This document shows positions 1 to 64,000 of a DNA stretch of 64,000 nucleotides, one piece after another; position 1 is the first letter of the stretch, and the number at the start of each line of letters is the position of its first letter. The notes under the pieces are model-generated. The model was not told where the DNA came from. It saw nothing but the letters and a program-made list of their open reading frames with translations, and did not search any database. The translations under genes were made by a program, and so were the position numbers. Location of the stretch: positions 1 through 64,000 of the forward strand of contig JAIXWF010000019.1 of assembly GCA_027482185.1 (NCBI GenBank), in the 5' to 3' direction. The stretch is from Opitutaceae bacterium. Its GTDB lineage: Bacteria; Verrucomicrobiota; Verrucomicrobiia; Opitutales; Opitutaceae.

Positions 1-407
<407 letters not shown>

Positions 408-1573
408 GAGTTCTGAACCTAGTGATTCATGAACTACTAACATGACAACAACTTACGTTGTTGTCTTTTTGAATTTTGATTGGGGGTCCCAATCAATCGC
501 ACAAAGTAAATTTCAAAGATCTTAACTTCGAACTTAGGCTCGGTGTTGAATCGAGCTTTGTGAATTAGTCCGACGTTTGTCGGTACCTCACCGCTTTGAA
601 CTTCTAAGCGGCGGTTGTCGAAGGGAGGGAGAGCAAACTAATTTGCTTTCCGCATTGCAAGACTTTTTTCGGAAGTTTTTCGATTTTTTCTAAAAAACTT
701 TCGGAGAAAGAACCCTCAGACTTCTGAACTTTGCTGCTCGTCGTTTCGTTTTACCGAACCGCTTTGCAGCGAAGGGAGGCGGAACATGCAACCTGCCCGA
801 ATACGTTCAAGGACTTTTTTGTTTTTGTCAGATACGGTTACGTTAGGCGCTGATAGATAGTGGTTTATGCGTTGTGAATTTTTGGACGACCTGGATGTCG
901 AGCATTGGGGAGAGGTTACGAAAGGGCAATTTTATCTGTATCCGCTTTTGTTGTACGCTGAACTTCTTCCGACGGCGTCGTCCCGAGGCAGAGCACTGAT
1001 TTTGCGGTGCTGCCTCTGACCGTTTCGCGGGCTGTGGTATTGTCAGCTGCAGGGCCGGTACTCGTCGCGAAGATTTGCGGCGTAAACCGCGGAGATCAGG
1101 GCATCCCTGACACAGTGCCTGGGGAACCCGGGATCCCAACAGGGGCAGACTTCACCGGATTCGTGGGCGAAGGGACCGAGGATTGCGCGGAATCGGTTTA
1201 CTCCGAGCCCAAGCCGGCTCTAACGGCGCTGGCAGAATCGTCGTATGCCCCGCACAGGCACCCGCGGTTGATCGTCTAGTAGATCGAGCCCGGGTTACTG
1301 CGTTGAGCGATAAGCAGCTGCCCGCGGCAGCTCGAGTTCGCTCAGAACCGTTGGGTTGCTGCAGCTCTTTTCGGTTCTTGGGCGTGGTCCCAGTATCTCC
1401 TGCAAGGTTTAGAGCGGTGAGGTCTTTGGGAGACAGCTTTTGAAACCGACGTGGGCACTTGCTCTTCAATCGTCCGGGGACTTTCGCGATGGTCGGAATT
1501 CACCGCGGCGCGGAGGCGCGGCGGCACGCATTATTCCGCCGCGTACCGCTGCCCTTGCCTCTCATCAACCCAT

Positions 1574-2935
1574 TCAGGGTGCGCCGGAACGACGATACAC
1601 GTCGTGCAATACCCGCACGGCGGCATCGACGAGCAACTGACCGGCCTCATCCACACCCGCTCCTGCGACCCCGGCTTCGTAGCCACCGCGGGCTTTTTCC
1701 CCGGGTAAACCGACATAGTGGACCCCGTTGCCGTTCGAGTAGCCGAGCACGAGAGTCTGGGGAAAAGGCGAACGCTCGCGGATCCGGGCACCGAGGTCGG
1801 TGAGCGGCTCTCCGGGGAGAGTCACGAATACGAGGGGGCCGCACACAATCGCCTGCACTTCGGCGGTCACGCGGTCCGAGCCCGTTCGATCTTTGGCAGC
1901 CGGAAGCAAGGGCAACTCCACGGCCGCGCGGCCAAACGTCAGCGGCCCGGGGGCCAACTTTACGGCAAAGCGCATCGCAGCCTGAGATTTCTTCGCCAAA
2001 CCGTCCGCCATTTCAGCCACGGCGGCGGCGCCGCGACGCCAGGGGTTGATGTCACCCGCATTGCCTTGGAGGAACATGCTCTCGCCGCCGAAAACCGCCG
2101 AGAGCCGGTTTGCGGCAGCTCCGGGCCAGTCCGCCGAGATCCCAGGATTCGACGGATAGATCGACACGGCATGGCAGGCCACGTGGAAGAGCGACGCAAT
2201 CGTCGCGGCCTGCGCGTCGCGGAAGGCCACGAGCGTCAGGGTGCGGTCCATCGGGCCGAAAACCGCCCCACCCTGCAGCACGTCGGGATTCCAGTCCTTG
2301 TGGGAGTAACTGACGACCGGCGCGGGCCGCGCATCGGCCAGGCCCCAGGCAGGGGCGCGCGGCCGCCGGTTGTTGAGGTATTCAGGTACGGCCACGCGGC
2401 CGATGAAGATATCCGCCGGCCGCGCCGCCGCCGCCGCCTGCCGGGCCGCCTGCTCCGTCGCAGCGAGCAGACGATCCATCCATTGCTTGAACGGCGGGTA
2501 GTCGTTCTGGGCGGGCATGTAGCGGAGCGCCCACCACGTGTCCCGCTCCTTGCCCCGATGGCCGCCGGAATAGACCGGAGCCCACGGCGCCGAGTGCGTG
2601 TGGCTCGCGTTGATGAGAATCTGTTCGCCGGGGATCGAGAGCGCCGAACCCACGACACGCCGGACCTCGTCGCGCGCGGACTCGGAGACATCGACCAAGT
2701 CCCAACGCACGATCACGGCCTTCGTGCGGCCGTCGTCGATCACGAGAACGTGCACAAACAAGGGATCGAGCACGTTTTCGTAGGGCTTGCCGGTGACCCA
2801 GTTACGCACGGTCACATCGGGGGTGATATCCGCCCGCGCGGCGCCGACGCGCAGGGAAATCGGTTTTTCAGCCGGTGCGGCCGAAAGGACGGACAAGCAG
2901 GCGAGGGCAAGAATCCAGCAACGACGCAGGTACAT
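1574..2935 (-). CDS. Neutral/alkaline non-lysosomal ceramidase-like secreted protein
   Basis: 453 aa, signal peptide, VGAARADITPD N-terminus and NASHTHSAPW motif typical of the neutral ceramidase N-terminal domain. Confidence 0.8.
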   Translation of the reverse strand: MYLRRCWILALACLSVLSAAPAEKPISLRVGAARADITPDVTVRNWVTGKPYENVLDPLFVHVLVIDDGRTKAVIVRWDLVDVSESARDEVRRVVGSALSIPGEQILINASHTHSAPWAPVYSGGHRGKERDTWWALRYMPAQNDYPPFKQWMDRLLAATEQAARQAAAAARPADIFIGRVAVPEYLNNRRPRAPAWGLADARPAPVVSYSHKDWNPDVLQGGAVFGPMDRTLTLVAFRDAQAATIASLFHVACHAVSIYPSNPGISADWPGAAANRLSAVFGGESMFLQGNAGDINPWRRGAAAVAEMADGLAKKSQAAMRFAVKLAPGPLTFGRAAVELPLLPAAKDRTGSDRVTAEVQAIVCGPLVFVTLPGEPLTDLGARIRERSPFPQTLVLGYSNGNGVHYVGLPGEKARGGYEAGVAGAGVDEAGQLLVDAAVRVLHDVYRRSGAP

Positions 2936-2982
2936 AGGGGAAAGGGGATGCGGTCAGCTGACCGCCACGGGGTGAAGCCGAG

Positions 2983-5982
2983 TCAAGGCGCCGACAAAAA
3001 CGAAAGCAAATCCGCCATCGCCGCCGGAGAAATCGCCCCCTCGAGACCTTCGGGCATGAGCGAAGCGGTCGCGCCGCTGAGGCTGCGGATGTTTTGCCGC
3101 AGAATTGTTTCCTCGGGCCCGCCGATCCGGCGCAGCTTCAGGCTACCCGGAGTTTCCTCGGTGATCAGCCCGGAGACCGAACTGCCGTCGGCCAATTCGA
3201 CGGTGTAGGCGAGGTAGGCGGGCGCGACTTCGCGGTTGGGATCAAGAATCGCCAAGAGCAGCTTTTCGCGATCCCAGCCACGGACGGTCTCCAAGTTAGG
3301 CCCGAGTTCCGTGCCGCGGCCTGCAAAGCGATGACAGGCGGCGCACACTTGGTCGAAAACCGCCGCGCCGCTGACCGAGTCCCCGCGCAATCCGAGTTGG
3401 GCTTGATACGACGCCACAACGTCGGCGCGGGCCGAGACCGCCTTGGTGCCGAACAATCGCTCGGCACGCGTCTTGATGGCCGGGTCGGTGTGAGCCAGAA
3501 GTTGGTTGCGACGCGCCAGACTAAGTTGGCCGGCGGCAATCCTGCCGGATTCGATCGCGGTCAGGACGGACCCCGCGCGATCACGGCGGGCGAGGAGCGC
3601 CACCAACGCTTCCTCCCTTTGGGCCGGCGAAAACCGCGCCCAACTCGAAACCACATCGCCGACCACGTCGGTGCTCGCATATCCAGCAAGTACCTTCAGG
3701 GCGGCGCTTTGCAGAGTCGGCACGGCCGTCTCGGACAAACGTGCCGCCAAAATCGGCCGGGCGCGGGAAAGGTCATCCAACGCCACCAAACGAACCGCCG
3801 CCACCCGCTCGCCCTCCGGGCGCGAAACATCCGCGGCGGTCTTGGCGGCAGCGGCCAGCACACCGTCGGCGGCGCGTGCGGCCGCGTGATGATCGGCCAA
3901 TAGGGCACGCAGGGGGCGGCTGGCTTGGCGCAAGCCATCACCCAAGCCGGTCCACAACGCATCCCGCGCTTCCGCGGCGCGCGCGGCAGCGGACCAAGCG
4001 TCAACCAACGCCGCGATGCCGTCAGGCCTGGCTTGGGCGCCGATCATAAACGCCAGCGACCGCACCGCTTCCGTGGCATCCCGCTGCGCGAAGATCTCAG
4101 CGTCGCCCAAGATCGAACGCGCCAGTTCCAAGGCTCCGGTGGGCGCTCCGCTCAACGCCGCGGCCCGCACCCATTTGTCGCCGACATCGCGGCGCAAAAC
4201 AGCGAGCGCGACGTCGCGGGCTCGCGGGTCGGCCATGCCGGCGGCCACAAACGCGACCTGGTAGCGCACGCGGATTTCCGCGTCCTGCGCCAACGCGACG
4301 ATCCGGTCGCGCAACACGGCCGAACCTGCCAACCGCGGCTCGGCGAGCCGCACGGCGTGTTCCCGCAACCCGGGCGACGGATCGGCGAGCGCGCGCAACA
4401 ACTCCGGCTCCGTCAACGCGGCGAGGCCGTCGAGCGTCCACAGGGCGTGGAGCCGCGTGAGTTCGCCGGGCGCCCCTTGCAACAGCGCACGCAGCGCGGG
4501 CACGGCGCCGGCATCCTGGCGCTCGAACAGCAGGCGCTGCGCGGTTTCGCGCCACCAGGAGTTGGGATTCGACAGCGTCGCCACCAATTCCGCCGTCGAA
4601 GCGGACCCGAGGCGCGGCGGTTTCGGCACCTTGAAACCGGGCGGGGCCAAACGGTAGATGCGGCCGCGGTCGCGGCCGCTCTGCAAGTCGAGGCGCGCGT
4701 GGATGTCGTCCGGGATCGACCACGGGTGCTCGATCGTCTCCCGGTACATGTCGACCACGTGGAGCGTGCCGTCGGGGGCGTTGACGAGGTTGACGGGGCG
4801 GAACCAGAGGTCGGTCGAGGCGAGGAATTCCGTTTCCCGGTCGGCCGCCTCGATGCGGAAGGTGACGCCGTCCTTTGCGATGGTCTGGCGCTGGACGAGG
4901 TTGTTGGCGACCTCGGCGACGAAGACCTGACCGTAGTACTCGGCGGGATACGCGACACCGCGGTAGACGGCGATGCCGGCGGCGGACGTGAAGACGCCGC
5001 CCGCGACCAATTCGCTCTTCGGCAAGGAGGAACCCTCGGCGGTCCAGCGGCGCGCGCGCAATTCGCGCCACGGCTCGATGGGGCTGATGCGGCCCACGGG
5101 CAACGTGTCGCCGGGAGTGCGGGCGTCGTGCACGGGATTCGGGGCGACGAGCAACGGGTTGCGGGCGGCGCGGGTGCCGTCGAACACCACGTGCTGGGCC
5201 GGGTTGCGGATGTTGCAGAGGAAACGGTTGCCCCAGTCGTCGGCGGTGTGGCCGAAGCGGGCGCCGCCGGCGATGATCTCGAACGTGCCGTCGCGGGGAT
5301 CGATGCGGAGATCGTGGCGGGCGAAGCGCAGCGGCGGGCGTTCCTCGCCGGGCCGGCGCAGTTGGCCGCCGTTGGTGCCGCCGGTGACGGTGACGCGGTT
5401 GTCGAGTCCCCAGAGCGGGGAATTCATCAGGGCCTGGACGTTGTATTTGCGGAAACCGGACACGAGGATCCGGCGTTCGTCGGCCCGGTGGTCGCCGTCG
5501 TTATCTTTAAGGTAGAGGATTTCCGGAGTGGCCGTGACGATCAGGCCGCCGCGCCACACGCAGAGGCCGCTGGGCCAGGAGAGGCCCTCGGCAAAGATGT
5601 GGCTCTCGTCGAAGCGGCCGTCGCCGTCGCGGTCGATGAGTTTGCGGATGCGGCCGATCGGAGCGTCGGTGGTGTTGTCCTTCCAAGCCTGGTGGGTGGC
5701 CTTGTCGGTGTACGGGTAGTCCCGCATTTCGGCGACGTAGGCGGCGCCGTCTTCGTCGTAGACCACGGCAACCGGACTCGAGACGAGCGGTTCGGCCGCG
5801 AGCAGGTCCATGGTGAACCCGCCCTTGAGCCGGAACGTCGCCGGGGCCGATGCGGGTTCGACGGCCGGGAACGACGGCAGCAAATCGGCCGCGACCGCGT
5901 GCCCGGCCGCGAGGCCGCCGAGCAACGCGGAGACGAACGCCGCCCGCAGCGGCAACATCAGGCGCGGGCGGCGGCGGGACAT
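2983..5982 (-). CDS. PVC-type heme-binding protein (membrane-bound dehydrogenase-like propeller, HEAT-like region, C-terminal c-type cytochrome)
   Basis: Start at MSRRRPRLMLPLRAAF inside a longer ORF; 999 aa; GFTMDLLAAEPLVSSPVAVVYDEDGAAYVAEMRDYP and C-terminal VCAACHRFAGRGTELGPNL (CxxCH). Confidence 0.85.
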   Translation of the reverse strand: MSRRRPRLMLPLRAAFVSALLGGLAAGHAVAADLLPSFPAVEPASAPATFRLKGGFTMDLLAAEPLVSSPVAVVYDEDGAAYVAEMRDYPYTDKATHQAWKDNTTDAPIGRIRKLIDRDGDGRFDESHIFAEGLSWPSGLCVWRGGLIVTATPEILYLKDNDGDHRADERRILVSGFRKYNVQALMNSPLWGLDNRVTVTGGTNGGQLRRPGEERPPLRFARHDLRIDPRDGTFEIIAGGARFGHTADDWGNRFLCNIRNPAQHVVFDGTRAARNPLLVAPNPVHDARTPGDTLPVGRISPIEPWRELRARRWTAEGSSLPKSELVAGGVFTSAAGIAVYRGVAYPAEYYGQVFVAEVANNLVQRQTIAKDGVTFRIEAADRETEFLASTDLWFRPVNLVNAPDGTLHVVDMYRETIEHPWSIPDDIHARLDLQSGRDRGRIYRLAPPGFKVPKPPRLGSASTAELVATLSNPNSWWRETAQRLLFERQDAGAVPALRALLQGAPGELTRLHALWTLDGLAALTEPELLRALADPSPGLREHAVRLAEPRLAGSAVLRDRIVALAQDAEIRVRYQVAFVAAGMADPRARDVALAVLRRDVGDKWVRAAALSGAPTGALELARSILGDAEIFAQRDATEAVRSLAFMIGAQARPDGIAALVDAWSAAARAAEARDALWTGLGDGLRQASRPLRALLADHHAAARAADGVLAAAAKTAADVSRPEGERVAAVRLVALDDLSRARPILAARLSETAVPTLQSAALKVLAGYASTDVVGDVVSSWARFSPAQREEALVALLARRDRAGSVLTAIESGRIAAGQLSLARRNQLLAHTDPAIKTRAERLFGTKAVSARADVVASYQAQLGLRGDSVSGAAVFDQVCAACHRFAGRGTELGPNLETVRGWDREKLLLAILDPNREVAPAYLAYTVELADGSSVSGLITEETPGSLKLRRIGGPEETILRQNIRSLSGATASLMPEGLEGAISPAAMADLLSFLSAP

Positions 5983-5984
5983 CG

Positions 5985-8906
5985 TCAGAAGCGGCCGCTG
6001 ATGCCGGCGACGACCTTGGCGACCACGATGCGCGTCTGGTTGGGCCGGTCCTTGGAGCCGACCCAGGTTTCCGTGATCGGCGATTTGTTGAGATTCTCGA
6101 TGTCGCAGAAGATCGCGGTGTTCCGGGTGAAGTTGTAGCGGGTCTTCAGGTTCACCTGCATCTTGGGTTCCTGGTAAACAAGCAGCGCGGCGTTGGCGCT
6201 GTTGGTGACGAGGTATTCGCTGCGCCAGACGGCGTTGAGGCGGACGTTGAGGCCGTGGCCGAGGTAGGTCAGCGCGACGTTGCCCGTCTTCGGGACGAAG
6301 CCCGCGACGGTCGACGTGACGGTGGCGCCGCCGTAATCGCCGCGGGTGAGGAGCCGCGTGTAGTTGGCGTAAAAGCCGAAGCCGCGCCAAAAGCCGGGGA
6401 GAAACGTGAACTGCTGCTGGTAGGCGAGCTCGAGGCCGCGGTACTTGGCGCTGCCGCCGTTGCGCGTCGTCGAGATGCGGTAGCCGACGTATTGGCCGTC
6501 GAAGCCGTTGTCGGCGCCGGCGGCGACGAATTGGGACGTATCCGTGAACTGGAAACCGTCGACCTGTTTCATGAACGCGCTGGCCGACACTTGGCCGACG
6601 GGCTCGAAGTAGTACTCGAGGGTGGCGTCGAAATTGTCGGAGTACTGCGGCTTGAGGCCGGCGTTGCGGATCGTGACCGTCTGGGCGACGTCGTTGATCG
6701 TGTCGGCGGGCATGATGGCGTCGAACGAAGGCCGGCCGATGCCCGAGGAGTAGCTGAGGCGGGAGACCAGATTGCGCGTCGGCGCGTAGCGCAGGTGGAG
6801 GCCGGGAAACACATCGCGGTACGAGCCCTTGCGGCGCAGGCGGTTGATGACGCCGGCGACCGTGACCGGGCCCTCGGCGTCGGTTTCCGTTTTCTCAATG
6901 CGCACGCCGCCGAGGACCGAGAGGCTGGCGAGCTTCAGGTTGCCCATGGCGTAGCCGGACGTGACGGTTTCGGTGATGCTGCGGTCGCCGTTGAGCCGGG
7001 ACGTGTTGGTGAACGCGACATCCTCGCGCCAGAGGCCGGGATTGAGGGCTTGGTGGCGGGCGACGGCGAAGGGATTGGCCCAGGGCGGCGAGCGGTAGCC
7101 GGCGTTGGAGTCGGTCCATTTCGGCGTGGTGTCGGCAAACTGGGCGATGCCGCCGAGGTCGTCGGCGTTGTTCTGGATGCCGTCGGCGCCGGTGAAGTTG
7201 TAGCGCTTGGAGAAGTTGTCCAAGGCGCGTTCCTGGCTGCGGATGACGCCGCCGGCCTTGAAGGTGATGGGGACGGGCGCGATGAACGTCTTCTTCACGT
7301 TCAACTTGGCGGTGCGGACCTCGTCCTCGCCCATGCGGTCGCTCTGGGTGAGGAGCATGGTGCCGTAGTTGGCGAGATTGTAGAGGTCGGGGCCGGCGGT
7401 CTGGGCGTACTTGGGCCACTTGGGGTCGTCGCGACGGTCGATGGTGAAGCCGATGTTGGTCAGGCGGTAGCTGACGGCGCCCTTGGGCCGGGAGGAAAAG
7501 TGCCGGCCGGTCGGGGCGTAGTCGTAGTAGGTTTCGGAATTCGACAGGCTGACGCCGTAGTCGATCTCGAGCCCCGGGAGGCGATGGCGGATCGTCGGCA
7601 CGAACTGCAGGGTGCGGCCGGACTTGTCGTCGGTCGTGAGCGTGATGGCGCTGGAGGAGTTGTTGTTCGCCAGAATCTCGCCGAAGAAATTCGTGTAGCC
7701 GGGACGGAAATTCGCGACCGCCGCGGTGGTGCCGAGGACCATGGCGCGCGTGTCGTTGGTCTCGTGGAACCAATTGTAGGCGGTGTTGAAACTGAGGACG
7801 GTGGTCTCGCTCAGTTTGTATTCCAGCTTCACGCCGGTCGCGAGGCGCGTGCGCGGGGCGCCGGCGGGGCGCGGCACGGTGATGTTCTGGGTGTAGTACG
7901 GCTCGGTGAGCACGCTCTGGTAGGTCGCCAGCGCCGCGGTGTCGCCGCCGGGCTGGGAGTGGTAGGTGAAGTTGACGGAGACGCCGATGCGTTTCTCGGC
8001 GCCGAGGCGGTCGGCGTAGGAGAAGTTGAGCGAGGGCCCGATATTCTTGATCGGCTCGCGGAGGAAATTGTCGGACCGGGTGTAGTACTTCGGGCGCCAC
8101 ACGCCGCCGATCGAGTAGGTGAAGACGCGGGGCTGGTTGCGGTCGAAGGCGCTCTTCGAGACGATGTTCACGTTGCCGCCGATGGAGTCGGCGTCCATGT
8201 CCGGCGTCGGCGCCTTCGTGACCTCGATGGTCTCGATGTTGTTGAGCGAAGCCTGCTCGAACTCGAACGTGCGCCCGGCGCCGGCGGATTGGGAACTCGC
8301 CATGCGGTCGCCGTCCATGGTCACGGAATTGAGGGCGCCGTCGATGCCGCGGATCTGGACCGAACGCACGTCGGCGCCGACGTAGACGGCGGTGATGCCG
8401 GGCAGCTGCTGGAGGAAGTCGCCGATGTTGCCGTCGGCGACGTTGCCGAAGCTGTCGGAGGCGACGACGTTCTTCACGTTGAGGGCCTCGCGTTGCTTGG
8501 TGATGGCGGCGGCGTTGCCCTCGCGGGGGCCGGAGACGGTGAAGGCCTCGAGTTTGTAGATGCCGGCGTTGAGCTCGATGTTCTGCCGGAGGCGGACGCC
8601 GGATTTGATGTCGACGGTGAGCCGCTGCGGCTCGAGGCCGGTGTAGCGGACGACAAGGGTGGCCGGGCCGGGCGGCAGCGTGAGCTCGAAACGCCCCTCG
8701 CGGTCGGTGAGGGCCGAGGCGGAACGGCCCTCGACGGAGACTTCCGCGCCGTCGAGGAACGTGGCGGTGGCGGCATTGCTGACTTGGCCGGTGACAAAGC
8801 CGTTGCCCTGGGCGAAGCCGGCCGCCGCGCAGGCGGCGAACAACCAGCAGGCGAAGAGACGGCGGAACGAGGGCACGAGGGAGCGTGCGGCGGCGGGGAA
8901 CATCAT
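5985..8906 (-). CDS. TonB-dependent receptor (TonB1) with N-terminal carboxypeptidase-regulatory-like domain
   Basis: Start MMFPAAARSLVPSF with signal peptide; plug region VVASDSFGNVADGNIGDFLQQLPGITAVYVGADVRSVQIRGI; C-terminal aromatic AGISGRF. Confidence 0.92.
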   Translation of the reverse strand: MMFPAAARSLVPSFRRLFACWLFAACAAAGFAQGNGFVTGQVSNAATATFLDGAEVSVEGRSASALTDREGRFELTLPPGPATLVVRYTGLEPQRLTVDIKSGVRLRQNIELNAGIYKLEAFTVSGPREGNAAAITKQREALNVKNVVASDSFGNVADGNIGDFLQQLPGITAVYVGADVRSVQIRGIDGALNSVTMDGDRMASSQSAGAGRTFEFEQASLNNIETIEVTKAPTPDMDADSIGGNVNIVSKSAFDRNQPRVFTYSIGGVWRPKYYTRSDNFLREPIKNIGPSLNFSYADRLGAEKRIGVSVNFTYHSQPGGDTAALATYQSVLTEPYYTQNITVPRPAGAPRTRLATGVKLEYKLSETTVLSFNTAYNWFHETNDTRAMVLGTTAAVANFRPGYTNFFGEILANNNSSSAITLTTDDKSGRTLQFVPTIRHRLPGLEIDYGVSLSNSETYYDYAPTGRHFSSRPKGAVSYRLTNIGFTIDRRDDPKWPKYAQTAGPDLYNLANYGTMLLTQSDRMGEDEVRTAKLNVKKTFIAPVPITFKAGGVIRSQERALDNFSKRYNFTGADGIQNNADDLGGIAQFADTTPKWTDSNAGYRSPPWANPFAVARHQALNPGLWREDVAFTNTSRLNGDRSITETVTSGYAMGNLKLASLSVLGGVRIEKTETDAEGPVTVAGVINRLRRKGSYRDVFPGLHLRYAPTRNLVSRLSYSSGIGRPSFDAIMPADTINDVAQTVTIRNAGLKPQYSDNFDATLEYYFEPVGQVSASAFMKQVDGFQFTDTSQFVAAGADNGFDGQYVGYRISTTRNGGSAKYRGLELAYQQQFTFLPGFWRGFGFYANYTRLLTRGDYGGATVTSTVAGFVPKTGNVALTYLGHGLNVRLNAVWRSEYLVTNSANAALLVYQEPKMQVNLKTRYNFTRNTAIFCDIENLNKSPITETWVGSKDRPNQTRIVVAKVVAGISGRF

Positions 8907-8937
8907 AACGGTGGGGTAAGCAGGCGGGATGCCGTTT

Positions 8938-8953
8938 GTAACTGTAAAGTTAC
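8938..8953. promoter_or_regulatory. Palindromic operator candidate, site 1: GTAACT-GTAA-AGTTAC
   Basis: Perfect 6+6 arms, N4 spacer, in the divergent TonB1/amidohydrolase intergenic region. Confidence 0.75.
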
Positions 8954-9033
8954 CAAAACGAGCGCGCGTCAAACCGAAAGGCCCTCGGCCGCGAATTCCC
9001 TCCGGCGAGACGAGAACGGATTTGCCAACATCG

Positions 9034-9049
9034 GTAACCGACACGTTAC
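9034..9049. promoter_or_regulatory. Palindromic operator candidate, site 2: GTAACC-GACA-CGTTAC
   Basis: GTAAC-N6-GTTAC core intact; 11 bp upstream of ATG at 9061. Confidence 0.7.
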
Positions 9050-9060
9050 TCCGGCCCGGC

Positions 9061-9927
9061 ATGGACCGCCGTTCGTTTCTTACCTTCGCCGCGGGCTCCG
9101 CGGGCCTCGCCGCGACCGGCGGGGCCGCCGCGGCACCGGCAGCGGGCGACGGCTTCGTCGACACCAACGTCCACCTCGGCTCCTGGGCCGTGCGGCGCGG
9201 CTGGGCGGATGCGCCCGCGGAACTCGCGGCGCGGCTGCGGCGCCACGGCGTGACGGCGGCGTGGACCGGCCACTTCGACGCCGTGCTGCACAGCGACCTC
9301 GGCGGCGCCAACGCCCGGCTCGCGGCCGCCTGCGCGGGGAGCGGCGGCCTGCTCGTGCCGTTCGGCACCGTGAACCCGACCTTCCCGGATTGGGCGGACG
9401 ACCTGCGGCGCTGCCGGGAAGTCCACGGCATGCCCGGGATCCGGCTCTATCCCAACTACCACGGCTACGGACTCGACGATCCGCGTTTCGCCGCCCTGCT
9501 CGCGCGGGCCGCGGCGAGCCGGCTGCTGGTGCAGATTGCGGTTTTGCTCGAGGATGAACGCTCGCAGAACCCCGCTCTCGTCGCGGCGCCGGTGAACCTC
9601 GCTCCGTTGCCCGAAGTGCTCGCGCAAACCCCGGGCGCCCGCGTCATGCTGCTCAACAGCGGCGGCCGCGTGCTCAACGCGCATACGCCATTGCTGCAGC
9701 GGTTGATCCAGGCGGGCTGCGGATTCGAGATCGCGACCCTAGAAGGCGCGGGCGGACTTGGGGCGCTGCTGCAACGCAGCCCCGGGGCCAAGGTCGCCTT
9801 CGGTTCGCACGCGCCGTGGTTCTATTTCGAAGCGGCGCTGTTGAAATTGCAGGAATCGGAACTGACCGCTGCGCAACTCGCCGCCGTCCGCCACGGGCAC
9901 GCAACCGCCCTCCTCTCCCCCGCATGA
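9061..9927 (+). CDS. Tat-signal amidohydrolase-family protein, HxH-less small paralogue
   Basis: MDRRSFLTFAAGSAGLAATGG Tat-type signal; FVDTNVHLGSWAVRR; homologous to 22451-23224 (VPFGTVNPTF...GIRLYPNYHGYGLD). Confidence 0.75.
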   Translation: MDRRSFLTFAAGSAGLAATGGAAAAPAAGDGFVDTNVHLGSWAVRRGWADAPAELAARLRRHGVTAAWTGHFDAVLHSDLGGANARLAAACAGSGGLLVPFGTVNPTFPDWADDLRRCREVHGMPGIRLYPNYHGYGLDDPRFAALLARAAASRLLVQIAVLLEDERSQNPALVAAPVNLAPLPEVLAQTPGARVMLLNSGGRVLNAHTPLLQRLIQAGCGFEIATLEGAGGLGALLQRSPGAKVAFGSHAPWFYFEAALLKLQESELTAAQLAAVRHGHATALLSPA

Positions 9928-10841
9928 ACCGCCGCACTTTCTGCACCACCCTCGCGACCGGCGCGGCCCTGCCCGCGATCGCCGCGGCGCGTCCGGCCGA
10001 CGTGCCCGCGACGGCATCGGCCTGGGGCAACGCCGACGACCTGCGCAACCTCGGCATCTGGGACGTACACATCCACGTGGGCAGTCCCGGGGCCACGCCG
10101 GAGAAACGCATGGAAACGTTGCTGCGCAGCGCCGATCGGCTCGGCGTGGAACGGTTGTGCACGATGATGAGCCCGCCGTGGCAGTACGAGCCGACGCCGG
10201 AGCAATTCCGCCGGAGCAACGACGACGTGCTCGCGATCGTGAAGTCGTTTCCCGAACGGGCCTTCGGTTTCGTCTACCTCAATCCGCGGCACCTCAAAGA
10301 AAGCCTCGCGGAACTCGAGCGCTGCGTCGCCGACGGCCCGATGGTCGGCATCAAGCTTTGGGTCGGCACCCGGGCCAACGCGCCCGAGCTCGATCCGATC
10401 GTGCGGCGCGCGGCGGAGCTCAAGGCGTTGATTCTGCAGCACACGTGGATCAAGCAGCGCGGCAAGGGCAACCTGCCGCACGAATCGACGCCGATGGAAC
10501 TGGCGGAATTGTCCGCGCGGCATCCCGGTTTTCCGATGGTCTGCGGGCATACGGGCGGCGGCGATTGGGCCCTCGGTATCCGCGCCATCCGCGACCGGCC
10601 CGAGTTGCACGCCGACCTCGGCGGCGGCGATCCGGTCTACGGCGAAGTCGAAATGGCGGTCCGCGAACTCGGCGCGAGCCGCGTGCTTTACGGCAGCGAC
10701 GCCAACGGCCGCAGTTTCGCTTCCCAATTGGGCCGCGTGCTCGGCGCGGACATTTCCGTCGCGGACAAGAAATTGATCCTGCGGGAAAATCTCCGCCGGC
10801 TGCTGTTGCCCGCGCTGACGCGCAAGGGGATCAGGGCGTGA
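9924..10841 (+). CDS. Tat-signal amidohydrolase (amidohydrolase_2-like)
   Basis: MNRRTFCTTLATGAALPAIAA Tat-type signal; IWDVHIHVG (HxH); VCGHTGGGDW and GSDAN motifs; ATGA overlap with upstream gene. Confidence 0.82.
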   Translation: MNRRTFCTTLATGAALPAIAAARPADVPATASAWGNADDLRNLGIWDVHIHVGSPGATPEKRMETLLRSADRLGVERLCTMMSPPWQYEPTPEQFRRSNDDVLAIVKSFPERAFGFVYLNPRHLKESLAELERCVADGPMVGIKLWVGTRANAPELDPIVRRAAELKALILQHTWIKQRGKGNLPHESTPMELAELSARHPGFPMVCGHTGGGDWALGIRAIRDRPELHADLGGGDPVYGEVEMAVRELGASRVLYGSDANGRSFASQLGRVLGADISVADKKLILRENLRRLLLPALTRKGIRA

Positions 10842-10853
10842 AGGACGCGGGCC

Positions 10854-10888
10854 GTTGAAAGTTGAAAGGTGAAGGTTGAAAGCACGGC
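10854..10888. repeat. Dispersed intergenic repeat, copy A (GTTGAAAGTTGAAAGGTGAAGGTTGAAAGC)
   Basis: Near-tandem GTTGAAA units; related to other intergenic copies. Confidence 0.5.
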
Positions 10889-10978
10889 AAACCGACCGGA
10901 GGCCGCCGGGGCAATTCCCCGGAACCAAGGTTCGGCGCTGGCAATGCGGGCCGGAGGCGGCCTAGGTTTTTTCACCCC

Positions 10979-12433
10979 ATGAAGACTCCCCTGCTGCTGC
11001 TTGGACTTTTGCTGGCCGGTGCCGGCCTGCGCGCCGCCGACCGTTTGCCCAACGTCGTGCTCATTTTCACCGACGACCAAGGCTACGGCGACGTCGGCGT
11101 CTTCGGCGCCAAAGGCTACCGCACGCCGCACCTCGACAGCCTGGCCCGCGACGGCGTCAAGTTCACCAACTTCCACGTCGCCCAAGCCGTCTGCTCCGCC
11201 TCGCGCGCGGCGCTGCTCACCGGCTGCTACCCGAACCGCATCGGCATCCATGGCGCTCTCGGGCCGGGCGCCAACCACGGCCTGCATGCCGAGGAAACGA
11301 CGCTGGCGGAAATGCTCCGCGCCCGCGGCTATGCGACGGGCATGGCGGGCAAATGGCACCTCGGGCACCGCGAACCGTTTTTGCCCAACCGGCAGGGCTT
11401 CGACGAATCCTTCGGCCTCCCCTACTCCAACGACATGTGGCCCAACCACCCCGAGGCCAAGGCGGGCACGTACCCCAAATTGCCGCTTTACGAAGACGGG
11501 CGCGTGATCGACGACGAGATTACTCCGGTTGAAATGGACGAATTGACGACGCGGTACACCGAGCGTGCGACGGCCTTTATCCGGAAAAACAAAGACCGGC
11601 CCTTCTTCTTCTACCTCGCGCACGCGATGCCGCATGTGCCGCTTGCGGTGAGCGCGAAACACCGCGGCAAATCCGGCGCCGGCCTTTACGGCGACGTGAT
11701 CATGGAGATCGATTGGTCCGTCGGCGAAGTCCTGCGCACGCTCCGCGAGCAGGGCCTGGAGCGGGATACGCTTGTGATCTTCACCAGCGACAACGGCCCG
11801 TGGCTGAGCTACGGCGACCACGCCGGCAGCGCGGGCCCGTTGCGCGAAGGCAAGGGCACGGCGTGGGAAGGCGGCACCCGCGTGCCTTGCCTGATGCGTT
11901 GGCCGGGCAAGCTGCCGGCCGGGGCGGTGAACAATGCGTTTCTCATGACGATCGACCTGCTGCCGACGATCGGGACCGCGGTCGGGGCCGCGCTGCCCGC
12001 GCGCCCGATCGACGGCCGCGACGTTTGGCCGCTGCTGGCGGGCCGCCCGGGCGCGACCAATCCGCACGCCGGCTACGGCCTGTGGTACGCGCAGAACGAA
12101 TTGCAGGCGGTGGTGAGCGGCGACGGCCGTTGGAAACTCATCTTGCCGCATCGCTACCGCACGCTGGCCGGACGCGCCAGCGGCAAGGACGGCATTCCGG
12201 CGAAATACGAAAACGGCCGCCTGACCGAGCCGGCGCTGTATCAGCTCTCCGAGGACATCGGGGAAACGAAGGACGTCGCCGCGGCCCACCCGGAGATCGT
12301 GCGGCAGCTGCTCGCGTTTGCCGAAACTTGCCGCGCCGACCTTGGCGATTCCCTCACGCAACGCACCGGCGCCGGGGCCCGCGAACCCGGGCGGATCGCC
12401 GAAGCCGGCAAGGCGCAGGGCAAGAAGAAGTGA
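10979..12433 (+). CDS. Sulfatase (arylsulfatase family)
   Basis: 484 aa, signal peptide, NVVLIFTDDQGYGDVG; formylglycine-type motif CSASRAALLTG. Confidence 0.9.
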   Translation: MKTPLLLLGLLLAGAGLRAADRLPNVVLIFTDDQGYGDVGVFGAKGYRTPHLDSLARDGVKFTNFHVAQAVCSASRAALLTGCYPNRIGIHGALGPGANHGLHAEETTLAEMLRARGYATGMAGKWHLGHREPFLPNRQGFDESFGLPYSNDMWPNHPEAKAGTYPKLPLYEDGRVIDDEITPVEMDELTTRYTERATAFIRKNKDRPFFFYLAHAMPHVPLAVSAKHRGKSGAGLYGDVIMEIDWSVGEVLRTLREQGLERDTLVIFTSDNGPWLSYGDHAGSAGPLREGKGTAWEGGTRVPCLMRWPGKLPAGAVNNAFLMTIDLLPTIGTAVGAALPARPIDGRDVWPLLAGRPGATNPHAGYGLWYAQNELQAVVSGDGRWKLILPHRYRTLAGRASGKDGIPAKYENGRLTEPALYQLSEDIGETKDVAAAHPEIVRQLLAFAETCRADLGDSLTQRTGAGAREPGRIAEAGKAQGKKK

Positions 12434-12445
12434 CCGAACCGGAGA

Positions 12446-13975
12446 TCAGCGCGAGGCGGCACCGGCGGCACCGAGTCGCCGTTCCCATTTCAGCAACGCG
12501 GCGATGAGCTGCAGGTGATCGGGGCCGCCCGTTTCGACCGTGCGGCGGATTTCCCGGTAGACGGCCGGATCCGCCGCCGCGAGATCGAGCCACACCGACA
12601 AGGCGGGGAAGTAATCCGGATAGTCCTTCCCGCTGCCGTCCACCCGCGGCCGGATGCCGGTGCGTTCCGGATTGAGCACGTTCACGAGCAAGGTGCGCGC
12701 GAAGCGGCCGAGTTCCTTCGGGCCGACCAACGCGCCGGCCTCGGCGGCGGCGACCACCATCGCGATGTCGAGGGCGCCGTGGGAAACGTCCTCGATGGCG
12801 GGCGCGCGCGGTTGGTTCGGCAGGTTGAAGGAAGGGCTGTTCTCCGCCGACCAGCCCGTCGTCGTCACGGGCTCGTACCAGTAATGCCACACGTAGAGAT
12901 CGGCTTTGGCCTCGTGCCGCAGCCGGTTGACGAAGAGGCGGACGAGTTTCTCGGCGCGTTCCCGGTACGCGACCTTGCCGGTCAGCCGGGCCAGAGCGAG
13001 CTGCGTCGCGGCGTGGCGGCCGAGGAAATTGAAGGGCTGGCCGACGTTGTCGTAGGGAAACGATTCCCCGCGCTCGCACGTGAGGTAGTAACCCTCGCCC
13101 GCGGCCGGGCCGTCGCGCCAGAGGCGGGCGTCGGCATCAGCGTAGGACTCTTCGGCCGCGGCGACGAAGCGCGCCGCGGCGGGCGCGAGTTCGGCGAGCG
13201 CGGGACTCTGCCGCACGTGGTCCGCCAGACGCACCAACGGGTGGTAGATCACGCCGAGGTAGCCCATGAACGCGAGCGGGATGGGCCGCAGTTGGACGGT
13301 CTGCGCGGGCACGGCGCCCGTCGCCCCGGCGACCGGCTGCCACGTGAGCAGCGCGGACGGTTTCCCGTCCACTTCGCCCGGGCGGGTGGGGAGGGGTTGG
13401 CGCTCCGCGTTGACCGCGGCGGCAACCTGCGCGAGGTCGAGCCCGGTCCAACGTTCGGTGCGGCGGAAGTGGGAATTGGAAACCGTGAGCCGGTAACGCC
13501 CCGGGGCCTCCGGGTCGGGCGCCAACTCGACCTTCGTCTGGTTGTTCTGCGCGGAACGCGTCGAACGCAGGCGCGCGACCTCGCGCCCCGCGGCGTCGCG
13601 GATCGCGCCTTCGGCCACGACGTACTTGCTGGCCATGCTCCAGGCCGGGCGGATCTTGCCGGAGCCGTCCGCCACGCCGCGGCGATCATCGCGGTGCGCG
13701 AGCAGTCGGTCGCCGCGCCGCGCGACCTCGGCGAGGTACTTCGCGTCGCCCGTGGCCTCGTAAAGATCGACGAGCGCGTGCAGGAGATGGGATTCGCCCC
13801 ACGCCAAGGTGCTGGCGTCGGGATTGCGCACCCACGGATCCTCCGGGGGCAATTTCGCAAGATGCCATTCGGCCCGCGCGACACTGAGCTCGATTTTCGG
13901 ATTTTCCGCCGCCCGGGCCGCGGCGCAAACGAGCGCGACGGGCAGCAGGAAGCGGCACAGGAGGCGCAGGTTCAT
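12446..13975 (-). CDS. Conserved secreted protein, possibly alpha-helical-barrel fold
   Basis: Start MNLRLLCRFLLPVALVCAAARA; 509 aa; ALVDLYEATGDAKYLAEVARRGDRLLAHRDD; family not resolved by eye. Confidence 0.65.
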   Translation of the reverse strand: MNLRLLCRFLLPVALVCAAARAAENPKIELSVARAEWHLAKLPPEDPWVRNPDASTLAWGESHLLHALVDLYEATGDAKYLAEVARRGDRLLAHRDDRRGVADGSGKIRPAWSMASKYVVAEGAIRDAAGREVARLRSTRSAQNNQTKVELAPDPEAPGRYRLTVSNSHFRRTERWTGLDLAQVAAAVNAERQPLPTRPGEVDGKPSALLTWQPVAGATGAVPAQTVQLRPIPLAFMGYLGVIYHPLVRLADHVRQSPALAELAPAAARFVAAAEESYADADARLWRDGPAAGEGYYLTCERGESFPYDNVGQPFNFLGRHAATQLALARLTGKVAYRERAEKLVRLFVNRLRHEAKADLYVWHYWYEPVTTTGWSAENSPSFNLPNQPRAPAIEDVSHGALDIAMVVAAAEAGALVGPKELGRFARTLLVNVLNPERTGIRPRVDGSGKDYPDYFPALSVWLDLAAADPAVYREIRRTVETGGPDHLQLIAALLKWERRLGAAGAASR

Positions 13976-15081
13976 TTGCGTTTCGGCAGATGCTCTTCGA
14001 GAAACGCGTAGGCCCGGGCCCGCATCGGTTCCGGGAAATCGTGCGGGCAGTCCGGATGTTCGATCGCGATGCGGTTCGTGGCTCCGAGCAATTCGTAAAC
14101 CGCATGCGCGGCGGAGACGACGCGGCCGGCGCTGCGCCATTTGAAATTCGCATCGCCCGTGGGCGAGATGGCCAGGAACGGCCGCGGCGCCAAGGCGCCG
14201 ATCAATTCCGCGAAATCGAACGGGATCTCGCCCTGCCGCCCCGCGTACGCGGCGAGCGCGGGCATGTAGCGATCCTGCGTCCACCCGCCGCCCGGCCGCC
14301 AGACCTCGGGCTTTTCGCGGTAGTAGTCGGTGTAGGAATCGAACCCGCAGCTCGAGACGATCGTCTTGATGCGTTCGTCGAACACCGCCGTATAGATCGA
14401 ATTGTGCCCGCCGAGCGAATGGCCGATCGCGCCAAAACCGCCGGGCGCAACGCCCGGCACCGCCGCCAGCACATCGAGGGCGCGGATGTTGTCCCAGATC
14501 GCCTTCATCGTGCCGCTGGCGTAGCCGAGGGCCTTGAGGTCGGGTTGGTAGTCCGCCAATTGCGGATACGGCGGCACGATCACGGCGAAGCCCCGCTGCG
14601 CGAGTTCCTCGCCGCAATTGCGGCCGGGCAAAGTCTTCGTCCCGGCAAGACCGACGACGGCCCGGTAGCCGACGGCGGGGTCGTTGTTGGTCGGCATCAG
14701 CGCGAGCACGCCGGGCACCGATGCCGTTCCGGCCACGGCCGTTTTCGGCAACAGCAAAAAAGCCGGGACGCGCGAACCGGGCTCGGATTGGTAGGTGATT
14801 TCCCGCCGGACATAGGTGCCGCAGTCCGTTTCCTTTTCCACCCGCACATCGAGCGGCACGCGTTTTTCCGCTCCCGGCAACGGCCCCATGATCTTTTGCG
14901 CGGCCGCCACGATGTCGGCCCTGCGCCGGGCCCACTCCGCCGGCGTCCGCACCGGACTCCACGACCCGGGCGCGGATTGGAAAAGCAGCAATTGCTCGCG
15001 CTCCGGCCGATCCGCCGCCGACGCCGTCGCGGCCAAAACCACGTTCAGGAGCAGCAGGACGGAGCGGCGGCAGGTATTCAT
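13972..15081 (-). CDS. Secreted alpha/beta hydrolase (dienelactone hydrolase/acetyl esterase-like)
   Basis: Start MNTCRRSVLLLLNVVLAATASA; 369 aa; nucleophile elbow GAIGHSLGGHNS; ATGA overlap with neighbouring gene. Confidence 0.8.
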   Translation of the reverse strand: MNTCRRSVLLLLNVVLAATASAADRPEREQLLLFQSAPGSWSPVRTPAEWARRRADIVAAAQKIMGPLPGAEKRVPLDVRVEKETDCGTYVRREITYQSEPGSRVPAFLLLPKTAVAGTASVPGVLALMPTNNDPAVGYRAVVGLAGTKTLPGRNCGEELAQRGFAVIVPPYPQLADYQPDLKALGYASGTMKAIWDNIRALDVLAAVPGVAPGGFGAIGHSLGGHNSIYTAVFDERIKTIVSSCGFDSYTDYYREKPEVWRPGGGWTQDRYMPALAAYAGRQGEIPFDFAELIGALAPRPFLAISPTGDANFKWRSAGRVVSAAHAVYELLGATNRIAIEHPDCPHDFPEPMRARAYAFLEEHLPKRK

Positions 15082-17645
15082 TTCTTGATCAGCATCAATT
15101 CCTCGGGACTCCACGCATCGGTGTGGCCGGCGGTTTCGGCGCGCACGGTTTTGACAAAGTCCGGATCGACGGGCGCGGCGGTGTGGCCCCATTCGCGCCG
15201 CAGGTAGGTGAGGATCGAGGCGATCTGCGTGTCGTCGAGCGCGCCGAACGCAGGCATGTCGCCCGTGTGCACGCGGCCGAGGACCGTGATCGGACCGCGC
15301 ACGCCGTGGAGCACGATGCGCACGGTGCGCTCGGGCGGACCGAGCACCCATTCGGAATCGAGCAACGGCGGCGCCAGGCCGTCGAGCCCGCGGCCGGTAA
15401 TCTGGTGGCAGGCGGCGCAGACCGTGCCGAAGAGCATCTTGCCGGCATCGAATCGGGCCTGCTGCGCCGCCGTCAAGGGCTGGATCGCCGCCAGCGCCTC
15501 GACGCCGGGTTTGCCGGGCCAGACGACGATTTCCCTGAGCCGCGCGACGCGCTGCGCGGTGGCGGTGTTTTTCTCAAGTTCAGTCCAGCCGACGGGAGCC
15601 GCGGCGAGCCGGATAGGACGGCGGGAGGCGCCCGCTGCGGGGACCAGACCGTCGAGCAACGCGACCGCGCGCTTCGCCCCACCCGAGCGCAAGGCTTCGC
15701 CGGCGAGACCGACGATCCGCGCGATGCCCGCATCGTCGCGGGCGCCGAAGACGGCGCGCGTCAGCCCGGTGAGCAATTTGTTCGCCTCGACATCGTCCGC
15801 CTTCACGGCCGGATCCGCGGCGAGTTTTTCCAGCAAAGCCGCTTCGCGTCCGGCCAAGCCGCTGAGCAACGCATCGCGCAGGAAGAGGCGTTTCGGAAAC
15901 GCGCGCACCACCTCGGCCAGCGCGACGTCGGTCGCCGGATCGCCGCGACCGGACAGCGTGAGCACGGCCTGAAGCTGGACCTCTGCGACGGAGTCGCGCG
16001 CGAGCGGCAGCAGCTTGGCGGCGGGGAAATCCTTCACGGTCTCGCTGAGCCGCAGGGCGGCCGCGCGCACCGTCGGCGCCGCGTCGGCCAACGCCGTTTC
16101 GACATCCGCCGCGGTCAACGCGCGCAGGCCCTCGAGCGTCCAGAGCGCGTGTTGACGGGCGGCGGGGACGGCGCCCTGCCGCGCGACGGCACGCACGGCG
16201 GGCACGACGGCGGCGTCGGCCGTCTCGACCAAGATCCGCTGAGCGGTCTCGCGCCACCAGGAATTGGGATGGGCCAAGTGCTCGACCCACGCGGCCGCGG
16301 GCCGCGCGACGAGTTCGGGCGCGCGGCGCACCGGACGGTCCGCGGGCACCACGCGGTAAATGCGGCCGAGGTGCTGCGGGTCGTTGAGTTTCCGCTCCAC
16401 GCTCTGCTGCCGCAGGTAGCTCGTGAGGGAAATGCGGTGCTGCAGGACGCCGCGGTAAAGATCGACGATGTAGAGCGCGCCGTCGGGGCCGGTTGAGAAA
16501 TTGACGGGACGGAAGCGTTCGTCGGTCGACGCGAGGAACTCCTGCTGCGGGTACGGATTCTTGCCGCGCGGCGTGCCTTCCTCGGAAGCAACGACGAAAC
16601 GGCGGACGAAATGCGCGGCCGGCTCGGCGACGAAGACATTGCCGGCGAGTTCGGGCAGAAGATCGCCACCATAGACCCACCAGCCGCAGGCGGCGGTGAA
16701 TTCCTTGAGTTTGCCGTCGCGGAGCATGTCGGCGCGGTAGCCGCGGTTGATGCCGGGCGTGACGCGCGCGGGCCAGACGAGTTGATTTTCCGCGGCGTTG
16801 AAATTGGTGCCGGTGAGGCGCGGCAAATGGGGATTTCGCTGGAGGTAATCCGAAAAGACGACGTCCACGCGGAGGCCGTCGCTGTTGGAACCGTGGTAAA
16901 AACGGCCGTAGTCGTCCTGGCCGAGACCCCATTGGCCGCGGAAACTCGTGGTGCCGGTTTCCCAACGGCCGCCGGCGTAGCGGAACTTGCGCGTGTAGGC
17001 GGCGCTGTAGATCCAGTTGTCGAAGGCGCGGAGGAGACCGTTGGGGGCGCGCTCCGGATTCGCGAGGTGCGGCCGCTTCGGGTCCACCTTCACGCCGTAG
17101 TCGATGGCGATCACTTCCTTGGCATCCGCCTTGCCGTCGCCGTCGGTGTCGCGCCAAAACGCCAACTCCGGCGGCGCGCCGACGAGAATACCGTCGCCGA
17201 CGACGGCGATGGCGCGGGGCAAAACGAGTTGGTCGACGAAGACCTTGGATTCCTCGAAACGGCCGTCGCCGTCGCGGTCACGCAGCACGACAATGCGGCC
17301 GACGGGGGCGTCCTCGCCGTTGCCGTCGAGGTCGGGCATGTAGCCGCGCATTTCGACGACCCACATGCGGCCGTCGGCGCCGATGGCCATGGCAACGGGG
17401 TCCTGGACCTGCGGTTCGGCCGCGGCGAGTTCGAGCCGATAGCCCGGGGCGATCTTGAAAGAACGCAAGGCCTCCTCCGGGCTCAACGCCGGCGCCGGCG
17501 GGACGAGCTCGGCCGGCACCTGCGATTTCTGAACTTCGCCGGGCCGATCCAGGCGATCGCCGATCTGGGCGAGGGCCGGACCGGCGGAACCGGCGAGCGC
17601 CCCGAGACCCAAAATCCCGGAAACCAAACGGAGGGAAACGCGCAT
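15078..17645 (-). CDS. PVC-type heme-binding protein (dehydrogenase-like, C-terminal c-type cytochrome)
   Basis: 855 aa, signal peptide, FKIAPGYRLELAAAEPQVQDPVAMAIGADGRMWVVEMRGYMPD; GKMLFGTVCAACHQITGRGLDGLAPPL (CxxCH). Confidence 0.88.
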   Translation of the reverse strand: MRVSLRLVSGILGLGALAGSAGPALAQIGDRLDRPGEVQKSQVPAELVPPAPALSPEEALRSFKIAPGYRLELAAAEPQVQDPVAMAIGADGRMWVVEMRGYMPDLDGNGEDAPVGRIVVLRDRDGDGRFEESKVFVDQLVLPRAIAVVGDGILVGAPPELAFWRDTDGDGKADAKEVIAIDYGVKVDPKRPHLANPERAPNGLLRAFDNWIYSAAYTRKFRYAGGRWETGTTSFRGQWGLGQDDYGRFYHGSNSDGLRVDVVFSDYLQRNPHLPRLTGTNFNAAENQLVWPARVTPGINRGYRADMLRDGKLKEFTAACGWWVYGGDLLPELAGNVFVAEPAAHFVRRFVVASEEGTPRGKNPYPQQEFLASTDERFRPVNFSTGPDGALYIVDLYRGVLQHRISLTSYLRQQSVERKLNDPQHLGRIYRVVPADRPVRRAPELVARPAAAWVEHLAHPNSWWRETAQRILVETADAAVVPAVRAVARQGAVPAARQHALWTLEGLRALTAADVETALADAAPTVRAAALRLSETVKDFPAAKLLPLARDSVAEVQLQAVLTLSGRGDPATDVALAEVVRAFPKRLFLRDALLSGLAGREAALLEKLAADPAVKADDVEANKLLTGLTRAVFGARDDAGIARIVGLAGEALRSGGAKRAVALLDGLVPAAGASRRPIRLAAAPVGWTELEKNTATAQRVARLREIVVWPGKPGVEALAAIQPLTAAQQARFDAGKMLFGTVCAACHQITGRGLDGLAPPLLDSEWVLGPPERTVRIVLHGVRGPITVLGRVHTGDMPAFGALDDTQIASILTYLRREWGHTAAPVDPDFVKTVRAETAGHTDAWSPEELMLIKK

Positions 17646-17666
17646 CGGGAAAACGGGATTGCCGGA

Positions 17667-20600
17667 TCAGAAATTGCCGCGGACGCCGACCGACCAATTG
17701 ACGCCGAAATTGCCGTAACGGTAAAGCGCGGCGGGAATGCCGCGGACGGGATCGCCCTCGTAGAGCAGGGTCGGGTCGTTGAAGATGTTGCGGCCCTGGA
17801 AGAACAGGCTGAGCCGCGGCGAAATGCGGTAGCCGCCGCTGAGGTCGACCTTGATGTTGTGGCGCTGGTAGCGGCCGAAGACGGTCGTGAACGGCGTGTC
17901 GTCCTGCCAGACGGCGCCGACGCGGAGGCTGTAGCCCGCGTAGCTCCAGCCGACGGAGCCGGTGGCCTTGTGCGGGCTGACGCCGGGGAAGTACTGGTTG
18001 GCGTAGTTGCGCGTGTAGCTGACGTTGACGTTGGTGCCGCGGAAAACGCCGGGGAGGAACGTGAGCTGCTGGTTGTAGCCGAGTTCGAGGCTGCGGTAGC
18101 GGTAGAGGGAGTCGTTGTTGCGGAGGGATTGGTATTCGTAGCCCGCGTAATCCGGATCGTCCTCGAAGCCGAAATCCGCCGCGTTGCCGCGCACGGTGAC
18201 GCGCTGGTCGGTGATCTCGGTTTGCTGCACGAGAAACGTGAAGCTGCCGACGGGCTCGAAGTAGTAAGCGAGGCGGGCGACGTAGTTGTCGGAACGCTCC
18301 GGTTTGAGATTCGGATTCGGCGCGGTGATGAGCAGCGCCTGGTCGTTGATCGACCACACGCCCATGAGGGCGTCGATCGGCGGGCGAGAAATTGCGTGGC
18401 TGTAGCCGGCCTGAAAATGGAGATTCGGGCGCAGGGCGTACTTGGCGCCGAGGCTCGGGAAGAAGTCGTCGTATTCGCCGTTCCGATTCACGCGCGGCCG
18501 GGAGAAGTACTGGTACTGCATGCCCGGGATGGTCGTGGCGCGGCGCGTCGTCGCGGAAATCGGATAACCCGCGGCGGCGACCTGCGTCGCGGTGAGCGGA
18601 TCGAACTCGCGGGCCTCGGATTCGGTGCGTTCCCAGCGCAGGCCGCCCTGGAGCTGCACGGCGCCGAGGCGGGTGTTGCCCATGCCGTAGGCGGCGGTGA
18701 CGTGCTGGCGGAAGTCGCGTTTGTTGGCGATGAACGCGGTGTAGTAATTTTCCGCCGTCGCCGTGTTCACGAAGTATTCCGGGTGCTGCCGGTAGAGCAG
18801 CGAGAGCGCGCTGCGGTTGGGCAACGTCGGGAGGTTGGCGATGCGCAGGGCCATGATGTTGCCCATCTGCGGATTGAAGGAGCGCGGCGACGGGAACGCG
18901 GCGAAGCTGCCGGCGGCGGTGATCGTGCCGTTGGGGTTGAGGATGTTCCCGCCGGGCCCGATGTAACTGTAAAGTTCATACGGGGTGGAGTTCTCGGTCT
19001 TGCGGTTCTCCTCCGCCCACTTGCCGCCGAACTTGAAGAACGTCGGGAAACGCCACGCCGTCGCGAGCTTGGCGTTCACTTCGCCGGTGTAGATCTCGGT
19101 GAAAGCGAAACGGCCTTCCTCGGTGATGCGGGGGTTGGTGAAGTTCGCGAGGTTGGACCAATCGGCGCCGCCGGTCTGGACGATGGTCCATTCCGCGGAA
19201 TTGGGACTCGGGCGCGTCGCGCGGAAGTCGACGGGCAGGGTGTTCAGCGTCTCGGCGCGGATGGTGCCGCGGGACGATGTCTCGTAGTCGTTCTTCGAAC
19301 GGGAGTAGTTGGCGGTGCCGTCGACGGTGAGGCTGCCGAGCTTGTATTCGAACTTCGGCGTCAGCGTGACGGAATTGGTCAGCTTGATCGCGCTGCCGCC
19401 GCCGTGCGCGAAGGTGCGGGACGTGTTGGCCGCGGCGCCGTTGGTGCGGATGTCGGTGAGGCCGTCGCCGAGGACGTTCTGGCGGCCGGTGGCGGCGGCG
19501 ACGCCGTTGGCGGCGGCGTTGAAAGTGAGCGCCTTGGTGTGCGCGTTGTTCTCGAAGGCGTTGAACATCGCCGTGAGCGAGAGCACGAGGGCGGGCGTGG
19601 CCTTGAAGTCGACCGTGCCCGTGACGTTGGCGCGGCTGGAGAGGCGCGGGCCGTCGGTGAACGCGACGGTCGTGAGCACCATGGGGCGGAGATCGGGCAC
19701 GGCGCCGGTGGTCACCTGCGTTTTGTTGTACGTATGCGTCACGTACTGCTGTTCGGAACGCGAGCTGGTGGAGCCGATGCTGAGCCGCACGCCGAGGCGC
19801 TGTTTGAGAAACACGTCGGAGTAATCGACCTGGTAGTTCGGCCGCCACTGGTAGCGGAGGTTGTCGTCCCAGCCGCGGACCTTGCCGGGCTTAGCGGCGT
19901 CGGGAGTGTTGAAGCCGAGGCTGAACTGCCAGTCGATGCGGCGGCCTTTGCGGTCGAAGGCGCGGCGGCTCTTCATGTTGATGGAGCCGGCGGGGGAATT
20001 GGCATCCATGTCGGCGCTGAGGGTGCGGCTGATCTCGATCGATTCGACGGCGTTGATGGCCATCTGCTCGAAACCGACGGAGCGGGACTGGCTGCCGGCG
20101 CCGCCGTTGAGCGTGGCGCCGTAGGCGACGAAGGCGTCCGCGCTCGCGACCGAGGCGCCGTCGAGCGTGACGCCGACGTACTGCTGGTCGAGGCCGCCGA
20201 CGCGGGGGCCGCGGCTCACGCCGTCGACGTACTCGACGTCGACGCCGGGGAGAAACTTTAGGAACTCGCCCACGTTGCCCTCGGTGATGTCGCCGTAGGT
20301 GTCGGCGGCGACGGAGGTGGAGATGTTCATGTTGCGGCGCTGCTCCATGATGGCCTTGGCGTTGCCCTCGCGTTCGCCGGCCACGACGAACTGCGTCATC
20401 TTCACCGTGGCGCCGGCGCCGGGATCGGCGGCCTGGGTGCTGATCAAGTCGAAGTCGCGCGTCGCCGTGCCGCCGGGCGGGACCGCGACAGTGCCCGTGA
20501 CGGTGCGGTAGCCGGCGAAGGTGACTACGATCGTGGCGTTGCCCGCCGGGACGTTGGGCAGCACGAAGGCGCCGCCTTCTTCCGAATAAGCCACGCGTTC

Positions 20601-20798
20601 CGTGCCCTGCACGCGGACCTCGGCGTTGCGGACATATTCGCCGGTGGCGGGATTGAACACGCGGCCGCTCACGGTGCCCGCGGCGCCCTGGGCGCGCGCG
20701 GCCGAAGCCAGGCCGAGGACCAGAAAAACGAACGCCAGCCAACGTTGGAAACGGCGGCCGGAAAACGGCGACGCGGGACGGGACAAGGGAAGACTCAT
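17667..20798 (-). CDS. TonB-dependent receptor (TonB2)
   Basis: Start MSLPLSRPASPFSGRR with signal peptide; plug VAADTYGDITEGNVGEFLKFLPGVDVEYVDG; 1043 aa; C-terminal VGVRGNF. Confidence 0.92.
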   Translation of the reverse strand: MSLPLSRPASPFSGRRFQRWLAFVFLVLGLASAARAQGAAGTVSGRVFNPATGEYVRNAEVRVQGTERVAYSEEGGAFVLPNVPAGNATIVVTFAGYRTVTGTVAVPPGGTATRDFDLISTQAADPGAGATVKMTQFVVAGEREGNAKAIMEQRRNMNISTSVAADTYGDITEGNVGEFLKFLPGVDVEYVDGVSRGPRVGGLDQQYVGVTLDGASVASADAFVAYGATLNGGAGSQSRSVGFEQMAINAVESIEISRTLSADMDANSPAGSINMKSRRAFDRKGRRIDWQFSLGFNTPDAAKPGKVRGWDDNLRYQWRPNYQVDYSDVFLKQRLGVRLSIGSTSSRSEQQYVTHTYNKTQVTTGAVPDLRPMVLTTVAFTDGPRLSSRANVTGTVDFKATPALVLSLTAMFNAFENNAHTKALTFNAAANGVAAATGRQNVLGDGLTDIRTNGAAANTSRTFAHGGGSAIKLTNSVTLTPKFEYKLGSLTVDGTANYSRSKNDYETSSRGTIRAETLNTLPVDFRATRPSPNSAEWTIVQTGGADWSNLANFTNPRITEEGRFAFTEIYTGEVNAKLATAWRFPTFFKFGGKWAEENRKTENSTPYELYSYIGPGGNILNPNGTITAAGSFAAFPSPRSFNPQMGNIMALRIANLPTLPNRSALSLLYRQHPEYFVNTATAENYYTAFIANKRDFRQHVTAAYGMGNTRLGAVQLQGGLRWERTESEAREFDPLTATQVAAAGYPISATTRRATTIPGMQYQYFSRPRVNRNGEYDDFFPSLGAKYALRPNLHFQAGYSHAISRPPIDALMGVWSINDQALLITAPNPNLKPERSDNYVARLAYYFEPVGSFTFLVQQTEITDQRVTVRGNAADFGFEDDPDYAGYEYQSLRNNDSLYRYRSLELGYNQQLTFLPGVFRGTNVNVSYTRNYANQYFPGVSPHKATGSVGWSYAGYSLRVGAVWQDDTPFTTVFGRYQRHNIKVDLSGGYRISPRLSLFFQGRNIFNDPTLLYEGDPVRGIPAALYRYGNFGVNWSVGVRGNF

Positions 20799-20900
20799 GG
20801 TGCGGCGGTGAAGGCGTTCTGGACGGGCGGAAGGCGCGAAGGGGGCATCGCCGAACCGCGGTTCGCGGACGAAAACGCCCTTGACTCGCACCCGCGTCAA

Positions 20901-20916
20901 GTAACTTTCCAGTTAC
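20901..20916. promoter_or_regulatory. Palindromic operator candidate, site 3: GTAACT-TTCC-AGTTAC
   Basis: Perfect 6+6 arms, N4 spacer, in the divergent TonB2/DegT1 region. Confidence 0.77.
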
Positions 20917-20973
20917 CGACGGAAACAGTTTCCGTTCCCGCCCGGCCGAGGCCGGTTTCAGCTCCGTTTTCCC

Positions 20974-22290
20974 ATGCCCGCGCCCCTGTCCCGCCGCCGC
21001 TTCCTCGGTCGCGCCGCCTCCGCCGGCGCCGGCCTCTGTCTCACCGCCGCCGCGGCCGAGAAGGCCGCTTCCGTCGCTCCCGCACCGGCCGTCCCCGCGG
21101 CGCCCGTGCCCGACTGGCCGCGCTGGACCGGCTCCGACGAACGCGCGCTGCTCGACGTGCTGCGCTCCGGCCGCTGGGGCCGCACCAGCGGCGGCGCCCG
21201 CGTGAAGGCATTCGAGACGGCGTTCGCCGCCCGCATGCAGGCCAAGCACTGCGTCGCCACGTCGTCCGGCACGACCGCGCTGCTCACCGCGCTCGGCGCG
21301 CTCGGCATCGGCCCGGGGGACGAAGTGATCATCCCGCCGTACACGTTTGTCGCGACGTTCAACGCCGTGACCGCGAGCTTTGCGCTCCCCGTCTTCGTCG
21401 ACAGCGACGCCGCGACTTTCCAGATCGACGCGACCAAGGTCGCCGCCGCGATCACGCCCGCGACGCGCCTGCTGCTGCCGGTTCACATCGCCGGTTCGCC
21501 GTGCGACCTCGACCGCCTGGCCGCGCTCGCCGCCGAGCGGAAGATCACGCTGCTCGAGGACGCCTGCCAGGCGCCGCTCGCGGAGTGGCGGGGGCGCCCC
21601 GTCGGCACGCGCGGCATCGGCGGCTGCTTCAGTTTCCAGGCCAGCAAGAACCTCACCGCCGGCGAGGGCGGCGCCGTGCTGACGGACGACCAGGCCTTCG
21701 CGGATGCGTGCTACGATTTCCACACGCCGGGCAACGCCAAGCGCTCGCCGAGCTCGGGCCGCGGCGCCAACTTCCGGCTCACCGAATTCCAGGCCGCGCT
21801 GCTCGTTTCCCAGATGGAAACCCTCGAGGCGCAGGCCAAGCTGCGCGACGCCAACGCCGCCCTGCTCACCGCCGGACTCGCGCAGATTCCCGGGATCAAG
21901 CCCGCCGGCCTCACGCCCGGCACGACCCGGAGCGGCTGGCACCTCTACATGTTCCGCTACGACGCGGCGCAGTTCGCCGGCTTGCCGCGGGCGAAATTCA
22001 TCGCCGCGCTCGCGAAGGCCGGGGTTGCCGCCAGCTCGGGCTACACCGCGCTCAACACCGGCGCCCACGTCAAGGCGCTCGCCGCCAATCCCCACTACCG
22101 CCGCATCTACGGCGCGGATACGATGGCGCGCTGGGCCGAGCGCAACGCCTGCCCCGTCAACGACCGGCTCGTCGAGGAAGCCGTGTGGTTCGGCCAGACC
22201 AAGCTGCTCGGTTCCCGCGCGGATACCGAGAAAATCGTCGCCGCCGTGGCAGATGTCCGGCGCCGGGCCGGCGATCTGGCGAAGGCCTGA
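20974..22290 (+). CDS. DegT/DnrJ/EryC1/StrS-type PLP enzyme with Tat signal (DegT1)
   Basis: MPAPLSRRRFLGRAASAGAGLCLTAAAA; GDEVIIPPYTFVATFNAV; PLP-lysine motif FSFQASKNLTAGEGGAV. Confidence 0.9.
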   Translation: MPAPLSRRRFLGRAASAGAGLCLTAAAAEKAASVAPAPAVPAAPVPDWPRWTGSDERALLDVLRSGRWGRTSGGARVKAFETAFAARMQAKHCVATSSGTTALLTALGALGIGPGDEVIIPPYTFVATFNAVTASFALPVFVDSDAATFQIDATKVAAAITPATRLLLPVHIAGSPCDLDRLAALAAERKITLLEDACQAPLAEWRGRPVGTRGIGGCFSFQASKNLTAGEGGAVLTDDQAFADACYDFHTPGNAKRSPSSGRGANFRLTEFQAALLVSQMETLEAQAKLRDANAALLTAGLAQIPGIKPAGLTPGTTRSGWHLYMFRYDAAQFAGLPRAKFIAALAKAGVAASSGYTALNTGAHVKALAANPHYRRIYGADTMARWAERNACPVNDRLVEEAVWFGQTKLLGSRADTEKIVAAVADVRRRAGDLAKA

Positions 22291-22305
22291 GCCGGAGTCG
22301 TGTGG

Positions 22306-22409
22306 CTGTGAGTTGAGGGTTGAGAGAGCGATCCGCCGAACCACGGAGATCGCAGCCGCCGCCGCCAGCCTGACGAACCGAACGGTTTATGCGCTCAATT
22401 CTCAGCCAA
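22306..22409. repeat. Dispersed intergenic repeat, copy B (inverted halves)
   Basis: GGCTGTGAGTTGAGGGTTGAGAG ... CTCAATTCTCAGCC; convergent junction. Confidence 0.55.
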
Positions 22410-22450
22410 GCTCGCCCAACTGCATGAGTTCGGCCTGAGCCGGCGGCCCT

Positions 22451-23224
22451 TCAGAAGGCGAAGAACCGCGTCGCGTTGCCCCCCGCGAACTTCTCCGCGT
22501 CCTCGGGATAAAGGCGTTCGAGGTTCGACAACTTGATCAGCGAGCCGCCTGCGTAGTCGAAGGGCGCGTGCGTGCCGAAGGCCACCGCCTCGGGCCCGAG
22601 GGCCGCGATGAGTTTCGGCACGTCGTGCCGCAGGACGACCTGCAGCCGGGAAAAATCGACCAGGCAACGTCCGCGCAGGCCGGCTTCCGCGAGTTTCGCG
22701 CCGTCGAGCGCGCCCCAATTGAGCAACGCGATCCGCAGGTCCGGTTGCGCCTTCGCGGCGGCGAGCACCGCCGGCAACGCCAGGTCCTCGGCACGGTCCC
22801 AGGCATGGCGCTGGCGCCGGTCCTCAAGCCGCTGCTTCAGAATCAAGGGCACCCCGAGGGCGGCGATCCGGGCGAGGGCCGCGCGGCCCGGCGCGCCGTC
22901 GAGCGCGTAACCGTGGTGCTCGGGATACAGGGCGACGCCCTTCATGCCCCAGCGCGCCACCGCTTCCTCGAGGTCGCGCTCCCAGCCGGCGTAGGTCGGA
23001 TTGACCGTGGCCGTCGGCACCAGACGCCCTCCGCCGCCGCGGACCAGTTCGCGCAGCTGTTCGTTGCCGCGGTGCGTGTCGCGGTAGAACACCGCGGGCA
23101 GCGAGCCGACAACCGCACGCGCAATGCCGTGCCGGTCCATCGTCCGCAGCAGGGCGGCGGGCTCGGTGTTTTCGAGGGCCCGGAACGGGTACGGACCGAG
23201 CGCGGCGTTGACGTCGACGATCAT
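22451..23224 (-). CDS. Amidohydrolase-family protein, HxH-less small paralogue
   Basis: Start MIVDVNAALGPYPFRALENTEPAALL; 257 aa; homologous to 9061-9927. Confidence 0.75.
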   Translation of the reverse strand: MIVDVNAALGPYPFRALENTEPAALLRTMDRHGIARAVVGSLPAVFYRDTHRGNEQLRELVRGGGGRLVPTATVNPTYAGWERDLEEAVARWGMKGVALYPEHHGYALDGAPGRAALARIAALGVPLILKQRLEDRRQRHAWDRAEDLALPAVLAAAKAQPDLRIALLNWGALDGAKLAEAGLRGRCLVDFSRLQVVLRHDVPKLIAALGPEAVAFGTHAPFDYAGGSLIKLSNLERLYPEDAEKFAGGNATRFFAF

Positions 23225-24147
23225 GCGTGGCGCCGCGCGAGCAGCCGGTCGAAGTTGCCCCAGAAAATCGCCTCGCGCTGGGCATCCGTGAGCTCGGCGG
23301 AGAGGATGCGGCCCACGCCGCACTCCATCGTCGCGTCGGTCGCGAACAGCACGCGTTCCGCGCCGACCGCCGCGACGAGGCGCTCGATCGCGGGCACTTC
23401 GTTGACGCTGCCGCTGGTGTCGACGCGGACGCCCGGGCACTCGCGCAGCGCCCGCACGGTCCACTCCCAATCGCCGCCGCCGAGCAGATGCCCCAGAATC
23501 AAGATCAGCTCCGGGTAACGCCGCGCGAGGCTGCCGAAGTCGAGGGCGTGCGACGTCCGCGGCTGTGCCGCGAGGCTGCGCGGATCGGTGAGAAACGCCG
23601 AATGCCCGAGCAACGGCACGCGCTGCCGGATGCACTCCTCCGCGACGGGGAATACGACCGGATCCGTGTACTTGAATTGATTGTACAACTTCACCCCGAC
23701 CATGCCGGCGTCGAGGCACCGGCGCAGTTCGTCGAGCGCCGCCGGGCCGTTGCCCGGCTGCACGAAGCAGTAACCGAAGATGCGGCCGGGATGCCGGCGC
23801 GCCGCCGCGAGCACGGAGTCGTTGGCGTCGCGCACGACCGAAATGTCCGCCATCACGCCGCCGGTGATCGGCCGGGAGCAATAGAGCCGCTCGATCCCGA
23901 GCGCATCCGCGGCCGCGATCAGGTCGTCGACGTCGCGCCAATCGTCCGGTCCGCGCCGGCCGGCGAGAAACACGTGGTTGTGGGCGTCGAACTTCCGGCG
24001 CGAACGCCAGTCCGCGGGCAACGCGGCGGGCGCCGAGGTCGCCGCGCGGCCCAGGTTCGCCGCCAGCGCCCCGGCGCCGGCGGCCGCCACCTGCAGGAAC
24101 TGCCGGCGCGGCCAACCGCGGGCGGCGGCGGAGGAGTGCGGATCCAT
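23221..24147 (-). CDS. Tat-signal amidohydrolase
   Basis: Start MDPHSSAAARGWPRRQFLQVAAAG; FDAHNHVF (HxH); ILGHLLGGGDWEW, FATDAT; homologous to 9924-10841; ATGA overlap. Confidence 0.82.
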   Translation of the reverse strand: MDPHSSAAARGWPRRQFLQVAAAGAGALAANLGRAATSAPAALPADWRSRRKFDAHNHVFLAGRRGPDDWRDVDDLIAAADALGIERLYCSRPITGGVMADISVVRDANDSVLAAARRHPGRIFGYCFVQPGNGPAALDELRRCLDAGMVGVKLYNQFKYTDPVVFPVAEECIRQRVPLLGHSAFLTDPRSLAAQPRTSHALDFGSLARRYPELILILGHLLGGGDWEWTVRALRECPGVRVDTSGSVNEVPAIERLVAAVGAERVLFATDATMECGVGRILSAELTDAQREAIFWGNFDRLLARRHA

Positions 24148-24209
24148 GCAGGGGAGCGAAACAAGCGCGGCCCGGCGCGCGAGATGGAAAAAGGCGCGCC
24201 GGCGATTTA

Positions 24210-24226
24210 GTAACCGACCGGGTAAC
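24210..24226. promoter_or_regulatory. Degenerate operator candidate, site 4: GTAACC-GACC-GGGTAAC
   Basis: One intact GTAACC half-site and an imperfect opposite arm, in a divergent amidohydrolase/TonB3 region. Confidence 0.45.
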
Positions 24227-24340
24227 AATCCCGCGCCGGCCGGACTTCGCACTTGCGTCGCCCTCCGGTTGGCAACTTTCATCGGCCCGTCTGCCGCGGT
24301 CGGTCCCACCGGCCCGGCTTCCCTACCCCCCACCCCCGCC

Positions 24341-27300
24341 ATGCCTTCGCGAACCGTCATTGTCGCGTGCCTTCGCACGCTTGCGTCCGTCCGCCGTCTG
24401 CTGCCCCTGGCGCTGCTCGGCGCCGCCACCCTCGCCCGCGCCGCCGGCGTGCTCAGCGGCAACGTCAGCAACACCGCCACCGGCAACATGCTCGAGGGCG
24501 CCCGCGTCGAGATTCCGGCGCTGGGCCTCACGGCGATGACCGACAACACCGGCCGCTACGTTTTGCCGAATGTGCCCGCCGGCACGCACCAGGTGGTCGT
24601 GACCTACATCGGCTTGGACGCCTACCGCGCCTCGTTCACGGTGGCGGACGGCCAGCGCGCCCAGCGCGATTTCGAACTCACGACCGGAATCTACAAACTG
24701 GAGGCCTTCAAAGTCACCGGCGAACGCGAGGGCTCGGCCGCCGCCATCACCGAGAAACGCAATGCCGACAACGTGAAAGACGTCGTCGCCATGGATTCGT
24801 TCGGCAACCTGCCCAACATGAGCGCGGGCGAAGTTGTGATGCGGCTGCCCGGTGTCGCCGGCAGCCCCACCGACGAAGGTCTCGCCTACCGCTTCAACAT
24901 GCGCGGCATGGACCCGACGCTCAACAATGTCACCGTCGACGGCCAGTCGATGACAACACTGGGCACGAACCGCAGCTTCGAGTTGCAATCGATTACGGGC
25001 ACGATGTTCGACGCCCTCGAGCTCATCAAAGGCCACACGCCCGACAAGGGCGCGGATTCGCTCGGCGGCACCGTCAACTTCAAGACCAAAGCCACCTTCT
25101 CGATGCGCGAGCGCCGCCGGACCACGTACAACTTTTCCATGCGCTCGGCCCCGCCTTTCCTGGAGCAGACTCCGCTGCGCTCCGAGCATCGCAACCACCC
25201 GATCCTCAACCTCGCCCACCAGGAGGTCTTCGACGTCTTCGGCGACACCCGCAACCTCGGCGTTTCGGTCAATTTGTTCTATTCGGAAAACGCCGTCGGC
25301 GGTTTCGCCAACATCTTCGACTACACGAACATCGCGGACGGGCCGGCCCCGGTGTGGGACTATCAGACTTGGGACAACATCAACAATCGGAAGCAAATGA
25401 GCCTGAATCTGAAGGCCGACTACCGTTGGTCCGCCAACACCCGCTTCTCGCTCGGCGTCACCGGCAACGACAACTTCGAGCGGATGCGCCGGCGCGTGAC
25501 CGTCCGCGCCTTCACCGGCGCCAACAACACCGTCCCCAATGCCACCACCACCGGCGTCGTCGCCGGCGCCTTCAACGACTTCATCACCGTCGTCCGCCCC
25601 GTCACCGCCGCCAACATCGATGTCACCATGGACGGCCCCCTCAACTACTATGTGCGCATGCGCCGCCTCGATGCTTCGGCCGAGCACAACTACGGCCGGC
25701 TCCTCATCGAATACGCCGGCAGCCTCGCCACCACCCACCTCAACAACGGCAACGGCAAGGGTGGCACGCTCAACATGCGCATCGGAAGCGTCAACCCCGC
25801 CACCGGCCTCTTCACCTACGGCGGCGCGGGCTGGATCCTCGACCGCTCCGGCCCCGACAAGCTCCACCCGATTTTCCGGCAAAACGGCGGTCCCGATTTC
25901 ACCAATCCCGCCAACTACCGCCCCCGGCCCACCGACGGCCTGATCCAGCAGCGCAACGAAAACGACCAGTTCCTCAAGCAGGCCCGATTCGACGTGCGGT
26001 ACACCTTGCCCTTCGCCGCCCCGACCAACTTCAAGACCGGTTACCATTGGCGCGAGTTGCGCATGGACGATTGGGGCCAGGACCGCCACCGCTGGACCGC
26101 CGCACCCGGCGCCCCGGCGCTCCCCGAAGACAAAACCTACGTCAGCTACGACCGCGTCAAAACCGGCCGCGCGATCCCAGTCTGGCAATCGCACATGTTC
26201 ACTCAGGATGGCCGTCCCACCGACGGCAACTACTGGGTCGAGGACCGCTATTACAACCAATCCCAGAAGTACATCGGCACGCGCTGGCTCACCGAGCAGG
26301 TCGGCGCCGCCTACGTGATGGCCCAAGGTCGCCTCGGCGCCGAAGGCTTTCTCCGCAGTACCGGCTATCTGGGCGGCGTCCGCTGGGAAACCACCGAAAC
26401 CCTCGCGCGCGGCTGGGTCCGTTCCCGAGTCCTCAGCACCGCCGCCCAGCAGGCCGCCGATCCGGTCGGCTCAGCCGATCGCGACTACGCCGGCAATTTC
26501 CGCGTGAATCCCGGCAAGTACAGCAAGGGATTCCCCAGCATCCATCTTTTCCACGATATCACCAAGGACCTGAAGTTTCGCGTAAGCTACTCGACCAGCT
26601 ACGGCCGCCCGCCGATCGGCAACCTCCTCCCGGGAGAAACGCCTTCCGAAGCCACCCAGACCGTCACCGTCAACAATCCCGGCCTCGGTCCGTACACGGC
26701 GACCAACTGGGACGCCACCCTCGAATACTACTTCGAACCCGTCGGCAGCCTCACCGTCGGCTGGTTCCACAAGGACATCCGCGACTTCATCATCACCGCG
26801 GATGTCGGCTCTATCGGCGACGGCCCCGACAACGGCTACAACGGCAACTACATCGGGTGGACCGAACGCACGAATATCAACGGTGGCGATGCCGTGGCCC
26901 AAGGTCTGGAGTTCGCCTACAGCCAGCAGTTCACCTTCCTCCCCGGTCTGCTCAAAGGTTTGGCCTTCTCCGCCAACTATACGCGCATCCAGACCCACGG
27001 CATGCGGGAAGGAACCCGCTACCTGACCAGCCGCGAAGTCCAGAACTTCATCCCGCACGTCGCCAATATCACGCTCTCCTGGCGCTACCGGAAATTCAAT
27101 ACCCGCATCCTGTACAACTTCACCGGCGAACACATCACGACCTTCAACGCCGCCAGTCCCGCCCTCAACCAATACCGTTTCTCCAACAAGACCGTGAATA
27201 TCGGCTTCGGCTACCAACATCGCCCCGCCATGGGCTTCAGCATCGATATCGCGAACGCCCTGAACGAACCGCAGGAATTCTACATCGGCTACAAGCACCG

Positions 27301-27361
27301 CCACCGCCGCTCCATCGTGAACTTCGTCACCGTCACCGCCGGCGTGAACGGCCGCTTCTGA
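24341..27361 (+). CDS. TonB-dependent receptor (TonB3)
   Basis: Start MPSRTVIVACLRTLASVRR; plug VVAMDSFGNLPNMSAGEVVMRLPGVAG; 1006 aa; C-terminal TAGVNGRF. Confidence 0.92.
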   Translation: MPSRTVIVACLRTLASVRRLLPLALLGAATLARAAGVLSGNVSNTATGNMLEGARVEIPALGLTAMTDNTGRYVLPNVPAGTHQVVVTYIGLDAYRASFTVADGQRAQRDFELTTGIYKLEAFKVTGEREGSAAAITEKRNADNVKDVVAMDSFGNLPNMSAGEVVMRLPGVAGSPTDEGLAYRFNMRGMDPTLNNVTVDGQSMTTLGTNRSFELQSITGTMFDALELIKGHTPDKGADSLGGTVNFKTKATFSMRERRRTTYNFSMRSAPPFLEQTPLRSEHRNHPILNLAHQEVFDVFGDTRNLGVSVNLFYSENAVGGFANIFDYTNIADGPAPVWDYQTWDNINNRKQMSLNLKADYRWSANTRFSLGVTGNDNFERMRRRVTVRAFTGANNTVPNATTTGVVAGAFNDFITVVRPVTAANIDVTMDGPLNYYVRMRRLDASAEHNYGRLLIEYAGSLATTHLNNGNGKGGTLNMRIGSVNPATGLFTYGGAGWILDRSGPDKLHPIFRQNGGPDFTNPANYRPRPTDGLIQQRNENDQFLKQARFDVRYTLPFAAPTNFKTGYHWRELRMDDWGQDRHRWTAAPGAPALPEDKTYVSYDRVKTGRAIPVWQSHMFTQDGRPTDGNYWVEDRYYNQSQKYIGTRWLTEQVGAAYVMAQGRLGAEGFLRSTGYLGGVRWETTETLARGWVRSRVLSTAAQQAADPVGSADRDYAGNFRVNPGKYSKGFPSIHLFHDITKDLKFRVSYSTSYGRPPIGNLLPGETPSEATQTVTVNNPGLGPYTATNWDATLEYYFEPVGSLTVGWFHKDIRDFIITADVGSIGDGPDNGYNGNYIGWTERTNINGGDAVAQGLEFAYSQQFTFLPGLLKGLAFSANYTRIQTHGMREGTRYLTSREVQNFIPHVANITLSWRYRKFNTRILYNFTGEHITTFNAASPALNQYRFSNKTVNIGFGYQHRPAMGFSIDIANALNEPQEFYIGYKHRHRRSIVNFVTVTAGVNGRF

Positions 27362-27385
27362 GCGTCCGCCGCGCCCGCGGCCCGC

Positions 27386-27418
27386 GCCCGTCCCGCTTCG
27401 CGGGGCGGGCTTTTTTTT
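27386..27418 (+). terminator. Intrinsic terminator after TonB3
   Basis: GCCCGTCCCG-CTTCG-CGGGGCGGGC stem-loop followed by TTTTTTTT. Confidence 0.85.
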
Positions 27419-27510
27419 GCCCAAATCCTTGCCATTGGCCCGGCACCGTGAAGCGTCTCCCGCCCGCCGGTCGGCGCCGTGGATTTCGCTTGTCCGGCCC
27501 GGCCCCGTTC

Positions 27511-27526
27511 GTAACTGTCCGGTTAC
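27511..27526. promoter_or_regulatory. Palindromic operator candidate, site 5: GTAACT-GTCC-GGTTAC
   Basis: GTAAC-N6-GTTAC core intact; 4 bp upstream of predicted ATG at 27531. Confidence 0.72.
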
Positions 27527-27530
27527 CTTC

Positions 27531-28589
27531 ATGCCTCCCCCCATCCCGTCTTCCCTGCCCGCGGCCGGCCTGCCGTGCCCGGCGGATGCGGTCGACGATT
27601 TTCTGGGGACGCCGACCGCCGGCGTGCGGGCGACCTTGGCCCGGACCCCGGGGCCTTTCCTGATTCTCGGCGCCGGCGGCAAGATCGGCCTGCATCTCTG
27701 CATCATGCTGCAGCGGACCCTCGCCGAACTCGGCCGCACGGACCGGGTCGTCGCGGTGTCACGGTTCCGCACCCTGCGCGACCGCGCCGCCTTTGAATCG
27801 CGCGGCATCGAGGTGGTCGCGGGCGACCTGGGCGATCCCGACGTCCTCGCCCGCCTGCCCGACGCGCCGACCGTGTTCTTCCTGGCCGGCGTCAAGTTCG
27901 GCACAGCCGAGGCCCCGCACCTGTTGCACCGGATCAACGTCGAGATCCCGCAGCAGGTCGCCGAACGCTTCGCGCGCTCCCGCATCGTCGCCTTCTCGTC
28001 CGGCTGCGTCTACCCCTTCGTCACCCCGGCGACCGGTGGCGCGCGCGAGGACACCCCCGCCGCCCCGATCGGCGACTACGCCGCGTCCTGCCTCGCCCGC
28101 GAACAGGCCTTCACCCGCGTCGCCGCCGCCCACGGCACGCCCGTCGTGCTCATCCGGCTCAACTATTCGATCGAGTTCCGCTACGGCCTGCTCGTCGACA
28201 TCGCCCAGGCCGTCCTCGCCGGGCGCCCGGTCGACGTCACGACCGGCTACGTCAACGTCATCTGGCAGAACGACGCCGTCGCCCACAGCATCCAGGCCCT
28301 CGAACTCGCCGGCGCCCCGGCCGTCCCGATCAACATCACCGGCGCCGGCACCCTGGGCGTCCGCGATCTCGCCCGCCGCTTCGGCATCGCGCTCGGACGC
28401 GACGTCGCCATTTCCGGCCACGAAGCCGACACCGCCTGGCTCAACAACGCCTCCCTCTCGCACGAGCGCTTCGGCCGCCCGCCGACCTCCGTCGACACGA
28501 TGATCCGCTGGATCGCGGCCTGGCTGCGCGACGACGGCGAAACCTGGGGCAAACCCACCGGCTTCGAACGCCGCGACGGCCGCTTCTGA
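27531..28589 (+). CDS. NAD-dependent epimerase/dehydratase-like protein
   Basis: FLILGAGGKIGLHLCIML Rossmann motif; SSGCVYPF; 352 aa; YxxxK lysine replaced (YAASC). Confidence 0.8.
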   Translation: MPPPIPSSLPAAGLPCPADAVDDFLGTPTAGVRATLARTPGPFLILGAGGKIGLHLCIMLQRTLAELGRTDRVVAVSRFRTLRDRAAFESRGIEVVAGDLGDPDVLARLPDAPTVFFLAGVKFGTAEAPHLLHRINVEIPQQVAERFARSRIVAFSSGCVYPFVTPATGGAREDTPAAPIGDYAASCLAREQAFTRVAAAHGTPVVLIRLNYSIEFRYGLLVDIAQAVLAGRPVDVTTGYVNVIWQNDAVAHSIQALELAGAPAVPINITGAGTLGVRDLARRFGIALGRDVAISGHEADTAWLNNASLSHERFGRPPTSVDTMIRWIAAWLRDDGETWGKPTGFERRDGRF

Positions 28590-28602
28590 CGCCCCGGCTC
28601 CC

Positions 28603-29649
28603 GTGGAACCGTCCGCCGCCCTCCGCGACCACCTCCGCTCCGGCCTCGTCATCCCGGCGCTGCCTCTCGCGCTCGACCGACGCCGCCGCTGGGACGAACG
28701 CCGCCAGAGCGCCGTCGTCCGCTACTACCTCGATGCCGGCGCCGGCGGACTCGCCGTCGGCGTCCATTCGACGCAATTCGCCATCCGCGATCCGCAGGTC
28801 GGACTCTATGCCCCGGTCCTGAAGCTCGCGGCCGAGACCGCCGCCGCTTGGCTCGGGCCGAAACCGCGCTCCCTCGCCCTCATCGCCGGACTCTGCGGCC
28901 CGACCGCCCAGGCCCGCCGTGAGGCCCAACTCGCCGCCGCCCACGGCTATCAGGCGGGCCTGCTTAGCCTCGGCGCCTGGGCCGCCGCCCCCGAAGCAAA
29001 GGTGCTCGCCCACTGCCGCGCCGTCGCCCGCGAGTTGCCCCTCGTCGGCTTCTACCTGCAGCCCGCGGTCGGCGGCCGCGAGTTTACGTACCGCTTCTGG
29101 CGCGAGTTCGCCGAGATTCCCGAACTCGTCGCCATCAAGATCGCCCCGTTCAACCGCTACCGCACGATCGACGTCGTCCGCGCCGTCCTCGCCGCCGGCC
29201 GCGACGACGTCGCGCTCTACACCGGCAACGACGACAACATCGTCGCCGACCTGCTCACGCCCTTCTCATTCGCCGGCCGCACGCGTTTCATCGACGGCGG
29301 CCTCCTCGGCCAGTGGGGCGTGTGGACGCAGGCCGCGGTGAAACTTTTCGCGCAACTCAAAGCGGCCCGGCGCCGCCCGCGGATCGACGCCGCGTGGCTG
29401 GATCGCAACGCCGCCCTCACCGACATGAACGCCGCGATCTTCGACGCGGCCCACGGGTTCGCCGGCTGCCTGCCCGGCATCCACGAAGTGCTGCGCCGGC
29501 AGGGTCTGTTCGCCACGACCGCCTGCCTCGACCCGCACGAAACCCTTTCCCCGGGCCAGGCCGCCGAAATCACCCGCGTCGCCGCGGCGTATCCGTGGCT
29601 CGTGGACGACACGTTCGTCGCCGCCAACCTGCGGCGCTGGCTCGATTGA
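28603..29649 (+). CDS. Dihydrodipicolinate synthase (DapA)-family protein
   Basis: 348 aa, GTG start; AGAGGLAVGVHSTQF, VGFYLQP, VAIKIAPFNRYRT typical of the DapA/NAL superfamily. Confidence 0.7.
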   Translation: MEPSAALRDHLRSGLVIPALPLALDRRRRWDERRQSAVVRYYLDAGAGGLAVGVHSTQFAIRDPQVGLYAPVLKLAAETAAAWLGPKPRSLALIAGLCGPTAQARREAQLAAAHGYQAGLLSLGAWAAAPEAKVLAHCRAVARELPLVGFYLQPAVGGREFTYRFWREFAEIPELVAIKIAPFNRYRTIDVVRAVLAAGRDDVALYTGNDDNIVADLLTPFSFAGRTRFIDGGLLGQWGVWTQAAVKLFAQLKAARRRPRIDAAWLDRNAALTDMNAAIFDAAHGFAGCLPGIHEVLRRQGLFATTACLDPHETLSPGQAAEITRVAAAYPWLVDDTFVAANLRRWLD

Positions 29650-29657
29650 GTTTCCGC

Positions 29658-30614
29658 ATGTCTCCGCTTTCCGCCGTCCCACCGCCCCGCTGGTTCGATT
29701 TCCAGGTCAACGGCTTCGCCGGCGTCGATTTCCAGGCCGAGGACCTGACCTTGGCCCAACTCGAGCACGCCGTCGCCGGCCTGCACCGCCACGGCACCGC
29801 CGCCATCCTCGCGACGCTGATCACCGACACGATCGATTCGCTCTGCCGCAAGCTCGTCTGTTTCGAGGAGCTGCGCGCCCGTTCGCCGCTCGTCGCGGCC
29901 GCCATCCCCGGCTACCACATCGAAGGCCCGTGGCTGAGTCCGGAGCCCGGTTACCGCGGCGCCCATCCCGCCGAGCCGATGCACGCTCCGTCGGTCGACG
30001 AATTCCGTCTCCTGCAGGCGGCGGCGGGCGGCCGCATCCGGCTGATCACGCTCGCCCCCGAATGGCCGGGCAGTCCGGAATGCATCGCCGCCATCGTCCG
30101 CGCCGGCGTCCAGGTTTCCCTCGGCCACACCAACGCCTCGGAAACGCAGATCGACGAGGCGATCCGCGCCGGCGCGCGCTTCTGCACCCATCTCGGCAAC
30201 GGGGCCCCGCTGCAGCTGCACCGCCACGACAACATCATCCAGCGCCTGCTTGCCCGCGACGAACTGACCGCCTGCTTCATCCCCGACGGCGTCCACCTGC
30301 CGCCCTTCGTGCTGCGCAATTTCGTCCGCGCCAAGCCGCGCGGCAAAATTCTCTTCACCACCGATTGCATGGCCGGCGCCGGCGCGGGTCCGGGCCGCTA
30401 CCGCATCGGCCGGCTCGACATCGAGGTCGGCGCCGACGGCATCGCGCGCCAGCCCGGCGGCCAGGGCTTCGCCGGCTCCACCCTCACGCCCGACGCCGGC
30501 GTGCTACGCTGCCAGGAGTATCTCGGCTTCACGCCGGAAACCGCCGCGGCACTTTGGTCGACATTGCCCGCCGCCGCCTTCGGCCTCAACTTGCCCGACT
30601 TTATCGCGCCATGA
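29658..30614 (+). CDS. N-acetylglucosamine-6-phosphate deacetylase-like amidohydrolase (divergent NagA)
   Basis: 318 aa; FDFQVNGFAGVDF, GYHIEGPWLSPE, LGHTNAS, FIPDGVHLPP, FTTDCMAGAGAG. Confidence 0.82.
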   Translation: MSPLSAVPPPRWFDFQVNGFAGVDFQAEDLTLAQLEHAVAGLHRHGTAAILATLITDTIDSLCRKLVCFEELRARSPLVAAAIPGYHIEGPWLSPEPGYRGAHPAEPMHAPSVDEFRLLQAAAGGRIRLITLAPEWPGSPECIAAIVRAGVQVSLGHTNASETQIDEAIRAGARFCTHLGNGAPLQLHRHDNIIQRLLARDELTACFIPDGVHLPPFVLRNFVRAKPRGKILFTTDCMAGAGAGPGRYRIGRLDIEVGADGIARQPGGQGFAGSTLTPDAGVLRCQEYLGFTPETAAALWSTLPAAAFGLNLPDFIAP

Positions 30615-31420
30615 CCCTTGCGACTCCGCACTACCTCACCGCCGGCCGCCTCGCCGTCGAGATCCACGCCGCCCGCCCCCAACTTGGCCGTGCCGCCGCC
30701 TTGGCCGCCGCCGCCTACCTCCACGGCGTGATCGGCGAGCGCGGCCACGCCCGCGTGATCTTCGCCTGTGCGCCTTCGCAGAACGAATTTCTCTCCGAAC
30801 TGATCGCGCTGTCCGCGCAACCCGGCCCGGCCTCGGTCGATTGGTCGAAGGTCACGGCGTTCCACATGGACGACTACGTCGGCCTCACCGCCGCGCACGC
30901 CCAGAGCTTCCGCCACTACCTGCAGGAACACTTCCTGCGCCACGTCCGCATCGGCCGCTTCCATCCGCTGCCCGCTGAGCTGCCCGATACCGCCGCGGTC
31001 TGCACCGCCTACGGCGCGCTGCTGGACGCCCAGCCGATCGACCTCATTTGCATGGGCATCGGCGAGAACGGCCACATCGCCTTCAACGATCCGCCGGTCG
31101 CCGACTTCGACGACCCTCAGCTGGTCAAACTCGTGGAACTCGACGACGCCTGCCGCCACCAGCAGGTGGCCGACGGTTGTTTCCCGACTTTCGCGGACGT
31201 GCCCCGCCACGCGTTTTCCCTCACCGTCCCGGTGTTTCGCCGCGCGCGGAAACTCAGCATCCATGTGCCCGGACCGCGCAAGGCGGATGCCGTGAAGGCG
31301 ACGATCGAGGACCGCATTTCCACCGCCTGCCCGGCCTCGATTTTGCGGCTGCATCCCGACGCCACGCTCTACGTGGACGCCGCTGCCGCGGGCAAACTCG
31401 CCGCCGGCACGTTGCGCTGA
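30611..31420 (+). CDS. Glucosamine-6-phosphate deaminase/isomerase-like protein (divergent NagB)
   Basis: 269 aa; VTAFHMDDYVGL, CMGIGENGHIAFNDPPVADF; ATGA overlap with the NagA-like gene. Confidence 0.85.
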   Translation: MTLATPHYLTAGRLAVEIHAARPQLGRAAALAAAAYLHGVIGERGHARVIFACAPSQNEFLSELIALSAQPGPASVDWSKVTAFHMDDYVGLTAAHAQSFRHYLQEHFLRHVRIGRFHPLPAELPDTAAVCTAYGALLDAQPIDLICMGIGENGHIAFNDPPVADFDDPQLVKLVELDDACRHQQVADGCFPTFADVPRHAFSLTVPVFRRARKLSIHVPGPRKADAVKATIEDRISTACPASILRLHPDATLYVDAAAAGKLAAGTLR

Positions 31421-31432
31421 GCCGAACTCATG

Positions 31433-31562
31433 CCGTTGAAAGAGCTTGGCTGAGCGCTGAGACCATAACCGTTCGGCTCGCCGGGTTGCCGGCTCCGGCG
31501 ACGTGTTCCGTGGCTCCGCCGATCGATCGCTCAACCCTCAGCTTTCAACTGCAGGATTCCGG
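31433..31562. repeat. Dispersed intergenic repeat, copy C (inverted halves)
   Basis: GTTGAAAGAGCTTGGCTGAGCGCTGAG ... CTCAACCCTCAGCTTTCAACTGC; convergent junction. Confidence 0.58.
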
Positions 31563-31580
31563 CTGAGCGGCGCGCCCCGT

Positions 31581-32255
31581 TCAGGCGCCGGCCGCGGCCG
31601 CCGGGTCGGCGCTGCCGGTCGCCCCTTCGGCGGCGATGCCGTCGAAGACGAGTCGCAACACCTGGTTCAGGCCGCGTTCCTTGACCTTCGGATCGCCGAG
31701 ATCGAGCTCGAGACTCTGCGAAAGCGAAAAGCGGTTCGAGTGGTAGATGAAGCACAGGCCGATGAAGTGGATCATCAGGTGCGTTACATCCAGATCGCGG
31801 CGGAATTCGCCGGCCGCGACGCCGTCCTCGACGATCGTCCGGAAACGCGCGAGGAACGGATTCTTGGTCAGGAGGTGGTTCTCCTTCGTCAGGTGCCGGC
31901 CTTTTTCGAGATTCTCCCACTGCAACAGCCGCGTGAACTCGGGCTCGTGGTCGAGAAACTCGAAGTAACTCTCGAGCAGGCGGGACAGTTTTTCCCGCGG
32001 GCTGCGGCCACGCTCGACGGCGTGGAACTCGATCGACTCGATCCGCTGGTAAACCTCGGACAGCGCCGCCTCGAAGAGCGCGTCCTTGCTGCCGAAATAG
32101 TGGTAGACCATCCGCTTGTTCACCCGCGCCTTGCCGACGATCTGATCGACGGAGACCGCGTGGAACCCATGGTTGGCGAACAGACGGATCGCGGCCTGCA
32201 GGATGCGGCGACGCGTGCGATCGGGATTACGCTGGACCGGCTGAGGTGTGGGCAT
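31581..32255 (-). CDS. TetR-family transcriptional regulator
   Basis: Likely start MPTPQPVQRNPDRTRRRILQAAIRLFANHGFHAVSVDQIVGKARVNKRMVYHYFGSKDALFEAAL, a classical TetR HTH (ORF opens at 32303). Confidence 0.93.
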   Translation of the reverse strand: MPTPQPVQRNPDRTRRRILQAAIRLFANHGFHAVSVDQIVGKARVNKRMVYHYFGSKDALFEAALSEVYQRIESIEFHAVERGRSPREKLSRLLESYFEFLDHEPEFTRLLQWENLEKGRHLTKENHLLTKNPFLARFRTIVEDGVAAGEFRRDLDVTHLMIHFIGLCFIYHSNRFSLSQSLELDLGDPKVKERGLNQVLRLVFDGIAAEGATGSADPAAAAGA

Positions 32256-32335
32256 CGGGGTCGGGCGGACCGTGACATAACCCCTCGGCGGTGAGAAGCG
32301 CAAATCCCGGGCCCCGTGTCATCCGCGGCCCCGGT

Positions 32336-33469
32336 TCAGGCGCCGTCCAGCAACGCGCGAAAAGCCGCCGTCCCCGCCGCCAGTTCGCGCGCGAGGATGA
32401 ACTCGTCGCGCGTATGGGCTTGGGCAATACTGCCTGGCCCGAAGGCCACGGCGGGAATGCCCGCGCCGGCGAAGATGTTCGCGTCGCAGAACCAATCCGC
32501 CGCCGCCCAGCCGCGCCCGACCCGCCGCACGGCCCGGGCCCACGGATCCGTCCGGGCCGTGACGAAGGCCGGTCCGGTCCGGTGCACCGCCACCTTGGCC
32601 GCCGGCACAAGGGTCCGCACCGCCGCGCGCAGCCGCCGCAGCACCTCGTCGCCGGGCAACCCCGGATGCACGCGGATATCGAGCCCAAGCCGGCAGCGGT
32701 CCGGCACCAGATTGAGTTCCCCGCCGCCCTGCACGACCCCGAGGTTGAGGCTGCTGCGCCCGAGCACGGGGTGCCGCTGCGCCGCCAGCCATGGACCGAA
32801 TTCATCTTTCAGATACGCCAGCAGCGGGAGCGCCGCATAGACGGCGTTGCGGCCGCGCTCCGGCTTGGCGCCGTGCGCCGCTTTGCCGGGCACATCGATC
32901 CACACCCGCAGGATGCCCTTGGCTGCATGCACGACCCGCAGGTCCGTCGGCTCGAGCGCCACCGCGAAATCCGCCGTGAAGCCGCCTTGCACCAGCGCCT
33001 GCGCGCCGAGGCTGCCCTGCTCCTCGCCGGCCGTCGCCGCCACGATCCACCGGATGTCGCCCCGTCGCGCCGCGGCGGACCCGGTCCAGTGCGCAAACGC
33101 CGCCAGCAGCGCCGCCGTCGGGCCCTTCGTGTCGCAGGCGCCGCGGCCGTGGAGCCGGTCGCCCCGCGCGGTGAGCGCAAAGGGCGGCACCGTCATGCCC
33201 CGCACGCCCACCGTGTCGAGGTGCGGCGCAAACACCACGGTCGCCCGCGCCTTCCGCGCCGGCGCGAACACGCCGAGCACCGTCGGCCGGCCGGGGGCGA
33301 TCTCCTGGCGCGAGGTGTCGGCCCCGAGCCGGCGCAGCATCGCCTCCATCCATGCGGCCGCCGCCGCCTCGCCCGGTACCGTGCCGCCGGGATCGGCCTC
33401 CGGGTGCACGCTCGGGATCGCGACCAGCTCGCGCAGGATTTTTCGGGCATCGACACGGACGGATTTCAT
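32336..33469 (-). CDS. M20-family peptidase/deacylase
   Basis: Start MKSVRVDARKILRELVAIPSVHPE; FAPHLDTVG, GRGACDTKGPTAALL, AATAGEEQG; 377 aa. Confidence 0.88.
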   Translation of the reverse strand: MKSVRVDARKILRELVAIPSVHPEADPGGTVPGEAAAAAWMEAMLRRLGADTSRQEIAPGRPTVLGVFAPARKARATVVFAPHLDTVGVRGMTVPPFALTARGDRLHGRGACDTKGPTAALLAAFAHWTGSAAARRGDIRWIVAATAGEEQGSLGAQALVQGGFTADFAVALEPTDLRVVHAAKGILRVWIDVPGKAAHGAKPERGRNAVYAALPLLAYLKDEFGPWLAAQRHPVLGRSSLNLGVVQGGGELNLVPDRCRLGLDIRVHPGLPGDEVLRRLRAAVRTLVPAAKVAVHRTGPAFVTARTDPWARAVRRVGRGWAAADWFCDANIFAGAGIPAVAFGPGSIAQAHTRDEFILARELAAGTAAFRALLDGA

Positions 33470-33505
33470 CGGGAAAAAAGCGGCCGACGCCGGCACGCCG
33501 GAATC

Positions 33506-33521
33506 GTAACCACGCGGTTAC
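33506..33521. promoter_or_regulatory. Palindromic operator candidate, site 6: GTAACC-ACGC-GGTTAC
   Basis: Perfect 6+6 arms, between divergent M20(-TetR) and oxidoreductase genes. Confidence 0.78.
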
Positions 33522-33577
33522 GGCAGTTCCCCCGGACTGCAACCGGATTTTCCGTCCGCGCGCCTCTTTCCTCACGC

Positions 33578-34657
33578 ATGTCCTCCAAAATCAGAATTCT
33601 CGTTGTCGGCTGCGGCCACATGGGCACCTCGCACGCCCGCGCCTACCACGCCATGGCCGACGCCTTCGAAATCGTCGGGCTCGTCGCCCGCGGCGCCGCC
33701 TCCCGGCAGAAGCTCAACGCCGAGTTCGGCGGCCGCTACGCCGAGTTCGCCGACTACACCGACGCCCTCGCCCGCACGAAACCCGACGCCGTCTGCATCA
33801 GCACGTATCCGGACACCCATGCCGCCTACGCCACCGCCGCGCTCGAGGCCGGCGCGCACGTGTTTCTCGAGAAACCCGTCGCCGACAACATCGCCGATTG
33901 CGAACGTGTCCTCGGTCTCGCCCGCCGCCTGAACCGCAAGCTCGTCGTCGGCTACATCCTCCACGTCCATCCGTCCTGGAAGAAGTTCACCGAGCTCGCG
34001 CAGACCCTCGGTAAGCCGCTCGTCATGCGCATGAACCTCAACCAGCAGAGCTCCGGGCCCAACTGGGCCACGCACAAACAACTGCTGCGCTCCACCTCGC
34101 CGATCGTCGACTGCGGCGTCCACTACGTCGACGTCATGTGCCGCATGACCGGATCGCGTCCGGTCAGCGTCAACGGCATCGGCGCCCGCCTCACCGACGA
34201 GATCGCGGCGAATCAGATCAACTACGGCCATCTTCAGGTCACATTCGCCGACGGCTCCGTCGGCTGGTACGAAGCCGGCTGGGGTCCGATGATGAGCGAG
34301 ACGGCGTTCTTCGTGAAGGACGTCATCGGCCCGAAGGGCTGCGTCAGCATCGTCGCCAAGAACGCCGCCAGCGCCGGCAATTCCGCCGACGTCGATTCGC
34401 ATTCGAAAACGGAATCCCTGCGCCTGCACCACTCGGCCGTCGGCCCCGACGGCAAGTTCGCCCGTTCCGACGAGATCATCGACGTCACGGACGAGCCCAA
34501 CCACGACGAATTGTGCCGGCGGGAGCAGGACGTTTTCCTCCGCGCCATCCGCGAGAACACCGATCTCACCGCGCATTGGCAGAGCGCCATCGACAGCCTC
34601 CGGATCGTGCTCGCCGCCGATCAATCGTTCCGCGAAGGCCGGACGATCAAACTGTAA
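33578..34657 (+). CDS. Gfo/Idh/MocA-family oxidoreductase
   Basis: MSSKIRILVVGCGHMGTSHARAYHAM; HVFLEKPVADN; 359 aa. Confidence 0.9.
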   Translation: MSSKIRILVVGCGHMGTSHARAYHAMADAFEIVGLVARGAASRQKLNAEFGGRYAEFADYTDALARTKPDAVCISTYPDTHAAYATAALEAGAHVFLEKPVADNIADCERVLGLARRLNRKLVVGYILHVHPSWKKFTELAQTLGKPLVMRMNLNQQSSGPNWATHKQLLRSTSPIVDCGVHYVDVMCRMTGSRPVSVNGIGARLTDEIAANQINYGHLQVTFADGSVGWYEAGWGPMMSETAFFVKDVIGPKGCVSIVAKNAASAGNSADVDSHSKTESLRLHHSAVGPDGKFARSDEIIDVTDEPNHDELCRREQDVFLRAIRENTDLTAHWQSAIDSLRIVLAADQSFREGRTIKL

Positions 34658-34715
34658 TCGCCCCCAACCCGCGGGAGCGGCAACCGCGCCGCTTCCGCGC
34701 GCCTTTCGCCCCGCC

Positions 34716-36074
34716 ATGCCCCCTGTCCCGCTCCGCCGGTTTCTTGCCCTAGTCCTGCTCTGCGCCGTTTCGCTGTCTGCCGCGGTGACCGACCGGCCGA
34801 ACGTCCTCGTCATTATCACCGACGATCACGGCTACGGCGATGTGTCGACGTACGGCCCGAGCGACGTGCAAACCCCGCACCTCGACCGGCTGGCCGCGGA
34901 GGGCATGCTCTTCACGCGGATGCGGGCCAACGCGACCGTCTGCTCGCCCACCCGCGCCGCCTTGCTCACCGGCCGCTATCCGGACCGCGTCGGCGTCCCG
35001 GGCGTGATCCGCACGCAACGCCCCAATTCTTGGGGCTACCTCGATCCGCGCGTCCCCACCCTCGCCGGTCTGCTTCGCGCCGCCGGCTACCACACCGCGC
35101 ACATCGGCAAATGGCACCTCGGGCTCGAGTCGCCGAACGTCCCCAACGAACGCGGCTTCGATTACTTCCACGGTTTCCTCGGCGACATGATGGACAGCTA
35201 CACGACGCACCTGCGCGAGGGGCAAAACTACATGCGCCGCAACCGCGAGCCGATCGATCCCGCGGGCCACGCCACGGATCTCTTCACCGACTGGACCCTC
35301 GATTTTCTCGATTCCCGCGCCAAGTCGCCCCAGCCGTTCTTCCTCTACCTCGCCTACAACGCGCCGCATTTCCCGATCGAGCCGCCGGCCGAGTGGCACG
35401 AAAAGGTGAAAACCCGCGCCCCCGGGCTCGACCCCAAGCGCGCCGCGAACGTCGCCCTGATCGAGCACCTCGACGCGGGCATCGGCCGCATCCTCGAGCG
35501 TCTCGAGGCCCGCGGTCTCGCCCGCAAGACCATCGTGTTCTTCACCGCCGACAACGGCGGCTCCCTGCCCCATGCGCAAAGCAACCGCCCTTGGCGCGAC
35601 GGCAAACAGAGCCACTACGACGGCGGCCTGCGCGTGCCGTTCTTCGTCCGCTGGCCCGGCGTCGTCGCCGCCGGCGCCAAGTCCGACTACGCCGGCCTCA
35701 CTTTCGACATCTTTGCCACCGCCCTAGAGGCCGCCGGTTTGAATCAATCGCCGGGCACCGACGCCGTCAGCCTCCTCCCTGTCCTGAAGACCGGCAAACC
35801 CGCGAACCCGGCGCCGCGCGAACTGTATTTTGTGCGGCGCGAAGGCGGACCGGCCTACGGCGGCAAATCCTACGAAGCGATCATCCGCGGTGACTGGAAG
35901 CTGCTGCAGAATTCGCCGTACGGCCCGCTCGAACTCTACCACCTCGGCCGGGATCCGGGCGAAACGGACAACCGCTTCGCCAAGGAACCCGCGGTCGCGC
36001 GCGAACTTCAGGCCGCGCTCCGCCAACATATCCAGCGCGGCGGCGCCGTGCCGTGGCAGCCACCGGCGCGTTGA
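34716..36074 (+). CDS. Sulfatase
   Basis: 452 aa, signal peptide, NVLVIITDDHGYGDVS; VCSPTRAALLTGRYPDRVG; HIGKWHLG. Confidence 0.92.
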   Translation: MPPVPLRRFLALVLLCAVSLSAAVTDRPNVLVIITDDHGYGDVSTYGPSDVQTPHLDRLAAEGMLFTRMRANATVCSPTRAALLTGRYPDRVGVPGVIRTQRPNSWGYLDPRVPTLAGLLRAAGYHTAHIGKWHLGLESPNVPNERGFDYFHGFLGDMMDSYTTHLREGQNYMRRNREPIDPAGHATDLFTDWTLDFLDSRAKSPQPFFLYLAYNAPHFPIEPPAEWHEKVKTRAPGLDPKRAANVALIEHLDAGIGRILERLEARGLARKTIVFFTADNGGSLPHAQSNRPWRDGKQSHYDGGLRVPFFVRWPGVVAAGAKSDYAGLTFDIFATALEAAGLNQSPGTDAVSLLPVLKTGKPANPAPRELYFVRREGGPAYGGKSYEAIIRGDWKLLQNSPYGPLELYHLGRDPGETDNRFAKEPAVARELQAALRQHIQRGGAVPWQPPAR

Positions 36075-36134
36075 GGCCGCGGCCGCGCGGGCCGGCAATT
36101 CCCCCGTTTCAACGCCAGCCCGCGGCCCGGCGCC

Positions 36135-37313
36135 TCACTTCACCGGCACCGCGATGAGATCGATCATCGCCGTGCGGCCGGGGCGACCCAAGCCCGGCAC
36201 CTGCAACGCCGACGCCGCCGGCGCCCGCGTCGGATCGAAATACACGCCGCGGATGTCGCCGAGGACGGTCCGCGAATCGGCCGCCGCGAGATAGTACGTC
36301 GCCTTCACGAGATTGCGGTAGCTGCTGCCCGTCTCGAAGAGCAGCGAGCCGAGGCGCTCGAAAATCGTCTTCATCTGTTCGCGCGCGGTTCCCGTTTCGC
36401 CGGCGTCGACGCCGGCGACAAAGATCAACGGCGTGCCCGCGGCCACGTGGCAGACTTTGCTGTAGCGCGGCGACGGCGTCAGCCACGGCAACGGCAGGTA
36501 AGCGACGCGGTCGCTCGCCGGGGCCGGTCGCGCGCCCGCCGCGACGACCATCTCGATCTCAGTAAACAACGTGCTCTCCCACGCCATCAGCACCGCGGGC
36601 GGAACGGCCCCGGGCGCGAAGCTCGCCGCGATTTCCCGCTGCGCCGCCGCGTGGTCCGAAAACGGCGTGAGAAACGCCTTCACCTGCACGACATCCGCCG
36701 GCTCGACGCCGAGGTGCACGAGCGTGCGCATCAATCCCGCCATCGTCGCCCGGACCGCCGTCGCGACATCGGTGCCGCGCTCCGCCTGACCCGAGATGAA
36801 AATCTTGCCGCCCGCCGGCAGCACGGCCGCGGCGGATTCGCGCACGGTAACCCGCGGACCCGCCGGTGCCGTCGCGGCCACGGCTTCGAAGGCCACGCGC
36901 GCACCCGGGGCCGCCAACGGCGTCTTCACCAACGTGAAGGCCGCCGGCTGCGCCGCCCCCGCGGCCGCGAGCGCCGCCTCGACGGGACCGACCGCCGCAT
37001 CGTCCACCACGTACGCGTTGAGCCGCACGATCTGCGCCGCGCTGCTGCCGGCGCGGCCCAGCAGTCGGACCAGTTCGGCCAAGGCCGCGTCGGCTTCGGC
37101 GCGGTCGCCGCCTCCGGGCCGCGGCGCCGTGATCTGGCCCGTGAAAACCAAGGGCACGTCGTCCACGCGCACCGCCAGCGCCTGGCCGGGAGCACCGGGG
37201 CGCGCCCAACGGCGGATCGGTTCGGCGGCAGCGGCGGCGGCGGCAAACGGCACAGCCGACATGGCGAGGAACGCGGCGAATAGATACGACCGCCGGGAAA
37301 GGAGGCGCCTCAT
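36135..37313 (-). CDS. Exported RidA-family protein with three tandem RidA-like domains
   Basis: 392 aa; signal peptide MRRLLSRRSYLFAAFLAMSAVPFAAA; three successive RidA-like stretches (PLVFTGQI...VAFEAVA; KIFISGQA...TEIEMVVA; PLIFVAGV...AMIDLIAV). Confidence 0.75.
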   Translation of the reverse strand: MRRLLSRRSYLFAAFLAMSAVPFAAAAAAAEPIRRWARPGAPGQALAVRVDDVPLVFTGQITAPRPGGGDRAEADAALAELVRLLGRAGSSAAQIVRLNAYVVDDAAVGPVEAALAAAGAAQPAAFTLVKTPLAAPGARVAFEAVAATAPAGPRVTVRESAAAVLPAGGKIFISGQAERGTDVATAVRATMAGLMRTLVHLGVEPADVVQVKAFLTPFSDHAAAQREIAASFAPGAVPPAVLMAWESTLFTEIEMVVAAGARPAPASDRVAYLPLPWLTPSPRYSKVCHVAAGTPLIFVAGVDAGETGTAREQMKTIFERLGSLLFETGSSYRNLVKATYYLAAADSRTVLGDIRGVYFDPTRAPAASALQVPGLGRPGRTAMIDLIAVPVK

Positions 37314-37322
37314 CTTGCCGGA

Positions 37323-40310
37323 TCAGAAGCGGCCGCGGAAGCCGGCGGAGAAGCCGACGCCCTGGTTGGTGCGGAAGAACTTGAGGCCGTTGAGGGCGAC
37401 GTCGGTGCGCGGCGGCTCGTCGGTCAGGTTGTTCACGTCGAGGAACACATCGTAGCGGCGGTTGATCGTGTACTGCAGCTTCAGGTCGAGCATGAAGCGC
37501 TCCTCGTTGTAGACCTCGATGCCGCCGACCGTGCTCTTGTATTTTTCGGCGGCCCAATTCCCGAGGATGCGCGCGTCGAGGCCGCGGTAGCGCAAATTGA
37601 TCCCGGCATTGCCGCTGCGCGGCGCCAGATTCGCGAGCTTCGTCGTGGTCGCCACGGCGCCGAAATCGCCCTCGGCCTCGAGATACGTGAAATTGGCGAA
37701 CGAGCCGAGGCCCTTCCAGATGCCGGGCAGGAAACTGTACTGCTGCTGGTAGCTCAGCTCGATGCCGCGGATCCGCGCGGTCCCGATGTTCTGGGTCGTC
37801 GACAAGGTGTAGCCCGCGTAGAGTCCGTTGCCGTCGATCCCGGACGGCGAAACGGTGGAGGAAAACGTGCGGAAGTAATCCGTGATGTCTTTCTGGAAGG
37901 CCCCGACACTGATCAGACCGACGGGTTCGAAGTAGCGTTCGACGCTGACTTCGAAGTTGTCGGAAAGGTAGGGCTTCAGGTCGGGATTGCCCATGCTCAC
38001 CGTGTTGTTCTCCAGATTTTCCGTCAGCGTCGGGATCAGATTGGCGATCGGCGGACGGGAGATCGATTTGTTGTAGCTGGCCCGGACCAGGAGATTCGGA
38101 GCCGGCTCGTAGACGAAGTGCAGGCCCGGGAAGAATTTCCGGTAGTCGCCCTCGGAGGTGTTGAGCCGCACGAACGATCGCTGCGCGCGGGCAAGGTTCG
38201 CGGCCACCGTCGCGGGATCGAAGCTGGTGCCGCCGACGCTGTTGCCGCCCCACGAAGCCGTGGTGTTGCGCGCCCAAGCCCGGCCCTCGGTCGCGGTGTC
38301 TTCGGCGCGCACGCCGCCGAGAACGCGCAGGCGGCCGAATTTCACCGACGCCTGCACATAGCCGGCGGTGATGGTTTCCTGGAAACGGGCGCGGCCGTTG
38401 TTTGCGGTGGCATAGCTGTTGTACGCATCCGCCGCGGTCTGCTTCCAGTAGGCGGTCGGCGCGCCCTGCGGATTCGTCATGAAGGGAAACGGGCCGTACA
38501 GATCCTTGCTCTGACGGTAACTGAGATCCGCATACGGCTTCATCGTGTCGTCGGCCGTGCCGGCGACGCCGTCGGCGCCCGCGAACGTGTAGGTCGCAAA
38601 ATCGGTCCAGGGGTTGCGCGTGTCCTCGGCCCACTTGGCGCCGAACTTCAGCACGATCGGCGCGGCGGTATCGAAGCGCTTTGCGACGTCGGCGCGCAGG
38701 CTGTAGAGGTCGTTCTTCGCCTTGTACGACTGCTTTTGCATCGTGCTCATCGTGTAGTTGGCGGCGTCGTAGATCGAAGGGCCGGCCGTCTGGCGGAACG
38801 CCGGGTACCACGGATCGCGGCCGCGCCGGTCGATCTCGAAGCCGATGCCGCCGGGAATGCGCGCCTGGGCGCGGATCCAGCCCGGATAGGAGATGTTGGC
38901 GTGCGAGTAATTCGCCCGCAGCTGCACGGTCGCGGTGCGTTCGAACAGTTTGAAATCGGTGCCGCCGCTGAGGGAGAAGTTGCGCGAGTTCTTGGTGAAC
39001 TCGGGCGTCGATTCCGTGACCGCAACCGACGCCGCGTGCGGCAGCAGGGTCGAGAATTCGTAGGTGCTGCCGGGCGCGAAGTTCGCCGCCGTCGCCGCCG
39101 GGTTGCCGATGCCGGGACGGTAATACTCCTGGTACTGGTCGTTGGTGTTGTAGGCGCCGCGGAAAAACACGAAGGCATCCGGGCTCAACTTGTAGTCGAG
39201 GCTCAGGCCGGCGTTGTGCGCCTTGGCCTCGTAGCCGATGTCGCCGGAACCGAAGATGCGCGTCAACGGCGTCGTGTTCGGGTTCAGGTAGGTCTGGCTG
39301 AAATTGTAGAGCACGCCGCCCGGACCGGCCTCGTCCTGCGTGGTGGCGGAGATGCGGCGGTTGACGTTGAAGGCGACGCCGAGATTGCGGCGGCCGCCGA
39401 GCACGTCGAAGACATCGGAGTACGCGACGCTGAGCAGGTCGAGATTGTCGGGCCGGTCCTTGAACGGACTCTCGTCCGTCTGCCGCAGGCGCCACATCAC
39501 GCCGCCGGAAACCGTGATGCGCCGGCCCGGGGCGTCGAAGGCCCGGCGGGAAACGAGGTTCACGAAACCGGCCACGGCGTTGGCGTCCTGCTCCGGCTGC
39601 GGCGCCTTGATCAGCTCGACGGTCTCCAGGTTGCCCGTGCCAAGCTGCTCGATCTGGTAGTCGCGGCTGCCGGAGGTACCGGTCGAGGTCGCGACCCGCT
39701 CGCCGTCGACCATGAGGGAGGAAAAGCCGGGACCCATGCCGCGCACGTAGAGCGTGCGCACTTCGCTGCCGACGACATCGGTCGAGATGCCGGGCAGGCG
39801 CTGGATCAATTCGCCGGGATTGGCCGCCGGGTTGCCGAAGGTGTCGGTCGCCGCGACCCACTTGGGATTCTCGGATTGGCGCTGGGCCTGGATGGCGCGG
39901 GCGCTGCCCTCGCGCACGCCGGACACCGCGACGGCCTCCATCTTGTAGATGCCGGTGGTGAGCTCGAAGTTCTTCGTCACCGTCTGGCCCGCGGCAACGG
40001 TCACGGGCACCTTGAGCCGGTCGAGTCCGGAATAGCTCACCAGCAGCACGTGCGCGCCTTCCGGCAAGGCCAGGCGGTAGCTGCCGTCGCGCTCGGCGAC
40101 GGCCGTCAGCTTCGAGCCCTCGACCTCGATGGCGGCGCCGGCGAGCAGGTCGCCGGTGGCTTGGTTGGTGACGACCCCGGTCACGGTGCCGGTGCGGGCC
40201 GGCTGCGCGGCGAGGACCGCGGCACCCAGCCAGGCCGCAAAAACGGCGAAGAACAGACGGACGCGGCCGGAACACCCGGCGGCGGCAAGCGGAGCAAGCG
40301 ACAGTTTCAT
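37323..40310 (-). CDS. TonB-dependent receptor (TonB4)
   Basis: Start MKLSLAPLAAAGCSGRVRL; plug VAATDTFGNPAANPGELIQRLPGISTDVVGSEVRTLYVRGMG; C-terminal SAGFRGRF. Confidence 0.92.
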   Translation of the reverse strand: MKLSLAPLAAAGCSGRVRLFFAVFAAWLGAAVLAAQPARTGTVTGVVTNQATGDLLAGAAIEVEGSKLTAVAERDGSYRLALPEGAHVLLVSYSGLDRLKVPVTVAAGQTVTKNFELTTGIYKMEAVAVSGVREGSARAIQAQRQSENPKWVAATDTFGNPAANPGELIQRLPGISTDVVGSEVRTLYVRGMGPGFSSLMVDGERVATSTGTSGSRDYQIEQLGTGNLETVELIKAPQPEQDANAVAGFVNLVSRRAFDAPGRRITVSGGVMWRLRQTDESPFKDRPDNLDLLSVAYSDVFDVLGGRRNLGVAFNVNRRISATTQDEAGPGGVLYNFSQTYLNPNTTPLTRIFGSGDIGYEAKAHNAGLSLDYKLSPDAFVFFRGAYNTNDQYQEYYRPGIGNPAATAANFAPGSTYEFSTLLPHAASVAVTESTPEFTKNSRNFSLSGGTDFKLFERTATVQLRANYSHANISYPGWIRAQARIPGGIGFEIDRRGRDPWYPAFRQTAGPSIYDAANYTMSTMQKQSYKAKNDLYSLRADVAKRFDTAAPIVLKFGAKWAEDTRNPWTDFATYTFAGADGVAGTADDTMKPYADLSYRQSKDLYGPFPFMTNPQGAPTAYWKQTAADAYNSYATANNGRARFQETITAGYVQASVKFGRLRVLGGVRAEDTATEGRAWARNTTASWGGNSVGGTSFDPATVAANLARAQRSFVRLNTSEGDYRKFFPGLHFVYEPAPNLLVRASYNKSISRPPIANLIPTLTENLENNTVSMGNPDLKPYLSDNFEVSVERYFEPVGLISVGAFQKDITDYFRTFSSTVSPSGIDGNGLYAGYTLSTTQNIGTARIRGIELSYQQQYSFLPGIWKGLGSFANFTYLEAEGDFGAVATTTKLANLAPRSGNAGINLRYRGLDARILGNWAAEKYKSTVGGIEVYNEERFMLDLKLQYTINRRYDVFLDVNNLTDEPPRTDVALNGLKFFRTNQGVGFSAGFRGRF

Positions 40311-40377
40311 GGGGAACAACGGCGACCTGGCGGTGGGATCGGCCGCCGCCCGGGACGGGACGGCGGTGCGGGGCTAC

Positions 40378-40393
40378 GTAACCGTTAGGTTAC
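40378..40393. promoter_or_regulatory. Palindromic operator candidate, site 7: GTAACC-GTTA-GGTTAC
   Basis: Perfect 6+6 arms upstream of TonB4. Confidence 0.78.
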
Positions 40394-40475
40394 TTTGCGC
40401 CCGCCGAGGCAAGCAGATTCCGGGCCGGCCCGGGCCCGGACTGCGGCCGGGAGGCAAAACATCTTGCCCCGTTCG

Positions 40476-40491
40476 GTAACCTACCGGTTAC
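40476..40491. promoter_or_regulatory. Palindromic operator candidate, site 8: GTAACC-TACC-GGTTAC
   Basis: Perfect 6+6 arms; 7 bp upstream of ATG at 40499. Confidence 0.78.
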
Positions 40492-40498
40492 TCCGCCC

Positions 40499-41902
40499 AT
40501 GCGCCTTCCGCCCGCCCCCGCGTGCGGCCGCCGGTGGATCCGGTGGGCCGCGGTCCTGGTTGCCCTGCTGCCGCTTGTCCGCCTCGCGGCCGCCCCCGCC
40601 CCGGGCTGGCGCGCCGGCCTCGCCCGCGAGGCCGTGACCCCGCCGGCCGGACTTTGGATGACCGGCTACGCCGTCCGCACCCGCCCGGCCGACGGCAAGG
40701 CCCAGGACCTTTGGGTCAAGGCGCTCGCTCTCGCCGATCCCGCCGGCAACCGCGGCGTGCTGCTGACCGCGGATCTGTGCGCCATCGGGCGGGAGCACAC
40801 CGACGCCGTCGCCGCCGAACTGCAGCGCCGCTACGGCCTGCCCCGCAGCGCCGTGATGACGAACGTCTCCCACACGCATTGCTCCCCCGCCCTCGCCGGC
40901 AGCCTCGGGCCGATGCGCCCGATTCCCGCCGCCGACGCCGCCAAGACCGCCGACTACACCCGCGTCCTCGTCCGCCGCATGGTCGACGTCGCCGCCGCCG
41001 CCCTCGAGCGCCTCGCGCCCGCGGACCTCGCGTGGAGCGAGGACGAGGCGACCTTCGGCATCAACCGGCGCGAGAACGCGGAGAAAGACGTCCCGGCCCT
41101 CCGCGCCGCCGGCAAACTGAAGGGCCCGTCCGACCCCCGCGTGCCGCTCCTTGCCGTCCGCGACCGCCAAGGTGCGCTGCTCGGACTCCTCGTTTCCTAC
41201 GCCTGCCACAACACGACCCTCGCCCTCAACGAATGGCACGGCGACTACGCGGGCAGCGCCCAGGCCGAACTCGAACGCCGCCATCCCGGCGCCACCGTGA
41301 TGTTCGCTTCCGGCTGCGGCGCCGACATCAACCCGAACCCGCGGCGCGAACTCGCGCACGTCGAGCAACACGGCCGCGATCTCGCCGATGCCGCCGACCG
41401 CGCCTTGGCCAAGCCGTTGCGTCCGATTGTCGGCGGCTTCGCCTCCGCCTGGGCCGACGTGCCGCTGACGTTTTCCCGGCAGCCGAGCGAGGAAGAGATC
41501 CGCACCGCGCGGGAAAAGGACCAGCCCAACAAAGAAATGCACCAAGCTTGGGCCGACCTTGTGAGCGAGCGGCAACAGAAACTCGGCGAGGCCGCGATCA
41601 ACTATGCCTATCCCGTCCAGACTTGGGCCCTCGGCCAGGTCACTTGGGTCGCGCTCGGCGGCGAGGTCGTCGTCGACTACGCCCTCCGCCTGCGCCGCGA
41701 ACTCGGCGACAATGCCTGGGTCTTCGGCTATTCCAACGACCTCATGTCCTACATTCCGAGCGAACGCGTGCTCAAGGAAGGCCGCTACGAGGGCGCGACC
41801 TCGATGATTCCCTATGGCAAACCCGGCCCGTGGTCGCCCGGGCTCGAGGACAAGATCGTGCAGCAGGTGCACGTCCTCGCCGCGCAGGTCCGCCGTCCCT
41901 GA
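40499..41902 (+). CDS. Neutral/alkaline non-lysosomal ceramidase-like secreted protein
   Basis: 467 aa, signal peptide, GLAREAVTPPAGLWMTGYAVR, TNVSHTHCSPAL, FASGCGADINPNPR. Confidence 0.82.
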   Translation: MRLPPAPACGRRWIRWAAVLVALLPLVRLAAAPAPGWRAGLAREAVTPPAGLWMTGYAVRTRPADGKAQDLWVKALALADPAGNRGVLLTADLCAIGREHTDAVAAELQRRYGLPRSAVMTNVSHTHCSPALAGSLGPMRPIPAADAAKTADYTRVLVRRMVDVAAAALERLAPADLAWSEDEATFGINRRENAEKDVPALRAAGKLKGPSDPRVPLLAVRDRQGALLGLLVSYACHNTTLALNEWHGDYAGSAQAELERRHPGATVMFASGCGADINPNPRRELAHVEQHGRDLADAADRALAKPLRPIVGGFASAWADVPLTFSRQPSEEEIRTAREKDQPNKEMHQAWADLVSERQQKLGEAAINYAYPVQTWALGQVTWVALGGEVVVDYALRLRRELGDNAWVFGYSNDLMSYIPSERVLKEGRYEGATSMIPYGKPGPWSPGLEDKIVQQVHVLAAQVRRP

Positions 41903-41948
41903 GCGCCGCGGGCCGGCGTGTAGCCGCGAGCGCGGCCGCAATAATGGG

Positions 41949-41996
41949 CACTGAGCTTACAGCCGTCCGCTCTCAGCTTTCAGCTTCCGCTCAGAC
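41949..41996. repeat. Dispersed intergenic repeat, copy E (short)
   Basis: CACTGAGCTTACAGCCGTCCGCTCTCAGCTTTCAGCTT; convergent junction. Confidence 0.45.
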
Positions 41997-43337
41997 CGCG
42001 AAGTGGCGGGCAACCTTTTGCACCGCCGCGGCGGTCTCCCGCATCAACGTTTCGTCCATCGATTCGTTGAGCACGACGCTCACACCCGTACCGAGAATCG
42101 CCTCGGCTTCCGGACAGGCCACGCGCGTGTAGTCCATTGCGGTCAGGCCCATTTCCTTGATCAGCCAGCGGCCGGCGAAGAAGCCGTGCCGTTGGAAGAA
42201 CGGCAGTTTGTAGATCGGCACCGGGATGTAGCCGGCGCTGCAGCCCACGCCCTCCGCCCGCAACGCGGCGACGAAATCGGCCCGGTTGCAACGCAGCTTC
42301 GCCAAATCGAGGCGGAAGTAGAAAAACCAAAACGTGCTCCGGTCGCCGGCCCGCACCGCGGGCGCGATCACGCCCGGCGCGCCGGCCAGGCCCTCGATGA
42401 GCGTGCGGCCCAAGGCCCAGCGTTTCGCCGCAATGCCTTCGAGCCGCTCGAGCTGCACGGAGCCAAATGCCGCCTGCAATTCCGTCATGCGGTAGTTCGT
42501 CGCGAGCACGTCCGTCCGGTCCCACGTGTAGCCGGGCGCGGTGCGGTCGTTGCCCTTGTCGGCAAACTTGAGCAGCGCCGGCCCGATGCGCGGATCGCTC
42601 GAAGCCGCGACACCGCCGTCGCCGGCGCCGACGTGTTTCGAATTCATCAGCGAGAAACAGGCGACATGCCCGACGGTCCCGACCGGCCGGCCCGCCGACT
42701 GCGCGCCCCAGGCCTGCGCGCAATCCTCGATCAGGACCAACTTGTGCCGGTCCGCGAGCGCCCGCAGCGCCGTCAGATCGCAGGGCGTGCCCGCGAGATG
42801 CACGGCGACGATCGCCTTGGTCCGCGGCGTGATCGCGCGCTCCACCGCCGCCGGCTCGAGATTGTAGGTGGCGGCCCCCAAGTCGGCGAACACGGGCACG
42901 CCTTGCTGGAAGAGAATTCCGGAGACCGTGCCGAGATCGGTGATCGGCGTCGTGATGACTTCGTCGCCCGGACCGATGCCGGCGGCCGCCACGGCGATGT
43001 GCACGGCGGCGGTGCCGGAGGAGCACGTCGCGACGTGCGTCGCCGGGCAATGCTTGCGGAATTGTTCCGCAAACCGCGCCGTCTGCTGGTTCACGCCGCG
43101 GCCCTGCCAATAGAACAACGAGGCCTGCGCCACCGCGGCCTCGACTTGCCGGCGCTCACGTTCGTCCCAGCGCACCCATTTCGCGGGCTTGGTCTGCACG
43201 GCTTTCGGGCCGCCCGCCTGGGCCAACGCGGCCGGGGCCGCGGGCTCGGCGCCGCGGAGGAGGCCGGGCACCTGCGTCGCGAGCAGGGCGGCGGAGTTCG
43301 CTTGCAGGAAACGGCGGCGGGAAGCGGAACGCGGCAT
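41991..43337 (-). CDS. DegT/DnrJ/EryC1/StrS-type PLP enzyme with Tat signal (DegT2)
   Basis: MPRSASRRRFLQANSAALLATQVPG; GPGDEVITTPITDLGTV; PLP-lysine motif CFSLMNSKHVGAGDGG. Confidence 0.9.
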   Translation of the reverse strand: MPRSASRRRFLQANSAALLATQVPGLLRGAEPAAPAALAQAGGPKAVQTKPAKWVRWDERERRQVEAAVAQASLFYWQGRGVNQQTARFAEQFRKHCPATHVATCSSGTAAVHIAVAAAGIGPGDEVITTPITDLGTVSGILFQQGVPVFADLGAATYNLEPAAVERAITPRTKAIVAVHLAGTPCDLTALRALADRHKLVLIEDCAQAWGAQSAGRPVGTVGHVACFSLMNSKHVGAGDGGVAASSDPRIGPALLKFADKGNDRTAPGYTWDRTDVLATNYRMTELQAAFGSVQLERLEGIAAKRWALGRTLIEGLAGAPGVIAPAVRAGDRSTFWFFYFRLDLAKLRCNRADFVAALRAEGVGCSAGYIPVPIYKLPFFQRHGFFAGRWLIKEMGLTAMDYTRVACPEAEAILGTGVSVVLNESMDETLMRETAAAVQKVARHFAV

Positions 43338-43378
43338 GGGCGAAACGGGGTTGGGACACCTGCACCGGCCGGCGTTTA

Positions 43379-43394
43379 GTAACCGGTTGGTACA
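43379..43394. promoter_or_regulatory. Degenerate operator candidate, site 9: GTAACC-GGTT-GGTACA
   Basis: Intact half-site upstream of DegT2; right arm looks shortened by one base (GGT-AC). Confidence 0.45.
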
Positions 43395-43446
43395 TTGCGC
43401 AGCGTCGCGACCGGCCCGCGGTTGGCAAGCGCCAAGCGCGGCGCGC

Positions 43447-46155
43447 CTACTTCGTCAGGAAGAGTTCGCTCTGCACCAGCGCGTGCACGAGCGACTTCAC
43501 GCCGTAGCCCTGCGGGGCGGCGGCGGCGACGATCCGGTCGAGGTCGGCGCGTTCGCTGAACCGCACCGGCGCCCCCGTGGCGAAGACGGCGAGTTGCTTG
43601 GCCAGATTGCGGGCGACCTCCGTTTCGCGGTCGCGCAGCAACCGCTTGAATTCGCGGATGTCGGCAAACCGCCGCCCGTCGGGCAATTCGCCCGCGGCGT
43701 CCACCGGCAGCGCGAAGTGCCACTCGAAGGGCTGGCCGTTCTTGCCCAGGCCCTTCTCGGCCGGCTTGGCGGGATCGACGCCGCGGTAACGGTCGCGCCA
43801 GGCGCCCATCACGTCGAAGTTCTCCAGCGCAAAGCCCGGCGGATCGATCGTCCGGTGACACGAAGCGCAGCTCGCATCGGCCCGGTGCTTGTCCAGTTGC
43901 TGGCGGATCGTCACCGCGCCGCGGATGTCGGGCTCGACGGCCGTGACCGGCGGCGGCGGCGGAATCTCGAGCCCGAGGATGCGCTCGACGATCCATTTGC
44001 CGCGCATGACCGGCGAGGTTGTCGTGCCGTTGGCCGTGACCTTGAGGACGCTGGCCTGCGTCATCACGCCGCCGCGCGGACTGCCCGGCGGCAGGGCGAC
44101 GCGCCGCAGTTTGCTGCCGACGACGCCGGGAATCCCGTAATGCACCGCGAGGCGCTCGTTGAGGAACGTGAATTCGGAATCGATCAGATTGCGCGCCGGC
44201 AAGTCCCGATGCAGCAGCTCGGCGAAGAACAACCGCGTCTCGGCCAGCGTCGCTTCGGTGAGCGCATCGTCGAGGTAGTAGTCGTTGTAGAGCGTGGTCG
44301 ACGGCGTCGTGTCCTCGATTTTCCGGATATCGATCCAGTAATCGAGGAAGGCCTCGACGAACCGCTCCGCCTTCGGATCGGCGAGCAGGCGCTCCACCTC
44401 GGCGCGGCGGACTTCGGGCCGGGCGAGTTCGCCGCGCGCGCCGAGGTCCCGCAACCGCGTATCCGGAGCGGAATTCCACAGGAACAACGCGAGTCTTGTG
44501 GCCAAGGCGGGACCCGACAGCGGACCGGGCGCCTCGTCGAGAAACACGAAACCCGGCGAGGCCAACACCGCAGTGTAGCACGCGACCATGGCTTCCGTGA
44601 AACTCAGTCCCGCCTGTGTGCGCTCGTCGAAGAGGGCCAGGAAACGTGCCGTCTCAGCCTCCGCGCCGGGCCGCCGGTAGGCGCGCGCGAGGAAGCCGCG
44701 CAGGAGCCGCTCGGCATCGGCCCGGGGTTGCGCCGACACCACCTCCACGCCGACCTCTTCGGTCGGCACGATGCGTTGGCCGGCGTTGCGTCCCGTGTCG
44801 CGGCGATCGCCGCGGGGCACGACGGGGACCGCGACGCCGCCCGCGGCGCCGTCCTTGACTTTGCGCAACGGCAAATCGCCGAAGAGGAGCCGGTAGCCGG
44901 TGGAAGAGGCTTCGTCGTAGAGCGGGCCCTCGACTTCCATCCACCGGAACGCCACGCCGGGCGTGCCTTCCGGCGTCATCAGTGGATTGCGGAAATTGTT
45001 CGGGCGCGAGCGGTAGAACCGCGAGGCATCGGGCACGAAAGTCTCGTTGCCCACGAGCCACACGTCGCCCACCGAGTAAACGGCGGGCTCGGGTTGCAGG
45101 TCGAATTCGCCGACGCGGCGGTTGAGCGAACCGTTGCGCGTGTAGACGGTGATCGGCTCGTGGCGGCGACCGGGCGAGATGCGGTCGTAGTTGCCGACGT
45201 TGGGATTCGGCGGCCGCGGCGTGCCGGTCTTGTCGCGCTCGTTGGCAAAACGCATCGTGATGCCGCCCGGCGCGACCCACACGGTGTAGCCGCTGAATGA
45301 AACGCGGTAGCGGCCGGCCACCGGGGCGCGGAATTCGTCCCAGCGGTAGGTGAATCCCGTGACGTAGTTGCTCGAAACCCAACCGACGGCCTCGAGGTCG
45401 CGGGCCGCCGGGTCGGCGGCGCCGACCGTGAGCGGCGCACGTTGAAAGCGGACATCGGGCTGCGCCGTCGTGCCGACGAGCGGGAACGTCATGCGGTCCG
45501 GCGACGAATTGAAGATGTTCGGCGTGAACTTGCTCGTGAGCGTGCGCTGGTCCCGCGCGTAGTACCGTTTCTTCTCGGTGGGCGGGCGGTCGAACTGGGC
45601 GGCGAGGACCTGGCGGAGCGCGTAGTCGGCGGCGCTGAGGTAGCGCGCCATGTGCACGTGCGAGACATCGAGGGCCTCGCCGACCTTGTTGAAACGGTGG
45701 GCTTCGCCGTCCTCGGGGAACTGGCCCTTGATCTGCAGCCACGGCGCGGCGAAGAGATCGCGCAACGTGTTCTCGTACTCGGAGCCGTTGAGCCGGCGGC
45801 GGGTCGCGCGGCCCTCGCGGGCGAGGACCTGCCGTTCATGCGCGGAGAGCAACGCCGCGAGTTCGGCGGTGAAGGCCGAGCGCGCCGGCGCCTCGGGTTG
45901 CGTCTTTTCCGGCGGCGGCATTTCGCCGGCCGACACGCGGTCGTGGATGCGCACCCAGCGCTCGAAACTGGCGCGGTTGCCCGGCTCGAAGGCGAGCGCG
46001 CCGAGGTCGAAACCGCCCTCCTTGTCGACGTCGTTGTGGCACTTCGCGCAGTGCTTTTCGGTGAATGCCGCCAAAGGCGCCGGCGTTTCCGCCGCCGCCA
46101 ATCCGGCCGCGGCCAACAGCGCGCCGAGCCAACCCGCCCGCAGTACCCGGCTCAT
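43447..46155 (-). CDS. Planctomycete-type cytochrome protein with DUF1587/1592/1588/1585-like domains
   Basis: 902 aa, signal peptide, [24 protein letters not shown] (CxxCH), [35 protein letters not shown]. Confidence 0.87.
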
Positions 46156-47489
46156 GCGAGTTCGAGGCCCCGCATCGTGCCGGTCGAGGAAGCGAACCGG
46201 TCCTCCTCGATGCCGAGCCGCTGGAGCATCGAGACGTAGAGATTGGGCAGCGGGTAGTTCCGCATGCGGTCGAAGGCCAGGTGTTGCCCGTGACGGAAAC
46301 CGCCGCCGGCGAGGATCGTCGGCATGTTGGTGCAGACGTGCTGGTTGGCGTCGCCGAAATTCGATCCGTAGAGCACCATCGTGCGGTCGAGCAGCGATTC
46401 GCCGTCCTCGCGCACGGCCTTGAGGTCGGCGATCAGCTCGCCGAGCAGCTTCATGTGCAGCTGGTCGATCGTCTGCAGCTGCGAGCGCTTCTCATTCGAT
46501 TTCCCGTGGTGCGAAAGGTTGTGGTAGCCGTCCGTGATCTTGGCGTCGGGAATCTCGAGCACCGGGGTCGAGACGCCGTCGAGCATCAGCGTGATCGCGC
46601 GGGTCGAATCGGTCTCGAACGCCAGCCGCGCCAGATCGTACATGACCTTCACCTTTTCCATGTAGGCGGCGGGCGTGGCCGGGTCGACGGGCACGGGGGC
46701 CTTGACCACGGGCTTGGGTTTGCGCTCCCAGCCGCGCGAGGCCTGCAGGCGATTCTCGAGGTCGCGCACGCTCGTGAAGTACTGGTCGAGCCGGTCGCGG
46801 TCGCGCGCGGTCACGCCGCGCTGCAGTTCCTTGGCCTGGCCGGCGACGGTGTCGAGGATGCTGCGCCCCGTATCCAGTTTCCGGATCTGGGCTTCGACCT
46901 GCGCGGGCGTGCCCTGGAGGAAGAGCTGGCGGAAGACCTCGGCGGCCTTGTCCTCGGGCGGGATGGCGACGCCCGTGCCCGTCCACGAGAGGCTGCGGGT
47001 GCGCGTGTTGACGCCGAGGGTGAGGGACGGGAAACGCGTCAGCACGCCGATGCGTTCCGCGATGTGCTGGTCGAGCGAGATCGTGTTGCGGAAGGAGCTG
47101 CTGCCGGGGTGCGGCGCGGCGGTCAGGAAACAGATGTCGGCCGGGTGGCCGCCGTCGACGTTGGGATGCGAGACGCCGCTGAAAACGCTGAAATCGCCGC
47201 GGTGCGCCGCCAGCTGTTTCAAGTAGGGCGAGAGTTCGTAGTCGCGGCCCGTGCCCGTCGGGAAGAATTGGTCCGGCAGCAACCCGAGGTTGTTGCAGAT
47301 CGCGAACATGCGGCGCGGCTTGGCGCCGGGGGCGAGCGGGGCCGACGACGTGGCCGCCCGGCCGAACGGCGCGAGCATGGATTCCAGCATCGGCAACGAC
47401 AGCGCGATGCCGGCGCCGCGGAGGAATTGCCGGCGCGACACCGGCGACCGCGTGGCGACGAAGGGGGCGGAAGAAAGCGGGGAATTCAT
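46152..47489 (-). CDS. DUF1552-like Tat-exported protein
   Basis: Start [38 protein letters not shown]; 445 aa; ATGA overlap and pairing with the DUF1592-like gene. Confidence 0.87.
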
Positions 47490-47594
47490 AGGGGCGAAGC
47501 GGACCGGGGCGGACGCCCAGCAAGACGACCCCCAACGCGCAAGGATGCAAGCGGGGAGCGCATGCGCCGCGCGGCGCCCGCCCAAACCGCCGGC

Positions 47595-48182
47595 TCAGCG
47601 CAACAACACGCTTTTTTCGGCCACGCTCTCGCGCAGCACGCGGAGCGCAGTGCGGTGGGCCGGCGACGCCGGATCCTGGCTGAAGAGCGAGAAGAGGACG
47701 GCGACGCCCGGCCAGACCTTCACCCCGCAGGTGACGTGGCGGTATTCGCCCGGGGGCAATTCCGTTTTGCCAACGAGGGCCGCGTCCGTGAAAGCGCAGT
47801 AGGTGCCGGCGCCGGACTTCGGTTCGAGTTCCTCGAATTGCATCCCCTTCTCCACCGAGCCCGCGACATAGGCGCCGTAGGTCTCGTGCAGCAGTCGGCG
47901 GCGTTCGTAGGCCTCGCCAAACCGGCCCTCGGCGTCGGGGACGAACGTCAATTGCAGGCTGACGGACTCGCCGGGGCCGGTGAGGAAAACGCGGAACAGC
48001 CCGCGTTCGTCGCGGCCGCTTTCGAACCGGAAACCGTCGGGCACCTCCACGGCGAGCCGGCGGTGGTCGAAGACGAAGACGGATTCCTCCCGGCGCGGGG
48101 CGGCTTCGGCGGAGGCGAGGCCGGAACCGGCCAGCACGATGAGCCACCACCAGACGCGGAACGAAGCGAAGCGCGGATTCAT
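47595..48182 (-). CDS. Secreted hypothetical protein
   Basis: 195 aa with signal peptide MNPRFASFRVWWWLIVLAGSGLASA. Confidence 0.65.
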   Translation of the reverse strand: MNPRFASFRVWWWLIVLAGSGLASAEAAPRREESVFVFDHRRLAVEVPDGFRFESGRDERGLFRVFLTGPGESVSLQLTFVPDAEGRFGEAYERRRLLHETYGAYVAGSVEKGMQFEELEPKSGAGTYCAFTDAALVGKTELPPGEYRHVTCGVKVWPGVAVLFSLFSQDPASPAHRTALRVLRESVAEKSVLLR

Positions 48183-48249
48183 GAAACGGAAATTGCCCCG
48201 GTGGGACTCCGCCCGCGGGAAATGTTTCCCCGAAACCGGGCGGTGCGGG

Positions 48250-49188
48250 TCAGCGCCCGCTCTTCACGCCGCTGGCCAGCAGCGTCTCGAACTGCGGTTC
48301 GGCGGTTTCTTTGGCGACCGAGGTGACCTCGACCTTGCCGAAGCCGGCCTTCTCGAGGAAGCCGTGCAGCGTGTGTTCGGAGAAACCCAGCCACACATCG
48401 GCGTACAACTCGCGGGCTTTGCCGAAGGTGTGCTCGTTGAGGTCGAGAATGATCAATTGGCCGCCGGGCCGCAGAATGCGGAACGCCTCGGCCACGGCCG
48501 CGGGCGGATGCTGCGCGTGGTGCAACGCCTGGCTGAGGATCGCGAGGTCGACGGATTGGTCGGGCAGCGGCACCTGCTCGATGTCGCCGAGCTTGTAGGC
48601 GAGGTTGGCGAGGCCGTTCTTCTTCGCGAGTTCGGTGCCGACCTCGACCATGCGCGGCGAATTGTCGATGCACCAGACCTGCCGGGCGCGCCGCGCGAGC
48701 AACTGGGAAACCAAGCCTTCGCCCGCTCCAAGATCGGCGATGTCGATCGCCGGCGTGAGCCGCAGGGCCAGGTGGCCGATCGCTTCCCAGGAACGGCCCG
48801 GGCAGTAGTTTTTCCCGAGACGGCCCGCGATGAGATTGAAGTATTGCTCCTGCGTGCGCCGACGTTTGCGCAAAATGCGGTCGAGATTCTCGCGGTCGGC
48901 GGCGATGACCGCGAGGTCGGCCACGGAATCGACCGCCGCGCGGATCAGCCCGAGAGTTTTCGGCGCGAGATTGGTCCTAAGGGAATAGAAGGCCTTCTTC
49001 CCCTCGCGCCGGTCGCTGACAAGATTCACGGTCCGCAGGAGCGAGAGCTGGGACGAAATCCGCGACTGCCCCATGTCGAGAATCTCCTGCAGCTCGGCCA
49101 CCGACAGTTCCTCGCGCATGACGAGCCCGAGCAGCCGCAACCGCGTCGGATCGGACAAGATCTTGAGGATATCCCAGGAAACATTCAC
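48250..49188 (-). CDS. ArsR-type wHTH fused to SAM-dependent methyltransferase
   Basis: GTG start; WDILKILSDPTRLRLLGLVMREELSVAELQEILDMGQSRISSQLSLL followed by IADLGAGEGLVSQLLARRARQVWCIDNSPRMVEVG; 312 aa. Confidence 0.88.
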   Translation of the reverse strand: MNVSWDILKILSDPTRLRLLGLVMREELSVAELQEILDMGQSRISSQLSLLRTVNLVSDRREGKKAFYSLRTNLAPKTLGLIRAAVDSVADLAVIAADRENLDRILRKRRRTQEQYFNLIAGRLGKNYCPGRSWEAIGHLALRLTPAIDIADLGAGEGLVSQLLARRARQVWCIDNSPRMVEVGTELAKKNGLANLAYKLGDIEQVPLPDQSVDLAILSQALHHAQHPPAAVAEAFRILRPGGQLIILDLNEHTFGKARELYADVWLGFSEHTLHGFLEKAGFGKVEVTSVAKETAEPQFETLLASGVKSGR

Positions 49189-49243
49189 GCGGCGCCGAAC
49201 GTGGTCGGCCCCCCGGCCAAAGGCAATTCCCGCCGTGGCATCT

Positions 49244-49873
49244 TCAGCGCAGGAGCGCCGCCAATTGCCAAAGCCCGAAGCCGGCCAGCAGGCTGCCGGA
49301 GAAACGGTTGAGCAGCACGAAGTGCCGCGGTTCGAATTTCCGGCCGATGGCCGAAGCGACCGTGCTGAGCAACAGCCACCACAATGCGGAACCGCAGAAG
49401 ACCCCGGCCACGAGCAGCAACGCCGGCCGCAACCCGGTGTCCGCGACATGCCCCAGGCCCAATCCGGCGAACACGCCGGCAAAGGCCAACACCGTCATCG
49501 GACTCGTCAACGTCAGCAGGAGCGTCGTGGCAAAGGCCCCGCCCAGACCCGGCCGGCCGGCCGATTCATCCCCGGCCGGCGCGGGCCCCGAGGGTGGCCG
49601 GGCCCGAAACGTCGCGATGCCCATCCACAGCAAAAAGGCGCCGCCGAAGACCTGCAGCCAAGTCCGGTGATCGAGGAGCACTTGGGTGACGGCCGTAAGC
49701 CCCAGCGCCGCGATGAGGCCGTAAAACGTATCCGCCGTCGCCGCGCCGAGTCCCGACGCCAAGCCAAACCACCGGCCCTGCGCCATCGAGCGCCGGATGC
49801 ACAAGAGGCCGATGGGGCCGACGGGCGCCGCGATCGAGAAACCGATCAACGTCCCCTGCACCCAGGGGTTCAT
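49244..49873 (-). CDS. LysE-family transporter
   Basis: Start MNPWVQGTLIGFSIAAPVGPIGLLCIRRSMAQG; 209 aa, hydrophobic segments. Confidence 0.85.
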   Translation of the reverse strand: MNPWVQGTLIGFSIAAPVGPIGLLCIRRSMAQGRWFGLASGLGAATADTFYGLIAALGLTAVTQVLLDHRTWLQVFGGAFLLWMGIATFRARPPSGPAPAGDESAGRPGLGGAFATTLLLTLTSPMTVLAFAGVFAGLGLGHVADTGLRPALLLVAGVFCGSALWWLLLSTVASAIGRKFEPRHFVLLNRFSGSLLAGFGLWQLAALLR

Positions 49874-49982
49874 GGCGTTGAAAGAATCCGCGGCGGAAGC
49901 GAGGGCGGGCACGGGTCGGACAGCAAAAGGGCGGCCCGGAGGCCGCCCGCAGTTCAAACGGAGCGCGTTGCGCCGGACGGGC

Positions 49983-51824
49983 TCAGGCCTTGTCGGCGTA
50001 GCGGGTGATCGAGACGACGGTGTATTCGTCCTCGGAACCGCCGGTCTTCACCTTGACGACGTCGCCCGGCTTGCGGCCCAGCAACGCGGCGCCGAAGGCC
50101 GTCTTGTAGGAAATGACGTTGTTGTCCGGGTCGCCGTCCCAGGCGCCGAGGATCGTGTAGGTCGTGGCGGAGCCGCCGGCGTGCTTGACGTTGACGATGG
50201 TGCCGACGCCGACCTGGTCGGCGGACGCGTCCTTGAAATCGGTGACGCGGGCGCGGCCGAGATCCTTTTCGAGGAGGGTCTTCTGGGCCATGAGGACCTG
50301 CTGGTCCTGTTTCGCCATCTTGTACTCGGAGTTTTCCTTGAGATCGCCGTGCTCGCGGGCGGCGGCGATGGCCTTGGAGTTTTCCGGAATCTTCTTGGAG
50401 ACGATCGTATCGTACTCCTCGCGCTTGCGGTCGTAGCTGGCGCGGGAAACGAGGAGCTGCTCCTCCTTGCCCTCGGCGTCGGCGGCGACGAGCGATTGGA
50501 TCTTGGGGAAGATCTTGATGAAGCGCGCGAGCAGGGACTTCTTCGTGAGTTCCTCGAAGCCCTGGTTGAGCATCAGGGTGTTCGCGAGGTCGCGGGCCGT
50601 CTCGGGATCGGCGGTGGAGAGGAGGTCGGAAATGAGATCGGTGTCCTCGCTGAGGATGTCGGCGAGCGGAATCCGGCGGGCACTCGAGGCCTGCAGCGCC
50701 TCGTAATCGATGGCGAAGAAGATGGCGCCGAGGAGACGCGGCGTGATCAGGTCGTTGAGCAGCTTGGCGAACTTCTTCGAGTGGCGGTTCTTGACGATCC
50801 AGAGCAGCACCGGCGCGCGGAGATTCTGCTCGGTCTGCCAGCGCTTGAGGGTGGCGGCGAGTTCGTCGGCGTGGCCCTGGCTGACGAGGAAGTTGATGCA
50901 CTCCGTCGTGAATTTGCCCTGGGAAGTCTTGAGCAGGCTGAAGAGGATGTCGCGGGCCTCGATCGGATGCGTTTCCTGGATCAGCTCGAGGAAACGGGAT
51001 TGGAACTGCACCGGGATCTTCTCGGCGATGCCGGGGAGGTCGCGGACGTTGGCGATGATCGCGGCCTGGGCGGGCTCGAAGGTCTTGTCGGAACCGAGGG
51101 CCTTGGCGAGGTCGTCGCGCACGGCGGCGCCGTAGAGGCGCTCGGCTTCGTCGATCTGGTTGGAAATCTTCACGGCCTCGGCGAGACCGTCGAGCACGGT
51201 GCTGAGGTCGCCCTTGAATTCCTTCTTGCCGAGCGTCGCGAGCAATTCCTCGGCGAGGCTGATGCGGCGGCGGGCGGAACGCGTGCCGTTGAACTGTTCC
51301 ATGATCTCGTCCTCGGCGGAGACGGGCGTCTCGCGCAGGACGTAGCACTCGGTCTTCTTCTCCGGCACGGCGACGCGGGGATCCTTCGCGACCAACTTCT
51401 TGGCGGCGGACCACCATTTCTTGAACTTCTCCTCGCCGATCACCTGCGCGAGCGTGATCTCGAGCTCGATGGCGGTGGCGGCGTTGTTCGGATAGGCCTG
51501 AAGGGCCTCGACGACGAGCTGGGCGGGATTCTCCGCGATCAATTCGTTGATCTTGGCGGTGTCGGTCTCTTTGCGGACGAGGAGGTGCTTCGGCGGGAGG
51601 ACCTCCATCGTCGAGATGCAAAACGACGGATCCATCGGGTGGCCCTGCTTGCCCTTGAAATCGATCAGCAGCCGCTGCGTGCCCTCGTCGTACGACTTGA
51701 TCTGGCCGAAACCCCAGCTGCGATGCACCACGTAAGCGCCCGGCTCCATCGCCTCGAGTTTGGCTTTGGCCGCCTTGAGGGACGGCGATTTGGCGATGAG
51801 CGCGGAAACAGCTTCGGAATTCAT
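49983..51824 (-). CDS. GreA/GreB-type elongation factor with long N-terminal extension
   Basis: Start MNSEAVSALIAKSPSLKAAKAK; 613 aa; C-terminal REHGDLKENSEYKMAKQDQQVLMAQKTLLEKDLGRAR ... AFGAALLGRKPGDVVKV is GreA-like. Confidence 0.85.
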   Translation of the reverse strand: MNSEAVSALIAKSPSLKAAKAKLEAMEPGAYVVHRSWGFGQIKSYDEGTQRLLIDFKGKQGHPMDPSFCISTMEVLPPKHLLVRKETDTAKINELIAENPAQLVVEALQAYPNNAATAIELEITLAQVIGEEKFKKWWSAAKKLVAKDPRVAVPEKKTECYVLRETPVSAEDEIMEQFNGTRSARRRISLAEELLATLGKKEFKGDLSTVLDGLAEAVKISNQIDEAERLYGAAVRDDLAKALGSDKTFEPAQAAIIANVRDLPGIAEKIPVQFQSRFLELIQETHPIEARDILFSLLKTSQGKFTTECINFLVSQGHADELAATLKRWQTEQNLRAPVLLWIVKNRHSKKFAKLLNDLITPRLLGAIFFAIDYEALQASSARRIPLADILSEDTDLISDLLSTADPETARDLANTLMLNQGFEELTKKSLLARFIKIFPKIQSLVAADAEGKEEQLLVSRASYDRKREEYDTIVSKKIPENSKAIAAAREHGDLKENSEYKMAKQDQQVLMAQKTLLEKDLGRARVTDFKDASADQVGVGTIVNVKHAGGSATTYTILGAWDGDPDNNVISYKTAFGAALLGRKPGDVVKVKTGGSEDEYTVVSITRYADKA

Positions 51825-51928
51825 GGTTGCGTGAGTGAGGGCCTGAACGGGAGAGTTGAGCGGACAATGACTAGCCTTGTCAAACCGCCTCTCCAAACCG
51901 GCTTAACCACCGGAAGTCCGAATCCCGC

Positions 51929-53239
51929 ATGAGCGCCCTTCCTGCGGCGAAATCCGATGCGTCCCAGACCGGCTCATGGCCGGCGGCCGCCCGGCTGTTG
52001 GCAACTTGGCTCGAGCGCCGCGAACGCGTCGACACCCTGCTCGACAGCCTGCCCCGCACGTTGACCGGCGCGCACCGCGCGCGCTGCCAACACCTCGTGC
52101 TCGGCGTCGTCCGCCACTTCGGCCGCATCGAGGCGGCCCTTGGCCGGCTCATCGCGCACCCGCCCCGCTTTTCGACCCGGGCCGTCCTCTTCATTGCCGG
52201 CTTCGAATTGATCGAAGCGGCGGCCGACCGCGACGACGGCCGCGTGGCCAAGATCGTCCACCACGCCGTCGACCAAACCAAGCTCCTCGCCAGCTCGGCC
52301 GAGGCCCGGCTGGTCAACGCCGTCGTGCGCAAGCTCGCCCCTGCCCTCGCGCTCCCCGCCCCGACCCTCAACGTCGATCCCGAGGAACTCGCGGAATACT
52401 TTTCGCATCCCGCTTGGCTCATCCGCCATTGGCTGGCGCATTTCGGCCCCGAATCCACCCGGGCCTTGCTCGAATGGAACCAGCAGCCCGCGCCGATCCA
52501 CGCGCGCTGGCGCGCCGCCGACGAGCCCCTGCCCGATTTCCTCAAGCCCACGCGCTGGGCCGGGATGTACGAAGTCGAGTCCGGCCGTTGGCCCGACGTC
52601 GAACCCGCCCTCAAGGCCGGGAAACTTTATCTTCAGGATCCGTCGACCCGCATTCCCGTCGATTTGCTCGCGCCCGTCGCCGGCGAATCCGTCATCGATC
52701 TTTGCGCCGCACCCGGCGGCAAGAGCCTGCTCATCGCGGATACAATGAAACAGGGCCGCTTGGTCAGCGTCGATCTGCCCACCGTCCGCCTCGATCGCCT
52801 GAAGGAAAACCTCGCCCGCACCGTCGGCGTCGAGGTCGCGTTGGTCCAGGCGGATTTGCTCGAGAACATCACCGTCACTTTGCGCGAGCATCGCTTGCCG
52901 GCGACCTACGACGCCGTGCTGCTCGACGTGCCGTGTTCCAACACCGGCGTCATGCGCCACCGCGTCGACGTGAAGTGGCGCCTGCAGGCCGGCGACTTCA
53001 AGAAGCACCCGCAGCAGCAACTCTCGCTTCTGCACGCCGCGGCCCGCTTGGTTTCTCCGGGCGGCCGTTTGGTCTATTCGACCTGCAGCATCGATCCCGA
53101 GGAAAACGAGCGCGTCGTCGCGGCCTTCCTTGCCAGCAAGGCCGGCGGTCCGTTCGTCGCGGCCGGATCGACCCTGAGTTTCCCCTGGAGCTCGGGTCAC
53201 GACGGCGGCGGCGCCCTCCGGCTCAACCGCGTCGGCTGA
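51929..53239 (+). CDS. rsmB: 16S rRNA (cytosine-5)-methyltransferase, RsmB/NOP family
   Basis: 436 aa; NusB-like N-terminus; VIDLCAAPGGKSLLIAD, DVPCSNTGVMRHRVDVKWR, LVYSTCSIDPEENE. Confidence 0.85.
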   Translation: MSALPAAKSDASQTGSWPAAARLLATWLERRERVDTLLDSLPRTLTGAHRARCQHLVLGVVRHFGRIEAALGRLIAHPPRFSTRAVLFIAGFELIEAAADRDDGRVAKIVHHAVDQTKLLASSAEARLVNAVVRKLAPALALPAPTLNVDPEELAEYFSHPAWLIRHWLAHFGPESTRALLEWNQQPAPIHARWRAADEPLPDFLKPTRWAGMYEVESGRWPDVEPALKAGKLYLQDPSTRIPVDLLAPVAGESVIDLCAAPGGKSLLIADTMKQGRLVSVDLPTVRLDRLKENLARTVGVEVALVQADLLENITVTLREHRLPATYDAVLLDVPCSNTGVMRHRVDVKWRLQAGDFKKHPQQQLSLLHAAARLVSPGGRLVYSTCSIDPEENERVVAAFLASKAGGPFVAAGSTLSFPWSSGHDGGGALRLNRVG

Positions 53240-53265
53240 GGCGGCGCGGCCAGCCGCGCCGGGGC

Positions 53266-53346
53266 CGTTGTGAGTTGAGAGCTGAGAACTAAGAAACCGA
53301 ACCCTCGCGGTTCCGGAAAACGCGACCGCAACGCTCAACCCAGTTC
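53266..53346. repeat. Dispersed intergenic repeat, copy D
   Basis: GTTGTGAGTTGAGAGCTGAGAACTAAG ... ACGCTCAACCCAGTT; convergent junction. Confidence 0.5.
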
Positions 53347-53367
53347 GCACCACGGCATAGCTCCGGC

Positions 53368-54585
53368 TCAGGGCACGGCCGGCACGACGGCGACGGTTTT
53401 CCGTGTTTCGGTCGTGCCGTTGAGAAACGTCAGCGTCACCTCCGTCGCAACGGCGAGCAGTTTTTCGTAGCGGCCCAGATCCCAGCGGGCCACGGGTTCG
53501 TCGTTGATGCGCGTGACGAGGTCGCCCGGCACAACGCCCGCGGCGGCCGCGGGGGAACCCGGCACAACGCCGGCCGCGCGCCAGTACGCCGGGGTCTTCG
53601 TGAAGCTCAGACCGAAGGTGCGCCGCCCCGGCAGCCGCAGCGGTTCGCGCGACTCCCGATAGAAGGTCACGCGGTCCCGCGCCTGGTCGAAGGTCACGGC
53701 AAACGGCCGCAGCGCCGCGCCGCCGACCGCGGACAATTCATCCGTCAGGTCCACGACCGGCTGCGGAAAAACATAGTCGCCGATCGCGACGTTCGCCTCG
53801 ATCCGGCCGAGTTGCTGCACGCGGTCGCCCCCGAGGGTGCCGACGGTCGCGCCCTCGACCGGCCCGTGCAGGAAACGCGCGCCGAGGCCGACGGGGTTGA
53901 GGCTGAAACCCATGTCGCTGCCGGAGTCGATCAGGGCGAGCACGGAGCGTTCGCCCAGCCGGATCGAGATCAGCGGCGTCTTCCGCGCATCGTCGAACGG
54001 CAGCACCGTCCCCGGCACCAGCGGCGCGTTGGCCGCCGGCTGCAGAATCATCCGGCCGCCCGGATAATCCAACGTCAGCAGCGATTCGCGGAAGAACGGA
54101 AAGCCGAGCACGCCGTCGAGCTTCACCCCGAGGTGCGCCGACAGCGCCGCGCAGTCGTAGAGCAGCACCGGCACGTCGTCGAACCGCACGCCGCCGAGTT
54201 CGATCCGCCGCACCGACGCCGCCGGCAATTCCTCGATGCGGCCGTCGGCGCCCGCCACGCGCACGCGCGGGGCGTTGGCCGCGGCGGGCACGCGCCCCGG
54301 ATTCCGTTTCGCGAAGGCCGGCGTGACGAGCGTCACCGACGAACCCGTATCAACCAGAAACCGGTAGGGCCCGGCACGATCCCCTTTTACTTCGAGTATG
54401 GGCAGGTTGCCGTAGAGCTGCAGCGGCAGGATGACCAAGGGGGTCTCGAACGTCGTGCGGCCCGGTTGCGGCGGCGTGCGCTTGAGGCCGACGGCGCTGC
54501 AGCCGGAAAGCGTCAGGACAATCAACCAGAGCCAGACGCCGAGCGCCCGGCGGCCCCGGGCCGTTGGTCCTCGCCCCGCGTTCAT
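53368..54585 (-). CDS. Lipoprotein with retropepsin-like aspartyl protease and PDZ domains
   Basis: Lipobox LTLSGC; RFLVDTGSSVTLV and ALIDSGSDMGF; C-terminal PDZ-like PGSPAAAAGVVPGDLVTRINDEPV; 405 aa. Confidence 0.82.
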   Translation of the reverse strand: MNAGRGPTARGRRALGVWLWLIVLTLSGCSAVGLKRTPPQPGRTTFETPLVILPLQLYGNLPILEVKGDRAGPYRFLVDTGSSVTLVTPAFAKRNPGRVPAAANAPRVRVAGADGRIEELPAASVRRIELGGVRFDDVPVLLYDCAALSAHLGVKLDGVLGFPFFRESLLTLDYPGGRMILQPAANAPLVPGTVLPFDDARKTPLISIRLGERSVLALIDSGSDMGFSLNPVGLGARFLHGPVEGATVGTLGGDRVQQLGRIEANVAIGDYVFPQPVVDLTDELSAVGGAALRPFAVTFDQARDRVTFYRESREPLRLPGRRTFGLSFTKTPAYWRAAGVVPGSPAAAAGVVPGDLVTRINDEPVARWDLGRYEKLLAVATEVTLTFLNGTTETRKTVAVVPAVP

Positions 54586-55946
54586 TTCGCCGGTTTCGGC
54601 AACTTCAGGCCCAGCACCAGCGCCGCCGCCGCGAGGACGGCTCCGGCGACAAACACGCTCGTCGCGCCGAAGCGCCAGAACACGAGGCCCGCGAGCACGG
54701 GCGTGATCGCCCGCGACAGCGAGCCGAGCGAACGGAAGATTCCGAGCACCCGGCCCTGTTCGTCGGCGCGCGCATACAGCGAAATCAATCCCGTGGTCGA
54801 CGGATTCACCAACCCGGAACCCAAGGCCAGCAAGGCGAGGCCGCCGTACAGCAGCCAAGGTTGGTTCGCGTAGCCGATCGCCAAAAACCCCAGAATCGAA
54901 ACACCGAGACCGGCGGACAACACGCGCAGTTCATCGATGGTCTTGAGCAGACGGCGCACGATGAAGCCCTGCGTGACGATCGCGCAGAGCCCCAGGAAAC
55001 CGAGCAGCAGGCCGTTTTCCCGGGCCGTGTAGCCGAAGCGGGTCGTCGCGAGAAACGTGAGCGACGCCTCCATCGCGACAAAGGCGATCGAAAAGACGAA
55101 CGCCACGAGGTTGGTCCGGCGGAGGGCCGGATCGTGCAGGCCGAGGATGGCGGCGATGGGGTTGCGCAGGCGCGGCTCGAGCGCGCCGGCCCGCGCTTCG
55201 GGCGTGAGCGATTCGTTGAAGCGCAGCGCGATCCAGACGAGGTTCACGAGGCAAAGTCCCAGCGCCAGCAGCGCCGGCACGGAAAACGGATTGATGCCGA
55301 AAGCCGCGAGGCCGGGAAACCGCTGCAGCAGGTCCAGGTGCACCGTGAGCGCGCCGATCGTCGGCCCGGTCACGAGCCCGAGGCCGAACGCCGCGCCGAC
55401 CAAGCCCATGGCCTTGGAACGCTCGGCCCGCGAAGTCACGTCCGCGACCGCGGCCGTGGCGACGGACAAATTGCCGCTGAACGCCCCGCTCACCACGCGC
55501 GAGAGCAGGAACAGCCAGAACGAACCGCTGCAGACCCAGATCAGGTAGCCGAGCGCCGTGCCCGCAACCGTCAGCAGCAGCACGGGCCGACGGCCGCGCC
55601 GGTCGCTGACGGCGCCCCAAAACGGGGCGAAGATGAACTGCAAAATCGAAAACACCGAGCTCAGCACGCCGCCGAACAGCACCGGCGCGTAGTTCTCGAT
55701 CCCGAAGCTCCGGGCCAAAGCCTGGGTTTGGCCCAGCATCCAACCCAACGCGCCGGCCTCGCCTTCCAGCTTCAGGTAATAGGTCAGCAGGTCCGGCCCG
55801 AGCGGGAAAATGATCGAGAACCCGATGAGGTCGATGTACAGCGTGAGGAAGATCACGCCGAGCGACAGCGGGCGCCCGGACCGGGGCGGAGTGGAAGGGG
55901 AAGCGGTGGACACGAAGGACGGCGAAGCAAACGGGTCCCGCCGCAA
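54582..55946 (-). CDS. Major facilitator superfamily transporter (TetA-like)
   Basis: 454 aa, TTG-start ORF; GVIFLTLYIDLIGFSIIFPLGPDLL, GAVSDRRGRRPVLLLTVAGTALGYL; exact start uncertain. Confidence 0.88.
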   Translation of the reverse strand: MRRDPFASPSFVSTASPSTPPRSGRPLSLGVIFLTLYIDLIGFSIIFPLGPDLLTYYLKLEGEAGALGWMLGQTQALARSFGIENYAPVLFGGVLSSVFSILQFIFAPFWGAVSDRRGRRPVLLLTVAGTALGYLIWVCSGSFWLFLLSRVVSGAFSGNLSVATAAVADVTSRAERSKAMGLVGAAFGLGLVTGPTIGALTVHLDLLQRFPGLAAFGINPFSVPALLALGLCLVNLVWIALRFNESLTPEARAGALEPRLRNPIAAILGLHDPALRRTNLVAFVFSIAFVAMEASLTFLATTRFGYTARENGLLLGFLGLCAIVTQGFIVRRLLKTIDELRVLSAGLGVSILGFLAIGYANQPWLLYGGLALLALGSGLVNPSTTGLISLYARADEQGRVLGIFRSLGSLSRAITPVLAGLVFWRFGATSVFVAGAVLAAAALVLGLKLPKPAK

Positions 55947-55994
55947 ACGCCAAGGCGCAAACGGCCCGCGGCCGCGATCTTCGCGCGGAACCGG

Positions 55995-58694
55995 TCAGGC
56001 CAGCACCCGGCGCAGCTTGTCGAGCAGGCCCGCGAGTTCGAAGGGTTTGCCCACAAAGCCCGCCACGCCGAGATCCGCCACGCGCTGCATCGTGTCGGCC
56101 TCGCTGTAGCCGCTCATCACCACGGCCGGCAGCGTCGAACCGCCCGCGCGCAGACGGCGCAGCGTTTCCTCCCCGCTCAGTCCCGGCATCGTGAGATCGA
56201 GCAGCAGCGCCGCGAACCGCTGCGGGTGCGCGGCCAGGATTTCCAGCGCCTCGTCGCCCGAAGCCGCCGCCGTCACGCCGAGGCCGCTCCGCCGCAACGC
56301 CCGGTCGAGCACGGTGCGCACGGAGACTTCGTCGTCGACCACGAGGATTTCCCCGCGCAACTCGGCGGCGGGCGCCGTCTCGCGCCCGTCGGTCGCGACC
56401 GGTTCGCCGCGCGCCCGCAGGAAGAGCCGGAAAACCGAACCGCGCCCCGGCTGCGATTCGACAAAGAGCACACCTTCGTGCCGCTGCACGATGCCGAGCA
56501 CGGCCGCGAGCCCGAGCCCGCGGCCGGTGAACTTCGTGGTGAAGAAGGGCTCGAAAATCCGCGCCAAGGTGCCGGCATCCATGCCGCAGCCCGTGTCCCC
56601 GACCTCGAAGCCCGCGTACTCCCCGGGGGGCTGGTCGCGCCCGATCAGCGCGGTGCGGAGGCGCGCGGCGTCCAAGGATTCGGCATACGTCCGCACCCGG
56701 ACGGCGCCGGGGCCGGTGCCGACCGCTTCGGCGCCGTTGATCACGAGATTCATCACCACCTGCTGCAGCTGGCCCGCATCGCCCAGGACCGCGGGGAGCC
56801 CGGGCGCAAGGTCGAGCTCGAGGCGGGCATTCTTCGGGATCGAGACCCGGAGCAGCACCGTCGTGCCGTGCACGAGCTCCGACAGGTCGAGGCCGCGCAA
56901 CCGGAGCTCGTTCCGGCCCGCGTAGGCGAGCATCTGCCGGCAAAGGTCCGAGGCCCGCCGCGCCGCCTGCTCGATCTGGTCCAGATGCGGGCCGGCCGGG
57001 GCGCTGTCCGGAAGTTGAAGGCGCGCGAGCGTCGCGTTGCCCAGCATCGCCGTGAGCAGGTTGTTGAAATCATGGGCGATCCCGCCGGCCAGCACGCCCA
57101 GACTCTCGAGTTTCTGCGTTTCCAGCAGTTGGCGCTCGAATGCGATCTTCTCCTGCGCGGCCTGCTTCAGCGGCGTGACGTCGATCGCGAGGCCCTCGAT
57201 GAACCGGAGGGCGCCGTTGTCCGCAAAGATCGGCCGGCCCCGCACGAGCAACCAGCGCTCCGCGCCGCGCCGGTCCCGGATCCGGTACTCGGTTTCGAAC
57301 GGCTCCCGGCGGGAGATCGCGGCGGCGATCGCCTGCGCCAACCCGCCCGCGGTTCCCGGCTCGGCCAATTCCCCGAGTTGCACGCGGCCGGCGGTGAAGT
57401 CCTGCGGCGCATACCCCGTCAGCGGTTCCATGCCGTCGCTCACGAACAGCGCCGTCAACCGCTCGTCCCCGGCGCACCGAAACGCCGCGCCGGGCAGTTG
57501 GCTCACGATCGTGCTGAGCCGCCGCTCCGTCTCGCGACGGTCCGCCAGCTCGAGCTCGAGGGCCCGCTGGGTATCGCGCAGCTCCGCGGTCCGCTCCGCC
57601 ACCAGCCGGGTCACCACGGACTCGCGCCGGAGGGCGCCGAACACGACGTTGCCGGCGAGGCCGGTGAGGAGCACGCCGACCGCGAGCGTGAGCCAGCTCT
57701 TCACGTACCCCTGCGGCGGCCGCCAAGAGATGTGGGGCCGGAACCAGAGTTCCCAGGTCCGGCCGCCTTGGTCGACGCTCACGAGCAGATGCAGGCCCGC
57801 CTTGAAATCCGACGTGGTCGGCGCCGCCGTCGCCTCGGACACCGCGCCGGTGCGCGACGAGTAGTGGAGGAATGCCCGCTCGGGCGGGGCCGAGCGGTCG
57901 ATGAACAGCACGTCGAGCCGCCGGTCGCCGTGCGGTTCGAGGAACGACTCCAGCATGGGGGCGAGTTCGAAAACCCCGAGCAGGAAACCGCGGAGCCGTT
58001 CGCGGCGCGCCTCCGGCAATTCCGCCGGCAGGGGCAGCGTGTAGACCGGCAGCTGCATGATGTAACCCCATTCGGTCCGCCCGCTCTTCGTCAGCAACGG
58101 CAACCGCCCGGACGCCGCCAGCCGGCCGCTGCCGGCGATCTCGTCCATGATCGGCCAGGTGATGCCGCCCCGCAGGTCGAAGCCCAGCGCCGGTTCGTTG
58201 CCCTCCATCGGATCAATGTAGAGGACCGGGAAATACTCCGACCGCGCCACGGCCCGCCGCAGCGTGGTCTCGTTGAGGCGGTCCCGGAATTCGAAATCCG
58301 GAAATCCTTCCCGCCGGACCGCGGCCTCCACCTCCGCCCTCCGCTCCGCGGGCACGCGCGGGATCCACTCGAGGGCCCGGATGCCGGCGTGGCGGGACGT
58401 CAGGTCGCGGCTCGCCCCCGAAAACTCGGCGCGCGAAACATCCGACGAATAATGGAAAAGGGAACGCAGGGCATGGAGCGTATCGGCGTGGCGCTGCAGG
58501 CCGGCGGTGAACAGCTGCGCCGTCCGCCGCGCCTGCTCCTCGAAGTCCGCCCGGGCCAGGTTGTCCTCGGCGTTCCGGACCACGAAGAAGCCCGCCAAGC
58601 TCGCCGCAAGGCCGAACCCCACCAGCCCGGCGCCCAGCCAGGTCCGGCGTCGCGCCGGCAGGGCAAAGGGATTCGGGGTCAACGGGCCGGCCAT
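55995..58694 (-). CDS. CHASE-type/PAS hybrid sensor histidine kinase with receiver domain
   Basis: 899 aa; GGIAHDFNNLLTAMLGNA H-box, DTGCGMDAGTLARIFEPFFTTK, ILVVDDEVSVRTVL receiver. Confidence 0.9.
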   Translation of the reverse strand: MAGPLTPNPFALPARRRTWLGAGLVGFGLAASLAGFFVVRNAEDNLARADFEEQARRTAQLFTAGLQRHADTLHALRSLFHYSSDVSRAEFSGASRDLTSRHAGIRALEWIPRVPAERRAEVEAAVRREGFPDFEFRDRLNETTLRRAVARSEYFPVLYIDPMEGNEPALGFDLRGGITWPIMDEIAGSGRLAASGRLPLLTKSGRTEWGYIMQLPVYTLPLPAELPEARRERLRGFLLGVFELAPMLESFLEPHGDRRLDVLFIDRSAPPERAFLHYSSRTGAVSEATAAPTTSDFKAGLHLLVSVDQGGRTWELWFRPHISWRPPQGYVKSWLTLAVGVLLTGLAGNVVFGALRRESVVTRLVAERTAELRDTQRALELELADRRETERRLSTIVSQLPGAAFRCAGDERLTALFVSDGMEPLTGYAPQDFTAGRVQLGELAEPGTAGGLAQAIAAAISRREPFETEYRIRDRRGAERWLLVRGRPIFADNGALRFIEGLAIDVTPLKQAAQEKIAFERQLLETQKLESLGVLAGGIAHDFNNLLTAMLGNATLARLQLPDSAPAGPHLDQIEQAARRASDLCRQMLAYAGRNELRLRGLDLSELVHGTTVLLRVSIPKNARLELDLAPGLPAVLGDAGQLQQVVMNLVINGAEAVGTGPGAVRVRTYAESLDAARLRTALIGRDQPPGEYAGFEVGDTGCGMDAGTLARIFEPFFTTKFTGRGLGLAAVLGIVQRHEGVLFVESQPGRGSVFRLFLRARGEPVATDGRETAPAAELRGEILVVDDEVSVRTVLDRALRRSGLGVTAAASGDEALEILAAHPQRFAALLLDLTMPGLSGEETLRRLRAGGSTLPAVVMSGYSEADTMQRVADLGVAGFVGKPFELAGLLDKLRRVLA

Positions 58695-58773
58695 ACGGTG
58701 CAGCGGGGGCACGACGCAGCCCAAGCGGGAAGGGTTTCGGCGAAACGGCGCACCGGCCGGGGACCGCGCGGCG

Positions 58774-61398
58774 TCATGCGAGCAGCTCCCGCAGTTTCCG
58801 GCCGAGTGTGTGCCGGGTGAAGGGTTTCGCCAGAAACGCCAGCCGGCCCTCCGGGGCGGCCAGCCGGCCGAGCACATCGCCTTCGTTGTAGCCGCTCACG
58901 AGGAGCACTCTCAGGTCGGGCCGGATCCGCCGCAACTCCGCCAGCGTCTGCTCCCCGTTCATCCCCGGCATCAGCAGGTCGAGGGCGACGAACGTCACCG
59001 CCGCCGTATCCGCCCGGAGCAACGCGATGCCCGTCGGCCCGTCCGCCGCCGCCAGCGGCTCGAAACCGTGGCTGCGCAACATTTCGCCCAGCACGTGGCG
59101 CACCGGATCCTCGTCGTCGATCACGAGCACCTTCCCTTCGCCCAGCCACCGGTCCGCCTCGCGGCTCGGCGCCGGCGCGGACGCGAGGACCGGCAGCGGC
59201 GGCAGCAGCAGGCGGAAAACCGACCCCGCGCCCGGCGCACTCGAGACCCGCAGCGCCCCGTGGTGCCCCCGCACGATGCCGAGCACGGCCGCGAGACCGA
59301 GCCCGCGGCCCGCGAACTTCGTCGTGAAAAACGGATCGAAGATCCGCGCGAGCACCTCCGGCGCCATGCCGCAGCCGGTGTCGCGCACCTCGAGGTAGAC
59401 ATACTCGCCGGCGGGCAGGCCGGCCCCCGCGGCCGCCGCGGCCAACCACTCCGCATCCGCGCGCATCACGCCCGTGGCCAGCGTGATTTCCCCGCCTTTT
59501 TCGCCGACGGCGTCGGCGGCGTTGAGCACAAGGTTCATGACGATCTGCCGCAACTGCGTCGCGTCCGCCGAGACCGCGGGCAAGCCGCGGGCGAGTTCGA
59601 GTTTCAGATTCGCCTGGTGGACCGCCGAGACCTTGAGCAGGGGCAGTAGATCCTCGGCCAACGCCGTCAGATCCGTAGGCTCGATCACGAACCGCCCCTT
59701 CCCCGCATAGGCGAGCATCTGCCGGCACAGCTCGGCCGCCCGCAGCGCCGCGGCTTCGATTGCCTGCAGCGACGGTGCCGCGCCGCTCCCGGCCGGCAGC
59801 GCGATCCGCGCAAGGTCCGCGTTGCCGACGATGCTGCTGAGGAGATTGTTGAAATCGTGCGCGATGCCGCCGGCCAGCAGCCCGAGGCTTTCCAGTTTTT
59901 GGCCTTCGAGCAGCTTGCGCTCCAGGCCGAGCCGCGCCGCCTCCGCCTGCTTCTGGGCCGAAATGTCGATCGCGAGGCCCTCGAAGAACCGCAGGCTGCC
60001 GTCCTCCGCATACGCCCCCCGGCCGCGGGAAAGGACCCACTTCTCGCGGCCTTCGCGGGTGCGCAGGCGGTACTCGACCTCGACCGCACCCCGTTCCTGC
60101 AGCGCCACGCGCGTCGCTTCGCGGACCCGGCCGAGATCGTCCGGATGCACCAGATCGCGGAAATGCACCGCCCCGCCCGTGAACTCCTCCGGCGTCCAGC
60201 CGGTGAGCGGCTGCGCCCCGTCGCTCACAAACAGCACGGTCAGCTCGTCGTCGTAGGTGCAGCGGTAGGCCATGCCCGGCAACGCCTGCAACAGGGCGGA
60301 GAAATGCCGGCGGCTTTCGTTGAGCTCCGCCGTGCGCTGCTCGACTTCCACGCGGATCAGGTCGGCGCGCCGCCCGAGGGAATGCACGTAGGCCGCCAAC
60401 ACCACCGCGAGCAGGAGGAAACTCGCCGACCGCAGGTACGGCATCGAGGTGCGGTGCGCGGCCAGCCACGCCGCGCGCGGCCGCACGAGCATGCGCCAGT
60501 CGCGCCCGCCGAAGGCGAGCGGATACTCCCGGTGCAGCCCGCGCCGGAATTCCGCCTCGTTCAGGTCCTCCCCGCTCCCGGCGCCGGCGCGCGCGTGGAG
60601 CCGCCGCCGCGCCGGATCCGTCTCCGACGCGTCCAGAAACAGCAGGTCGAACGCATCGGTCGGCTGCCGGCTGTAGATGGTTTCGAGCAGGTCCGGCACC
60701 CGGAAGACGCCCTGCACATAGCCCGCGAATGTTTCCCGGTCGTCCGCGCCGGTCCGGAACACCGGCACGATCATCACGAGCCCGAATTGCGCACGGTCTT
60801 CCTGCACGAGCTTGATTTGAGACGTCACCGTCAGCTCACGCCGCTCCCGCGCCCGCCGCAGGAACGCCTGGGTCGGCCCCGCCGCCAGATCGTAGCCCCA
60901 GGCGGCCTCGTTGCCGCGCCTCGGCTCCACGAGTTGAATCGGAAGGTGCTCGGGCCGCGGCGCCGCGGGCCGGCGGCGGCCCGCTTCATAGAGTTCGAAA
61001 ATCTCGAACCGCCGGCCGTCCGGCGCGGCCGGCTGCGCCGCTTCGAACGCCGCCCGTTCCGGACCGGCGATCCGCGGCACCCATTCGAGCGCCTGCGCCC
61101 CCGCCACCTTGCCGGCCATGCGGGCGGTCGCCCGCGCGAATTCCGCGGCCGTCACGTCGTCCGACGCCTCGAACATCGCGCCCAGACCGTGGACCAGATC
61201 CTCGAAGCGGCCGAGAATCTCGCGCGCCAAACCGTGCCGCAGGTTGGCGCGGTGCCCGAACTCGGTCTCCGCCCGCGCCTGTTCCGCGGCGCGGCCCGAG
61301 AAGAAGGACACCGTCGCGGCCGCCGCCCCCAACCACAGCAGAACCCAGACGAGCGTCCGGTAATGCAGGGTGCGCTTGGGTCGGAAGGATGCGGCCAT
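58774..61398 (-). CDS. CHASE-type/PAS hybrid sensor histidine kinase with receiver domain (paralogue)
   Basis: 874 aa; GGIAHDFNNLLSSIVGNADLAR, RDTGCGMAPEVLARIFDPFFTTK, VLVIDDEDPVRHVLGEML. Confidence 0.9.
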   Translation of the reverse strand: MAASFRPKRTLHYRTLVWVLLWLGAAAATVSFFSGRAAEQARAETEFGHRANLRHGLAREILGRFEDLVHGLGAMFEASDDVTAAEFARATARMAGKVAGAQALEWVPRIAGPERAAFEAAQPAAPDGRRFEIFELYEAGRRRPAAPRPEHLPIQLVEPRRGNEAAWGYDLAAGPTQAFLRRARERRELTVTSQIKLVQEDRAQFGLVMIVPVFRTGADDRETFAGYVQGVFRVPDLLETIYSRQPTDAFDLLFLDASETDPARRRLHARAGAGSGEDLNEAEFRRGLHREYPLAFGGRDWRMLVRPRAAWLAAHRTSMPYLRSASFLLLAVVLAAYVHSLGRRADLIRVEVEQRTAELNESRRHFSALLQALPGMAYRCTYDDELTVLFVSDGAQPLTGWTPEEFTGGAVHFRDLVHPDDLGRVREATRVALQERGAVEVEYRLRTREGREKWVLSRGRGAYAEDGSLRFFEGLAIDISAQKQAEAARLGLERKLLEGQKLESLGLLAGGIAHDFNNLLSSIVGNADLARIALPAGSGAAPSLQAIEAAALRAAELCRQMLAYAGKGRFVIEPTDLTALAEDLLPLLKVSAVHQANLKLELARGLPAVSADATQLRQIVMNLVLNAADAVGEKGGEITLATGVMRADAEWLAAAAAGAGLPAGEYVYLEVRDTGCGMAPEVLARIFDPFFTTKFAGRGLGLAAVLGIVRGHHGALRVSSAPGAGSVFRLLLPPLPVLASAPAPSREADRWLGEGKVLVIDDEDPVRHVLGEMLRSHGFEPLAAADGPTGIALLRADTAAVTFVALDLLMPGMNGEQTLAELRRIRPDLRVLLVSGYNEGDVLGRLAAPEGRLAFLAKPFTRHTLGRKLRELLA

Positions 61399-61574
61399 GT
61401 TCGCGGCCCGCAGCGTGGGCCCGCGGTTCCGCGGCGCAACCGCGAACACGCCCCGAAACCCGCCGCACGGATCCGGGCTGTGCAGCTTTTGGGAATTTCT
61501 TGGTGCGCGCCGGAGCCGGCCCGAGTTTTCCGTTGCCGCCGCCCCGCGCCTCCCGTTTTTCCCCGGCACCCCGC

Positions 61575-63911
61575 ATGCCCACCGCCCTGCCCTTCCCCGC
61601 CCTCGCCGCCGTCTCCGTCCCGCCCTCCCCCGCCCCCGGCGAACTCACCGCCGCCCGCGAGCTCGCCCGCCTCGCCGGCGCCCCCCTCGATCCCGCCGGC
61701 ACCGCCCCGCGCGCCGTCGTTGTCTGCCAGGCCGGCCGCGCCGGCCCCGGCCTCCGCCTGCCCGCCGCCGCACGCGGCGCCGACGCCTGGATGTGGCTCC
61801 GGATCGCGGACGATGGCACCGGCGAGATCGTCGCGACCCACGGCTCCTTCCTCTGGGCGGCCGTCCGTCTGCTGGCCCGCGGCATCGGCGACTTCACCCG
61901 CGAGAAACTCGCCGCGGGCATTTTCCTGCCCGCCTCGTTCGGTTGGCATCGGCCGCATTGGGACGCCTGCTACACGCAGTACTGGCGCAGCGCGCGCGGC
62001 TTCGATCCGGAACAGTATGTCGCCACGCTGGCCGAGGCCGGTTTCACCCACTGTGAGGTCAACGGTCTCCAGGCCCACATGCCCCACGAGGACCTCGTCG
62101 CGCACGAGTACTACTCGCAGTTCTACAGCTACCAGCCCGGCCTCAATCACTTCGTCGACACGCCGCTGACGCGCGGAATCTGGCCGGCGATGTACCTCGA
62201 CGCCAACCTCAACCACCTGCGCAAACTCGCCGACCTCGGCCGGCGCTACGGCCTGAAGCCCGGCGTGTGCATGTTCGAGCCGCGCACCCTGCCCGAGCGG
62301 TTCTTCCAGAAATTCCCGACCCTTCGCGGCGCGCGCGTCGACCACCCGTTCCGCTCCCGCCTCCCGCGTTACACGATGGCGCAGGACCACCCGATTGTGC
62401 AGCGCCACTTCCGCGACGCCCTCCAGGCCCTGATCCGCGCCGTGCCGGACCTCGGCTACATGTCGCTCTGGACCAACGACAGCGGCGCCGGCTTCGAGCA
62501 CTCCGCTTCCCTCTACGTCGGCCGCAACGGCGGGCCGTTCATGATTCGCGAATGGCGCAGCCATGAACGCGTCGCCGAGGCCTCCGGCAAGAGCATCGTC
62601 CGCTTCCTGCGCAATCTCCAGGCCGGCGCCGCCGAGCTCAACCCGGACTTCGATGTCTTCCTCCGCCTCGAACCCTTCAAGATGGAGCACGAGCACATCA
62701 AGGCCGGCCTCGGCGGCCATGTCTCCTACGAGGCCCCCTCGCTGCTCGTCCGCGGCTACTCCCTGCCGTATCCGCATCCCCGTTACCCGGAAAACTTCGG
62801 CGTCGCCGGCAGTATTTTCCACGACTGGATGGACGCCGCCGAAAAGACCGCCCTCGCCGAGGATCGCGCCCGCGGCATCGAGCCCGTCCTCCACTACTCC
62901 GCCTCCGGCGTCTGGAACCACGAGCCGCTCATCGGCCTGCCTTTCCCGCGCCTCGTGCACGCAAAACTCAAGTCCGCCGCCGCCACCGGCATCGCGCGGA
63001 TGAGCGCCCTCGGCGGCCTCGCCCACACGACCCGCACGCCCTATTGGCCCAACGTCGTCGCTTTGCAGGCCGCGCAATTCACGCCCGACCGGCCGATCGA
63101 CGCCGTCCTCGCCGAGTACGCCACCCAACTGGTCGGCCCGGAACTCGCCCCCGCCCTCGACCGAGCCTGGCGCGATTTCGAGACCGCCCTCGGCTGGCAG
63201 CCCCTCGTCCCGCTGTTCTGCGTCTTCGGCTTCTGCTGGCAGCGCACGTGGGACCGCCCCTTCGTGCCGGACATCGAGGCCATCCCGCAGGCCGACCGCG
63301 ACTACTACGAGCGCCACGGCTGCTTCCAGTTCAACAACCCCGGGGTCAACGATCTCGGCAAAGACGTGCTCTTCGACCTCATCACCCGCGAAAGCGGCGC
63401 GAAGATGGCCGCCGACATGGACCGCGAGGTCATCGCCCGAGTGCGCACCGTCCTCGCCGATCTCGAAATCGTCCTCGCCACCCTCGCCGCGCCGGAAGCC
63501 CGCGCCGTCTTCACCGACTTGCGCGACCGCGTCCGCGCCTACCTCCACTGGGTCACCGCCCTCCGCGGCGTCTGCGCCTGGTGCGAGCACGTCTACGGCT
63601 ACCTCGCCGCCACCGACGAAAAAACCAAGGCCGCCTGCGTCGAGAAACTCCAGGCCGCCATCGATCTCGACCTCGCCAACACCCGCGGCCTGCTCGAACT
63701 GTCGACGACCGCGTCGACCGAGTTCATGGCCGTCTCCGGCGTCGCCGAAAGCACGTTCTTCTACGGCGAGAACTTCGCCGACCACCTCCGCACCCGCATC
63801 CGGCTCACCGAGCAGTACCGCCACCACGCGCCGCGCATCGACAAGGAAATCTGGTGGCGTGCCGCCCCCGGCACGGTCTGGCCCGAGGGCTGGAGCACGG
63901 CGACGACCTGA
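61575..63911 (+). CDS. Large glycosidase-like protein (GH67/GH20 N-terminal-like layout), family uncertain
   Basis: 778 aa; GADAWMWLRIADDGTGEIVATHGSFLWAAVRLLARGIGDF N-terminal block followed by a putative TIM-barrel region (YMSLWTNDSGAGFEH). Confidence 0.55.
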   Translation: MPTALPFPALAAVSVPPSPAPGELTAARELARLAGAPLDPAGTAPRAVVVCQAGRAGPGLRLPAAARGADAWMWLRIADDGTGEIVATHGSFLWAAVRLLARGIGDFTREKLAAGIFLPASFGWHRPHWDACYTQYWRSARGFDPEQYVATLAEAGFTHCEVNGLQAHMPHEDLVAHEYYSQFYSYQPGLNHFVDTPLTRGIWPAMYLDANLNHLRKLADLGRRYGLKPGVCMFEPRTLPERFFQKFPTLRGARVDHPFRSRLPRYTMAQDHPIVQRHFRDALQALIRAVPDLGYMSLWTNDSGAGFEHSASLYVGRNGGPFMIREWRSHERVAEASGKSIVRFLRNLQAGAAELNPDFDVFLRLEPFKMEHEHIKAGLGGHVSYEAPSLLVRGYSLPYPHPRYPENFGVAGSIFHDWMDAAEKTALAEDRARGIEPVLHYSASGVWNHEPLIGLPFPRLVHAKLKSAAATGIARMSALGGLAHTTRTPYWPNVVALQAAQFTPDRPIDAVLAEYATQLVGPELAPALDRAWRDFETALGWQPLVPLFCVFGFCWQRTWDRPFVPDIEAIPQADRDYYERHGCFQFNNPGVNDLGKDVLFDLITRESGAKMAADMDREVIARVRTVLADLEIVLATLAAPEARAVFTDLRDRVRAYLHWVTALRGVCAWCEHVYGYLAATDEKTKAACVEKLQAAIDLDLANTRGLLELSTTASTEFMAVSGVAESTFFYGENFADHLRTRIRLTEQYRHHAPRIDKEIWWRAAPGTVWPEGWSTATT

Positions 63912-63929
63912 ATCGGCCGCGCCCTGCGC

Positions 63930-64000
63930 TCAACGTCCGCGGACGCGCCGCCGGTACTCCGACGGCGTCGTCCCCACGACCTGCTTGAAGGCCTTGGAAA
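63930..64000 (-). CDS. AraC-family regulator, C-terminal end (truncated by window)
   Basis: Minus-strand translation ...KAFKQVVGTTPSEYRRRVRGR-stop matches the AraC HTH C-terminal signature. Confidence 0.8.
   Translation of the reverse strand, partial: SKAFKQVVGTTPSEYRRRVRGR

Follow-up and report, generated by a model that had tools for sequence, protein, structure and literature searches.

We examined if a 16-bp palindrome, which recurs between the genes of a 64,000-nucleotide stretch of Opitutaceae DNA (the window), is the operator of the TetR-family regulator encoded in its midst, and if one such protein could govern the gene groups scattered around it. The original prediction had listed seven copies of GTAACY-N4-RGTTAC, all intergenic, and had expected well under one per 64 kb by chance from an assumed G+C content of about 68%. 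All seven were found where it had placed them, each between predicted genes and 4 to 102 bp from a start codon (Table 1), and the counted G+C content is 68.3%. Every one matches GTAAC-N6-GTTAC exactly, and permitting one mismatch added no site to these seven; six match the stricter GTAACY-N4-RGTTAC, whereas the site at 9034 (GTAACCGACACGTTAC) fails the inner R, such that the Y-N4-R palindrome stands for six of the seven and the remaining one is of the GTAAC-N6-GTTAC form only. Dinucleotide shuffles of the window gave a mean of 0.28 GTAAC-N6-GTTAC sites at up to one mismatch (maximum 3) and 0 sites of the stricter form, in agreement with the low chance expectation.

These counts bear upon a very improbable explanation, namely that the palindromes are not operators but chance occurrences, dispersed repeats, or RNA hairpins or terminators. 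The arms could pair as a short RNA hairpin, and two other genome copies, GTAAC[AG]GGGCTGTTAC, are intergenic and seemingly outside the regulon. The shuffles nevertheless speak against chance; the flanks, at no more than 0.17 bit for each position, do not look like those of a dispersed repeat; the sites precede the starts of divergent genes and differ in their spacers; and the surroundings of sites 8938 and 9034 yielded no terminator.

Genes were mapped with a self-trained gene finder, with starts as predicted, and 30 proteins were compared with Pfam. By contiguity, the units behind the exact sites hold 22 genes, or 26 when the two degenerate sites are included. In divergent layouts, TonB1-DUF7133a-Ceram1 faces AmidoA-AmidoB-Sulf1 across sites 8938 and 9034, Unk509-GCE-DUF7133b-TonB2 faces DegT1 across 20901, AmidoC-AmidoD faces TonB3 across 24210, TetR-M20 faces GFO-Sulf2 across 33506, and YjgF3-TonB4 faces Ceram2 across 40378 and 40476; the one-sided layouts are Epim-DHDPS-NagA-NagB behind 27511 and DegT2 behind 43379. 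Where two sites share one divergent region they lie about 100 bp apart, one by each start.

Table 1. Candidate operators and the gene units next to them in the window (distances are to predicted start codons).
Feature	Coordinates	Strand	Remarks
Operator GTAACTGTAAAGTTAC	8938..8953		lies 31 bp ahead of TonB receptor 1 (5985-8906 -)
Operator GTAACCGACACGTTAC	9034..9049		arms exact, inner R unmatched; lies 11 bp ahead of amidohydrolase A (9061 +)
Operator GTAACTTTCCAGTTAC	20901..20916		102 bp from TonB receptor 2 on one side, 57 bp from DegT1 on the other
Operator-like GTAACCGACCGGGTAA, degenerate, weak	24210..24225		between amidohydrolase D and TonB receptor 3
Operator GTAACTGTCCGGTTAC	27511..27526		4 bp before predicted start of Epimerase-DHDPS-NagA-NagB operon
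Operator GTAACCACGCGGTTAC	33506..33521		36 bp from M20-TetR on one side, 56 bp from the ATG of GFO oxidoreductase (33578) on the other
Operator GTAACCGTTAGGTTAC	40378..40393		67 bp upstream of TonB receptor 4; compared loci L080, L092
Operator GTAACCTACCGGTTAC	40476..40491		7 bp upstream of ceramidase-like 2
Operator-like GTAACCGGTTGGTACA, plausibly decayed	43379..43394		upstream of DegT2
Putative operon TonB1 - DUF7133/cytochrome c - ceramidase-like 1	1574..8906	-	gene prediction, Pfam
Amidohydrolase A, amidohydrolase B, sulfatase 1	9061..12433	+	
Putative operon TonB2 - DUF7133b - glucuronyl-esterase-like - unknown 509 aa	12446..20798	-	
DegT aminotransferase 1	20974..22290	+	N-terminal twin-arginine-like leader (by eye)
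Amidohydrolases C and D	22451..24147	-	behind weak site 24210
TonB receptor 3	24341..27361	+	behind weak site 24210
Epim, NAD-dependent epimerase/dehydratase family	27531..28589	+	first gene of conserved core operon
DHDPS/N-acetylneuraminate-lyase superfamily enzyme	28603..29649	+	invariant Lys179, Tyr151
NagA-like deacetylase	29658..30614	+	
NagB-like sugar-phosphate deaminase/isomerase family	30611..31420	+	
TetR-family regulator, 224 aa	31581..32255	-	TetR_N + TetR_C_29; helix NKRMVYHYF; proposed repressor
M20 family deacylase/peptidase (ArgE/DapE-like)	32336..33469	-	same unit as TetR
GFO/IDH/MocA oxidoreductase + sulfatase 2	33578..36074	+	GFO start corrected from 33620 to 33578
TonB4 - YjgF/RidA-domain protein	36135..40310	-	
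Neutral/alkaline ceramidase-like 2	40499..41902	+	
DegT aminotransferase 2	41991..43337	-	behind plausibly decayed site 43379

The copies formerly called degenerate are present but weak, with two mismatches at 24210 and three at 43379 (the latter being absent from a scan allowing two), and both were downgraded. Site 43379 is plausibly a decayed real site, because the relative G013 (L092:7040) has a one-mismatch counterpart, GTAACCGGTCGGTTAA, before the same DegT gene. Among the exact sites, 27511 is the most widely conserved; the 16-mer at 20901 recurs identically upstream of DegT1 in G025 and G013 (loci L091:7860 and L177), and 33506, in an autoregulatory position, is kept in G013 and L100.

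The regulon reaches beyond the window. Seventeen copies of GTAAC-N6-GTTAC occur in the 6.43-Mb genome, seven of them inside the window, which makes up 1% of it; the reversed control pattern occurs once genome-wide. The strict form has ten copies, six in the window and four remote, and three of the remote ones precede, respectively, a sulfatase/GFO pair, a ceramidase-like gene and a DUF7133 gene, families as in the window; the fourth precedes a DUF1501-like/cytochrome-type pair (judged by eye). Genes of unrelated kinds follow several of the non-strict copies (GTAACG..., GTAACA...), which probably fall outside the regulon; one non-strict copy, at C20:514645, precedes a TonB receptor. When checked, the motif did not prove equally common within coding regions or before unrelated genes.

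Only one TetR gene lies in the locus, in the M20-TetR unit headed by site 33506. Its product scores 64.6 bits for TetR_N (PF00440; cut-off 24) and 97 bits for the ligand-binding C-terminal domain TetR_C_29 (PF17938; cut-off 26.2); the predicted structure is all-helical (mean pLDDT 83), with TetR folds as the best structural matches. The nearest solved fold is that of RutR, the TetR-family repressor of pyrimidine catabolism in E. coli, whose operator is also a 16-bp palindrome of the same geometry, with a different half-site, and whose target operon likewise includes a YjgF/RidA-family protein. Membership in RutR was rejected (equivalog score 51.1 bits against an NCBIfam cut-off of 368); identity in the fold alignment is about 22%, and no rut operon or rut genes were found among the predicted targets, where YjgF3 alone is not diagnostic of RutR. 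FadR (Bacillus), RefZ and BetI share the TetR_N HTH and overall TetR architecture and give detectable NCBIfam matches, but these lie far under the curated cut-offs (61.5/200, 68.3/180 and 54.9/201, respectively), and the regulon here is without fatty-acid, sporulation or choline genes.

The recognition helix NKRMVYHY[FY] is nearly invariant down to about 30-45% overall identity, and 16 orthologues with 42-100% identity all share its N-K-R-M-V-Y-H-Y segment unchanged. When the TetR alignment was run against a collection covering 84,980 species, it gave 80 loci, 58 with the helix and 22 TetRs without it, the 58 being chosen by the recognition helix and independently of the motif. A site with up to one mismatch was present at 49 of the 58 helix loci vs 1 of the 22 others (Fisher 2.7e-11, kinship ignored), and an exact site at 34 of the 58 vs none of the 22; nine helix-bearing loci had no site within the DNA examined around tetR. 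The helix loci hold 77 sites where 4-10 were expected, 71 of them intergenic and 73 within 350 bp of a start. A site falls within 400 bp upstream of tetR at 26 of the 58, including loci from Planctomycetota, Kiritimatiellales, Desulfofundulus (Bacillota) and Deltaproteobacteria; the neighbouring genes differ there, and therefore the operator is separated from gene content and tied to the regulator.

Co-occurrence across whole genomes, several of which are incomplete MAGs, points the same way. Among 57 relatives (own genome included), 16 carry a TetR orthologue at E<1e-50, and the motif was found in 15 of these 16 vs 4 of the 41 others (Fisher 2.6e-9, in which kinship is ignored and independence overstated); in a 388-genome sample of the phylum it was found in 14/16 TetR-bearing vs 38/372 other genomes (Fisher 1.1e-11, again ignoring kinship). 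The strict pattern missed three TetR-bearing genomes (G002, G129 and G218) because of A/T at the outer position. All three carry RTAAC-N6-GTTAY sites, placed before Epim in G002, as five sites all within 20 kb around tetR in G129, and as four on the tetR contig in G218.

It is conceivable, though quite unlikely, that the motif is bound by some other dimeric protein (a second TetR, or a GntR, LacI or MarR regulator encoded elsewhere) and that the local TetR is a passenger. Similar sites occur in G006 and G356, where no orthologue was detected (G006 has three regulon-type sites in an assembly that is 85% complete), and further regulators exist, such as an ArsR-methyltransferase at 48250 in the window. 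Against a passenger, the site follows the NKRMVYHY helix across phyla amid unrelated neighbours, directly upstream of tetR, and TetR loci lacking the helix have no exact sites. It thus appears highly probable from these sequence comparisons that the TetR at 31581-32255 represses the catabolic regulon with GTAACY-N4-RGTTAC (relaxed, RTAACY-N4-RGTTAY) as its operator. Very probably one repressor is in charge of the whole scattered scavenging programme, of about nine gene groups, because dozens of bacteria, relatives and non-relatives alike, have the operator beside this TetR gene. The original prediction of one TetR over about 25 genes is supported at 22-26 genes by the genome and locus comparisons, and further by sites that immediately precede tetR in several phyla and by the same families behind unlinked sites.

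Binding, repression, an inducer and the nutrient served are what we infer from these patterns. A TetR dimer would bind the two 6-bp arms via the near-invariant NKRMVYHYF helix, and bound dimers would most likely block initiation or early elongation, because the operators lie so near the start codons, although this geometry is provisional, as a scan around sites 8938 and 9034 found no sigma-70-like promoter; through site 33506 TetR would repress its own gene. An inducer, probably a catabolic intermediate, would release TetR from its operators, with coordinated induction of 22-26 genes in the window and of more units in the rest of the genome. This set would encode uptake across the outer membrane, hydrolases for export, transaminases and, inside the cell, an Epimerase-DHDPS-like core. 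An unlikely variant has TetR acting at the same operators as activator or dual regulator: some TetR proteins do activate, and with 20901 and 40378 placed 57-102 bp upstream of starts, activation is geometrically possible. Most sites, however, are 4-56 bp away from start codons, covering the ribosome-binding region or directly preceding it, which favours a block; repressors also typically have autoregulatory sites next to their own gene.

At unlinked sites in TetR-bearing relatives, 23 of 30 loci (counted manually) head the same gene families (DUF7133a, TonB, DegT1, Sulf1, M20, SSF-AGE, amidohydrolase and Epim units), which make up about 3% of genes in the background (12/367). Epim is the commonest first gene behind sites (29 loci), followed by the DHDPS-like gene (27 loci, never first) and then by tetR, M20, NagA, a 'DTSH' GFO protein and serine dehydratase subunits; the Epimerase-DHDPS-like operon is the best conserved of the targets. 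From 127 distinct sites the best consensus is RTAACY-N4-RGTTAY, to which spacer and flanks contribute little information.

In the DHDPS-like enzyme the Schiff-base Lys (K179) and the Tyr (Y151) are retained, and a structural model of it (pLDDT 90) finds matches in N-acetylneuraminate lyase and DHDPS. A substrate containing nitrogen is likely because of NagA/NagB, M20, RidA, DegT, amidohydrolases and sulfatases, plus serine dehydratase in relatives. Sialic acid is a lead only: the enzyme resembles NanA, in company with NagA, NagB and, in relatives, an AGE-family gene, but at the sequence level the resemblance to NanA is weak (E 0.0017), and NanK and NanE were not seen. Bacteroidota polysaccharide utilisation loci are likewise large, with TonB-dependent receptors and sulfatases; that assignment was rejected, since beside the TonB/SusC-like receptors the 30 proteins gave no Pfam match to SusD or to any glycoside hydrolase, and the regulator here is a TetR rather than of HTCS or SusR/ECF type. 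We would propose tentatively, with slightly more doubt than belief, an undescribed TetR group whose helix-operator code, NKRMVYHY[FY] to RTAACY-N4-RGTTAY, spans several phyla and is re-used for different genes. In Verrucomicrobiota this group would control an uncharacterised catabolic route, whose substrate would contain nitrogen and be partly sulfated or acylated; the Epimerase-DHDPS-like core would form its basis, joined by exported DegT transaminases and amidohydrolases but by no glycoside hydrolases.

No description of the motif, the helix peptide or a TetR regulon in Verrucomicrobia was found in the open-access literature, and the regulon is apparently undescribed, though of a known kind. 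The mycobacterial KstR-type regulons likewise have one conserved TetR-type repressor over a large catabolic regulon (PMC1995591), in a different phylum and with a different domain subfamily and pathway (lipid degradation). The NikR operator (PMC545781) was rejected as a match, its half-sites being ordered GTGTTAC-N13/14-GTAACAC, which differs in length and orientation. The regulon supplies a regulator with its operator and a set of genes from an uncharacterised pathway that are predicted to be co-regulated, and therefore the functions of DUF7133, the Tat-type DegT and the DHDPS-like and Epimerase proteins become testable as one system. Few transcription-factor regulons have, to our knowledge, been worked out in Verrucomicrobiota and Planctomycetota, and the helix and palindrome conserved across phyla offer a usable rule of TetR specificity.

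The predicted dihydrodipicolinate synthase (DHDPS)/N-acetylneuraminate lyase (NanA)-like enzyme of the window gave a Pfam score of 21.1, below the cut-off of 22.1; its family nevertheless shows no variation at the catalytic Lys and Tyr, and the modelled fold agrees with NanA/DHDPS, which points to a poorly described aldolase-type family. A Pfam scan gave no match for the 509-aa protein of the TonB2 operon. Each of the two DegT aminotransferases carries a twin-arginine-like leader at its N-terminus (SRRRFLG in one, SRRRFLQ in the other), a rare feature among PLP enzymes; their export is putative.

Coordinates of features in the window and compared genomes (G, genome; C, contig; L, extracted locus)
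Feature	Location	Position
509-aa protein	window	12446-13975
DHDPS-like enzyme	window	28603-29649
DegT aminotransferases	window	20974-22290; 41991-43337
CTCAACTCCGGTTGAG	G002:C108	L084:9230-9250
GTAAC-N6-GTTAC	G356:C4 (L213)	409190; 412269; 417613
GTAAC[AG]GGGCTGTTAC	G000:C20	113316
GTAAC[AG]GGGCTGTTAC	G000:C10	15649
GTAAC[AG]GGGCTGTTAC	G218:C1	3373048
GTAAC[AG]GGGCTGTTAC	G006:C41	1745

Three operator-like sites lie within less than 9 kb of G356, among genes unrelated to the regulon, and no TetR orthologue was detected in that genome; a similar operator may be used there by another regulator. Near-identical palindromes of the form GTAAC[AG]GGGCTGTTAC, distant from regulon genes, were seen in several genomes, possibly another operator or a terminator.

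A second TetR paralogue in G002 (56% identical) has its recognition helix changed to LSKRLPYYYF, and directly upstream lies a 16-bp palindrome that differs from the operator, a single example of possible helix-operator co-variation. At four non-PVC loci (L146, L147, L149, L150) the operator is retained next to a tetR of the NKRMVYHY helix type while the neighbouring genes differ (those of L146 and L150 look, by eye, like transport or efflux genes), which suggests that the same helix-operator pair has been re-used with other genes outside the PVC group.
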